A DNA stretch of 64,000 bases from Thuidium tamariscinum. Lineage: Eukaryota; Streptophyta; Bryopsida; Hypnales; Thuidiaceae. Made by a program: the position numbers and the translations under genes. This document shows, one piece after another, positions 1-64,000 of this stretch. The DNA lies in NCBI GenBank assembly GCA_947034885.2, contig OZ019759.1:8434501-8498500 (forward strand), read 5' to 3'. The notes under the pieces were generated by a model. That model was not told the origin of the DNA. It did not search any database and saw only the letters and a list, made by a program, of their open reading frames with translations. Numbering within the stretch: the stretch's first letter is position 1; the number at the start of each line of letters is the position of its first letter.

Positions 1-884
1 GGTAGTGCCTCGTAAATTTGTTTGGTACATTAAACCTAGTAAGTAATTTTTTTATTTATAAATTTTTAGTTTTCTTGATACTTATTATGTTTCATAAATC
101 TAACAGTGCATCATTTGAATTTACAACAACAAGGAAGTGATGTTGGAGGATGAAGTGAAGAAGAGACAAAGAATCATTTTGAGCTTAGAGAACCCCTTTG
201 ATCTTCTTATCTATATAGAGCAACTAGCATTAGCATTTGCAAAGTTTGGTACTTTTAAATTCAAACAATGTAAACCTTCATATGCTCTAAATGTCTTAAA
301 TATAGTTCATAGATGGATCAACATCCGTGGGTAGAGAGACTTCAAATTCTTCTAATGATAAAAATTTTGCAATAGAGTGACGTATTTCATGAATCAAACC
401 AATATGACTAAGTTTTTGTGCTTTATGGCTATATGTTGTGTGATTCATTTTTGTCCATAATCTTCTATTTCACATTTTATTATTTGACCAAATATCAACC
501 GTGATGTCTTTGAGTCAAAAGAAGGATTATAGTAATAAAAATTCACCATTTGCAATGTTTCAATTAAAAAAATATATTCAAGAATGATAATGTATTAGTA
601 CGTAACAAAGTGTATGACAAAAAGAAATAGGGTGTAGAACACACACACCCTTTCTTGGAGTACAATTTTTATTTCATTTCCTATTTTATAAGTGAAGAAT
701 CTTTTTCTATTTGAGAATAAGATTTATTGTAAGATGCTGTAAGATATTCAATTAGGTGTAATCCCATAAACAAATTGGGCCCCATATTTTCCTCGGTTTC
801 ATCTGTTTAGTGAAAGGGTTCATATTGGCCTTTCCAAACTCATAATTTGTATATTAGCATACTATACTAAGGGTGAATTTCAAG
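1..884. other. AT-rich spacer, no gene recognised
   Basis: Only short random open frames are present. I see no recognisable protein motif, RNA gene or repeat in this stretch. Confidence 0.6.
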
Positions 885-1330
885 GTACATTGTCTTCATG
901 AAAAAAAAATGGGAGTCAAATCCCTAAAACCTCGTACTACATTTGCATCCAAAAAAATGGGAACTCAAAGAAATATTCACCTCTTGGAATATCTTTAAAA
1001 AAAATGGGGAGTGAAATAAATATAGACCTCCTACAATGTCTTCATGAAAAAAAAATTGGAAGTGAAATATATATTTACCTCCTTCCATGCTTCCATCCCA
1101 AAAAATGGGGATTGAAATAGACATTCACCTTGTAGAATATCTCCGTCCAAAAAATGGGGAATGAAATAAGTATTCACCTTGTGGAATGTCTCTACTAAAC
1201 AAAATGGGGATTGAAATCAATATTGACCTCCTACAATGTCTGTGCCAAAAAAAATGAGGAATGAAATAAATATTCACCTCTTAAAATGTCTCCATCTAAA
1301 AAAATGGGGAGTGAATTAAATATTTCATGT
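885..1330. repeat. Minisatellite, about nine ~50-bp units
   Basis: An A-tract followed by ATGGGGAXTGAAATAAATAT, then ATTCACCTCCTAcAATGTCTcc, recurs. The ATGGGG anchors fall at about 909, 957, 1004, 1055, 1105, 1154, 1204, 1254 and 1304, a period of 47-51 bp. Units differ by point changes and by A-tract length, so the array is old. No coding capacity is evident. Confidence 0.85.
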
Positions 1331-4300
1331 TTCTTGAAATACAATATGCTTCCAAGAAATAAAAGGTGAAGAAAGGAAACAAACGTATGACCCTAAAGCT
1401 ACTCTATGTTATACAAAGATAATTTTTTTCATCCAAAATTTGGAAATATGAGCTATTTTGATGAACTCCAAATTTTTAAATAAGAATTTGTAAACCCTAA
1501 ATCCTAACAATCCAAAAATAGCATAGATTATTCAAAACCACGGTCATAGGTACATCCACGGTTACAAATCTTCATCCAGTTTTTTTAAGAAAAAAGGTTC
1601 TTGCTCACAGGCTCACAGGCTCACACGCTAGCAACCCTGGAACTAAGGACAACTACTACATGCATAAAAATTTTAAATGGACTAAGTGAAAAATACCAAT
1701 ATCATGAAATGAATTGATTCTCCATATAATGGAAGGAAGTTCCTTTCTGTTGATCACGCATTCATATTTGTACTCCATGCATGTTTCAAAAGGAGTCGTC
1801 AACCTCAATGTCAGGATCAATGAACCTCATAAAAAAAAGATTTAGGAGGTCAAAATCGACCTTCAGCTTCATCCCTACAACCTTTTGAAAAAGCAATAAT
1901 TGACTAGCTAGAGAGTGGAGGTTCTAAACTATAGGAGGTGCCCAAATGGAGAATCTCCAAGGATTCTTGTAGCCACATATCTACATTGCAATGCTCCTTA
2001 ATATTAGAGGACATTCGTTGAGATAAATATTGCATTGATGTAACATTAGAGTCACTGAAAGTATGATACAATCACTGAAATTGAAAAAACAAAGTTCAAA
2101 AGGAATCCAAAACAAAAGGACCATGACCCTAAACCTCTCCAAGAACATGCTTACAAACCTTGTTTTGGGCGATGATAGGATGCCAAAAAATGTAGTCTAT
2201 CTCATGTTTGGAGTGTTTGCTTGCAATGACAATTCATTCTTGTAGTTAGGACATGTAGATCAAAACTTCTTTTCCTAACTAACTCTCAATGTAGTAGCTT
2301 GGCATCATGTTGACAATTAAATGCCAACTCAGATTACATATCAACAATGAAAAATGGAGATGTTATCGATACCCAATTCAGTAATGTTTAGTAGGACGTT
2401 ACAATACATGCAAACTACTCCGTAATGTCCTAAAAATACTTCATACCTTAACCCTCATTGATCTGTGGAAAAAGCAACCAATGACGAGCTCCACTCGCTT
2501 CGGCAAATTTGTTGTACCTCCAAAACTCGTATGAATGACTGTGTACATCCTAAACAATTCAATAGCATTGAGGCAGAGCAAGAAAATGAAACATTTACCT
2601 CATTCCGCTAGCTTGCACTGAATTCTTGATTATACCATTTCCGAATGTCAGATGTGGAAATTTTGGTCCTAGTTTACTTGGTTCTTAGTGTATCCTTCTT
2701 TGGAAATGAAACTAGGAAACCAATAGAGGAAATCAAAAGTGAAACATAGATAACCCCATGGACATGAAAGAAGAACCTCTAAAGCCAGAAAAGACACTAG
2801 AACTGAATCACACAAACATAAAACCAAGACCCTAAAACCAAGTAAAGGTGGTAGGACACAACCACATCAACATGGATCTGGGATTTCAAAAATAGGAAAA
2901 CATGCCAGGATTCAAATTCTATACAAACAAATAGGAATGTAAGGAACAAACCTCAATATGTAGTATCCTAAAACATTTATCAATTTCCTAAGGCAAATAG
3001 AAGTTCCTACAACATCTTCCACGGTGATGGAATCCAATTTAATTTCACAAGTACATCTTAAATTACAGGAAAATGTGGGCCTAACCTTCTTGGATTCAGA
3101 ATTCCTCTACTTGAAGGAGAGGACAATTTCGGCAAGACCATATTCATCTTCTTAAACCCTAAAATTGTTTCTAAGTATAGGAAATTAGTCAAATTCATAA
3201 AGTTCATGAAGTAGAAGGCTTCGGATACTCCTACAGCAAAAGGCGTTGCTAGGAAAGTTGATGACAAAGAAGGAAAAGGGAGCTCAACACATAATTGACA
3301 TACTCATAAAAGGATGGAATTCATGATAACTTCTTCAATGTAGAACATCATCAATAGAGATACCGGAAGTCCTAGAATGTACATAATACAAAATAGTAGG
3401 ATTGAAATTTCTGTGCTCCTCACCTTCAAAGTGTCCCTTGGATTTTTACATGTTCTACAAAGGAGAAAGCACACAACATGTACAGGTGGTGTCCCATGAG
3501 CAACCCTGAATCCCTAAACACGAATAGAAGCATTTGCAATAAGAATCCAAATTTTAAGAAAATCATGTAATCACTTACAAAACGGGAGATTTGGTGCAGA
3601 ATACAAAGTACTTCTCGTCCCATCATTAATAGCAATAGATGACCTTGATCTTTGTACTTATGTCCATTAATTACCAATGTATTCACATATACCCTCTCCA
3701 TTCAACATGTTTAGTAGCAATATCCACCTCCTCGCTCCATCTCCTGTATTGCAAAGGATCGTAAACACAAGAACAAATCATGCAGTTACAGAGGATAAGG
3801 TGACAATAGAAGGTGCAGGTGAAAATAGTGTTGAATGTGATGTAAGAACTACCGACCCAAAAACTCTAGAAGGATAAGTACAAACCTTGGCATGCCTTCG
3901 TTCTTGTGCAAAAATGTGAAACCGCCTGTGAAAAACATCAAATAATTTGTAATCGGCTCCTATCCATACAGAACGGTAGTTTGTAGCAGTTATAAAAAAT
4001 GAGCAGTTCAGATCTCTTTAAAATGAATGCCCTATACATTGCATTGGACAATTGTGAAACAAAACCCTCTTCCCATAGACTCAACACTCTAAGCGCACTT
4101 GAAAAATGGCACCCAGAATCCCACCCTAAAACCCTGGATGCTTGGCTTCATGTTGCAATGTGCACCCTAAACCCTATATTAACTATCAAGGGTGTAAAAA
4201 TCTGGCAAAGACACAATTGCAACAATAATTAGAAATGCACTAAAGGAAGGGAACTTCACTAGTTTTGGGCCCACTCCTACGGTAGGAGAAAACCAGGTTA

Positions 4301-6045
4301 GATGAACAAGTCTCAAAACGCCATCACCCACAATGCGTGTACACAAAAGAAGGCAGGAAAACTCCAAATTCCACAACCAAAAGATCATGCAGCACACCGT
4401 TCATTCATTCTAGCATGACTAGCATTTGTTCATCCTTTGAAGCAAACGACAGGAGAAAGAATTTGTTTCAAATTTCGGTGGGCACACTACACTGGCCCTT
4501 CTTTGGTGCCAACAACAGATAGCATTATTGCATACGCTCCTCAGTGGTGGGAAGCAAAGGATCCTACACTTACTCAACTACTTCAAATTCTAGTGCTAAG
4601 AAAGTAAAATTACATCAGAAATGGCCTCCACTATTTTAAGAAGTCTTAAAAAACATTGTCATATACCTTTATTAGTAAATAAATAAATAAATGGAAAATA
4701 CTATTAAATCGTATACAATATAAGAACAAAGAAAATCAGTTCACTAATACATTAACGGTTTAGGGTTTAGGGTTTTCAATTTCAAAATTATTGGATTATT
4801 GATGCTAAAACTAGACATAAAAGAATCTTCCAAAAATATAAACTACTAAAAACTAAAATTTCATATGATTTTATATAACCTCAAAGTTTCTTCAACACCA
4901 CTTTTGGGTGCCTTGGGCATTTAGGGGTTAAGAAGACTTACAATGCAATTACAATGTCTAAAGATAAAATTTATCAATATCATAACATTTTTATTATCTC
5001 CATTAAAAGATCCTAAACTCAATATTTTCCCATTTTTGATTGAAAACTTTATGTTTTGGAGGTTAGTGGATGAATATTGGTCCATCACCCTTTATAATTA
5101 AAAGTGGGAGTACATTTTTGTCCATTTGAGCACATACTATGTGCATTTTCTATAATTGCATGGAAAAACTTTCATTGTACTCTAAGACACATAAGTAGAA
5201 AAAATTCAACAAATCATTTCATTTTTTTAAATGAAGATGTTCATATTGTTTGATATTATTAACTTTGAAATCAATTCATTCCTATAAATGTTTTGAAAAT
5301 ATTTTTTGTCAAATTGAGTAGACAATTATTGAATTGGCCAAGTTTAAATATCATATCTATTTCATTACAAAAACGCCCTATTTTTTAAGTAGGTGCATGT
5401 GAATCGATCTTTGAAGGCCATATTTGTTAAATTGGGAAAATGTACAATCTCTTTTTAATCGCGAGTCTAAATTTAGAAAATGGAAGTATTCTTTAAATTG
5501 AGACATTTCAATAAATTAAGACAATGAGATGCCAAATTCATTTTAGAAATGAATGAGATGTGAAGCATAATATGAAGAATTCACAATAGACATATTGAGT
5601 TCTGAATTAATAAACAATCAAAGAATACATAGCAAGTCTAAATTTGCATTTCAAACAAACAAACATTGACAATGTAAATTAAAAAAATAAACCACCACAT
5701 ATTAAACAATATAGTACAGACACGAGAAATACAAAATTTTAATAGGATACAACATTGTTGCTTTCAATATTTAGAAAAGATCAATACAATCAATTTAAGA
5801 AATAATTTGCAGACTAAATCTTTGTAAATATTTCTTCTAATAGAATATAAATTTTGATTTGGAGTAAGGTTTTTTATTTTTACTTTTTTTGATATTTCTT
5901 CACTCACTACCAAAATAATATAAAAACTAATAATCCTACTAGAAAACTTTTTATGTTTTAAAATTTTTTTTTCCACAAATAATAAATCATACCAAAAACT
6001 TCTAGTAATAGCTACCTAATATTTGTAACTAAAAAATAAACATCT
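1331..6045. other. Gene-poor AT-rich spacer with scattered teloboxes
   Basis: No open frame here resembles a known protein. AAACCCTAAA-type motifs recur between about 1.5 and 4.2 kb, and a short plant-type telomeric run (TTTAGGG, about 2.5 units) lies at 4757-4776. These are typical plant telobox or interstitial telomere-like motifs and are too short to indicate a telomere. Confidence 0.5.
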
Positions 6046-9000
6046 TCACGCTGTTGATGCATTGTTGCCTTCGTTGGACACATATGCATCTACTAATGCT
6101 TTGATGATAGCCACCTGATTCTTGGGAATTTTGATCTTCGGATCTGAAGTTCCTGCTCTCACACGTGGCTTCCATCCAGTCATGATGCAATCAGTGTGTA
6201 CCCAACTCGAAGATATGGCCTTATCTTCGCTCCAAACATTTCCTTGTTTGGTATCCCATCCAGTATAGGTGTTCTCATCGATGTGTTGAAAAGATGTAGG
6301 TGTCTAATACTGTAGCTGAATGAAATTAACATGCGCAGGATCAGGACTAAGATTTGTCAATGCCCGAGCAAGCCAAAATGGACGCAAATCACCATCAGCA
6401 GGATGCACAGCCACAAAATAACCTGCATACACATCACGGCCAATACGAAATGAAGGAAGTGGACGATCACGTCTTCGTCCAACAAAAGGAGCATCTTCAG
6501 CAAACTCCTCACGCATTGTGCCATTGTCAAGGTAGTGATCTACCTCCTCAATGGAGGTAATTGAATGTGGCCAAAATCCATCTCGCAAGGTCTCACGCCT
6601 TACAAGTGGTTCAAGTAATGCATTTCGCACACCTTCCCAATATTTTTTCACCGGCTCAATCTTCCTTCGAAACTCTTCCGACAAGTCTTGATTAGCCATT
6701 GCACTCCGCAAATCAATGTAGCCATCTAAACCCTTCATAACCTCATCAAAGCAACGCATATATTGGGGAGCCAATGGTTTCGGAGTACCCCTCGGAACTT
6801 TTGGACGCCCATCTACAGTCTCTTTCCACAATCGAATCCCTCCACCTTCAATCGGCAACCAATCACTATCTGTGCAAAGAATCTTGTACTGCATCAATGG
6901 CCATCCATTGGAGTCTTTGTAAAATCTGAATTGTTGGGCTTGAGAATGGCCTTGTAAAGAATCATCACCTATATGCAAATAACCTTCTACATAGCCTTTG
7001 AAATCAGGAACCTCTTCAATGAAATGTAGAATCACTGGTTGTGTCTCATAATCCATGAAAGACTTCATCAACCTTGGAATTGTAGGGTAGTCATTTGTCT
7101 TTAACTTAGTACTCCATCGACCAAAAAGAGCATCGATGTCTTCATGAGTGTCCAACAATGAGAAAATTGATGTAGATTTCACGAAAAATTGCTCTATAGA
7201 CAAGGAGAGAGCAAAATGCAAAAACCCAACGGTTTTTGTTGTCACCAGATGCATTATCAAGCTGAAGTGTCAATGTTGGAGGAAGACTTTGAGCTGGAAT
7301 GACTTCCTGAGGACAAGGAGCAAGTGAGTCTTCACAGATTTGTGACCCCTCTAAAATTGCAACTGATAAAGGATGAATAGGATCATCCTTCTCAAATACC
7401 TTTCGAGATGAAACCTTAGGTTCAGACTCCAAATCACGCAACAATTTTGCAATAGATCCCGGGGAGATAACTTAGTGTATAAAAACAAACTACGTGTGTT
7501 AAAGTGATTTTTCAACCCCCTATATACTTTTTTATAAACTATGATTTCAACCTATAATTTTGAGATGTACTTAACAATGACTATAAGCTTCTATTGCCAA
7601 AAAATTTGAATTTAAATAACATATGAAATGATTATTAGAGTAGGTTGAAAAATGAACTAAACTGCCATGTTTTTCAACTCAAATATTTATAGAGAATGCA
7701 TTGAAATGAGTATGACATCAATATTCAAGAAAAATAAACTTTCAATGAAAAACTATTTTTGACAATTTTTTGTTCATTTTTTAGACAATTTTTTCTTATA
7801 TAAAATAGGGGTGTGAAAATTATTTTCAGCTCTACAATGTATTTTTTTACTTCAAAAATTTGTAACTAATTATAATCAACAAATAAAAATATCAATAATT
7901 CAAGTTATAAACTTCCAAAGTAGGAGAATATTCTCATTTTTTTAAATTTTTTTTTAATTTAAATTTTAGGACATAAAATAGGGGGTCCAAAATATTCTCA
8001 CACGTGGTGTCTAAAGGTTACTCTAAGTTATCTCCCCGGGCAATAGATCCAATTGTGTGGTTTGAGTCTGTTGAAAAGATATCCAAACCATAGTGTGCGT
8101 ACTGAACATCTCCATGTCCATGCGCAATCATGCCCATAACAGAAAGTGGCATCTTCATGAACAAATCAGTCCCCTTGTTCTTATGAGAGAAATGAAGAGA
8201 AGCAGTGTTTGAGTGATCCATTTTGTCATGAATTATGGTGAGCATCTTGTTGGGGGACTTCTCTGATGTCAAACGATTGGCATAATACAACTCCCGATGT
8301 GCTTGCTGCCCTACTAGGTGAACTTTCAATTTTTTAGTCCACACTTCTTGAGCATGCAAATGTGGAGTACATGCATTCTTCAACTGTTTCAATCTATTAC
8401 ATTGCCCACAACGAGCAAAACTGTCACCACGAGCTTTGGGAGCATATTCTGGAAAAGAAGCACGACGGATGTTGCTCAATCCACTTGCTGAAACATGTTT
8501 CAACTGGAAGGAGGAATTGATACTATTAATCTCAGGCAATGTTTCACTCCATTGAAATGCTGAAGGGAGGACCATTGAAGGAACTTTCTCTCCTGATGCA
8601 AGAGTCCTTGATTTGTGAGGCATTTGGTCTGCACTCCTCTCTAGAACTAATCAAAGTGTGGCAGTTGCCTACAATGTTTGAGTGCGTGGCTTCTTCAAGC
8701 CAACATTACCATGGTGCTCAGGTTGTTTACCATTTCTTGCTTGCTCTCTGTATTTGTAGTAGGTAGATTTATGAACTCCATGAATGACACACCAAGCTGT
8801 AGGACAAACCTCACGAGATGCTAAAGTGATCATCTCCCTTCCATTAGAGTCATGGTGGATTTGCTTGTGTACACCAAGCAAACAAGATTGACGATTGTAA
8901 ATACCACCTTGAACATATAGTTGGTTTCGTATGGCTTGAATCTCCCCACGAGGAAAAGGTTGCAAGCAATTTCGCCTACAGCAGACCACCGTGGACACCT

Positions 9001-9481
9001 CAGAAATGGCTTGAGTGATTAAAAGGGCTTCTTTCTTTGGCGTAGTTGTTGACTCCTTTCTCTCATGAGAACTCTCGTAAGTTCGAACACCTGTTCGAAC
9101 ACGCCGACCTGATGCAGTTGTTGCAGTCTTGAATATGTGAGTTTGGTCATGATCATAAAGGCTAGCACCACGAAGGAAGACACGTGAAATAGGCCACGAT
9201 CGCATGGACCACATCCAAGTAAACGGAACGTCAGCCTCATTTAGAGACTGTGCGATTTGAACTGCAACACGGTCATCTCCGAGAGGATTCCCGTCCATGT
9301 TGATCACAAGGGACGTGTTGACGTTGTGGCAAATCGCTCTCGCAACCTCAACTCCAGCTTCATTTGTCAAAGTAACACCTTTAGTGATCCAGGAAGGTCG
9401 AGGAATTCCCTTGCAAGTAGAAACACCCACCAGCAACGTTGGCAAAGATCTTGTGAACTCATTCATCTCGGGAGTAGCCAT
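6046..9481 (-). pseudogene. DUF7869-type transposase-like gene, disrupted
   Basis: The frame starts at ATG 9481 (MATPEMNEF) and can be followed to a TGA at 6046-6048. It has an N-terminal Cys-rich segment (CCRRNCL, near 8.98 kb), an IHDKMDHSN motif near 8.2 kb, LQLDNASGDNKNRW near 7.25 kb, and GHS-THEDIDALFGRWS near 7.13 kb. The last two match the signature I know from the DUF7869 family, an RNase-H-like transposase-derived family common in non-seed plants and invertebrates; D and E residues in these motifs are the likely catalytic set. Damage: TAG at 8669-8671, TGA at 8651-8653, TAG at 6304-6306, an apparent 2-nt loss at the GH/THED junction near 7145, and a MITE inserted at 7459-8039. The gene is therefore non-functional unless read through. 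A palindrome lies in frame just upstream of the start. Confidence 0.7.
7459..8039. mobile_element. Mutator-type MITE inserted in the transposase gene
   Basis: The 581-bp element has perfect 17-bp terminal inverted repeats (CCGGGGAGATAACTTAG at 7459-7475, its complement at 8023-8039). It is flanked by a perfect 10-bp direct repeat GCAATAGATC (7449-7458 and 8040-8049). It has no coding capacity. Removing it with one repeat copy joins the transposase frame exactly (IGSIA then KLLRDLE), which proves insertion into an existing gene. TSD length and GC-capped TIR suggest a MULE-derived MITE. Confidence 0.9.
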
Positions 9482-9521
9482 TTCTACGCAACACAGAGCA
9501 TCATTTGTCAGAGAATGAAAC

Positions 9522-10226
9522 GTATCCTCAATTTGAGGATAAATTCTTCTGAAGAATCTTTTGAACAATTTATCGAATAAACCAACTCATACAGTAGACC
9601 AAATTTGCAACACTTCCCAGAAAATAACAAACAATATTTACTATCAAAATTATTTATATAAAAATGCATAAAAAATATACAAACGTTTAGACTACCGGTG
9701 ACAAAGATACCCCACGTCACAGTTATCTTCGACTCGAAGATAATGTAGTAACGGTACTTATTTAATACTTTTAAATGTTTTGTTCTGAAAAGATCATCTT
9801 CTTCATTTATATACACGATTCAAATAAGAATGAATTATCTTCGACTCAAAGATAAGTGAAGTCGTAAGGACGTATCTACTTGTATATGTTTACTCCATTA
9901 TTACTTTTTAATGATCGTCTTACGGCAAAATCCGATCTTGTTTGAGAGTAATATTAAGTCTCCATACATTCCAGCTATCTTCGACTCAAGGATAAATGGA
10001 GAATTATCCTCTATCCGAGGATAAGTTGAGAAGTATCTTACAAATGGGTATATCTTCCAATTTTTCCACGAGTCACATTACTATTCAATTTATCTTTGAG
10101 TCGAGGATAAGTACTAATTTATCTTTGAGGCGAGTATACTTCTCATATTATCTTCCCTGAAAGGTTATATATTTCCTGATTATCTGGAAGATGGTACTTC
10201 ACATTTTATCTCCGAGTCGAAGATAA
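9522..10226. repeat. Palindrome cluster A (nine copies)
   Basis: Nine copies of a 21-bp near-perfect palindrome lie upstream of the DUF7869 gene, starting at 9522, 9723, 9835, 9975, 10004, 10090, 10119, 10148 and 10206. The arms are TTATCYTCGA and TCGARGATAA around one central base. The copy at 9723 is perfect; 10119 and 10148 are degenerate. Spacing is irregular (29-201 bp). The copy at 9522 overlaps an upstream extension of the transposase frame and reads YPQIED on the minus strand. Confidence 0.9.
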
Positions 10227-12385
10227 ATAACAAGAGTTTAGCTCGTATGAGCACTGTTCCGGATTTTATGGCGTAATATTCGTAGGGCACTGCCTTCAAC
10301 ACTCACGACAGACAAGAAAATAATGAACTCTCTCATATTTCTATGATTTCGCAAGACACACACAACACAAACAAGAAAATAACGAACATGCTATGGTATC
10401 AATACTTAGAGAAGATTAACACAAACTAACAGCATGAATCGTAAGTTCAGAAATGGGATGCTGTGACAATGACAAATCATACGGACTCATGAAGATGGAA
10501 GACACCTAAACCAAAAGATGAAGTGCAGCAGAGTAAAAGAAGTGCTACTTCAACATACAACAATCGGGATGTGCGTAAGTGGAAATACTTCTTCAAATGC
10601 AAGAAAAAAACAGAATGCAGAACCGCAAGGCGCCGGCGGAGCAGCATCTTCAACAGACACGAAAATGAAGCAGAAATGAAGCAATGGCATTCCTGGGGAG
10701 AGAGACAATGGAAAGAAGGTGGCGGGATGAAGTGGGCGGGAAAGGTGACGGCATTTCAAACCGTGAAGATTCTTCGGACATAGGGGAGAAGTACCTCCAA
10801 GGTTTAAGAGGCTCTGAAATTCTGAACCACCTTTAAATGGTATTCAACTTGATTGCCAAATAACTTTTCACCAAATCCCGTGGAATTTTAGAATTCCCTT
10901 GCACGATCGATATCCACCTGGGGGAATTTTATGCCACGTCCTTTTTTTAAGCCGGCATAACATCTGAGCCAGAGGTATGAAGTTCAATGGTTGTCCGGAT
11001 TTGGAAATCAGAACATTCCAAATTATTTGCGTGTCCCCCTTTTGCGTATTTTGGCTAAGTGTCTTCTTATCCTCCTCTCCCTATAAAAATAACTTTTCAT
11101 TGTCTTAAATTTTTTTTTTCTGGCAGCCCACCATCATCTATTACTTGTTTCTCTGGAATTTGAGAAACTCATCCTATCATCGTGATTTTTGTCTTATAGT
11201 ATGCTTAAGTTTAATTCCTGAAACCCTAAAGTTCAATTATTTTCCTTATTTATTTTCAAATTTCACATCTATGAGTTGAATCTTTGTGTATTTTTGGGAT
11301 CAACTTTTTTTTAAATGTAATGGCAAAGTATGCTCATGTTTCAAACAAACATTGAATGTCTGTAAACTAATAATTGTTTCTTTGAGAATTCGAATTGTTC
11401 TGAGCACTAGAACTATTGTTGTATCAAACGCATAGGGCTTAACTTATACGTTGCATTCCTTGTTTTCTCAATAGTACAAATAGTTCTATTAATTGAAAAT
11501 TTGTTGTCAAATTTTTTAATGTATTCTTAATGTTACCACTTAAACTTCAAAAGACACGGACATGAAATCCAATGAAATGTATCAAAAGAAAAATATGAAA
11601 GACACTCTAAAACTTGAGTTATAAATCTTTCAATCCTAAATACATTGAATGCTTAAGATTACATCAAAAGCTAACCTTGTTTAGGGACTAAAATGAAAAT
11701 GTAGCCTAATGTTCTGATTCCCCATGCCTTTTTTAAAATTACATGCAACTCATAAATGAAAAAGGAAAGTTAAATTTTGAAAAGAAGTTTTTCTATCCTT
11801 AAAGTCTTCCTAGAACTCCTCTCATTTCAAGAAGTAACCTTTGTGCACTTCAAATTCACCATGAGTGATCCTCTATTGTGAAATTTATACATACATTGTC
11901 AACTCTTTCATTTTTCAATTAGTACAAAAAAACATCATTTCAACATACTCTTGATTGTATATTTATAATCTTCTAAAGTGAACTATTGCTTGTATCTCCA
12001 TCAACATAGATGAAACTTTCAAATTCACAATGTAGAAGATTAGAGTATAAAGAATACTTTGGAGCCCAATAATACTAAATATTGTAACCAAGTTTTTAAT
12101 GTGATTATGAGGATCTTTTTAGGAAGAATAATAGTATAAATCTCACTTTCCAAATGAATGATTGTAACTTCAATTTAGAATTTTGATTGCACATTTTCAT
12201 ATTTTGGTACTAAAAGTCTTCGAGATGAGCCTTTACTACCCTAAAATTTGGATTCAAAATCATATAAGATATTCACTTAATAAACTTAAGAATATTAGAT
12301 TTAAAAAACCAATTAATTAATTGATCGTATACATATTATCCCTTTTACCTTATACTTCTTCATGACAGGTTCTTTGAAAATTTCA
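10227..12385. other. Spacer, no gene recognised
   Basis: A mixed-composition segment to about 10.8 kb, possibly transposase promoter or 5' flank, is followed by AT-rich DNA. Open frames at 10.52-10.78 kb on both strands are low-complexity and match nothing I recognise. Confidence 0.5.
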
Positions 12386-12981
12386 CCCCGTGGAAATTTC
12401 TTAGAGTAAGCTTTATACACTATGTGTGAGAGTATTTTCGATCCCTAATTGGATTTCCTAAAAATTTACATAGAAAGAGAATTTTTTAAAATGACAATAT
12501 TTTGCCACTCTATAAGTTTGTAACTTGAATTATTTTTATTGTTTGTGTTGATTATCATTAGTTACAAATTTTTTAAAATAATAGAAAAGTACATTGTAGT
12601 AAGAGTACAAAACAACTTCCGTACCTCTATTTTATATAAGAAGAAACTGTCCAAGGAACGAATACAAAATTATCAAAAATAGTTTTTGTTGAAAGTTTTT
12701 TTCGGTTTAATATTGATGCCATATTCATTTACATTTATTCCCTAGAAATATTTGAGTTGAAAAACATAGCTGTTTAGTTCATTTTTCAACCTACTTTACT
12801 AATCATTTCATATGTTATTTTAATACAAATTTTTGGCAATATAAGCTTAGTACAATCATTGTTAAGCACATCTGATAATTATAAATTGAAGTCATAGTTT
12901 GTAAAAAAGTATATAGGGGTCTGAAATTCACTGTAACACATGTTGTCTGATAACATACACTAAGTTATCTTGTGAAGTGGG
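12386..12981. mobile_element. Second, diverged copy of the 7459-8039 MITE (inverted)
   Basis: In inverted orientation this stretch aligns along most of its length with the MITE at 7459-8039. Shared blocks include TTTTTCAACCTACT, CATTTCATATGTTATTT, ATATAAGCTTAGTACAATCATTGTTAAG-like sequence and CACTAAGTTATCT. The ends (CCCCGTGGAAATTTCTTAGAG and GTTATCTTGTGAAGTGGG) are decayed TIRs. A clean TSD is no longer visible, so this copy is older. Confidence 0.75.
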
Positions 12982-13343
12982 AATTTGACATGTGAATATC
13001 AGATTAAAAGACTTTTGAACAGTTACTTATAAACTTCTAGTACACACATGAGAAATTATTATTAATCAACCCACCCACAAGTGATATTGTAGTATTACTT
13101 TGCAAGGGTTTTAGTCTTCTATGTACTATGCTATCTCAATCCTTTTATATGAATTAAAACTTTTGAAAATGATATACCTCTCAAATTTTTAATTGAGAAT
13201 TTGATTTAAAGCTTTTTGCACCGGGAATTCGAGGAAGCACCCAAGAAAACTTTGGCATGCAAGGGTTTAATGAATGCTACATTTTATTGTAATTGGCAAG
13301 TTGATTCTACAAATTCTATTTATAGATTTAATTTTGTTGTACC
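12982..13343. other. Short AT-rich spacer
   Basis: Nothing recognisable lies between the MITE relic and the LINE target site. Confidence 0.5.
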
Positions 13344-13356
13344 TATATGACGTTTT
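13344..13356. repeat. LINE target-site duplication, 3' side
   Basis: TATATGACGTTTT, identical to 20758-20770. It abuts the LINE poly-A tract, which appears as a T-run on the plus strand at 13358-13366. Confidence 0.9.
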
Positions 13357-13560
13357 GTTTTTTTTTGAACAAGAGGGACAAGCCCACTGCATTAAATGGA
13401 ACACGAGAAAACAAAGCCAGGCCAAAGCCGGCCACCGAACCAACCGAGCCACAGTTGGAACCAAGCAGGCTAACAACCTACATAAACGTGAATTTCATAG
13501 GGCCTTTACTGTGCCACTGGATAACTTCGTTAATTCTACTCGCCAAGACCGGAGAACGCA

Positions 13561-13776
13561 CACTAGTAGAAACCCCCGTTTAATGTGACAAGGCCTAATT
13601 TTTGTTGACGGATTTTGCTAGGCATCAAAAGTAACAACCCATGTTTTTATGTCAGCATTGATGTTGTGTTGAACATTTTTGTTGACATAAAAGCACGGGT
13701 TGTTACTTTTAATGCCTAGCAAAATCCGTCAAGAAAAATTAGGCCTTGTCACATTAAACAAGGGTTTCTACTAGTG
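13561..13776. mobile_element. CACTA-type MITE nested in the LINE 3' UTR
   Basis: A 216-bp hairpin-like element starts CACTAGTAGAAAC and ends with the complement. Its arms pair over about 90 bp each (for example AAGGCCTAATTTTTGTTGACG against CGTCAAGAAAAATTAGGCCTT). It is flanked by the 3-bp duplication GCA (13558-13560 and 13777-13779). The CACTA ends and 3-bp TSD are diagnostic of the CACTA (En/Spm) superfamily. It must be younger than the LINE. Confidence 0.9.
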
Positions 13777-13780
13777 GCAG

Positions 13781-16700
13781 CTAGGTCTGATCAAATTTCT
13801 GCCAAATATTTTGGGCTTGTTGAGGTCTGAGGCGTGCTGCTTGTTGCGTTCTAAGCTGAGCTGCTCTGCCTGAGTCAAGTAAAGCCTGCCATAATGCCGC
13901 TTGAGCAAATTCTCGCGGCCATGGGTGTTGAGAGAAAACTAGACTATTCCTTGAGATCCAAATAATCCACATAGCTGATCCCCTCAGTAACGACCAAATC
14001 ACCTTAACCTTGCTAAACTTACGTGGAATTGGATCGCCGAAAATGCATTGAATGGGGTTGAAACGAGGGAAAGGACCTGCTGTCATTTGGGTACCTTCGA
14101 TTTGGAGTAAGATTGACTGTGCATAGTCCCATACATCTAGAGCTCTTGGGCAGAGGTAGAATCTGTGAATAGGGGTCTTCGGGGTATCTTTCGCGCAGCA
14201 ACAACACTTGCTATCAATGTCGGGGTTGATTCGAGCCCTCTATGAGTTCACAGCCACTGCGTTATGCCACACGGACCACATGAAAGCAGCTTCTTTCTGT
14301 GAACGCGTCTTGTGCCATAAGTTGCGCCAATCGGGGAGGAAATTTTGGTGAAGAAGGTCAAGCCATTTCGACGGGATGGGTTGCTTGAGACTACTAGGTT
14401 GTATGAGAAGGTTCCTGCCAACTGTCGTCGAATATTGCATGAGGTTTTGGCCGTTTTTCCACTGCCATCTGCTAGGGTCAAAAACGAGTGAGCGAAGGTC
14501 CCCGTAGAAGAGGGCGTTGGGAGACTTTGTGTTACTAGACTGTTTCAAGATGACTCGAATCCGATGGGTGAAACCTCTAAAGGTAGTTTCAGTTTGTCTA
14601 GGGTCGATGAAAGCTAATTGTCTTGAAGCTGGGCGGACTGTCGCTTGAGTCACTTCTGCAGGAATGGTAATGGATGTCATTTGGGTTGGTGAGAGAACTG
14701 TACCTTGACTATCAGCCTTCCATACTAGCCTGGGGATCTCGTCATCAAGGTTTACATATATCCCTGCCCATTTGCCAGCTTGAAGAAAATCAGCGTCCTT
14801 AGTAAGGAACATCATCCATTCTAAAAGAATGTGCAAGATTAAAAAGCACCATGGTTGATAATCATCATTTGTGAGATTGAACCTGGCTCAAATTACACCC
14901 CAAGGTTTAAAGTGGCGACGATCCAAGTCCCACAAATCATGGATCGACCGAAGGCCCTTTCTAGCAAGTTCCTGAGCTCTAGACCTGGTAAACTGAAAAT
15001 TGGAGCCTATGAAGCTCGTCGCCCACCATAGATTGGTTGTGAGAGTTTCATCGATATTTGTAGGCGGGACAGGTTCGATAAACTTTGTCAAGCGTTTCCA
15101 TGCACTTGTAATTCTGTTCCATACCCTGGAACCACGGGATATTGATGGTCGTTGGAGCATAAGCCAGGAAGGGTTGGGGAACCAGAAACCTTCCCTTGGA
15201 AGTGGTTTGATTTTGTCAATTCTAAATCTAAGCAGGATTTTGAGGTGGGATATTCCCGGCTCAATTGCGAAACAGATCCATTTGGCGAGGAGGGCCGTGA
15301 GGGAAACCTCAGGATCTAATAATTTAAACCCGCCTATGGTTTTAGGTAGACAATAGTCATCCCAGTTAACTCTTGCCCGTAAACGATGGTTTGAGCCACT
15401 CCACAGATAATTACGCAGGCTTCCCCTAATGTTCCTGATAGCTTGGATAGATCCGCTCCAAATCGCTATAAAATAATAGAGATTCGACAACAGGATGGTG
15501 TTCACAATGGTAACTCTCCCTGCAAGTGACAATTTCTGTGAAGTCCAATATGTGAGTTTCTTCGTGATCTTTCCCTGGAGAAATTCATCAATGTTTTCCG
15601 TCTGCAGTGTTATCCCAAAAGGAGCACCAAGAAGTTTGGTCAATGATCTTGGGGGAGCCCACGTAAATTCATAACGGTCCGTCCATGCTGGTCTACACAT
15701 TTTTGAGAACCAGTATCCAATGCATTTGGGCCAGTTCATAATAAGTCCTGATGCTGCACCAAATTTGCGTAAAAGGAGTATTGTGTTCTGCAAAAACACC
15801 TCTTTTCCAAGAATGGATAGCCCTGTATCGTCTTTGTATTGGCCTACAAATTGTTGAAGGTCATTGTTTGGCAATTTAATGCCCTGGATATTACCTCTGC
15901 TCTGTTCCATCAATGCAGCCATAGATAAAGCTTCGCCAATGATGAGGAAGAGATAGGGTGCCAGTGGGCACCCTTGTCTCACGCCACGAGAGATGCTAAA
16001 TGGGGAAGTATTTGTGCCGTTTAGAAGCACCGAAGCTGAAGCATCCTGTAGAAGCATCTTAACCATGTGGCAAAAGTAATCTGGAAACCCCATTCGTCGC
16101 ATGACAAGAAAAAGAAAGTCCCATGATACCGTATCATAGGCTTTGGTGAAGTCTAACTGAAGGAAAATTAGGTCCTGGTTAGATTCTTTAGCCCATTCCA
16201 CTATCTCATGCTAAAGGAGAATATTTGCTAAGATGTGCCTAGAAGGTAAGAAAGCTGATTGCTCTGGGCTTATAATCTCCTGAAGGATCCCTTGCAGTCT
16301 AATTTGCATAGCCTTTGCAACTATCTTATAAGCTACATTTAAGAGCGTAATAGGGTGCCAATTAGATAAGTTTGTTGCGTCACCAGCTTTAAATAATAGA
16401 ATGATGGAGCCTGAAGTCATACCTTCGGGGAAATGCCCCTCCTGGATGGATCTGTTGATCATGCTTGAAAAATCTGCTCCCAATGTGTCCCAAAATCAAC
16501 AAAATAATTCCGTCGTGATTCCGTCTGGCCTTGGACTTCTTCCGGATGCCATTTGCTTGAGAGCTGTGTAGAGTTCATCTTGTGAAAGTGGTGATTTTAG
16601 GTTTTGAATCATCGCTGGGGTGAGGCTAAACTTAACGCAAGCTATAATCTCAGCTCGATCAGAAAGGTCTTGGGGAGTCAGAATCGGTTGATCATATAGT

Positions 16701-17962
16701 TTGGCGTAGAAGTCCGTACATATAGTTTCTAATTGATCTCTTTCATGCTGCATAACTCCATTCACATCCCAAAGTTGGGTGATCGTGGTGTTTATCGGCC
16801 CCTCTTTCACTGTCTGGAAGAAAACGGAAGAATTTCGGTTGCCATATAATCTCCACCTGGCTCTCAATCTAACCTTTTGGCCTTCCAGCTTTCTAACCTC
16901 TACCCCTGCCAAATTAGATCTAGCAGCCTCAACCTCCTTTTGAACTGATTCTGATAAAGGTGTGTTTTGGAGCTCCTATTGTTTTTTGTCTAGGTTAGAT
17001 CTGAGAGACTCTTTGACTTCCTTGAATTGCCTAGCTTTCTGGATGCAGAAGCTTCAATACCACCTAGTGACTCTTCTAAGTTTTGAAAAGAAAGAGGAAT
17101 GTTGTGGAGCATCTGACCATACCTTTTTAATTCCGACATCAGCCTCGTCAAGATGGAAGTTGGACAATTTCCATCTGCTTGATCGTGATGGTGGTTTCTC
17201 CACCTCAATCGTCATGAAAATAGGGCAATGGTCTGAGCGTGTGTGATCCCCCCTAATTCTATATTGGAAGACCCTCCGTTGGCAAGCTGTAGGATCCTTG
17301 AAGATGTAGATTCTATCTAGTCAAGCTATAATACGATTGTTTGCAAATCTTGAGTTATCCCAAGAGAAAATCAGGCTGGGGGTAGTCAAAGGGACTTCTT
17401 CAATCTGTAAAGCGTCATTGAGTCCATCAAATAGTAATCTTTCTTGTGTGGATAGCATACGCCCACATGTACTCGATTTATCCCTTCAGCTCTCAACCAT
17501 ATTAAAATCACCTAGTAGAAACCATCTGCAAGTGTTAGGAAGCTCCCTAGCTAGAGTTTCCCATAATACGCATCTGAGGTGAGTTGAATTAGGAGCGTAA
17601 ATATTTACGAATCCTATGTCTCCCCCGGGGATATGTGTAATGATAAACCAGTGTGCGCGTCCTCCTAGAATTGTTCCTGATTGCACGATCAGTCTTTTCC
17701 ATTTGGGAGCAATGAATGATGCCACCTCGCCCTTGCCAGCTTTATTCCCATCTACGGTGTAACCTGGGGTGGCTTCAGTACTAAAATACGCAGCTCGTTT
17801 CCATAGTTTGGAACCTAGTTGCGTTACTCCAATACCTCTGAGTTTATGTTCCTGGATGAACAGGAAGTCTACTAGATAGCTACGTAGGTACTGTCTCATA
17901 TTATCGACAGCTGAGGGGTCATTTAGACCGCGAACATTTTGGGATAAGATTTTAAAAATCAT
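13781..17962 (-). pseudogene. LINE ORF2: endonuclease-reverse transcriptase
   Basis: One frame runs from ATG 17962 to 13781 with no frameshift. Endonuclease motifs in order: SQNVRGL, QEHKL, NIYAPN, GDFN, LDRIY and SDHCPI (17.95-17.2 kb). Reverse transcriptase motifs: GRSPRPDG, LLNVAYKIV, SAFLPSRHI, QLDFTKAYDTV, RGVRQGCPLAPYLF, and the catalytic box YKDD at 15827-15838, where plant L1s usually have YADD. A zf-RVT Cys/His cluster (CCCCAKDT then HRFYLC) lies near 14.17 kb. The frame is broken only by stops: TGA at 17486, 17321, 17054, 16496 and 14888; TAG at 16976, 16211 and 14240. The encoded enzyme would nick DNA and reverse-transcribe LINE RNA. Identity is certain; it is inactive. Confidence 0.93.
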
Positions 17963-18039
17963 GGCAAAGATTTGGGGGTATTTTGGTGGGTGCTCACCCC
18001 ACTGCTCTGTCGATTTGATATTTGGTTGTCTGGATATCC

Positions 18040-20295
18040 CTAGGTGGTGAGAGTGTTGTCGGCTGCTGCCATCCCAAGCTGATTTATACGGGTATTGTAA
18101 TGGTGCTGGGCTCCACGGGTATTTCTCGCTGAGGACTTAATAGCTCGCATAGGGGTGTCATGTCTAACGGTGGGTTCTAGTTCACTGGAGCTTGTTGTTG
18201 CCCAGTTTGGTAGTGACCCAGTGATTTGGTTGAAGACTCTAATTGCAAGTGTTGTACCATTGTCTACTCCCGGGGATGATGGTCTAGATAGGTCTTTATT
18301 GATAGGTAGATTAGGTTGTGCATCTAAGAAAAGATCTTGCTCTAAGGATTGTTGTATCATTTCAGGGATTATGCTAGCAGAGCTATTGGGTGAGTTGCTA
18401 GGGTCTCGAGGGTTATTTGATAGATCGAATAATGAGTTCATGGCTTGTGGTGTAGATACAGTTTGGGGTGGGACTATCGTGAGGCAGGTATTCTCAACTG
18501 ATTTGGCTGTTGAATGTGTCTCAACTGACACTGCTTGAGATGTGTTCCTGGGATTATGGAACAGACGCGGTGGACTACTGGCTCTGGATGTATTCTCGAG
18601 TGATCTAGGTCGATTTTGGTTCGAGGCTTCCCTAGCTATTGGGATCGATTGTGGAATCTTAATCTGTGGGTTCGGGGAGTGATTTCCAGCTTGTATAGGT
18701 TGGGAGGCTGGTTGTACTACCTCGTAGAACCGTACGGGGTTGTCCGTGGATCTAATGGTAGGGGGGACGGTAAGTTGGTTTTCGATCTGTTGCTAGACAT
18801 CGGCGTATTAGGACCATCCTTACTATCGTTTTTTGAGTTCGGTTGTTGTTCCTGAGCAGCAATGGATATATTGTCAAGGTCTAGTGATCTTGGTTTCGGT
18901 TCCATGCTTTGCTGGTTTAGTTCCTCCCTTCTTCATTCGACAAATATTCGCCGCACCCAGTAATGGCTTAAGCTGGCCGGTGTTGCCGATCTACGTTGAA
19001 GTCTACCTCTCCTTCTGTATTTGACTGGAATGAATCCCTCTTCGTCAAGGCCTGTTGATGACCGCAGAGCCGATCGATTGTCACGCTGAATTGAAGTGGA
19101 TGGGTTTCGCCTGATATGGTTTCTAGATGTGTTTGCCCTGGAATGGACTGAGGAAACTGGTCTACGGCTGTTGGTCTTTTGGTTCGATTCATCTGTGGAT
19201 GCTCGATCAGGGTTTCTACCATGTATAGCATGCTGTGGTTTCGTGTACCCTAGGTTGCGGTTCCATCTTTTGTTTGGCATTTGTTTGCAGGATGGATTGG
19301 ATCCCTACAAGTTTCACAGCTAAGTCTCACGTCTTCATATCTTACTAGGATTTCTGCATGACCGTAGGTTCCTCCTTCAATGTGTATCACTGATGTCCAA
19401 CCACCTTCGATTTTAGGATCAACGCAAAATCTGTGGGGATGAGTCGCCGGGTTGAGGATGTCGATAGCCCGCACCGTCCCTAGCATACCGGCAAGGATTT
19501 TAGAGAAGGGGATAAATTCAAGAGGTAGGTTATCTAATGTAAACTAGATAGGGTGTTGAATGCTGTAAGCAGATGCAGATTTGAAAGATGGAATCCATCT
19601 GTGATATGCAGCCTCACCTCCATTGAACCTATGTAATGGGAGGTTAACCACCCTGTCAATTGCCTTCTTACATTGCAGTTTCACGTATCTGAATCTATTT
19701 CCTGCCGGTTTGTGGAGGGAAATACAAAAGGGTGACAGAATTTTCCCGAGATCTAAGAGCCATTCATCGATATTCTCATCTGATAGATACCCTCCGATGA
19801 AGCTTGCAATAATTACATGGTCTTGCAAGAAAGAAATTTCACGGATGAGGGATGAGTGATCGATAATCTCATGTGAGAGTACCTGCTGTTCTCGGAGGAG
19901 TAAACCTGCCCAGTTGCGTTTTAGGCTTTGTGGAAGAGCTTCCTCAGCTTCCGCTGACAATGGGTTGTAGGCTGGGACCTGCTGTGGATACCTTTGCGCT
20001 CCCTCTCGCTCATTGTGGAAGGGATCCCATGTGAAGTCCGTCCCCTTGAAGTCGTTCCGAGTTTGCTCCTCGTGCTTCCCCTCTCCGTTGTTTGGCGCTT
20101 GCTGACGCACTTGTACGGATGGCTGTGCGCGAATCTGGCCTTGTGGATCGGGTCGGGATTGGGGCATCCTTGTGTCTCTAGATCCGTGGTGTACCCCTCT
20201 GTTCTTACGTAACTGGCTTGTTGACGGTGGAGCTCCAAGTATTCATCAGCCGAATACGATCTTCCTCTTCTAACTACGTCACTATACGATTCCAT
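18040..20295 (-). pseudogene. LINE ORF1: gag-like RNA-binding protein
   Basis: The start is probably ATG 20295 (MESYSDVVRRGRSY). A shift to another frame near 20.17-19.92 kb leads into the main frame from 20167. The conserved block FIGGYLSDENIDEWL, then KLQCKKAIDRVVNLPLHR and FTLDNLPLEF, precedes a CCHC knuckle C-x2-C-x4-H-x4-C (CETCRDPIHPANKC, near 19.28 kb). In this family ORF1 coats LINE RNA. In-frame TAG codons occur at 19544 and 19250. The region 18.9-18.04 kb, in other frames, is a Ser/Pro/Asn-rich tail ending just upstream of ORF2. The exact original C-terminus is unclear. Confidence 0.8.
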
Positions 20296-20757
20296 CGATC
20301 CGGCTTTCTAGATCTGAATCTTTTGTGATTAACTAAGCTGTTGCGTGATTGAAACCTCCACTGGTGTTGTATATTGTTTCTTCTAAGTCAGATTTGAGGT
20401 GTAACAATCCAACTTCCTAGATCTAGAAACTTACGTGGACATACCGTAACCTAACTGAACTCTACGCTGTTGAAAATGGTGTGGCTATTGAACCAGATCT
20501 GAGATTTGGCCACTAAGCCTGTTTAGCAGCTCTAAATGCATTTAGGGTTCGAAAGAAGATCTCAAAAACGAGTAATCTAACAGAGAATGAGAGAGTGGTC
20601 AGAATCCGGATTCAAAACCACCAGTCGCACGCCCTCGGAATGCGCCCCCCTTCTATGCTGGACAATCTCTTCCGGAAGTGATCGATGACTTAGTTGAATA
20701 AGAAAATCGATAGGACGTCAGCTCCGGCGTTCCTCCTGCAATCCGCATCGTACTCCT

Positions 20758-20770
20758 TATATGACGTTTT
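20758..20770. repeat. LINE target-site duplication, 5' side
   Basis: TATATGACGTTTT, identical to 13344-13356, marks the 5' end of the LINE. Confidence 0.9.
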
Positions 20771-23300
20771 TATTAATATAATATACTATATTACTAGCGT
20801 ATAGGATTGATAGATATCTATATAGCATATTAAATCATTCTTCTTCATAAAAACATTGGAAATAATTTTAAAAAATTCACCAACATAACATGACCATTTT
20901 CAAGGTTCTACTATTCATTTGTTTTACTCTTCTTGTTGTTGTTGACAGAACTATTACTTTTAGTTTTTTAAGAACGGAAGAATTTTTATTTAAGATAAAG
21001 TTTCTACAAATATAATAAATGTAAAAATTGTTTATTATAAATAACAAAATATTTTGCTTTCCGCTATCTTTTCCAAATTACACTATCAATAATTATGGCA
21101 CAATTCCTATATAACAAGTGATTTGTAGAAAATTTTATAAGAAAATTATAACTAAGTATTACAAAATGCTTAAAGAAAAGAAATTGGGATGGAAAAGAAT
21201 TGGAAAAAAAAAATAGGAAGGGATAAAGAGGTACATAGGAAGAAAAAAAAATGGAAAGGGATAAAGAAGAAGAAAGGAAAAATGGAAAAGCAAAACATTT
21301 GAAGTTTTGATTCATCAAAAAGAAAGCGTGCTTTCTCATGACATCATACACCAAATACTAATAAACAATAATTGCATAAATTGAATTTTTCACATGGCGT
21401 GGTAGAAGAGACTACCATATACATGGAATTCATAATTAATATGAAGATTAGGAAGTAACATATGAAGCCATAACTTAAAGCAAAACGGATTTACACATTG
21501 TACACAAATATTGTACTATCGAACTCTGTGATTGAGGGGCCTAGTCTTCACCAAAAATGTGAATTGTAACTAAAATGTAGGAAATTCACCTTCTACCAGT
21601 TCAGGACACTCACAGTTATTCCGGTTGTAAATTGAATCTATAAATATGTAATGCCAACGATCCACATTTTTATAGGTTTATAAATCTACTTTTTTTCTCA
21701 TTATAATTTGGATGAAAGTCAATTTAATTTTTGGGGATACTTTGGGAAGTTGTGGTTCCATTAAAAGTTTGGATTCAATCCAACTAGTGCATGTATTTTT
21801 TTTAAATGGCAAATGAGGTACTATATCAAACAAGAAATTGTGCATAAATACACGTAAAATAGGAAGTCTCAATAATGAGGTCATACAATAAAAAACAACA
21901 AAGAATTCGAACAATGACGTATATATGTAAACCAAATTTCAAATCTTCAGCAATGTCTACATAGTTCTTATTCTAGTGTCAGTCCTTCAAATTTTTGTTT
22001 TGACAACAGTTCAGGATTTTATGAATTCATGTGACGTCTTTCAAATAGATGATTAAATATTATTAAATTTTAAAAGGACAAAAGTACAACTATTTAATCT
22101 TCGAATTTATACTAACATGGCAAGAGTAGACGTCTTATAAAAGTTGAACTTTTTAAAAGCAATTTCAATTTTTCATAAAGTACACTGAGCGCAATACTAA
22201 AATGAATAGGTTTGGCATTAGTATGTCATTATTGAAAACAAACTTGGATACCTAACCCATAAAGGTTTTTTGATAATTATGTTTCCACCAAAATCACTCC
22301 AAAACTGCGATTTCTAATACAAGTGCAGTTTTTTTTCAACATATTTAATTGTAGGATCTTGTAATTATGTGGCTTGAAAAGATGTGGAAAAAAATTCAAA
22401 TATATTCATCATATAGATTGCAAGATTTTAACATTTGAACTAACAAAAATCATGTATTTATCCTTCTAAAAATCATAGCACCTACATTTTATAAGGTTAT
22501 ATTTGTATGAAAAAATACACGATTTTTTCTTTTAAAAGAAGGTAATTTTTACAATTTGTTTTGGTTGCTTTAGTTGTCTGCACTTCAAACAGAGTAACAT
22601 ATAAAGCCATAACTTCTTAACCGTGTAGTCAAAAGTTACGAAAGTTATTGGGCCTTGAAGGTATTCCTTGGATTCATGTTGTCTGCAAATTTCAAAGAAA
22701 TAGAAGAAAAACTCCATTCATGGTGAGCTGTCTAAAATCGCTATGTTGCCAAAAAACATAGTTCAAGGCTTTAGGGGTTTACATTCTTAGATGAATGATG
22801 AGGAATCCTTTATCGAAATTGTAGAAAACAACGTCTCATATTCAATATTATAGGTAAGAACCTAAACTGCTATACGATACTTGAAAGTTTTATAAAAAAA
22901 GAAGTTTCTTATTCAAGAAAAAGGATGCTACCTCGTACATTCAAATATATTGAGGACGCTTCCATTGCATTCTAGAATGCTATCACTAGTTAACCCTTAA
23001 ACGACGCTGCGGACGTTTGGCGTTCGTTGAATGACAAAGAATCTTTCCTTCTGGGATAGAAATACAATTTTTCATCTGCGGTATTGGAGTGGGAAGGGAA
23101 GATCTTATACAGTATTTTAACTTCGAATGCATATATTTGGCTTTTTCAAAGTAGGTGATGTCACACGGTATCAAAATGCATGGTTTTTGCGGCCACCGGT
23201 CCATCCTTCAAGGATTAAAAAGAAAGAAGAACCCCCTTAAGGAAAAAATTTGAGCCCCTCCAAGTCATTGGACAAGAAGCACAGTCATAGGCTCCCAATG
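20771..23300. other. AT-rich spacer, nothing recognised
   Basis: AT-rich DNA with only short random frames. A purine-rich (A/G) stretch lies at about 21.17-21.30 kb. Confidence 0.5.
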
Positions 23301-24252
23301 TCACGGTCAAAGGGTGCGACCTACGTGGCTGCACCACGACCCTTTCTTCTTGTTCGAGGTTAGGGTTTCCAGGTTCGTGTTTTTTGTTGTGTCTTCCTCG
23401 CGTGCCGTGTTCCGTGTCCTTCGCGCTGAGTTCGCATTTCCTCTGCGCTTCGAGTTTGCGCGCCGCCATTGTACGTTTAGGTTTCTTTGTTTTCTGCGTT
23501 CTGGGTGTGCTTCTCTTTTCTTTATTTTGTGTGTGGTGGGTGCTTCCATCAGTTCGGCCTGGCGTGCCTCTAGCCGCTGGAGATTTCATCTGCTTTTGGT
23601 CGAGGCCGATGTTGCCTGTGTGCATCGCACCTCCATTGTTGTTTGTTGTGTGTTTTTTCCGATTTTAAAACCGCCCCACTTAGTAGAGGTATCGCGCCGG
23701 TCGTCGGAGGAGTGGTATTTGGGAGGCGCAGGTGCTGCGAGGCGCGACGTGTGGGCGCAACACATTTGGTTTTGTATTGCATTTGTGCACGTTTGTGATT
23801 GTTGGCGAGGAGTTTGCTTGGGGAGGAGCTAGCGGTTTCAAATTGAAGTGGGCGTTTGCAGGTGAGAATTTTGCGTTTAGGGTTTGCTCTTCACAGTGAG
23901 TCTTTAAATTCAACTCCATTCAACCTGCTCCTTGTTTTTGAATTGTATCTCCTTCTTCAGAGAACAACACGTGTAGACAGTTTCTTGAATTTGAAGTGAA
24001 TTCACGTATGTTAACTCTCACTCTCTTTAGATTGCAAACTCTGATTTTTCTCCGTGTGGTACAGGTATTAGCATCACAAGTACCTCATTCCACGGGTAAC
24101 ACCATTAAACGTCTTTGAAACTCTTAAAAATTGTGGAAACAACAATGAATCATAGAACAAGGAATCAGCATACAAGACTGGCATTAGGGTTTCCGTGAAA
24201 TGAACATTCAAAATTTCTAGAATTACAGGTAGTAGTACAATATAAGGAAGAG
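23301..24252 (+). promoter_or_regulatory. Possible 5' flank and leader of copy 1
   Basis: A GC-richer, TTC/TTTG-rich island (23.3-23.9 kb) contains GGTTAGGGTTTCC and GCGTTTAGGGTTTGC, the AGGGTTT motif typical of plant 5' leaders. A CAG/GTGAGAA donor-like site lies near 23861 and an acceptor-like GTACAG near 24065, which would allow a leader intron. No protein here resembles anything known. Assignment as the copy 1 leader is inference from position. Confidence 0.3.
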
Positions 24253-24601
24253 ATATCCTCAATACAAGGATAATTATCCACCATTTCACAACTACAGAAC
24301 TCCATTACACCGTCTGTCCCTAATGGAAAACATTATGAACTCCATGCAAACATCAAAAACAAAATGTGAAAATTATCCTCAAAGCGAAGATAATAATCGG
24401 AGACTGGACTGAATTTTCTCTCAAGATCATAGGGATGAATGCCACTGGATACGAATCATTACCTTTGGAAACGTAATTTATCCTCGACGCAAAGATAATG
24501 CTTGAAATTGCCGAGTCCATGATAATAAAAGTAAGAGAATCGATCATAGTCTCCCTGCATGGGACAACAGGAGACTAAAGTTATCTTTGACTCGAAGATA
24601 T
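24253..24601. repeat. Palindrome cluster B (four copies)
   Basis: Copies start at 24253, 24373, 24478 and 24581, immediately upstream of the copy 1 start codon at 24653. Arms are as in cluster A, with a few mismatches each. Confidence 0.88.
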
Positions 24602-24652
24602 CATAAGCTCCACAGGCATGGACTGAAAACTTTCTATTGTACAGAGAACGAA

Positions 24653-25357
24653 ATGGCTGCGGAAGCCGATTACGACTACTCCGCTACAAGACCATTCATG
24701 GAGCCCTTCAAGTGGCAAGGAGATGTCCCATTCTTCTCTGACATGGAGGTCCAGTATGGCGAGTTGTGGACGCTCAAGTCAGTCGTCGAGTCTTGGACTA
24801 TGGGGATCAATAGATTCAAGAACTACGTATTCCTTCGCCTCAAAATAAAAGGGGCGGCGAACCATCAAATCTTCAACGTGAGCGAGAAGGTTACTTTCGT
24901 GGAGGACCACCAAAAAAAATATGTCGTCCTCAACCTTGAAGCAATCAATGACAAGGGCGAGGAACTGCCTTACACTCACTCAATTGTCATACACCAGGAT
25001 ACCACATCCAATTTTGACTTAGATGAGCTGATCAAATTTCTGCAAGAGGCAGCCAACGAAAATCTTACGAGAGAGATCACCAGAAAGTTTCATCCATGGT
25101 TAAGAAAAGATGTTGGGTCTATGGCAAAACGACTGAACTTGCTCCTATGCGATCTGGAGAGATACGCCTTCACAAACGTCAAGAAAGCAGGCGCTATAAG
25201 TCGCGGGGGATCGCATAACAGGCAACAATCGAATGTAGCATCCCAGAGTGCATCAGTCAGGAGAGGGACCTCCGCCAGCCAAGGTAGCGGGCCCAATTCC
25301 GCTCTAACTCAGCCTAGGAAGCGTAAACCCACCACTACAGAGGTGGCGCGAGTCTAG
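24653..25357 (+). CDS. Copy 1, module 1: N-terminal domain exon
   Basis: The start at 24653 (MAAEADYDYS) is chosen because the frame upstream runs through the palindromes and because the homologous frame in copy 2 also begins near this point. Residues 1-170 look globular (LWTLKSVVESW, RFKNYVFLRLK, SEKVTF, KYVVLNLEAI). Residues from about 180 form a Ser/Gln/Arg-rich, probably disordered tail. I do not recognise a family. Copy 2 has a clear relative at 54585-54947 (LWQFKDHIYTW, FRNYVYLR, KEKVTLI), which supports it as real coding sequence. The frame ends at TAG 25355-25357. A Ser/Thr/Arg-rich stretch continues in another frame to about 25.5 kb, so a frameshift or intron lies here. Confidence 0.6.
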   Translation: MAAEADYDYSATRPFMEPFKWQGDVPFFSDMEVQYGELWTLKSVVESWTMGINRFKNYVFLRLKIKGAANHQIFNVSEKVTFVEDHQKKYVVLNLEAINDKGEELPYTHSIVIHQDTTSNFDLDELIKFLQEAANENLTREITRKFHPWLRKDVGSMAKRLNLLLCDLERYAFTNVKKAGAISRGGSHNRQQSNVASQSASVRRGTSASQGSGPNSALTQPRKRKPTTTEVARV

Positions 25358-25498
25358 CGGTAAGCGCCAGAGAGCGCCGACACGGAGTCGAGCTACTGCG
25401 GTTGGTAGTTCGGGGTCAGCCTTGACAACCATGGCGCCTGTAGCGGTTGGTAACGACCAACCAATCAAAAAATATGAGCTTGCAACAGCATACCAAGA

Positions 25499-26068
25499 AA
25501 CTTCTGGAATAACTGCAAGGATTGCTTTATTTTTGATCCACACACCTTCACGGTATCTATTGACAAATGCTTCTTAGCGAGGCCTAAATACATCATTAGG
25601 CAGTTGGAGTAGAAGATTGTCACCGAAACTCGTGAATTCCTGGTCGGTCTGTCGGATAAGAGGCAGCGTTAGACCATCTGTCTCACACCCATTAATGAGA
25701 ACAAAAAGCTTTTGAAAGAGCAACCGACGAGCTGGGATGAAATTAAAGATGGGAGTTTCTTCATCATCAATGGACAGCACAGCATCACTGCGCCAAAGCA
25801 GCTTCAAAAAGGTGGTTGCTGTGAAAAGAGAAAGCAAGAACTCCAGACATGGGACGCCACGATAGTGTGGAGCCTAAGCGCGGAGAAACTTACTCAGATT
25901 TTGGGCTGGTACAATAAGACTAACCATCTGAAGCATAGTCAGCCAACCTGGGGCAATCAAATTTCTCTATGTCGGTCGATCTGGGTTAGCTCCAAGAGAC
26001 CTACTGCTGTGGAATCAAACCCTGACAAGAGAAATAATGGTTCCAAGTTCGACAAGGTTGCATATCAG
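25499..26068 (+). pseudogene. Copy 1, module 2: ParB/DGQHR-like module
   Basis: The frame begins around NFWNNCKDCFIFDP and ends at a CAG/GTAATG donor after KVAYQ. The core is SWDEIKDGSFFIINGQHS (NGQHS at 25769-25783), followed by ELQTWDATIVW, YNKTNHL and QPTWGNQI. The hydrophobic strand plus N/D-G-Q-H motif is like the ParB/sulfiredoxin-fold and DGQHR families, where DGxHR lines the active or nucleotide site; here D is N and R is S. Copy 2 has IINGEHN at the same place. In-frame TAGs lie at 25610-25612 and 25670-25672. The assignment is by motif only. Another unrelated fold with a chance NGQH remains possible. Confidence 0.45.
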
Positions 26069-26086
26069 GTAATGTTGTTTTGTAAT

Positions 26087-26191
26087 TTATCCTCGAGTCG
26101 AAGATAATGTATCTATCGAGAGTTTTAATATCTTTGTGACAGTTTCTAGTTGAGCTTATTACTGTGTCCATTATCCTCGAGTCAAGGATAA
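26087..26191. repeat. Palindrome cluster C, in or at an intron of copy 1
   Basis: Copies start at 26087 and 26171, between the module 2 donor (26069) and module 3. The centre of the 26171 copy (CGAG/TC at 26181/26182) is the only AG that joins modules 2 and 3 in phase. Confidence 0.85.
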
Positions 26192-27591
26192 CTGTAATAC
26201 AAAGTTTCATCAGATTAAGTTTGGAACCAATGCTAATGCGAATGTGGATTGCTATGCTACAAAAATTTGTAGACGCTTTGATATTTCGGTACCAGAGCGT
26301 GAATCCAAAGAAAGACGGGAACAACGTCAACAAAGAATCCGACGTAAAAAATGAAATCAGAATAGTAACATTGGATGATGAGACATACCTGTTATGGGAG
26401 ACGTTTCTGAAGCGCCACACGGAAGGGACTCTTCTCGATCCCTGCACAGGGAAGTCATATCGGGTGGCCAAGAACTTCAACCTCAAGACTTTCGAGTTGA
26501 AGAGAGAATTCTTCAAGCATTTAGGGCACTTCACAGATCATGATCTCTATGAGTATGTGCTCCATTTTCTAGGAAAAACTCCAGGTCGCTCTCTGCCATA
26601 CCCGAAAGTCTCAGTGGGGAAGTCAAAGTTCTTGGTTGAGGATAATATGTCCCATGCTGATTGGATAGAGCGTCGGAAGCGGAAGAAGGTAGTTCTCGAG
26701 GAGTTCATGGCTATTGACAAGGGCTTGAGGCTGAAAGATCAAGAAGGAGATGTAAAGGACGGTCTCTGGAGAGAGTGGAAAGAGATACATCTCTTTAGTT
26801 CAGCTTCTTGGAACTTTTTGTTGAACGCATTGCCGGCGCCCTTCTTCGTCAAGCGTCTAACCAACGAGGGCAAGTTGAAGACGGCTGTGGACTATAAGGA
26901 CAAGGCATTCCCTACAGTCTTCCCTCTATTGAAGAGGTTTCTTCACCTGAAGAGCAAGGTGAAGCCGTCCAAAGGGAAACTGCAGATTTGTGGGCATGAT
27001 TGCTTTCCTCAAGGCTTCAGTAGCAGTCATGCTTGGACTTACCAGAAGCGAGGACTTCCTTTTGGAGTCATTGACTTCAGGCAGCTTCCCAGGCTGATTC
27101 CGAGCTCAGGCCAACGTGATCCGATGTTGCCGCTTTTGAAGTTTTTATCCGACCACATGAGGCCCAATTTGGTCGGTCCAGAAGTGTGGTTGTGGATTCC
27201 AACCAATGCTTTCGAGTACGAGGAGGCTGCAACTTACGCGGAGAAGAAGATGAAGCAGTATGTGGTGAAAATCGCTCTCTACATCGAGTGCAAGGCTGAG
27301 AAGTTGAACAACACTACAGTGCGGAAGGAGCTTCCTCTAGTGAAGCTTCTCTTTCTTATTCGAAAAGACAAAGACGGTGCTCTAATAGAGCACAGTTCTT
27401 TAAAGAAGGTGTACACCACTTCCGACGGCACCTTCTACAAGGACCTCCGGTTTAATACCAAGTCCAAATTTAGATCCCATCCTAGTGAGCTTAGGATGGA
27501 GTTCTCTATCGACGTTCTTCAAGGTTTTGCTACAAGGGGAGAGAACGTCCTCAGCATCTACGGGGGATTGAAGTTTTTACTTGCCGCAAAG
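26182..27591 (+). CDS. Copy 1, module 3: permuted methyltransferase-like exon
   Basis: An uninterrupted exon, followed by a clean phase-0 donor (AAG/GTAATC at 27591/27592). The start is the best phase-compatible acceptor, not proven. In order: WIERRKRKKVVLEEF, a strand-like FGVIDFRQ (27061-27081), VWLWIPTNAF, KIALYIECKAEKL, ELPLVKLLFLIRKDK, HPSELRMEFSIDVL, and ENVLSIYGGLKFLLAAK (27541-27591) joining over the intron to MFCYVVVDRHQ. This order matches beta-class N4/N6 amino-methyltransferases, with motif IV first and SAM motif I last (HP-x-E, then VLDxFxGxG). The DPPY position reads DFRQ and the Gly-rich loop reads YGGLK, so methyl transfer is unlikely. Copy 2 shares the same losses (VDFRE). 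Confidence 0.45.
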
Positions 27592-27935
27592 GTAATCATC
27601 TTCCACCTCTTTCGTTTCATTATCTTCGGGTCAAGGATAAACCAGTGATATTGAAAGCAGTACTCCAGGAACGATAATGAAGTGTAATATGACCATTATA
27701 TCTTCGGATCGAGGATAATATTTTGTTTGATGATTTATCTTCGACCCGAAGATAAAGGTTTGTTCATCTTCAACCCGAATAAAATGTAATTTCCTTCTAC
27801 TGTCTAGAAATGCGTTGAAGAAATCGATAACTTACTTTGCTTGTCCTTACTACTCTCTATAAAAGTTTCTAGCTATGGTAATCGTGGTTCGAGAAAAAGT
27901 TGGTTCTTTATTAATTAGACTTTCATGTGTTGTAG
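27592..27935 (+). other. Intron of copy 1 carrying palindromes
   Basis: A phase-0 GT-AG intron of 344 bp between LLAAK and LCGMFCYV. The copy 2 intron at 51833-52052 interrupts the same residue (FMLAAK then MFGAYYY). Both carry palindromes. Confidence 0.75.
27620..27780. repeat. Palindrome cluster D (three copies plus a remnant)
   Basis: Copies start at 27620, 27698 and 27735, with a truncated one at about 27768. The copy at 27735 has one mismatch from perfect symmetry. All lie inside the 27592-27935 intron. Confidence 0.88.
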
Positions 27936-29423
27936 CTTTGCGGCATGTTCTGCTACGTTGTAGTAGACAGACACCAGAGGGAGAAGCTCCTACAACTTGT
28001 GAGGCGTGGCATCGCAGCGGATGTGAATGACTTTCTTCACAACAACTCGCCATACAAACCCAACTACGTTCGACCCCGTTTTTTGCACTTCCCTGACCCT
28101 GACTCTGACTCTTCTCGAGAAGAGTCAGAGGATGATGATTCTGCCGAAGGGGCAATACCCGCGGAGGTGGTCAAGGAGGAAGTTGTTCTACGGAGGAGAA
28201 AGGAGCCAATAGTGGACAACAACGGGGAGGACGAGGAAGAGGATACTGAGGGATCTCTTGAAAAGGAGGACTCCGTGCCTCTCGGAGACGGAGCAGAACT
28301 TGGCATTGACGAATTCGGGACAAACGTCAACATTGTCCAGAATTCAGATTTGTAGCTCACCGCCAATGATTTTGAGGTGAGACCGCGACAGCGCTTGTCA
28401 TCATCGGTTCTTGCAGAGGAGCCACAGGTGGAGTATGAGAACGTGGAAAAAGAACCTGATGTGGTGAAGGTGGCCGCGAATTACGAGGGCAAGGAAATCA
28501 TTGATTTGAGCGAAGGTGACTCGTACGGTGACCTTAGACATTTGAATTACGATGCACCCATTCCGGACACCGCGACATCCTCTGGACCACAAGATGGAGA
28601 GATGTCCAAGTAGGATCCTCCCACAGATGCCGAAAAGAATGCTGGGGGTTCTCTAAGCGGTTCGGCTCCAAAGGCTTTGGAGGTGAAACAAGAGAAGTCC
28701 GACTGGTGGCAAAGACGTAACGAAGAGGTCGCCAGGGTGAGGAGGGAGGAGGCATTGGAGAGGGAGAATATGCGGGCTGAATTGGAGAGGATAAAGGAGG
28801 AGAACCTTCGTCTGAAGGCGGAAAATGCCAAGACTACAGCACTATCTCATGATGCGCATGCAGATGTGCCGAATAAGAGTGTTTCCTCAGTGCAGTTGGA
28901 GGGTGCAGGTGTTGGGGATTATCCCCGAGGCGAGGATAAATCAGTAACCCCCTCCCCTTCCCCCAGAAGGCAAATTTGATCTCCTTTTGTTGTGACGAAT
29001 TATCCTCGAGGCAAGGATAGAGGTCTCCGCCAATCCATTCCATCTCCTAGGCAATTCCGTTCCCCTCCTCCTGATGACTCACAGGATCTAGCCCTTCCTC
29101 TTCACAACAAGCAACCGAGTCCCAAACAAAGGACTGGTTGCACTGCGAGTCTCGTTGCTAGACTTGCAACTTGTGTAAATTATCCTCAAGTCGAGGATGA
29201 TTCCAGTACCCCTAATGATCAGGATTATCAAGAGCAAGAGTGCGCTGCCACGATTCCTGATGCTGAACGGGATGAGCAGGCGCAAGAAGAAGTTCCGCCT
29301 CCGACAACGTTGCCCATTCGGAATTATAAGGTTGAGTCTTAGAACCCACTTGATGATGAAGATGAAGAGCAAGTCGATTACGGTGATGGCAATGAGGATG
29401 CCATGGAGTTGGCGTTTGGACAG
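27936..29423 (+). pseudogene. Copy 1, linker exon: acidic and coiled-coil region
   Basis: One frame runs from the acceptor at 27935 to a CAG/GTATCG donor at 29423/29424 with no indel. It finishes the methyltransferase-like fold (MFCYVVVDRHQREKLLQLV), then becomes acidic (EEDTEGSLEKED, DDEDEEQVDYGDG). A Glu/Arg-rich helix, RREEALERENMRAELERIKE, is likely coiled coil. Three palindromes lie in frame as YPRGED, YPRGKD and YPQVED. Stops in this otherwise continuous frame: TAG at 28353, 28611 and 29340, and TGA at 28977. The low-complexity content gives no function. Either this copy is dead or the stops are read through. Confidence 0.6.
28919..29200. repeat. Palindrome cluster E, exonic (three copies)
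   Basis: Copies start at 28919, 29000 and 29180 inside the linker exon, all in the same frame (Y-P-R/Q-x-E/K-D). Copy 2 also has three in its linker (51186-51266). Confidence 0.88.
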
Positions 29424-29786
29424 GTATCGCCGCAAACATCTGACCCCTACTGTCTTGATTGTGTCTCTGGGAATTCTAAGTGATGAGTACTGCTCTGTCT
29501 TTGATGCTTGCTCCGTTTTGTAGTGAGAGACTCTTATATCGTCTCGTCTTGTTGACAGGAGGGAGTGGAGAGTCCGTGATTGACTTGCATCGACAAACCT
29601 CCTGTTTAAAATCATTTGTTGTAGTATTGGTCACATAGTGGGGCGAGGTTTAGATTGTACAGAGACAGTAGAATTTCAGCAAGAGTTCTACCACATGTAA
29701 ATTAAAATTTTTGGAAATAAATATTTGTGTACATAGTTCAATTTAAGTTGTTTGTAACCATCTGTTTTTGCATATGTTTTGTCCAG

Positions 29787-29918
29787 CGCATGGGGCTGAA
29801 ATATTTGCATCGTCCTTTGGCACTCAAACATGATTTTAATGAATGGATTCTGCAATCGCTTAGTAGGGGGCAATGGGGTTCGCCGTTGTTTGGATCACCT
29901 GGGTTTGCGTTTCATCAG
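29787..29918 (+). CDS. Copy 1, small exon before the phosphatase
   Basis: A 44-codon phase-0 exon between a GTCCAG acceptor and a CAG/GTAACG donor. It encodes MGLKYLHRPLALKHDFNEW and a Gly/Phe-rich tail. No family is recognised. Clean splice sites and phase fit on both sides support it. The intron to the next exon would be only 36 nt (29919-29954), unusually short for a plant, and in frame it contains a TGA. Confidence 0.5.
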
Positions 29919-29954
29919 GTAACGCCACTTCTCTATTGTTTTTGATTTTACCAG

Positions 29955-30794
29955 GTAGTCACAGGCAGCGGTGGAGAGAGAGTTCCTCGGAGTGTTGCCT
30001 CGGTAGCACCCGTTAGGCCGAAGAAGTGGTTGAACCTCGTCTTCGACCTAAACGGAGTGCTTTGTCATTGCGAGAATAGGACCTTGTATAAGAATGAACC
30101 TGTCCATTTTCCAAAGGACTGTGTTTTCTCGGATCGGGTTCCCACGCTAGTTGCGTCGAAAGCTGTCTTCGTTCGTCCCAATTTGAGGGACTTCTTGAGG
30201 GAAGTCGGCCAATTAGCAGACCGTATTGTATTCTGGAGCTCCATGGTCCACAAGAACGCCGAACCCATTGTCCGGTTTCTGTGCAAGAACAATTTAGAGG
30301 CCTTCGTTGTATACGGTCAAGAGCAGTGCAAGACCATTGAGCGTTCACCAAGGAATTTTCTCTTTGAGGGACTCAACCCTACAAAGCGTTTGTTTCTGAA
30401 AATCCTCGATGAACAGTTGTTCACACGGCCTGCGGATCCCATGTATTTTAACGCAGACAACACTATTCTTATTGATGACTCCCCAGCAAAGAATATCTTG
30501 AATGATAATGGGAACGCAATATTTTTGGAGTCGTGGAATCAATTCCACCGTGGGGACAAAGTACTGATGTTAGCCCTCCTCCCCTTGCTCAAGCGAATTA
30601 GTGAATACTGCCCCCCCGGGCGCTTGCGTGATTTTGTTGACGCAAATCGCATAGGTCAACCCTCGCTGACGCGTTCCTCGTATGGCATGGGTCATATGTT
30701 GGAAGGGTTGAGGGAGTCGGCTAGGAATTTTGGGTGCAACTACGTGCTCCCGGGGATGGGTGTAGTGATCAAACCAGAGCGATGCAGGACATAG
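29955..30794 (+). CDS. Copy 1, module 4: FCP1/NIF-like HAD phosphatase
   Basis: The exon opens after a TTACCAG acceptor (VVTGSGGERVP), and the domain runs from WLNLVFDLNGVL. Numbering from Met 30030: motif I DLNGV with the nucleophile Asp6 kept and the usual second Asp replaced by Asn8, as in the plant DLNG subgroup; motif II FWSSM (70-71); a Lys near 120-124; motif IV ILIDDSP (Asp149, Asp150). FCP1/SCP-type enzymes remove phosphate from proteins such as the RNA polymerase II CTD; with Asn8 the activity is uncertain. The domain length is normal and the frame is intact to TAG 30792-30794. It lies in the same orientation and splicing context as modules 1-3, and copy 2 repeats this order, so it is part of the same gene or tightly linked. 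Confidence 0.8.
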   Translation, partial: VVTGSGGERVPRSVASVAPVRPKKWLNLVFDLNGVLCHCENRTLYKNEPVHFPKDCVFSDRVPTLVASKAVFVRPNLRDFLREVGQLADRIVFWSSMVHKNAEPIVRFLCKNNLEAFVVYGQEQCKTIERSPRNFLFEGLNPTKRLFLKILDEQLFTRPADPMYFNADNTILIDDSPAKNILNDNGNAIFLESWNQFHRGDKVLMLALLPLLKRISEYCPPGRLRDFVDANRIGQPSLTRSSYGMGHMLEGLRESARNFGCNYVLPGMGVVIKPERCRT

Positions 30795-30952
30795 TCTCTT
30801 GCGTGCGATTTCGCATTTGTAGAATTAGCTATAGATTTAGAGGAGTTGGAATACATCTGTAAATATTATCCATTTGAAATATAATGATTTTGATTTTCAA
30901 CTTCATCTTGGTTGCGCTGTAGTATTCTTGAGTGTCTCCTTGATTTGGTTGA

Positions 30953-30973
30953 GTATCTTTGAATCAAGGATAA
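30953..30973. repeat. Single palindrome F
   Basis: A degenerate palindrome copy (GTATCTTTGA arm, AAGGATAA end) between the phosphatase exon and the last exon. Confidence 0.75.
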
Positions 30974-31007
30974 TGGGAGGGACTCCTTCGCATTTTTCCT
31001 TTTTCAG

Positions 31008-31916
31008 ATTGAAGGAGGTTTTAAGGTCGTTCATCCCCAGCCACTAACTAGGAGCTTATTGTCCAGATCGGACGCGGCGTTGTCCGACACGTCCGAATTC
31101 GATGAGCGGAGCGGTATGCCTTTTGTTGATTCCAGACCTATTATGTTGCGTTCAACCACGGATGCAGCATCTGCGGCCATCGACTTCTCCAAGGGAAACG
31201 TCGATGATGATGCAGTTGACAGTCCGCCGAGCAAGGGTCCGGCCAGGACTCCCGTCTGCTCACCATCCCCTCTGAAGTGGCCAATCTCCAAGCCCAGTCG
31301 ACTACGATCCCAGTCACCAACTCCCCATGTTGAAATGGCTGTACAGAGGAAACTATATGCGGACACGGAAGTAGTTCCGGAAGATCTTCGAGATGAAGAC
31401 GATGTTCCAGTTGCAAATGCACCTGAAGCCCCTGAAATCGTCAAATGGGATGTTGGGGTAGATTTGTCGACGAGAGGACGTAAGAGGAAGGTACCTTGTC
31501 CTTCCCACAGTGTCGGTGATGCTTAGCAGCTGCAAGGCATTGCTGGATCTGCACCTTCAACACTCGTAAGGTGTGAATTTTCGCCTTTCGTGGGGCCTCT
31601 ATCGCGCGTAGCTGTTCTTGCGGGGTACCGGCGATCGAATGGTGATCGGGCAACTGCCACTGATGATCTTAATGTAAATACCCTCCACAGATCCTTGCCT
31701 AAACCACCTCCTTACAATTCCAGGTCACTTTCAAGCACAGGCGTTCCTTGAAGTGATCGTAGGGAGGCTAGGGAACTCATGAAGATAGGAATGTGGACCA
31801 TTCCTAGTGTGGAACCTACATTTAGGCCTTCTCACCGCGAGGATATTCTTAGAGGGCTAGCTAAGCTGAAAGCTCAAGAGGAAAGTGGTAGCCATGCTTC
31901 CCCGAAGAAGAATGGC
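31008..31916 (+). pseudogene. Copy 1, possible C-terminal exon, low complexity
   Basis: It follows a TTTTCAG acceptor at 31007. One frame continues to TAG 31914-31916 with interruptions at 31524 (TAG) and 31749 (TGA). The sequence is Ser/Pro/Asp-rich with a basic patch RGRKRKVP that could be a nuclear localisation signal, and ends LRGLAKLKAQEES. No family is recognised. Its connection to the phosphatase exon is unproven because that exon ends in a stop; it may belong to an alternative transcript. Confidence 0.45.
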
Positions 31917-34900
31917 TAGTTGAGACATTTGTGTCCATATCCCTAGGGCCTTGGTTGACATTCATCCCTATTAGTAGACTATACATTTATATAATGCAAC
32001 CACTTCTTGGTTAGGAAAAAATTCAATGCACCCATCCATTAGCATGTGCCGTTTATATTTAGACATAAAATACATCACCCTAATCAATCACAAATAGGTA
32101 TTTGGGATTTCATTTCTTAGGAAGTGAAGTATATAGACATGTGAGGTAAATAGTTTCATGTATACATGAGTTCTAAAGCATCTTTAGAATATTTTTCAAT
32201 GTAAAGAATTTTTTTGAAATTGTTTTATATTTTTCAATCCCTTGTATGGAACTCTCTTCTACGGTTTCCATCTTATTGTTAAAGTCTTCTGGTACTCAAG
32301 GCACATTCTACATGGAAAATGTTTTGTATTCATGGCCTTCTTAAATATTTATCTTTGCCTTCAACAACTTATTTTTGAATTGAAGGAGACTTAAGTTCTC
32401 ATTATGACCATTTTTTCTCAATTTAATGAATATGGCCTTTTTGCATATTTTCAAATTTACTTTTATATTGTTTGGTAATATGGTCCTTTCTATCTAATAC
32501 ATTCATAAATGCCAATATTTTGAGTTTTAATACAACATTCTATACGACAAGATCAATTGATGTTAATCTGGGTGTTAATCTAAATTCAGAGTTAGTCTTA
32601 TATAGTTTGAAAGTAAAGAAAATGATTGAAGTCTGTACTACCTACTTCTTTTATACCAAAAAAAATGATGAAGGGATTTTATGGGAAGAGGAGTAGGAAA
32701 AACAAACAAATAAAACTTTCAATAAATATATGAGTATGTTTTTTCTATATCCTAGGGACTTCTTTTTTATTAATTTATTGAGCACCTAACACAATGGGAT
32801 GGAATCAATTTAAAGTAAATATATACAAACCAAAAAAGGGAATAGATAAATATTTGAAGTAGTTCAAATTGATTTCTATTTTTGTATGGATAGGGTATCA
32901 TTTTTTTAGCAAAAGGTTGTAACTACGCGTGAATTTATGCTAAGAAAACAATGTTACATTATTATTTTGAGTGCTTTTGTGTTATTCATGGTGCACAAGA
33001 AGAAATCCAAAAAAAATTCATTAGTAAACCAAATGCTACAAGAGTCTATTGCTTAGTCTACTGGGAAAATATAATTTTATGGCTATTTTATTGTATTTGT
33101 TTATGGATATTTCTCAATTTTATAATGTTTGATTGAAAGTTAATTTTTTTTAGTAAATAGTTACTAAAACTTATTGGAATTCATTTGATTGCTTTTTAAT
33201 TTGAACATTATGTTTAGTAGGGCACGAAGAATTTAATTTTTGCTCCTACAGAACACCTTTGAAAGGTTAAGGCACCTACACTTGTGTTAAATTAAAACAA
33301 AAATTAATTTGAATATCTAAATTCCTTCCAATCAAAATCAATAGTAGTAAGTAGTATCTATTTGTCTTCTACATATCCTTTCAATTACATGAAGTCTCTT
33401 AAATTAGTGCCCATATTACCTAAGTTACCAATCATTATAATATGTTTGTAAAGTTTAGGTTCTACATGCACAAAATTGACATGTTAAAACCATAACAAGG
33501 TCAACATAAAATCAATCAAAAATTAATAATCATTGTTAGTACATGGAGCTTTTCAAAAGCATCTAATCTTAATTTTGCAGGTATAATTCTATTTTTTAGT
33601 TGAGATTCTGATTTTTGTGATATAATTTTCAAATTATAAGAATACATTTTCTTATTAGACCATATATGTTATTATATAATCAAGTTTTTTGTTTTACTAT
33701 TATATTGTATGTAGTATTTAAGAATTTTTTTAATTGGTTCAATGAGGTGAATGTATTATGTTTTTTTATAAAATATTTTGAAATAAGTATGGACAATGTA
33801 CAATGTACAATGTCCTATATCATAAAATGGTAAATATATGTCTTTTTAGCATGCCCGTTAGCATCTCGGGGAGTTCACTCCTTTATATATTTTGCAAACA
33901 TGTGCGATAGTGACCTATTTAACGGGGTCTATCTATAAAATGACCTATTTATAACATGGAGGTGTTTTAGGGCACCCTATTTTATATAAAATCTTATTTC
34001 TCACTGATTACATAATAATATTTTACATATAATCTTATTTCTCACTTTTTAAGTACCTGATATTAGATGTTATTTTTTACAAATTTTACATGGAATGAAT
34101 ATATTGGATCGTACTTTTTTTATCACACATGGTCTCTAAGACTTTCACCAATGATCTTCTTGAGGTTAGCATTGCAAAATTGAAATATTTTAAAGTTTCT
34201 TTCTAATTTTCACTAGGGGAATTATTGAGAAAATATGCACTATTTAGCAATGCAAAAGTTGTTTTTTAGGAATATTTGATGAGATAATGTTTATATATTA
34301 CTAGATGAAATTTCAAAGAAGTATCCAATGTTGGAAATATTAGATCATTCTATTTTTGATGAATGTATAAAATTACTTTAAATCCTTGAAGGAAAACACA
34401 AATGTCTAGTTTTCCATGAATGACAAACAACTTTGATTTGTAGGATAAAAGTGCAAATATTCATCTTCAAAATATATAAGAAAGAGGTATAACTCTACAT
34501 AGCTTTGACTTCTAGTAAGTCCTTTTGGATTTTAGTAACCAATTATAACCGTTTTTAGCTTATTTGGGGAATTCCCTTCCGCATAAATAAAAAATGGCCC
34601 CCCTCAATTGTTAAAGTTTTAGTAGAATACATAAGGAGGAAGGAAATATGCATAGGTATGATTGTGCACCTTAGAGTGAAAAACACAGCCAGTCCATGTC
34701 TGCAAATTATAACTAAAATGTTACTCTAGAAGTATGTAAGGGGGAATTATCCTTCCATGGAGGAATACGCAATAACTTGGCTAACAATGTTAGAATGATT
34801 TCCGTGGTAATAAAAATGGATGGTTTCATGGTCACCAAAATTCATCCTTCAAGTGTTAAATAGAATGTTTTTCATCCATGTATTGTAGGTTTATTTTATT

Positions 34901-37900
34901 TTTGTGAATGTAAGAAGAGACATGGCTTTGCCCCTATGGATGAATGACAAAAGAGGTGCCATGTACTCTTTGTATCCTATATTATCAAAAGCTGATGTAT
35001 AATTAGTTTGTTTCTGTGCAAGAATTTGAATTGCTTCCACTTTAGTTCTTTCCGCTTCAGCTTTGGGACCCTACTTCTACTGACAATCGACATCTTTCTC
35101 TGATTTGGTGCTGCCGTTAGAGCGCAACAGAATCCACTGACCTCCCATTCCTTGAGCGGATCACTGTCCTTGCTAGGAAGTTCAGTAGCTTCCTGCTCCT
35201 TAAGCGTATCAAACACAAATATCGATTTCAAATTCCAATGAAGGTAGACTATGCGCATGTGACGTCAAATTGTTGAAGATTGTATCCAAACCATACATGA
35301 CACAAGATGAAAAAGTCAGCTTATGTCTTATCCAAAGCATATACATTTTTGCAAGGATTCAATTCAATTTCTAAGTTTCCTCTTGTCAATTTGAATTCCC
35401 TGTGAAGATGGAGGTGCCTCAACACATCTCAGTACTTATTTGTGTACAAAAACGTAAAATGCAATCCTTTCAAATAAGCATTGTTACTTTACAGTTGCAA
35501 AACAATTCATTACAATGTATTAGAGCATGGCACACAATCTGCTATAGCATATATGTGAACTATATAGTTGTAGGACTTCCTATGGGAAGAAAATTACTTG
35601 TCCTGTTTGATGAGGAACTTTTTTGCTTCACCCCTTGATTTGAACCCCTTGAATTTTGCTCCTCAAAATCCCAAAACCTCTTTACTACATTCTATCCAAC
35701 TGTTATAAATTCCTAGATGCAATGCTCTTCGAATAACATAGTACTTCAATGATCTCGAAGAAAGAATTGGAATCGGGGTTGGCGAAGGTTCCTCTAAGGT
35801 TGGGGGTGTAATCTTGTCACTAGACAAAGCGCTTTCATTGACATTACAGTCAGACACCAAATATATACGAAGAACTCTCACAAGAAAATTTGCGGGGATG
35901 CCAAATAGTAGCTTGATGAAGCATGCCAACACAACTCCAATCATCCATAGCGACAATAGTAAGAGTTGCATCTACGACAACAACCATTGCGAGATGAGTT
36001 AGGATTTCACAACTAGCTTTTAAAATTTTCATGCAAACCAATTGTAGGAATGAGAATAGATAACTTACAGATGAGAGAGCCTTGAATTGTTCTAGAAATT
36101 GCATCAAAGACAGGATAGGACTCCAAATAATCACAAGATGAGCCATTTATAGAATCACTAAAATGGAAAAATTTCTAAAGATTGGCAACATCTGCACCCT
36201 CAGATGTAGATTGAGATAGAAGTCGTCAACTTCATAGTTCTAATACATGAACCTCACAATCTCAGGAACACTCAAACTTCACAAGTTCTTCCCTAGAAAT
36301 TTTCATCTAAGGAAAAACAACAAAGTCTCCGATGTAGAGAGTTTGGATAACTTTAAACAAAGTGTGGATGGGAAGTTGTAAAAACATTTGTAGCATCTCA
36401 TCCAAATTAGGTGCTCATTGCTGTCACTCCCGACTCTTACAAAGGACCCATGACTAATAGACATCAGTATATTCAAGTAAATCTTAGTGATCACAAACAA
36501 TCAAGAGGCTAGTGATGGATGAAAACACTTTGAGAATACAAAATAGTAGGGAATAACACAGTATGAAATAAAAGATGCTAGAAACATTCAAAGATAAATT
36601 GATTAATTTGGTTTTGGCTTAAAATGTTTAACAAACCTTCTCGTTGACAGAAATCCAACAATAAAAGGGCTTGTAATGGGAAGTTGCACTTCGAAATCAG
36701 TTGAGAACCATATGCTTTATCTTGAATTCTGACCCGTTGTCTAATAGTAGTCTTAATCCCAGCTATTTGATTGTCCAATGCCTCAGGTTTTTCAAAAGAA
36801 CAAATTATAAAACGCCCATATTTTGCCCATACTTCTTAGTTTACATCTTTTACAAGTTACTAAACGTCCTTTTCAAAAATTGAGGAAGTCCGTCACCAGA
36901 GCCATTCTTACAAGCAAATAGTTGCATTGAATTCACATGACAATCACACTTAGTTTGTGTATCTAGTGTGTGCATTATCAAAACACTTACTCAATAGCTA
37001 CTTGGCAAGTGCATACAAACATTCTCCATATGATACAAGCCAGCTAGAGGATTTCTAAATCAAGTTAAGGCTTAAGTGGTTTATTTAGGTAATATTGATC
37101 TGAATGATTTTTTTTGTTGCTGCAGTGATCTTACAATTCTTGCTAACGTTGATTCCTTCAGCATCTCTTTTCTATAATCACCTGAAGAAATAACCAAAAT
37201 ATTATGCATTAAATTTCTCAAGACTGTGCGTTTCTATTGAGCCTCCATGGACCCTTCTGTTGGACCCTTCTATTGTTCAATTTCGTGTAATCTAGGATTG
37301 AAGATCTCTTATACCTAGATCTAAATCTTATGTGTCTATGCTTGTATGAAAAACAAAAAGGGTCTATCTAGGAGGGTTAAATTCATGATTTGAGTTGTAT
37401 TGGTTCCTACAAGTCAGAGCATTACGACATATGGAGTATGGACGTGAAATTTTGTACTCATTTTTGAAAAAACAAACCAAGAAGGGCAAGCGCATAATGC
37501 AACAAAGTCTTTGTTTGCCAAATGTACCATCCATTTGGAAAATGTTTATTGGACCATTGCAAAAATATAATGTTTACTTTGAACAACCTAGAATGTACGG
37601 AAGCACCTAATAGCCTCTTAGGAAATGGAGCACATGATTCCCACAAGGCAAACTTCAACAAGCATAAAGGGTCTATCATGACAATCATGGATAAGAAAAA
37701 CAAACAGAATGTAGAGAAGATAACATCTAGTTTAAACTAGTCTATTTCCAAAAGCCTTGATTGGATCATTTCGAAATCATTTTGATGTAGTTTATAGAAC
37801 TGTACACAATACAGGTGAAATGAAATATATTTCACAAATCTACAAGTACATCAAAAAATAGAAAACAAGAGAACTAATAGATTTGAACGACAAATATTTC

Positions 37901-37918
37901 AGTATATTGAGACTGCAC
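31917..37918. other. Long AT-rich spacer, no gene recognised
   Basis: Short scattered frames only. A three-fold ACAATGT repeat lies near 33.79 kb. Frames around 35.0-36.1 kb on both strands are short and unlike known proteins. Confidence 0.5.
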
Positions 37919-40900
37919 CTAAGTTCCTCTCAGACCTCTTTTTTGGTGGTGTGTGGCCACAGGCATTTGAAACTTTGATGCAAGTACCAAATGAGAATAG
38001 ATAAGAGCAAGACAGCTAGGGTCTTCTCGTATGAAAGACATGGTATTCTCTCCCTTTTGCTTATAATAGGTACCAATGACAATTTGATCTCCTTGGTAAA
38101 CCGTTTGACACCAGGAATCTTCCTTTGTTACTACTTCAACCGCATGCAAAGCCTCGGTGCATTATAAGATCTAAATCTCTGGCCCGTTTCCCCCTTCATC
38201 AGCGTGGACAACAAAGTGATCCCCGACTTCCAATGTTGTAGTACGAGCTTTAGATGTAGTCATGCGAGGATGGATTCGTCGTTCTTCTATTTTGCGACAT
38301 CCTTTCTCTCGTCTACAATCCATTGTTGCTTCACATGGCTCCAACCTTATCAACACAAATTTGGAAACATATGTTGCATTGTCGCAAGGCCCATCTCCCC
38401 CATCCATGCAAAATCTACAGAAACAAGATAAAATCCTGCACTTGGAGAGAAGTTCTTTCAAGGTTCACACTGCAAATTTGATGGAATGATCTAGTCCCAT
38501 CCACCGTTCGTGCACTCAGAGATGGCATGAGGTTAATTGCAGCTTCAGTCACATCATAAGAATAACGGTTTACTACTCTCCTTGCTCTCCTGTAACCAGC
38601 GTATTCTCGTATCATGGAAACGCATAGGAATTGAACAATGTCATTTGTACAATGCAGTTTGAGACCCTAAGGTTTCACTTGCTCAGCTCGTAGAGCTTTC
38701 TTGACATGCGCACCATCTCCATCCCACCATCCTTTACCATGACCTGAGCCAAACCAGTTCCATTGCATTGTGCAGCCAAGAGGCAAATCAGATGTGCAAG
38801 TCAGAAAAGGGTACCTTGCCACAAAATAAAGATTTTTAGCACACTTGAATTGAGCTGCACAGCCATCGAAGAAAATAATGTGCTCCACTGGAAGGGGAGA
38901 GCCTTACTAAATAAAAAAGTCTTGGTGCAAGAAGAAACAATGCTGGACAAATTGGTTGTCATGTGACTTGTCATCGCTAATATAGAAGTGGTACTCAATC
39001 AACAATCTTGTCTGAGGATCCACGCCATTCCAATCTGGGTGAATACGAAAACTAATGTATACAAGGATGGTAACTTGAAAACTAAATCTTTTATTTGACT
39101 AAATTTTATTTTGCCACTAAAAAGAATAGTTTTCTGCAAAGTCAATGACTGAGACTGTTGCATCCAAAGATAGATTCTCCATGCAGGTCTTGAACTGTTG
39201 GCCCTGCCACTTTGCTTCAAAATTGTGTGTCAAATTTTTTTCCAAGCCCGTCTTCAAAGCAATAACTAGGTTAGTTGGTGGAGTTATTTCGTGTTCTAGA
39301 CGGAGGGCATACTGGTCACTACCATCGTCCCCCCTTCCCACGAACACCATTTCAAACCCACGCCAACATACAAGTGCACTAGATGACGTAGAAAGCTCTT
39401 GAGGACAAATCTTTAGTTTTGAGACGCCACATAATTCACATGAACCTTGAATACAATCAAGCTTGTGGTATTCTTCATTATTGTCTTTTGGGCAAAGCAC
39501 AGATTCGTAGAGGGTAGTGATGCTAGGAAATGTTGCATGTGTTGCCATGCATCCAGTGACCCCTCACACTGGGCAACACAACTCGCATGAACAATTACAA
39601 TTTTTGTGCACACTGCCTCGAAGCATAGAGTTCAAGCTGTCCTTGTATTCTGATGTTTGAATGTGGTCACGGCAGCAACAAGTATTGAATTCCTTCATTC
39701 TTCTCACAAACCACGATCTCAGTGTTTCAAATGAGCAAACTCCTATCTCCATATGAGGATGCTCACTCTTAAATTGACTGTAGAGAGAGAACTGCAAAAA
39801 TTGAAATCAAAGCAAACCATAATATTAGAAAAAAAGTGTAGCTGAGTTTGTGAAAGATAGAAGTAACAAAAGAAGACTAAACTAGTTTTTGTTACTTTGA
39901 AGTTCAACAACAGGAGTTCCTGCCTAGACATCATTTAAATCATCAAAAGGATCAACTTCAATTTCTAAAGGAAACGTAGAAAGCACTTCCTTTTACTTTG
40001 AAGTGGAACAGAGGGAATTATAGTTTATATAAATTTGGAATCCTTGAGAGGGTCACCTTTATTTTGTAGTTTGTGATAAATAGGAAGAAAATAGTTCCTG
40101 CTCCTCAGGAGTCTAACAGAAGGAGCTCCTATATAGGAAAGATTTGAATCCTTAATAACTTTTTGGGGACAGAATTTGTGAAGACCAACTTCTAGGAAAA
40201 TGAAACCTGTGGATGCAATTCTATGTATTGAATAGGAACTTTGATTTCGACTTTGATAACATGAATAGGAAAAAAATTGTCAAAATTTGGGGACATGATT
40301 AACAAGATTGCAAACATTGCCAATGCAATCAAAGAAGTGAAAACAAAAGACAAAACTAATGGAAGTGGAGGTATTTGTTACTTGAAGAAAAGAACTGAAT
40401 ACTTTATTAAAAATCCTACAACCAAAATTCCAGAGCTCTAGTGCTCTAGAAAATACTGAGAAGCAAATGCCAAAGTAAAAGAACTATAAACCTTATCTAA
40501 CCTATCTCCATTGAAATGAAGTACTAAAATAGAAGCAAAACTATCTAAACTGAAGTAGTCAACACTTCCGCATCAATCCTAAGTACATTACCTGAAGATG
40601 CTACAAAACATGAAGAAAAGAATGAATTATGCTAAGCTTTATTGTAGACCAGCCCAGCTTGTTGATGCTAACTTGTGACTCTTGAAGGTGGTGGGTGGGA
40701 TGATCGATCCACTCATTTGCACCAATTCGCTTCCTGACGACGTCTTTTCTATTTGGACTAATGCGTGTATTACTAGTCCAATAGTCTATCACCAGTTCCA
40801 TGATGTTGGGAGCCAATGCATCAGCTCTCCTTGTCCGACTAGAAATTGCCTACAGAGCTAAGTCAATTCTAGCTTCCAAAGCAATCCTCCGCACGAGTCC

Positions 40901-41431
40901 CAATTTCATGTTCCTCTGATTAATACCTATAACTAGGCTTGTTTGCCTAGCACTAACAGTGTTTGAACCAAGGAGCATTGGAATTATGACATTCCCAACA
41001 CGTTGGTTGTCTCTGGAGTCGCACCCTTTAACTTGCTTACATCCTTGTGAAAGATTGCCTACAATATTGTGGACTACCTCCATCTCACTATAAAAAGGTA
41101 GTACTGGTTGCCAAACAACATGCTTTAGAATTTTCGATAATAGTGCCTTTTGGTATTCCAATCTCCTCCGGCTAGTTTCCTCAAACCATCGGATTGCCCA
41201 CTCATTTGCCACTCTATTAGTAGCTCGCTCTATATTGATTGAAGTAGATGTGGTGCCTACAGTAACTTGCTCAGTGTTTTGTAAAGTGTTATGTAACATA
41301 ACTCTCTTCCTCTCTCGATACTTTCTGGCCCTCTCTATTGCTTTGGCTCTACGCTCCTGTACTAAATTCAGCTCCTCTAGCCTTGATCTAGTCCCCTGGC
41401 CAACTCTCCGACCATCTTTACAAGGTGCCAT
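37919..41431 (-). pseudogene. Decayed transposase-like gene (SDGC/GHGKG type)
   Basis: N-terminal part from ATG 41431 (MAPCKDGRRVGQG), with a basic helix ERARKYRERKRV and, across a TAG at 40850, DYWTSNTRISPNRKDVVRKR. After an interruption: SFETLRSWFVRRMKEFNTCCC (39.7 kb), Cys pairs CELCGVSKLKICPQE, VIDFAENYSF (39.13 kb), HIIFFDGCAAQFKCAKNL (38.87 kb), WFGSGHGKGWWDGDGAHVKK (38.73 kb), then GDHFVVHADEGGNGPEI and DQIVIGTYY (38.2-38.0 kb). The xDFxENY and xFDGCxxQFK strands look like RNase-H-fold DDE positions, and GHGKG-x3-DG is a signature I associate with eukaryotic transposase-like proteins. I cannot assign a superfamily. Multiple stops and frameshifts show it is dead. Confidence 0.55.
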
Positions 41432-44400
41432 GTTTGAAAGTACTACACACACAAGATGTAGGTGACAAGCAAAAATGAAAGAAACAAAACAACTAAGTGT
41501 AATACTATCTGCAAAAGAACTCAACCTTCTCCTAAAGCACCCTCATTGAATTCTGAAAAATGAAGGAAATTAAAGGGCCAGTTGACAGCAAGATAATCAC
41601 TAAGGGATTAGAGTTGGATGCCTTAAATACCACTAGTCTACATGACAATGTTCTAGACAGAGAAGTTCGTGAACAACGCTTTATAGCTAAATTTTTGCAA
41701 GTAAGAAGTAAACTATGCAAGGATTCAAACTACCTAACGGAGCAACCCACATGGACGTATGACTTCTGCTAAGAGCTTGAATTCAAGAGCATTCTGCCAC
41801 AGACTCCTATGAACCGAGAACCCATCTCGTGTGATGTTGTTGTGTAAATTGTGTTGTGCCATCGCCTCAGCCCTATCCCTTACTAGTCGAATTCTAGAGT
41901 CTTAGACACGTAAGTGAAATTGGAATGTGAAGGAACAATTGGGACTCTAGGGTTTGAGGTTCTGAAGATGGAATAGGAGACAGATTGTTGGTGCAAGCGT
42001 AGGATTCACTTGCAAACAAAATGGGAGACAGATTGTTGATATAATCTTGGGATACGCTAGCAGAAAGACTAGGGAAAATCTTCCTTTGATCAAAATAGTT
42101 CTCAGAAACTACAATTGAGAAATCAATCTCTTCAAAATAATCAGTTATGACTTATAAGAGATTGATGGAACGGACAGTATCTCTCTGGTTCAGTGAGGAG
42201 CACATGAAAAGTGTAGAAAAAATCAATTATCCTCAACTACAAGCCCTTGTTGCCTAGAACACTAGCCTCTTCCATTGTGACAAAATTCAAAGTACAAAGA
42301 ACAATCGATGATCTTCAACATTCTAAGTGCCGGTGGAGAACAACAGGTGATTTTTTGGAGAGACAAAATTTGAGCCATGCAGGATCTTCTAATCGAACGG
42401 CTGTTATCCTCCCAACCAACGAAACAGATAGGAAAGGAACGCAACGGACTCCTGAACTCATGGGCTCCGGTTTTCTAAATTGTCACTTTGCAGGGAAAAG
42501 TCTAGTAGTGGAAGTGGACGTTGCAAGATTCTATCTTTCTGTACTGGTAGATCTGGAAGTAAGCTATCACCTGATCAAAACAGATATCAAAATAAACTAA
42601 TATTGCTTTTCCTTTCATCTTGTGCCTTAGAAACTTCGTTGTTTTGAAACTTTGAAAATATCTATCAATTACTGTGGATTGTTGCATACTCATTTTACAA
42701 GTGCAATGTGTACTAATGACTTGTATTAACAAAACCATTCAGTTTCCACTCTTAAAATCATGTTATTTCAATTCCTAATGCATTCCTTAACACAATCCTT
42801 AACACTGTGACTTCCCTTGAATTCAACATCAATTGTCCTATTCTAAGTGAAATTGTGTAACTACTTATATTATTGTTAGTTCATAGGCTAATTACTATAC
42901 TCTTGGAAATATCTACAACTTTAATATTTGAAAATTCCATTGACAACCAATTCCTATAGTAGAATATAAGGTCAAAATTATGAAAAAGCATTGGTGTGAT
43001 GTTCCTAATTGTTCATCTTAGGATGCTTGCCCCCGTGATATAGAGAACTGAATATATTTTATTTACAAAAAATTATGGCATACATGAAAAAACATGATAT
43101 AATACGATATGTCTGTACTCCCTAAATGCATGCAATTACAAAGAAGTCTAATTCTAACGACGACATCTTTGTATAATGCTAAACATGTCTGGGATATCAA
43201 ATCGAGTTCCCATGACCTTTGTTGTACACGCAGTCTAGCAAAAAGCACCTTTATCACACCAAAATGTGATAATATGACATGAAATATTGTTCCCACATTT
43301 GAGACGTTACTATAAGTTGCGTTATCCGATTTCTTGACCTTTTCCCCCCAAAACCACCCAAATTACTACTTTCTTTCGAAACACCACTTTGTTTCCGGAT
43401 CTCCTTTCTTTTCCGGATTCCATTTCTCGATCCCCTTTTCCGAATCCGTCTCTATTAGGATTCTGGTTCCATCCCTCCAATTACTAGTTTTTGATACCCC
43501 TGTTTTACCCTCAAGGGGTCCTCTCTTGATCTTTAGAGAGGTAGGGACTTACCACTCATGAACCTCACACTCTCTCCTCTTAGAAAACAAACAAAACAAA
43601 ACATCCAAGTAACCCAAGTGTTGCAGTAGAGGCAAATCTGGATCTTCACAACTTTCCGGATGGCCAATCCAAATAGTAGGTCACTCAAGACTACATTCAC
43701 TCCCTTTTACTACAATGACAAATCCAAAGACAACTAATTCCAAAAGGACATACTTCGCTAGTTCTGCAAATCAAGTATGTAGTTGGCAAACCTTCTGGTG
43801 GACAAAAACTTTCCTCTGGCGGCCGCTTAATTCCACACAAATCCACCCTTGTGGTTCCGGAACCTCCTCCACGCCACTCCTAGGTTCCCACCAAATCGCC
43901 GTTTCGGCAAATTAAAGGCACTGCATGCAATTGCATAATTCAAATCCAAGTTCTAAGAAGCTAGTCACTCAGTTCAAGTCTCAGTTGCCTAAGCATCTGA
44001 ATTCCTCCTTACCTGTCCCTCTCACCTCTCAACACTCTAAGCAAACAAACTAATACAAACTAAATGCAAAGTCAAAGTTGGAATGTCTACTTGATGTCTC
44101 TAATTAAAGAAGGGAATGAAATACAATTGAATAAGCGCAAGGATGGAATTACAGGCCAACTAACTTGCCTGCCCTTAAAAACCAAAACCAAAACCAAAGT
44201 CAACGCCTAAAAAGACAAAATAAAACTCCAATAAGGCAAGAGAAAATCAGGGCAACCAATTAAAGAATACTTTGAGATATCCGAAAAGTTCACAACCAAT
44301 TGTCCCTAAAAATCCTGATTTCCTAGAAATCCGGAATCCAGATCTACACTCGAAAAACCGGATTCAGACAAAATCCTAACTAAGTGGAGATAACCTTTGA

Positions 44401-44519
44401 GCTACCTCCCGCGATGTACCATCTTCGAACTGCCCCTACTTTGACTCCCTGGTGTCTTTGCAAAAGCCTTCACTGGAGTAGTCTTGATTGCCATCTGGGT
44501 CCAAATCTTCTGTTCCGCA
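41432..44519. other. Spacer, no gene recognised
   Basis: Mixed-composition DNA with short frames only. One half-palindrome (TTATCCTCAA) occurs near 42227. Confidence 0.5.
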
Positions 44520-44830
44520 TCAATTTTTGAATTTTGAATCCCTTAGTCTGGAACATTTCCGGATTGATTCCGAATTCCAAACATTTTTGGATTGATTCCG
44601 GATTCCAAATATTTCCAAATTCCGGATCTTAACATTTCTGGAACATTTCCGGAATCCACATCCTAAATACTTCCGAATCATTTCCGGATTGATTTCGAAT
44701 TGATTCCGGATTCCTAAACATTTCCAGAATCCAAATCCTAACTATTTTGGGAACATTTCCGGATTGATTCTGGATCTTGACTATTTCTAGTTCATTTTTG
44801 GATTGATTCCGGATCCAGTCCCAATATTGC
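44520..44830. repeat. Degenerate TTCCGGATTGATTCCGG repeat
   Basis: Blocks of CATTTCCGGATTGATTCCGG alternate with ATTCCAAAC/ATCCTAAC-type spacers at least six times, with many point changes. Related TTCCGGATT motifs occur sparsely from 43.38 to 45.28 kb. This could be an internal repeat of a decayed LTR element, but I found no LTR pair. Confidence 0.6.
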
Positions 44831-47604
44831 CAAAAGTCTTTGAAAATACTTTTTGGATCACTATCTGTGTTCTGATTTTCGGTAAGGATGAAAAGTGTAA
44901 ACTTCCTCCTTAACAATTTGATCTCAATTAAGAGACCCTAAAGTTTGCTAATCCATACTTTTAATATTTTCTTTGTTTCTAACTCATAGAAGCAAAAGAA
45001 CATACTAAAAATGGATTTCTTACTTCAAATTCTATTTGAAATAACAAAATTTGATTCTTTCGGTTGCAACAGATTTGCTTCTCGTGCTCACTGCGAGTCG
45101 GAATCAGGGTACTAGCTTCTGGAATTGGTCGTATTGTGGGCGTTCCAGTTCCGGTATACTCCGTCATGGGGTTGGACAACCTCCTTCTCACCCGTAGAGT
45201 CTTCCATGCACTTTCCATCCGAATCCTTTCCGGATTTTTCCAGAAGATGGAAAGTTGTTACGGAATTTCCGGTTCCGTAAACTCCTTAAACAATAAGAGA
45301 CTCTAATTTTGCTCTATTCCTATGTCTAAACTCCAAAATTTTGAAAAATTGAAATATTATAGCAAAATGTACCCTCACTCTATGTTTTGGAAATTATCGA
45401 AACGTGACAACCTTGGCATAATCTCTCATGGCTTCCAATATTTCCTTTAAGTGGTAATCGTCTCGGCCAAGTATGAGCACTTCTAACTCCACCCTTGAGC
45501 TAAAAGCTTATCACACGGGTTCTATGTCTAATCAAGTAATTTTCTCTAATTGGGTGTTCAAAGAGTGCCTTCCAAGCAATGAACTCTTTAAATGACGTCT
45601 TCTGAGTACTAATTTTACTACTAGGTTCATTGTTAATTCAAGCCTTCATGGTAGATAGTCCTAATTCTATTTTGAAAATCAATTAATCTATCCTATTTTA
45701 TTCTACCCTGTCAATTGAAATTGTGCCTAATCCTAATTCCAAGCATTCGGTAAAAAGAAACTTAGTAATAAAACAATTAAAATAAAAATCAAATGGGATC
45801 AGTTTACCTCCTCCGCGTAAATCTCCATAGTCCCATCGTCAAACATCATCATGTGAAGATAGTCTCTCATGACCTCGCCATTGAAATCATCACGACTCTC
45901 CATCTAATACATCATAATTCTCAAGTCGTTGGTAAATTAATTCTATCCTAAAAAAAACTAATGGTGATATAGTGCTAAGTTAATCGCGTATTTTTTTTAA
46001 TTCCTAAATTCCCAGTAATTGGAAAAATACTGCAAATCAACTTAGTCTACCTATTTGATTAACCCCTAGCAAATAATGTATTCTAAAATCAATGAAAATT
46101 TAATTTAATTGTTAGTTTTTTGTTTTTGCTAGTTTTTTTGTTTTTTTTTAATTTAATGTTTCAAATTCGAGTTAGGAAAGAATCTTAAATTCTAACCACA
46201 TCTTTTCAAATCTAATTAATTTTAAATTTTCTTTAATTCTTTAAAGAAATTGGTTGTCAATTTGTCCTTTTCCCTTTTGGCTTATTCGTTGAAATTGATT
46301 ATTTTGAATCAAAAACTATCATCAAATCTTTTCAAATCTAATTAGTTTTTTAATTTCCTTGAAATCCTAAAGAAATTGGTTGTTAATTTGTTTTTTTCTT
46401 TTTCGGCTTATTAGACCTAATAAAACAAAACCAACAAAATCCAAACCTTTTAAAAATCTAATTAATAACTAACTACCAAAGAATGTAGAACATTCCTAAA
46501 GATCAAGAACCAATTCAATAGTAAGATTCTTTAGAAAATAATTCTTTAATACCAAGGGTCAAAGCTTAGAGAATAAAGAACCTTATTCAATAGTGAGATT
46601 CTTTGAATATTGGTTTTTTAATCTTAATTCCTTCACATGTGTATATTCCATGATCTTAATTCTCCTAATTCCTTCCTTCTTTCTTCATTTGGCCTCCAAG
46701 ATGTTTTGCAATTTTGGTGAAGAAAGTGATGGCTATAGAGTTTGAGTTGGTAGGAACCGGAGCAATATTTCTTGACGTTACAATTGTTAAGTTTTTGGTG
46801 GAAAATTAAATTTAGGAGTTGTAAGTTTCCTTGGAAACTCTTATTTAATTTGACCAAAAATCAAATGATCTTAATGACAAATTCTTAATGAGGACACACT
46901 TACTTGAGAGTTTGATAGTGTTGGAAAAAAAGTTGATTAGGCGAGTTGAAAATGTTGGTTTGTGTGTGTCGAGAATGTTGGTCTTGGTGTATGGGGTTGT
47001 CCACAACCCTTGGCTCCCCACTCTAGTTCAATTTAGCTCCCCGCTCTGGCTCACTTCAGCTCTCCGCTTGGCTCCGCTCTGGTTCAGTTTAGTACCCGCC
47101 CGCTCCCTCTCTGGTTCAGTTCATCACCCGCTAGTGCCACATAGCAGTCCCGGGGTGGTTGGACTCCCTACCGGGCCCCGTCAGCGCCAGCCACGTAGCA
47201 GGGCACGATTGCTCGAGTGGGGGGGTCTGGCTGCCCTCTTGTGCTTCCGCTGGTCCGCCTTTAACTGGTGCCTCCGGCCCTGGCTGGCCCAAATTGTGGT
47301 CTAGCCCTAGCTAGTCCAATTTTATTTTTTTTAAGACTCTAAATTGGATCAAATTCTAACTAATGTTATCAAATTTTGACAACACTCAAGCATTAGTATT
47401 CTACTAATTGGAGATTCCGTTAAACGCATGCGATTTTTTCAATGCGAGAGTGTTTAAATTCAAAGTACTTGTGTGTTTAAACACGATAGAAAAAAAAGGG
47501 TCGGTGGCCTTTGGCTTTGAATACTTAAGTAAATTTGTTTGAGGAAAGTTCAAAGCTCCGCCGTTTCGAGTTTCTACAATAGTATTTTAAGAATTTTATT
47601 CGCA
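44831..47604. other. AT-rich spacer with a short GC-rich island
   Basis: AT-rich DNA except about 46.97-47.3 kb, which is C/T and GC-rich with repeated GGCTCCGCTCT/CCCGCT-type motifs and a spurious open frame. No gene is recognised. Confidence 0.45.
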
Positions 47605-47770
47605 AAAGGAGGTACACATGATAGTGTTTGAACCGAACTTTCACTTTAAATACTTAAAATGTCTTAGTATTTCAAAATTTTGGATTCAAAGGAGGTACAC
47701 ATGACAGTATTTGAACCGAACTTTGGCGTTCAATGCTGAAATTTCCATGGATCACTGGTCAATCAAGGTG
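47605..47770. repeat. 83-bp tandem duplication
   Basis: AAAGGAGGTACACATGAXAG followed by TGTTTGAACCGAACTTT occurs at about 47605 and again at about 47688, giving an 83-bp period and two copies. Confidence 0.75.
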
Positions 47771-49486
47771 AGAATTAGTCTCTAGTACAATAATATGAAT
47801 GAAGATCATTTGAAGGGGCCCTAAGCCTTCAAATTTGAAAAGAACAATACAGCTTGGCTAAGATGTTTGGTCCAAGTTGTGCTCCGACCACGTTGGTAGC
47901 ACAAATAAGAAAAGAGGATCAAAGTGTCGGTGCGAGAAATAAGGGTACTGGCAACCTCGAGGGGGCCCTCATATACCTGTGGCTGGGCCCTCCCCGGTAA
48001 ATTGCCGGTGAAAATACTTTGTTACTTCTACCTCTAAACTACCCTAATGTAATTTCCAAATAATACTTATTTAATGGTGAAAATTTCTAGAAACATCCCC
48101 ATTTAGCTAATGAAATCTTGGACAAATCAAATCCAAGATCTTAAACCAAGATATTTTGAAATTAACCCTAATTTACGTAGATATTTTGCAAATTAACCAA
48201 AAGTCATTTTGAAAATTGTCTTTCTTTAGTCCAAAGATGGCTTTTTACACAAGAAAGAGATCTTGACCAAATCCAATCTTCGATTTTCCAAGAGATATTT
48301 TCAAAATCACTTTGAATTAACCGCAATTAACGATTAAAAAGTCAAACTAAGAGCTGACCCTCTCTATCTTTTAGGGAACAAATCGAAACGAAAAACCATT
48401 TGCGCCAATGTCTTCAGAAGACCCCAATTAGCCTAAGGGACCCCTTATCCCTCACTCCTAGGCCGTTTGCGCGCCAAAATTGGAATTACGGTAACTCCAA
48501 TTAAAAGTCAAAAATCTAACTTTTAGGATTTGTGCATTTTGATGAATCTGTTAGGCCAGGGTCGTTAGGAATGGCTATAAGAGTAAGGAATGTCTCCCCA
48601 TTTGCGTCAATCGGACATCATTCGCTCCTGATACACCGGTCAACCCGCCGCCAAATTATAAATTCCATTGAAATTCAATGTCAATGCGGTTCTGGTAGTT
48701 GGGAATGTCGAAATGTCTTCAAACTTAATTGGGCGCTTATTAAGCACACAAAAACCTATTCTAATTTTTAGTGATATTTTACCGCATCATACGTAATTTC
48801 TAGGAATTTACGAACATTTCTATGTGCGGTTGACTTCCCATGGAGTCAACGTGAAATTTTGAAAAAATCCAAAATAATTTGGGTAACATCTAGGGCACTC
48901 CTAGATTCTTAGTGTAAGTTCCATGCGATCTTGCACTTGTCTATTTTTAGTAATTTGGAATTACTTTGTCCCATTGGACAATTTAATTCCTGATACCCGG
49001 GAATTTTGAACAATTGTCTGATTCTTGTTCGCTCCTGGCATGTTCCTACCCTTGAAACACCTTTCTGTAGTCTTCAATCTCCAATCTCTCCATCTTCCAT
49101 GTCTTGAAATTCCAATTCTCCAAGTCACACGTAATTGTTATACTTCTGAATCCAATTTATTCTAAAATCGAATTTAGGCCTTGGTAAACCTTCTAGGCTT
49201 GTAGTAGACTCTTTTGGCATAGTCAGTATGTCATGTGCATCCTTAAAAGGTTGATTTTGCACAGACAAACACGAGGACTAACTAACTCTCATTCCCTCAT
49301 TTCTCTCGAAATTACTAAATCTTCATTCAAACTTACTTCTAAGACTTAGAATGATAGAAATTCCTAGAATTAGGAATTTTCCACCTTCTAAGATGGTCTT
49401 GTACCATCTTGATAGAGATTACTATCAAGTCTCTCCAAACACTATTTTTTATATCTTTTTCTTATTTTTTAGCTAAATTTCGCAAT
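47771..49486. other. Spacer, no gene recognised
   Basis: No convincing frame or repeat was seen. Confidence 0.45.
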
Positions 49487-50240
49487 TTATTCACGAAAAA
49501 TGGACCCAGAGTTCCGAGTGCCATCTTGAGGGCTCATACCAAGCGGATTGACGCCAATTCGGTTGTTGTCAACATATTCGAGCAACCCTCTTTCTTGGTC
49601 GCACTTTGAATGGAGTCGTCGGATCCACAGTAGTAGTTGCCCCATGAGCATATCGTCCATGCGTTTATCGTGGGTCTATGACTCTAGATGCAACGTATTT
49701 CCACTTATATTGAAGACCTTCTTTTGGGGGGAGTCATCAATGAGAATGGTATCATGTGCAAAAAACAACGCGCCCTGACTATCAGTGCCAAACAGATCAC
49801 CCTCGAGGAATTTCATGAATAGGGGAGACTTCCCCCAATGAAAGAATTTGCCAAGAGTGGTTTCTATTTTCGTGCATTGCTCTTGGCCTAAGACATTGTA
49901 AGGCTATCAGCCCTTGCAAATAAAGTATTCTGCAATCAGTTCGGCATTCTGCTTGACCATGAATGACCACATTACAATTTTATTTGTTATCTCCAAAACA
50001 TGTCAGAGAAATTCGGTGACGTTCTGTCATGCAAACACCACCTTCTGGTCAATGATCATGGGGTTCTGATGGCTGAGAACATTACCTTCAAGCCTATACG
50101 GTTTGAATTTGTCGTTGAACGACTTCAATGTGGTGTGGCACAACGCCCTGTTCAAATTGAAGACAATGTTCAGTCACTTCCTCCTCGGCGGAGGCATCAT
50201 AGGACGTTCTATCCTCCGCATGACCACTCTTTGCCCCTCT
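49487..50240 (-). pseudogene. Copy 2, module 4: dead HAD phosphatase relic
   Basis: It aligns with the copy 1 phosphatase: LNIVFNLNRALCH against LNLVFDLNGVLCH, VMWSFMVKQNAE against VFWSSMVHKNAE, GQEQCTKIE against GQEQCKTIE, and DTILIDDSPQKKVF against NTILIDDSPAKNIL, ending with YVDNNRIG. The catalytic Asp of motif I is Asn, so the enzyme would be inactive. In-frame stops: TGA at 50174 (opposite Trp in copy 1), 50027 and 50003 (both opposite Arg), and 49917; TAG at 49914 and 49676 (the latter opposite Trp). The frame ends at TAA 49487-49489. Homology is clear despite low identity, so this is an old relative, not a recent duplicate. Confidence 0.8.
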
Positions 50241-50758
50241 AATCCTACCTGATCAAAGTAGGACAACAACAAGTTGGAGTTACCTAGTTGGAGTTACTAA
50301 GTTGGAGTTACCTAGTTACATGCGAAACTGGTAAAGGCAGACTGCAGAGAAATGCATTGCAATTCGCTACTTAACTACGTCCTCCCAATAGGAAGTCCTT
50401 CCGTGGGTAGCGAGTGATGCAAGCTTACATTTTTTTCAAGCTGAGCCAAAAAAATATGAACAATGGAATACAATTAGATACCATTCACACTTTGTTGATT
50501 GTAAAGTATATATTTTATTGACGTGGTTTTAAATATACATTTCAAAATTTTTAGTCTGCCGAAACTATACACTCCGTATGTTCTACTTTACACTATTGTA
50601 CACGTTGTCCATCGCAGACAAGTTCTTCGTCAGCGCCAAGCAATCAAGGAGTAGCGACCTCCTCCTGCCAGATACCATAAATACAAATGAGATTCATAAC
50701 CACTTCCAACACTTCCTATCTCTAACAAGACAATGACATGACTTTGGGTTACCTCAAG
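50241..50758. other. Copy 2 interval between linker and phosphatase
   Basis: It probably holds the remains of the small exon and an intron. A ~14-bp repeat (AGTTGGAGTTACCT) occurs about three times at 50270-50315. No confident alignment with the copy 1 small exon. Confidence 0.35.
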
Positions 50759-51832
50759 TCAATTACAGCCGTAAGGGTCACAAGTTTGTATCTGCACGAA
50801 CTCAATCGTATCGAGGGCGGCTTGCTCTCCTAGTGTTGTAGCAAGAACATCCACATTGCCTTCTTCGAGGACATTGTCATCGGGCTCATTTTCTCCATAG
50901 TCTAACTTCTCTTCATTGTCCACAGAAGTTGACACTTCCATTAAAAGTTGCACTTGCTTCGACACCCAACATTCTGATGCATTTGTGCCTAAGTCCTAGT
51001 TGACAGTCTCCTCAAGAATATTGTCGAGTCGATGATAATCTTGAGCCTGTTCTACTACAGGTCCCCTTGGTTGAGGAAGGGAAACCCGAAAAGCACCCTC
51101 ATCAGGCGAGACCACAATTAGAGTCAATTGTAATGCCAGGGTGCACGCCACAACCTCATCGTGTGCCAATGAGGTCACACAAGCAGTATCCTCGAGTCAA
51201 GGATAAAGAAGCAAGTTATCCTCAAGTCAAAGATGAGAAAGTGAATTATCCTCGAGTCAAGGATGAAGAAGTCCAACCACCATGTCCTTGTCATCTTCCT
51301 TTGCCCGCCTCCCACGCTTGGCTCTCTACCACTTGAACTCCGAGTTCGTCTCCATCTTGTCATTTACCTCAAACTCATTATCTGTGGCAGTTAAATTGTT
51401 TAAAGGATCTTCCAGCATACCTTGCAACTCTACTACCTCCAAGTCCAATTGATTGTCTGCTTGTACGTCAATTTGTGGAGCTTATGCAATCACGTCTCCA
51501 TTCGCCATCCACAAATAAATTTGGAATGTGTTCGTTCTAAACTCGTTGAGGCCTTGCACACCTGGATTGGATGTCACATGAAGGCCAACATTCTCCCTTT
51601 GTCAAGGGACTGGAATGTTCTCTATAGTTTAGGAGATCATGGGAGGTGAGGCAGGCAAGTTCGAATGAACCTCAATGGGGCTACAAGGAGCTAGCTTCTC
51701 ATATGTCAAGGAGTAAAGGGAATTGATTATTATGAAGTCCCTCCAATCCATCTTCTTTGCAAGATAAGAAATTGCAAGATACACCTTGACGTCATTCCGA
51801 TCAACGAAGCCGTAATAATACGCTCCAAACAT
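50759..51832 (-). pseudogene. Copy 2, linker exon
   Basis: It begins at ATG 51832 after a TGGTAG acceptor (MFGAYYYGFVDRNDVKVYLA), the counterpart of MFCYVVVDRHQREKLLQLV in copy 1. It continues as an acidic, low-complexity frame and then carries three palindromes in the order seen in copy 1. On the minus strand these read YP-stop-LED or similar, where TGA replaces the CGA of the consensus. Stops include two TAA codons (near 51625 and 51483), so this part is more decayed than the aligned domains. Confidence 0.55.
51018..51266. repeat. Palindrome cluster G (four copies)
   Basis: Copies start at 51018 (a TCGATGATAA-arm variant), 51186, 51216 and 51246. The last three are spaced exactly 30 bp and read YPRVKD, YPQVKD and YPRVKD on the plus strand. 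Confidence 0.88.
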
Positions 51833-52052
51833 CTACCAAAACATGTCAAAGAACCAATCAAAATATATCATTATTATTAGAAGTGATAATAGATCGTCAC
51901 ATATAATTTGCAATATCATCGAATCGATGATACTTTATGACTACATTACAAAGGTCATGTACATCATTAAGAAGATGTTTGAAACTTAGACATGACTCAA
52001 GGGACGATATCCCTAATGCGAAGATAACATCCAGTACAAGAAAAAAATGTAC
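51833..52052 (-). other. Intron of copy 2 at the same residue as in copy 1
   Basis: A phase-0 GT-AG intron of 220 bp between FMLAAK and MFGAYYY. It carries palindromes starting at 51913 and 52007. Confidence 0.75.
51913..52027. repeat. Palindrome cluster H (two intronic copies)
   Basis: The copy at 51913 has arms ATATCATCGA and TCGATGATAC, a symmetric variant: A replaces Y in one arm and T replaces R in the other. The copy at 52007 is degenerate. Confidence 0.8.
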
Positions 52053-53441
52053 CTTTGCTGCGAGCATGAACTTTGCTCTTGCATAAACACCTAGAACGTT
52101 TTTGTTTGATTTTGCAAATGTTTGAAGCATTTTTAGGTAGAACTCCATACGCAGTTCTATGGACTCTATCCTCCACTTTGCCTCCGTGTTTTTCCCCCAA
52201 TCCCAGTAATACACATTCTCAAGGGAGTGAAGTATTTCTTCTTCACAAAGTCACGACTGGAGGATACAAAGTCGTTGTTCTTTTTGAAGAGAAACATGAG
52301 AAGAACATCTACAGCAGGCGTTTGATTGGTGAGGTTGCCCAACAGCTCGTCTATGCCCGGACAATATATGGAAAGAATGTAGTCGTAAGTTGCAAGATTC
52401 CAAGATGCAAATGACTTTATTGCCTTGAAGTTGTTGTTGTTCTTCAAAACAAAGAGCCTCATGTTTGGCTTCATCATCCTAAGTTGCAGATTAAGATGAA
52501 GGAAGTTCAAAAAGGGGTCAATGGGGCGTTCAATTTTGGTGGCTTCTGCTCTCAACACTTCTCTGAAGTCCACAAGAGCAAAGTTGACCTCCCTACTGTG
52601 GTACTGGTAGGTCAAACTTCTCACCAATGCTTTGGCATTCATATCGACCCTACACACTTGCACTCCTCTAGCAGGTTTAGGAAGTTGATACTTCAACTTC
52701 ATAAACCTTGTGAATATATGAAGAACCTTAGGAAATTGCTTCTTGAGGTCTTTTGCATACTTCAACCAAGCATCATTCCGTAAGCTTTTTTTGTAATAAT
52801 TTGGCTTAAGGTGAGTGAGCAAAAAGTCCCACAACGCTAAAGTGAATCTATGTCATGCCTTCCAGGACTTTGACATCTTGTCCACAACGTTGCCACCAGT
52901 AGTCAAAAATTTCAGGTCTGGCTTCATGGCCATCAGATCCTAAAGAATTACTTTTTTCCACTTTCTCCTCTCAATCCACTCCTTGTGGGTTGTGTTGTCA
53001 AGCACAAGGATCTTTGTTGTTGCAATAGAGTCCTTTGGATATAGGGCCAAATGTCCAGGCATTTCTCCAAGAAAATGAATAGCATTCACTCCAAAATCCA
53101 CATCTATGAAGTAGTTGAAATATTTGAAAAATTCCCGCATCAGCAACATGTTCTTTATCTTGAAGCCCTTCATATCCCTATATGGTTTCAAGGCACAAGG
53201 GTCAATCAAATTTCCCTCGGCGTGCTTCATGAAAAAGTTCTTCCAATGTACCCACAAATCGTTGAGAAGTGTGATAATTTGAATCTCATTCTTGAGATCT
53301 CAGGTGCTATTTATCGTCACATTGTCTCGCTCAGGATTTATATTTTGCAAGAGCTCAATGACTGCATCTTTGAAGCTTTGTATAAGCCACCCCAGACAAG
53401 CAGATCCATGTAAGATGTTGAGTCCATTCCTAGTTATTGTC
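52053..53441 (-). pseudogene. Copy 2, module 3: methyltransferase-like relic
   Basis: It aligns with copy 1 throughout: WVHWKNFFMKHAEGNLIDPC against LLWETFLKRHTEGTLLDPC, EWIERRKWKKVIL against DWIERRKRKKVVL, WDFLLTHLKP against WNFLLNALPAP, FALVDFREVL against FGVIDFRQLP, and ELRMEFYLKMLQTF then NVLGVYARAKFMLAAK. Stops at 53300 (TGA), 52940 (TAG) and 52853 (TGA), plus a frameshift near 52.24 kb. The DPPY position is DFRE and motif I lacks its Gly loop, as in copy 1, suggesting the family lost methyltransferase chemistry before these copies diverged. Confidence 0.6.
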
Positions 53442-53588
53442 GACTCGATGATAATTGTAATCACTTGATCAATATAAAAAATTTCAAAGTAAACATTCTA
53501 AAAAATGTAAAGACATAGATTGACACTATCCTCATTTGAGGATCAACATCTAACATGTCTCAACACCTTATCACCAAGTCGAGGATAA
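53434..53588. repeat. Palindrome cluster I, in or at an intron of copy 2
   Basis: Copies start at 53434, 53526 and 53568, at the intron between modules 2 and 3, the position of cluster C in copy 1. The first uses TCGATGATAA arms. Confidence 0.85.
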
Positions 53589-53609
53589 GGAGATGAAAAC
53601 AATTAGTAC

Positions 53610-54330
53610 CTTGTACTTGTCCAGATCCCACATTGCCTTGTTCTTCCTTGTTGCGTCCTCGGTCCGAGTATCCATGGGACGCTTGTATATTACCCAAATG
53701 CTTCTTCAACTAATTATTTGGTTCCTCCAGGTGGGCTAGGCATGGTCCAGGTGGTTAGTGCAGTTGTAGAACTTAGATATATTTTTTAACTTGCTCTCAT
53801 CTAGAGTCCAAGCAATATAGGCATTCCATGTCTTCAATTCAATTTTCTGGGTCTCCTTGCAGCCTACGAGTTGAAGCTCTTGAAAAGCAGTGGTGTTATG
53901 CTCACCGTTGATTATCATGAATTGGCCATTCTTGATTTCGTCCCACGACTCAGGTTTTCTTTGCAGTAGTTTTTTCTTCTTTTCGACAGGTATAAGGTAC
54001 ACCTTTTGCCACTGCTTGACATCTATGAGCTGAACAAGCTCTTTTTTCACAGCGTTGACTACATATCTCTTTGCAATGTGCAAATAACATAGTGTGAAAG
54101 TGCGATAATACATTGTTTGATGTCAATCTTCATTGCAACTTCGTCAAACAAGAAGCATGTCTTGTGGTTGGCCCAAAATTGTTTTTGAATTTTCTAAAAC
54201 TTCTCAAATTCTGGTACCTCGTCCTTACTTTCTGCTGGAGGAACCAAAACTTTAGTGAAAGCGGAACTTAAACTAAAACCCCCATGTAGGTCCACTATTA
54301 CTAGTTTTTTTCCTCTTCCGGCTTAATTCC
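53610..54330 (-). pseudogene. Copy 2, module 2: ParB/DGQHR-like relic
   Basis: It reads KFWANHKTCFLFDE (copy 1 NFWNNCKDCFIFDP), then after a frameshift ESWDEIKNGQFMIINGEHN (53895-53909 encode NGEHN), ELKTWNAYIAWTLDESKL, YNCTNHLDHA and TWRNQII. It ends at an AAG/GTACTA donor (53610/53609). Stops: TAG 54194-54196 and TGA 53706-53708; the latter stands next to Arg-Ser-Ile-Trp, where copy 1 has Cys-Arg-Ser-Ile-Trp. The shared core with copy 1 defines the module. Confidence 0.55.
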
Positions 54331-54584
54331 ATGCCTTCAAATGACGGTGGCTCTTGTCTTTTGGACTCAGACCTTGTTGTTCCAGGTCTTGAGCCCCTAT
54401 CCCCTAATCCTGCACTAGATGATGATCGTGGCTTTCGACTCTTGCCTTGCTATTGGGGCATTGGTATTTGGTCGGGACTTCGACCAATTGCAGGTTCTTT
54501 TTCAACATGCTCCAATGCATAGCGGTCCAATGTTTGAAAAATTAAACGCAATCTCACAGCGTTGGACTTTGCAGTGGTATTTCT

Positions 54585-54947
54585 CTATGGGACGTATCCT
54601 GATTTCTTAAACTGGTCATTCAAGGACTCCATCTTAGAGCCTTCCAGTGATGTCATAAGATTGGAAAAATCAAAATTCCCGTGGAAACAATTTTCGTCTA
54701 AAATGACTAAATGGCAGTGATCTTGAGGCTTCTCAGTTTTGTCGACAACACAAAGTACGATGACGACGTAGTTGACTTGGTATTCTTTAATTAGTGTCAC
54801 CTTCTCCTTCAAGTTCCATGGCATGTACGTATTGGTATCCCGCACACGATAGCGTAGATAGACATAGTTCCTAAACTAGTTCATCCAAAAACTCCAAGTA
54901 TATATGTGATCCTTGAATTGCCAAAGCGTGTCATACGTATTAGCCAT
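54585..54947 (-). pseudogene. Copy 2, module 1: N-terminal domain relic
   Basis: ATG 54947 (MANTYDTLWQFKDHIYTWSF). It aligns with the copy 1 N-terminal exon through FRNYVYLR, LKEKVTLI, NYVVIVLCVVD and the following acidic loop. A TAG lies at 54876-54878. The 3' part of the exon is not recognisable. Confidence 0.6.
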
Positions 54948-55268
54948 CTTTGCGATGAAACTAAGGCTCATCATTGAAAGGATTAACAAATGGTTCTAGA
55001 TGATGCAATGTGACCAAATAATTGTAGCCATCTATAACTTCCATTTGTAGTTCACTGCACAAAATCAATTTCAAGATGTTGGGAAGAATGATGGGAATCA
55101 TCAATACGGTGATGATTTCTTTCATTTTATAAGGAAAGAATTTTCTATTCTATTACTAATTAGGATTCTGTATTAGAGCTAATTTTGAGAAAGCATCAGA
55201 TTTATTAAACAGATGCTTTTGGTACATAACTACACGGATGTTGTCTTTTTTTGTACACTAATTGTACA

Positions 55269-56167
55269 TTATCATCAAGTCGATGATAACAATTGTTCCC
55301 TACAATGTGTGGAAGTGACAATTTACATTGTTTGTAAGTAGGTGTTCAAATCAAACTTCTACTTCTAAGTTGTACGTTTTTAGCTATTGTAGTGTCTTCG
55401 TTAGTTTCTTTCTTTATGTAAGTACCCTACTATTTTTGAGTTTTGGTAAAAACATTATTCTTCACTTGATTAAATGTTCATATGAGGCATGAGCATTAGG
55501 AAGTGATATCCACTCTACTTGTTATCATTCATTCCATAAAACAATTATATAAGATAGGATACTTATAAAGTCATGTGTAATCTGCCTGTTATTATTGGCT
55601 TGAGGATATCAAAGAGGATATATAGAACATCTTCCTAAATATATTGTATTTGTTTTCTACGTCTGAACTGATTTGGTTTTCATATTTTGTTATCTATTCT
55701 TAAAGTTCAAAATCAACATGGTCATGTTCTCAATTTAATATTTTGTTTATTGTAGTTTTACGATAATTTAAATATATTTTTGGCCTTTTATGTGAAATTA
55801 CGTGTTTGACATTGGCTTGTTGATAACTATGGACAAAATGTTCTTAATGTTATTAGTAGTCTGAGGATAATTTTAAGACCTTGTGATATTTTTGAGGCTA
55901 TTGTATTAAATTACTAGGTTGTCATCGGCTTGGTGATAACAACCAACACAAAGTTCTCGATGCTATCACCGGGTTAAAGATAACCTTAGGTTTTTTCCAG
56001 AGCCATGAACCTTTTAAGAATCCTAAAGTACTGTTATTCAATTTTGGGGTCAAGTTTAGGATGTTATCCTCGCAATGAGGATAAACTGGAGAGCTTCTCA
56101 GAGGCCTACACGGATGTAATTTAGTTGGTTTAAGAGACCTATGATATTATTATTGGATCGACAATAA
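55269..56167. repeat. Palindrome cluster J (seven copies)
   Basis: Seven copies or relics lie upstream of copy 2, starting at 55269, 55589, 55850, 55919, 55973, 56064 and 56147. 55269 (arms TTATCATCAA and TCGATGATAA) and 56064 (arms TTATCCTCGC and TGAGGATAA) are clear. 55589, 55850 and 56147 are weak. Confidence 0.75.
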
Positions 56168-59100
56168 TCTCTGGACTTTCTAAGAATCATAAACTGATGT
56201 CACTATGTTTGTTGTAGATATCTATGAAGTTATCACCAATAACTTTAACAGTCCTATCTAAACCCTAATTTTCATCTTTTGTAATATTTGTCTCCCGCAT
56301 TGTGAGTAGATTTTAGACTAGTGTTTCTAAACCCTAATTTACAGTAGGATTTTAGCATCCAGGGGTAAAAGCTCAGTGGTTTGTCTTCCAAATTGTGGAT
56401 AAACTTTGGATGTTCTATTCCTAAGCCCTCATCTAAAATAGGTTTTAAAGGTTTAGGGAGAAGAGCTCAAGGTTTCACAGTAGCTATGAACGTCTACAAT
56501 TACAATGTCAAGTAAATAACCCTCGTTTGCTCTTGGGTGAATGCAAGAAACACTTGTACTATTTGTTGCGTTTTACTACAATATTCATGACTTTTTCTGG
56601 AGTACTTTAAAATTAGGAAATTAATTTGAAAAATATTTGAAAAATATGAACAATGTATAGACCTCTAAGATGAAGGTTTTCACCGAAGGAAATTGATAGA
56701 AAAATTCTCTAAGTAGGAGAATTAAAAAAGCACCAAACCTTAAGAAAATACATACCTTCATGTTTTAATTTGGAAAAAATAGTAAAAATAAGTAAATTCA
56801 AAAAATGAAAAGTGGCCATTTGCAACAATTCTATGGAAATGGTCATTCACCAAAAAAAATACCAAAATAATATTTTATATGTTTCAAAATTCAAGCAAAA
56901 GGAAGCTCACTTTGTAGACTTCTACACCACACAAAAATAACTTTTTTCAAAATTCCTCATGCGGAGAGATGTAAATCTACTAGAAGACCATTTCATCCAA
57001 ATTTCATCCCAAAATCATTAAAAAAAGGTACTCCTTAGTACTAAGAACCTCCAAATTCTCATTTGTGACATTTAATCACTAGTACTATTTTAGTATTAAA
57101 CTATTTTTGAAAATTATGAAAAAATTATGTAATGTGTATGATAGACATGGGTACCTTCTCTAAAAATCTTGAGTCATTTCAAGCAAAAATGCAAAAGTTA
57201 TGGCCAAAAAACAGATCAGCACTTAGCTTGTGATGGAAAATAGTACAAGTGTTTCTTGCATTCACCCTCTTCACAAATCCATCTACAACTTGTTGCATCC
57301 AACGTCAATTGCAAAAACCAATGCTACAAAAAAATTTCATAAACAATACAAACTCATGAAATCACTTGTATTTTTTGCTTCACCAACGCACCTTGCCTTC
57401 CAAATCCCTTGCTGCAACGACCTCCCTCAACATAACAACACTTGAACCTGGAAAAAAACTTTTTTGAGCTTGGCATACGGTTCGATACACTCCAGCCTCC
57501 CAATTACAAGCACCTTGTACAATAAACACAAAGAAACGTACTGTACTACTAAAAAATGTGCAAGCATTGGAGGAAATGCACAAATACAACATCTGTTGAA
57601 TAAGCAACACCTCGTACAACAATCAAAAATAAACTTACCCTAAAACTCAAAAACGTGCAAGCATGAGGAGAAAAGAAAAAATTTAGCACAGAATTTCCTA
57701 CCAATTGCAGAGATGTGGAAAATCTGAACTCCACCAACAATAGTGCCTTTGATGCCTAATCGACCGCCTCCGATGCTCAACCAACACCACAAATGAATTG
57801 ATACAAACAAAAACAAAAATGCACACTTCTCTACAAAATCCAGTGCAAATCCAACAGAATTCTTCAAAGGAGAGGTAGATGCGAAAAACTGAAACTACCA
57901 ACGTTAACTCAAATTGTCTCCCCAACACGTGATATATACAATTCTCTCACCACACAACCACCTCCCACACACCAAGACACAACAAAAGAGAGAAAAAACA
58001 CCAAATACGGAATGCGACAAACAAGCGCCAAACCCTAGTACCTCGATAGCACCTCAAAACGAGGAAGACGAAGCTCACATTAGAAGCCGTAAAACCCAAA
58101 GTGCAAACTTGGTGGCGCGAGGGCGGGACTGGCTGGTACCCGGCCTGTGACACATACCCGCCTCCTTCCACATACTCGCCTCATACTACATGCCTACGAC
58201 CTTGCACAAATTACCATAATGCACATACCTACCTGATTGTAAATATCCTAACCTTTGTGAATATCCACTTTATAATAGATACCTGGCCCTATGCACCCCT
58301 TACATATTCATTTCAATGAACATGATGCAGCCCTCCTGTGACAATTGAGGCCTTGAATTGTCCCATTTCTTATATATCCATTCCATATACTCACTGCAAT
58401 TCTCCCCTGATATTTGGGGCCTTCAATTGTCCCATTTCTATACCATATCAATAATTCTTATAAGCAAGGCAAGAAATGAACAGAAATACTAAAACAAAAT
58501 TTGTATTACACTCAATTTTCTAATTCATAATCACACTTATTTTACAAAGTCAAACTCCATTTATACGCAATAACTATAAAAATGGATGAAATAGTTAATT
58601 CCAGCACAAAACCTTATTTTTTACTTGAATATTATAATAAGTAGTTGTTGTTTCTCTTACATTCATTTTTGAAACTGTGTGAATCATTAGATTTGCAAAA
58701 ATGAAAACAATATTTGGTATACAAACTATAGTACGATACCTTCCATTTTGAACACTAAATTTCTATTGTAAAAAATTACAAACCCCCACCCCCCACGTTT
58801 TAAACCTCACCCCTTGATCATGAAAGAAAAAATCTTTGAACTTTTCAATTTAGAACTATCTAAATCAACCTCTGTAATAAATATGGAAATAATCCTCTTC
58901 CATTTTGTGAGCCATCATCTTTATATTTTACATATACGCATTAAGAAGTTATAATTGCAAGTTCAACTATCGTATACATTTTCAAATATTACCATTGAAA
59001 GTTCAACTATTTCAATAAAATCTTTCTTTATATTTGACTACAAAGAGTTCACAACATAGTCTTAAGAGTAATTTTTAAATGAAGAAGCAAAGTGCTCTAT

Positions 59101-60403
59101 TCAGAGGAACTTCATATTGCCATATGAGTAAGGTTGAACAAATCCTTGGATATTTTCAATGTCCCCCTAACCCCTAGCAAAATAAAATAGTAAATAAATT
59201 AATGTCATCTAATTTTGACACTGGGAATTGATTGACCTTTCGTAATTTGATGTTTCTCTTTCATTGATATGAAATAAGTGCCAAAAAATTTATTTGAGAT
59301 ATTAAAATGGGAAAAATGTGGAAGAATACTAAAAGTTAAAAAAACTATAACCTAAAATTAGTAAGTTAAGGGGAATTGGAAATGAATTGGAACTTCTAAA
59401 TTAATAAGATCAACTCCCAAAAAGAACTAAGGGAACTACTAATCATAAATATGTCATGTTATAAAGTATTATGACAACATTGTAACCTTGAATTTATGGA
59501 TTTAGAGGGGGAAATATTGCAAGATACGTGTAGGATTTTCAATTCGTTACATGCAACCCTATACCACTATTTACAGTCATTGGGCATGGCTCTCTCAAAT
59601 ACACTACAAATTTTGATCAAATCTACATAAATTTCTGAAATAACCTACATGGTAGCAAAAAAAACCAAATTTTAAAAAAAAAACCCTAAATTTCTTGTTG
59701 GACTTTTGAGAACTTAAATGATCTTTTCGGAATTTTGCAAGGCACTGAGAGAAGTGAAAAAATGAATTTTTTTTTTGGATAATTCAGTATTGAACACAAA
59801 TGTAGGAGATTATATGAAAAATTGACAATCCTAAACCATTTTCAGTTAATGTTCATAGTTTCATCTACGTAGTCAAAAAATTATAAAGAAATGAATGTTA
59901 AGAACTATGCTTGAAATGTAAGCAGTCTTCATACACCTTGTATTTCCCCAAATTAAAAACTAATGCCTAGTTATGATGGTAACGTCAATAGTTTGTAGTT
60001 AATTACAAATAAAATACTTCTTCAATCACATTCTTTCTTGAGTCAATAATCATTGCAAGAGACATGGCACTATAATATTACCATGAAAACCACATTGTTC
60101 TAAATAATAGAACTATATTGTAATGATTATAATTAATAGTCACACGTTGTCATCATATGAATAAGGCTAACTAATTATGTCAAGTGTCATACTCTCCAAC
60201 AAGAATTGTTGTGCTTTAGTCAGATATGTTGCCATCACTCATTTGTAGTCATATTCACTCAAATTATTATGTGTACTCCATATGTACTGCACTACAATTT
60301 TATAGGAAATAATATATTGAATTCTAGAACTTAGCTTCACTATTACAATCTTATCATCAAATGTATGAAATCTTTATTACTTTTTGCACGTCATTTAGAG
60401 ATC
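56168..60403. other. AT-rich spacer with a leader-like island near 58.1 kb
   Basis: No protein is recognised. A diverged ~100-bp duplication (GTGCAAGCAT anchors near 57557 and 57656) is present. On the minus strand at about 58.15-57.93 kb a TTC/GTG-rich stretch contains TACTAGGGTTTGGCGC, resembling a plant 5' leader, but no gene follows convincingly. Confidence 0.4.
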
Positions 60404-60491
60404 ATCAAAATCAATGTACTTTCTTGGAAATTGATTGACCTTTTGTAATTTGATGTTTCTCTTTCATTGATCAAAATCAATGTACTTTCTT
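60404..60491. repeat. 22-bp direct repeat enclosing a copied segment
   Basis: ATCAAAATCAATGTACTTTCTT occupies 60404-60425 and 60470-60491. The 44-bp insert between them matches 59224-59268 almost exactly (GGAATTGATTGACCTTT and TAATTTGATGTTTCTC). Confidence 0.8.
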
Positions 60492-60935
60492 TCATGGATA
60501 AAAGAATTGTTTTCTTCTATTCAATCTCAATTTTAATGTTGATGGTTTGGATTGGAGACTACGCAGTCACTTTGATAGCATTAATCTTTTTTTGACATGG
60601 AATTTTTATGTTCTAGGGCATTTCAACTTCTACCAAGTTTTGAGTTTTGTGGTTTTCATTACAAAGTAGGCAATTCGAGAGCATGAAATTTAATTTTGAC
60701 ATGGAACACTCATAACCTAGGCCATTCTATCTTCTACAAATATCTTATGGCCTCTTTGTAGGGGAAATTCAAAACATATTAAGAGGCATTGGACTTTTTT
60801 CTAGAAAATGACAAGACTTCATATTCTCTGTTTCTTATTAGAGAGTAACTATTCAATGGTGTAAAATTCTATTTCCGTGAAGGAAATTCAAGCTTTTGAA
60901 GGACTCCAACTTCTACCTATTTTGGGGAGGGGGAT

Positions 60936-61310
60936 TTCCAACGTCAATTTCATGACATGGAAGGCATGCAAGTTTTTTCAAATAAATTACAAGGTTGTCC
61001 TTTTTTCCTCAAAAAATAGAGCATGCACATTTGAAGATTTCTATACTTAACTAGGCTATAGAACATGCATGTTCTATGGCACTGAAACTCCTACCCATTT
61101 TTTTTGGGCTTTTCCAACATCAGTTTCATGATATGCAAGGCATACAAGTTCTATCAAATAAATTACCGGGTTGTCCTTTTATTTCTCACAAAATAGAGCA
61201 GGTTGTATTCAAAGACCTCCAAACTAAATTAGGCCATAGACCATGCATCTTCTATGGCACTCAAATTTCTACCTATTTTTTTTGGACTTTTCCAACACAA
61301 CGACGCTAGC
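60936..61310. repeat. ~177-bp tandem repeat, two-plus units
   Basis: The anchors TTCCAAC at 60936, 61112 and 61290 give a period of 176-178 bp. Shared blocks include ATGGCACTXAAAXTXCTACC, GTTGTCCTTTT and AAATAGAGCA. Weaker related pieces extend back to about 60.6 kb. Confidence 0.75.
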
Positions 61311-62134
61311 GTGCGAGCTTGGAGCGGCGAGCGTAGAAATTGTGAATAGTGAGCTTCAAAACCTTTTTTTTTCAAAAAAGTTTGCTCAAATTCTTAGGGC
61401 ACAAATTTTTTTGGAAGAATAAGAAAAATTTACTATTTATAGTAAATTTGTTTGACCTATGACCATGTTCCCTATAACCGTGGATCGTGACAAAATTTTA
61501 TACTATATTTTAAATTTTTGTAATATGCATTAATACTTTCAAATTTTTGTGCAAACATAAAATATGTTTTTCATTTATTATAGTATAGAATTTAAATACT
61601 GTTCCAAGTCTAGTATACATCTGTCGCATTGTTAGTATTGAATTTTATTTTTCTCAATAATTCAAATGTACAATTGTACATTGACAACATTGGTGATTGA
61701 ATATGTTGTATGAATTGAGAATTCAAACATTCACTATTATAAAAAGCACATGACAAGGGTTTAAGGAATATGTACAACTTAGGGTGAGGTTTCTTCAAAT
61801 TTTCTCTCTAATATATAAGTGTTTTAGGGTACATAATTTTTAATAATATTTTTAATCTATTGGTGACTGTAAGGTAATGCCACATGTAAATATGTGTCTC
61901 AAATTTGGAATACAGTTATGAAAATAGGTGAACAATAAAATAAAGAATACATCCTACAAAGAATGGACTAAAAAAATGATAGGACTTAAATAAATTCAAA
62001 GATTGCCCTCCAAAACTAGTAGTAAGGGATTAAAGCAGTAGAGGAAGGATAAACAATGGAAATGATTATAAAATTTAGGCTAATATAAAAATTAGTACAA
62101 TAGGAATCCCCTACACTTCAAAATGCATCCATGC
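61311..62134. other. AT-rich spacer
   Basis: Probable 3' flank of the following minus-strand gene. Nothing else was seen. Confidence 0.5.
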
Positions 62135-63522
62135 CTACTCTGGAATTGTAATAATTCCTGCCCGAAGTAAAAGTAACTTCAATTCATTGAAGCTATAACT
62201 AGGTGCATGAATGAATTTGTCTTCGTTGACATCCATCTTGGAGAAGTATCTATACAAGTAGTATAAATGTTTGCAACTCACGTATTGTTGTCGACCTCCA
62301 ATAGCTGAAATTGCCATATTCACAAAATCTGGGCATGTACATGCTGGAAACATTCCAATAGTAATTCGGTAGACGTTCTTGTTTTGCTCTGTCCCTGTTT
62401 GTAGGGAGACTATGGCACCTAGGCCCGGTTGGGGAAGTAAGGTCACTCCCAATATTTCACCTTTAATGTTTCCAGCACTCTCCCACTTGTTCCGTTGCTC
62501 TGAAGTTGGTGCATTTGCAATCCTCCGAATAGCTTGGCTATTTCTAACCGTTGGATATGCATCTGCATTTTGTGGTGCAGATTGGTCAAATAAAATAGTA
62601 TTGAAAATTTTTGACATGTTGAAAAGTCGACGTGGTGACAATGTAGGGCGTTGTTGGAGTCGAAATCCTGCATGTTGCAAGAGTAGAGTTTCTTCACGAC
62701 TGAGGTGTGTCCCTGATAAAACCGGCCAAACCTCTGGCACCTCTGGCCAATCAATTACCCACTTTCGTTTTGAGCTCTTCACACATCGCTCTATGTCATC
62801 CCAACAAAACCAGAAGTCAACCACAACCTCTCGCTTACTACCATAATCAACCTTTTTACCTCGATAGGTTGGAGCAAGGGTTCCTTTCTTTCCCCTTGCA
62901 ATTTTGCCAGAACACTTCATATTTGACCCTTGTTGTTGAGCGTGACATTTTGCATTTGATTTGTGGCTGATTCTTGCAATATGCCACTTTGAAGTGTCAC
63001 AATCACTTTCACAGGCAACAATGACATGTGCAGAAATACTTGCACTTGGCTCTTTATCTTTTCCCTCAAAGATGTTAGTAGAAACTAATGTGGACTTGGT
63101 TCGTACACGTGGTTGAGAGAAATTCACTTTGTCCGGTCTATGTGAGTCTCCTGCATCTCCAATAGGTACATCCAATTTCCTCTTTGTACTTCCAAAAATC
63201 TCTTCGCCTTCCAAATGCGGTACATGACTTCCAAGACCCTCTGCTCCAGGTAAAGTATTTAGCGCCTCTGCAATTTTTTTGGGATCTTTACTTCGTGTGG
63301 CAGCCCTTAACTTCAGCTCATTCTTGGATGGACCAGAGCCACATGCATGACCTCTAAGATATGCCCGATAATTAGTCATTTGCATCCAAGCACGAATACT
63401 ATCGTCACAAGTAGCATCAAACAAATTGTTTCCCCTTTTTCCAGACATTTGCAGCCACTTGTTATGAACCGTTTCAAATAAATTGCATGATGGCAGGTCC
63501 AGCATCTCCTCCAAATTCAATT
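62135..63522 (-). CDS. SWIM zinc-finger, MULE transposase-like protein (3' exon)
   Basis: An intact 461-codon frame (Met at 63520) preceded by a good acceptor (TTTGTAG), so it is probably the last exon of a larger gene. From Met 63520: residues 18-60 (FETVHNKWLQMSGKRGNN, SIRAWMQMTNYRAYL) resemble the post-catalytic helical part of MULE transposases. The middle is low-complexity. Residues 394-418 form a SWIM finger, CTC-x19-CKH (HLYYLY follows), a DNA- or protein-binding module typical of MULE and FAR1-related proteins. The DDE core is not in this window and should lie upstream, beyond 63.6 kb. It is the only transposase-related exon here without stops. Confidence 0.65.
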
Positions 63523-64000
63523 TCTACAAATGCATTAAGAAAAAAACAATGACTGAGAACATAATTTTCAAAACTTTATATGCATTTGTATTTATAAAAT
63601 CATTTCTAGTGCACTAAACCTATATCTACTAATAGTAAAGGACATTTGAAGACAATTTCAAATGCAAGCCAATTACTTAATTCAGATAGAGTTACATGCA
63701 GTTCACTCCAATATCTTATAAAAAATAAAAAATAAAAAATACTAGTTCAAATGTGTACTCCTTAAATAATACTTTTTTTTAACTTAGTCTAGATAAGGGG
63801 GTTAAGGAAAGACAACTACATCATCCGTCGGATCCGACTACTCATTCTGAAATGCTTATTAGACCCCCTACTTCTATTAACATAGAATTATGTCCCCAAA
63901 TAAATAATAAATAACAAAAAAAAATTAACTTTCTGTTTTCCTTTACAGTACAAAAAGACACCTTCTAAGATTGAAATTCTGATGTGCATTTAAAAAAAAA
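63523..64000. other. Intron or spacer upstream of the SWIM exon
   Basis: AT-rich DNA with an AAAAATAAAAAATAAAAAAT run near 63.72 kb. No coding sequence was recognised. Confidence 0.5.

Follow-up and report, generated by a model that had tools for sequence, protein, structure and literature searches.

A transposon family in a moss genome encodes a ParB-methyltransferase-phosphatase fusion protein, a putative binder of its own palindromes

Main finding

The genome of Thuidium tamariscinum carries a mobile DNA transposon with terminal inverted repeats (TIRs) and two divergent genes; its host group is probably the mosses. Each copy encodes a DUF7869 protein and a fusion protein composed of an N-terminal domain, a ParB fold, a permuted beta-class DNA-methyltransferase fold, an acidic linker, and a NIF/FCP1 phosphatase. 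The fusion protein is proposed to be a putative binder of the palindromes of its own element, most likely countering silencing as VANC does in VANDAL elements (rough probability 0.55). The window analyzed is a stretch of 64,000 nucleotides of contig OZ019759.1, and it holds two loci of the fusion gene.

Structure and mobility of the element

The first locus is part of a TIR transposon at 5414-32439 of the window, which is interrupted by a LINE.

5410..5413, no strand: left target-site duplication TTTG (both ends read)
5414..5440, plus strand: left TIR AAGGCCATATTTGTTAAATTGGGAAAA (end reading and TIR pattern search)
6049..9547, minus strand: DUF7869 gene, decayed and split by an insertion at 7460-8035 (PF25273, E 6.3e-13 for 6307-7269; tblastn with copy c9, 90-95%)
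13357..20756, minus strand: LINE-like retrotransposon, foreign to the element (RVT_1, E 6.2e-18; missing from copies c6 and c10)
32413..32439, minus strand: right TIR (end reading)
32440..32443, no strand: right target-site duplication TTTG (both ends read)

The other copies are about 18 kb long with the TIR AAGGCCATATTCGTTAAATTG. A genome pattern search allowing up to two mismatches found 498 TIR matches, compared with 0 for the reversed control. Among the first 100 TIR places listed, all 16 facing pairs that lie 8-45 kb apart enclose both genes, and 73 places lie within 30 kb of a module when all listed methyltransferase and DUF7869 places are used. An earlier test on 91 methyltransferase places and 79 of 125 DUF7869 places gave 69 of 100 and the same 16 of 16 pairs.

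The copy number of the family is in the hundreds. Physcomitrium patens likewise encodes the family members P0104 and P0155. One clade, clade A, accounts for at least 199 places, counted as methyltransferase places after neighboring rows were merged (241 to 199; DUF7869, 125 to 124; phosphatase, 138 to 137), while the 50 DUF7869 rows of the diverged clade B were left unmerged. The genome searches scored the best candidates only (90 of 470, 150 of 243, 124 of 720, 94 of 459, 138 of 540, and 49 of 950).

One chromosome carries many copies, which favors an alternative with no transposon involved: a multicopy host gene family that expanded through segmental duplication, or else the relic of a virus. 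This alternative is very improbable and is already contradicted by the TIRs, which are flanked by a different 4-bp duplication in each of the four copies read at both ends (AGTG, TTGA, AAAA, and TTTG). For the viral relic, a scan of viral contigs gave 25 pattern matches and 0 confirmed relatives. The TIRs, duplications, and clade A places bear out the plant mobile or multicopy family proposed in the earlier note.

The DUF7869 partner gene

The DUF7869 protein, which has an open frame of 970 aa in one copy, is a candidate and probably the transposase. Its residues D444, D567, D609, and E649 are conserved in 99-100% of the rows not gapped at the position concerned (85-95 out of 95). A listed methyltransferase place lies within 30 kb of 105 of the 124 listed DUF7869 places, on the opposite strand in 102 of them. 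Conversely, for 87 of the 199 methyltransferase places the listing shows no DUF7869 place within 30 kb, a point against the best explanation. No paper found in the literature search mentions the name DUF7869.

Modules of the fusion protein

24653..25348, plus strand: N-terminal domain, weak FERM-F3/PTB-like fold (structure prediction and copy comparison)
25499..26068, plus strand: ParB-fold module (NGQHS) with two in-frame stops (fold predicted on relative L002)
26221..27591, plus strand: permuted methyltransferase-fold module (database relatives and structure prediction)
27936..28717, plus strand: exon apparently resuming the methyltransferase-like fold (by eye), then acidic linker (open reading frame and copy comparison)
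29946..30794, plus strand: NIF/FCP1-like phosphatase module (DLNGVL; Pfam PF03031, E 3.3e-17)

The methyltransferase open reading frame has 58 database relatives (best E 2.6e-187, weakest E 2.5e-14), and the exon of L002 that encodes the N-terminal domain and ParB module has 69 (weakest E 3.3e-36), so the observed modules are more than a chance finding. The earlier note had assumed a prokaryote-like ParB-methyltransferase core and named structure prediction as a check; the predictions support a ParB/Srx fold and a permuted Rossmann methyltransferase fold, the latter modeled without the next exon, which is thought to hold the following strand. The FCP1-like phosphatase of the same note is confirmed by the NIF profile, with 63.1 bits at the first locus and 53.8 bits in L002 against a cut-off of 21.8.

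The classical active residues are altered in all three modules. The ParB motif is NGQHS, in which 61 of the 62 aligned rows have the H and 56 the S, and a GxRR-type nucleotide motif was not found there. In the methyltransferase module, the (D/N/S)PP(Y/F/W) motif is absent and its position reads D-x-R-x-x-P (D in 50, R in 48, and P in 42 of 51 rows), while the glycine loop is GxK, with K in 43 of 43 rows. The classical phosphatase active site is DxDx(T/V). It is not kept in the moss protein, which has DLNGVL in all eight clade A copies compared, DLNGIL in L002, and NLNRAL in the second window copy; L001 stops short of this module.

These replacements bear on whether the fusion protein is still an active N6-adenine or N4-cytosine DNA methyltransferase that modifies its own sites and thereby marks or protects the element. 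The predicted fold is nearest to N6-adenine and N4-cytosine DNA methyltransferases, and L002 matches PF01555 at E 0.027, below the profile cut-off. Against this, both the catalytic position and the glycine loop have been exchanged, and continued methylation is improbable. Given this loss of the usual catalytic residues, it is probable that the methyltransferase and phosphatase folds now serve for binding or recruiting, or else work by unusual chemistry. No helix-turn-helix for DNA binding could be recognized in the fusion protein, which counts against the best explanation.

The second copy in the window

49541..54875, minus strand: second fusion gene, more decayed, same clade (module comparison)
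54588-54875, 53739-54122, 52943-53299, 52169-52852, and 51629-52250, minus strand: segments of the second copy (module comparison)
50759-50995, minus strand: acidic segment (acidic frame)
49541-50248, minus strand: phosphatase (module comparison)
51186..55289, no strand: palindrome sites at 51186, 51246, 53434, 53568, and 55269 (up to three mismatches)

At this locus, several modules matched either the first locus or copy c9: the N-terminal domain with 26% identity over 91 residues (E 2e-13), ParB with 44%, the methyltransferase with 30% over 212 residues and with 39% in its terminal part, the following exon with 30% over 44 residues (E 5e-4), and the phosphatase with 37%. The linker frame has 18 acidic and 2 basic residues in 78. 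The same module order at two loci, as read in the earlier note, is thereby upheld. The intron position described as shared is also found: at both loci the gene is interrupted after the ParB exon and before the methyltransferase exon, and L002 has an intron there. Two of its readings hold in part: the ParB-like module at 25499-26068 is real but contains two stop codons, and the second locus is the same gene by its module matches but is broken in several modules. Both window copies are therefore decayed. The element ends and a DUF7869 partner of the second copy were not found within the window.

Palindromic sites

Four fuller copies each contain 20-24 sites of the 21-bp palindrome TTATCCTCGASTCGAGGATAA (motif A), counted with up to three mismatches. 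The sites lie upstream of both genes, within introns, and within the linker. In the window element they are arranged as follows.

9522..10226, no strand: seven sites, 2-4 mismatches, 5' side of the DUF7869 gene (motif search)
24373..24601, no strand: three sites, 3-4 mismatches, upstream of the fusion gene ATG (motif search)
26087..26191, no strand: two sites, 1 mismatch each, intron 1 of the fusion gene (motif search)
27620..27755, no strand: three sites, 3-4 mismatches, intron 2 of the fusion gene (motif search)
28919..29200, no strand: three sites, 2-3 mismatches, linker region, inside open frames (YPRGED-like) (motif search)

Some palindromes thus fall within the open frame of the linker, which was counted against the best explanation.

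The genome pattern search gave 113 exact matches of motif A and 0 for the control, and 200 scrambled palindromes gave 0 sites in c9. Copies c9, c7, c8, c6, and the window element contain 24, 20, 22, 24, and 14 sites, respectively, compared with 0, 0, 0, 1, and 5 in their fetched flanks. All five window-flank sites belong to the second window copy, and the right limit of c6 was the point where homology ended rather than a TIR.

The fusion protein could instead be a second transposition factor, a TnpA-type accessory that binds the palindromes and assembles element DNA for cutting by DUF7869. Its gene is linked to DUF7869 in a constant and mainly divergent layout, and in the fetched stretches the sites are almost confined to the elements. 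The mapped sites, however, are found near gene starts and within introns and the linker and do not adjoin the TIRs, and this role is considered unlikely.

A protein-unrelated origin as RNA hairpins, cruciforms, or small insertion elements such as intron-borne repeats is doubtful to a greater degree. Several sites are paired inside introns, and each could fold back on itself. Nevertheless, compensatory changes between the arms do not exceed shuffled data: 35 mirrored complementary changes were counted, compared with 31.35 after shuffling, and 208 of 1000 shuffles reached 35. The presence of further sites in front of genes and within the linker, the near absence from element flanks (0 to 1 when the second copy is set aside), and a common core with clade-specific flanks also speak against such an origin. 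The half-sites vary independently, which fits a dimer on double-stranded DNA.

Two clades with two motifs

Clade B shares the genome with clade A, is also present in two contigs that are probably from mosses, and carries the palindrome TTCAGCTCGASTCGAGCTGAA (motif B). Motifs A and B share the core CTCGASTCGAG, and the half-sites of the clades, TTATCCTCGA versus TTCAGCTCGA, differ at three mirrored bases. Motif A was searched exactly, one mismatch was allowed for motif B, and the first 50 places of each were used; none of these 50 motif A places is on C11. Within 10 kb, 44 motif A sites were nearest to clade A, 0 to clade B, and 6 to neither, whereas 31 motif B sites were nearest to clade B, 0 to clade A, and 19 to neither. 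This match of motif to protein clade is a point for the best explanation. With the limit widened to 20 kb, a clade A place was nearest to two motif B sites and 12 had no listed module, which counts against it. An earlier test without DUF7869 places gave 43 clade A, 0 clade B, and 7 none for motif A, and 32 clade B, 3 clade A, and 15 none at 20 kb for motif B. Plain descent of element-borne repeats would also produce this co-segregation of motif and protein clade, likewise a point against the best explanation.

Proposed function

In the preferred explanation, the DUF7869 protein would move the element as its transposase, and the fusion protein would act as an element-encoded regulator, probably dimeric, on the palindromes upstream of both genes and in the introns. 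Its anti-silencing task would be to keep the promoters of its own element accessible against host chromatin. Models for such a task are VANC on the VANDAL elements of Arabidopsis and the ParB relative VirB, which acts against H-NS in bacteria. A more specific version, somewhat less probable than an even chance, is that a eukaryotic DNA transposon has adopted a ParB/parS-like loading system, in which about 20 'parS' sites might be recognized, the element kept active in the plant nucleus, and rival clades separated as lock-and-key pairs.

The 21-bp palindrome in this element is new here. Among the literature matches listed, seen by title and start of abstract and mostly from outside subscription papers and bioRxiv preprints, none describes the element or the architecture. 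If the explanation is true, a eukaryotic element uses a protein with ParB and methyltransferase folds together with its own palindromic sites and provides an independent parallel to VANC whose protein architecture looks unrelated. Sequence-specific anti-silencing would then appear as a recurrent transposon strategy, and unnamed conserved proteins of moss genomes would gain an explanation. Because one genome holds two clades whose sites differ, the specificity is open to direct and simple binding tests.

Comparison with known systems

The moss element resembles VANDAL/VANC of Arabidopsis as a plant DNA element with an extra gene and an element-specific short motif repeated in non-coding parts. 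Excerpts of PMC5735166 place VANC21 motif repeats in introns and upstream regions, and those of PMC5735166 and PMC10398659 give different motifs for VANC21 and VANC6 targets. It differs in its 21-bp palindrome, its 4-bp target-site duplication, and its ParB-methyltransferase-phosphatase fusion, with VANC compared by description. Loss of DNA methylation is reported for VANC.

With ParB/parS and VirB, the moss system has in common a ParB fold and palindromes located on the very DNA that carries the gene. VirB recognizes a parS-like palindrome, spreads, and offsets silencing, according to the parts of PMC10653881 drawn on here. By motif reading, G91, R93, and R94 of VirB face G-Q-H-S in the moss protein; VirB depends on these arginines for its CTP ligand, as given in those parts, and the moss module has H and S in their place, which counts against the best explanation. 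The moss system belongs to a eukaryotic element, its ParB fold is fused to other modules, and no ParA gene was recognized among the open frames of the element.

The predicted fold and circularly permuted order are those of beta-class DNA amino-methyltransferases (M1.HpyAVI, M.BceJIV, CcrM, and RsrI), whose catalytic and glycine-loop motifs are replaced in the moss protein. Among polyvalent proteins, ParB-like domains occur in mobile DNA, and in one case such a domain is joined to an adenine methylase (PMC5512222, in excerpt). These phage and plasmid proteins likewise join ParB-like and DNA-methylase domains, but as described there they are prokaryotic, keep other domain company, and are without an FCP1-type phosphatase. 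Retrotransposons of dinoflagellates and Klebsormidium acquired cytosine DNMTs (PMC5890265, in excerpt) and, from that account, are similar in carrying a methyltransferase domain on a transposable element of algae; their methyltransferase is of another class, and the moss element is a TIR DNA transposon.

Fusion gene at the two loci

The earlier note had described an unknown N-terminal domain, a ParB-like module, a methyltransferase-like module, an acidic linker and an FCP1-like phosphatase in the same order at two loci, and open frames for this order are present at both. The kinship claimed for the loci was also borne out, with 26–44% identity module by module (pieces compared with each other or with the genomic copy c9). 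Among the fusion-protein pieces scanned, NIF (E 3.3e-17) was the sole Pfam match over the cut-off. Both window copies are decayed; two stops lie inside 25499–26068 of the first locus, and several modules of the second are broken up by stops or frame changes. A literature search, judged by titles and abstract openings of part of the matches, found no description of the element or the architecture, and to our knowledge a fusion protein of this kind with matched palindromes is undescribed.

Features of the window
949–1311: tandem array of ~50-bp units
5414–32439: TIR DNA transposon holding the first fusion gene (24653–30794, plus strand)
7460–8035 and 12461–12970: ~0.5-kb inverted repeat; the sequence inserted in the DUF7869 gene has a relative elsewhere in the element, reversed
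13357–20756: LINE-like retrotransposon (RVT_1) that interrupts the transposon; missing from copies c6 and c10
13561–13776: 216-bp inverted repeat that looks like a MITE (105-nt arms, 90% complementary); relatives near c4 and c9
49541–54875, minus strand: second fusion gene
62135–63523, minus strand: 462-aa open frame with no Pfam match (E up to 1); the C-x-C...C-x-H pattern close to its C-terminal end is reminiscent of the SWIM zinc fingers of MULE transposases

Element ends and copies

The element belongs to an established kind of mobile DNA, the TIR DNA transposons. Its ends were located by comparison of eight copies (window, c4–c10) from the 363-Mb genome, in which the right end is sharp and the left end lies beyond the LINE insertion. 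Read inward, the ends are AAGGCCATATTC(G/A)TTAAATTG, and the window's left end has TTTG where the consensus has TTCG. Four copies read at both ends carry 4-bp duplications (c9 AGTG, c7 TTGA, c8 AAAA, window TTTG). The TIR pattern at up to 2 mismatches has 498 genome matches versus 0 for a reversed control. Together, the TIRs, duplications and many genomic copies agree with the earlier guess of a plant mobile family. Among 100 TIR places listed, 73 have a listed module within 30 kb and 27 have none that near. These 100 include 16 facing pairs 8–45 kb apart, all 16 enclosing methyltransferase and DUF7869 places. Twelve pairs span 17.2–18.9 kb, and the other four (21.7–41.0 kb) are taken to hold insertions.

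The partner gene, DUF7869 (PF25273), lies on the strand opposite the fusion gene and has a 970-aa open frame in one copy. Its protein has 95 relatives, the named ones from Physcomitrium and Ceratodon, and the acidic residues conserved in it would be compatible with a DDE enzyme. A methyltransferase place lies within 30 kb for 105 of 124 listed DUF7869 places (opposite strand 102, upstream side 97); conversely, a listed DUF7869 place is that near to 112 of 199 listed methyltransferase places. A same-strand methyltransferase place is listed at most 15 kb upstream for 122 of 137 listed phosphatase places.

Contig C11 (17.5 of 363 Mb), which holds the window at 8434501–8498500, has accumulated 103 of the 199 listed clade A (window-type) methyltransferase places, 49 of the 124 listed DUF7869 places and 41 of 95 listed places of a diverged clade B. 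It is possibly a sex chromosome; this idea is based on two of the three named Ceratodon DUF7869 relatives, which lie on a 110.5-Mb contig and carry VG locus tags.

Palindrome of clade A

The palindrome TTATCCTCGAGTCRAGGATAA (motif A) has 33 strand matches in the window at up to 3 mismatches and 0 in 100 shuffles. At this threshold, c9, c7, c8, c6 and the window element hold 24, 20, 22, 24 and 14 sites, versus 0, 0, 0, 1 and 5 in the stretches of flank compared, the window's five belonging to the second copy. Sites precede each of the two divergent genes and recur within introns 1 and 2 and the linker (c4 and c5 were compared without their left parts), and a weaker palindrome (4 mismatches) lies 3' of the phosphatase in five of the eight copies. 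The exact palindrome occurs at 113 genome places versus 0 for the control. Of 50 exact places listed, 47 have a listed module no more than 20 kb away, versus 1–3% of random positions on C1, C6 and C7, the contigs of the listed sites; on C11, which has no listed exact place, the random figure is 25%. Across 128 distinct clade A sites, 35 mirrored complementary changes were counted versus 31.35 after shuffling, and 208 of 1000 shuffles reached 35. This lack of excess is more in keeping with a protein dimer binding duplex DNA than with an RNA that folds back on itself.

Clade B and its palindrome

Sequence search with the methyltransferase ORF found 58 database relatives, one of which represents 700 member sequences. 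The database clusters P0012 (methyltransferase, 700 members) and P0140 (DUF7869, 647) suggest by their sizes that one of the sampled organisms has seen a recent burst. Two contigs, L001 (CADCWO010000269.1) and L002 (CADCWO010000243.1), are recorded under a cyanobacterial MAG and have long open exons in the window's module order; L002 extends through the phosphatase and L001 stops short of it. The N-terminal and ParB exon of L002 has 69 database relatives, including Physcomitrium patens P0104 and P0106. Since named relatives come from Physcomitrium and Ceratodon, both contigs are taken for moss DNA, and the window's genome for that of a moss. Protein P0061 is likewise filed as cyanobacterial; all three entries (Synechococcales, Leptolyngbya MAGs) are apparently moss DNA and hence contamination in genome collections.

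In place of motif A, L001 and L002 carry TTCAGCTCGASTCGAGCTGAA (motif B), with 8 sites each. No clade A site occurs in either at up to 5 mismatches, and no motif B palindrome in any of the eight clade A copies at up to 4. In the window's genome, motif B has 94 places at up to 1 mismatch (control 0). The same genome holds a second protein clade, clade B: the L002 methyltransferase as query gave its 95 listed places, 0 coinciding with clade A. The Physcomitrium DUF7869 protein P0155 as query listed 50 clade B DUF7869 rows; for 33 of these, a methyltransferase of clade B lies no more than 30 kb away, on the opposite strand in 33 of 33.

Nearest clade to 50 listed sites of each motif (A, B, none)
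Motif A, 10-kb limit: 44, 0, 6
Motif B, 10-kb limit: 0, 31, 19
Motif A, 20-kb limit: 47, 0, 3
Motif B, 20-kb limit: 2, 36, 12

The motifs thus co-segregate with the clades, although simple inheritance of repeats carried by the elements would also produce this pattern. The half-sites TTATCCTCGA and TTCAGCTCGA have TT and CTCGA in common and differ in the three bases between.

Proposed mechanism and comparison with known systems

We propose that the fusion protein, with a putative DNA-reading module, would load on the palindromes of its own element, dimerise there and keep the element's promoters open as an anti-silencing factor. This proposal is based on the analogy with VANC, the anti-silencing protein of Arabidopsis VANDAL transposons, and on the precedent of VirB. 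VirB, a bacterial ParB relative, loads at a palindrome resembling parS, the site of ParB, and offsets silencing, according to PMC10653881. VANC of the VANDAL elements is the closest working analogy. According to PMC5735166, copies of the VANC motif are found both in introns and in upstream regions, and VANC21 targets have a different motif from VANC6 targets; likewise, the motif of the present element lies in introns and upstream regions and differs between groups.
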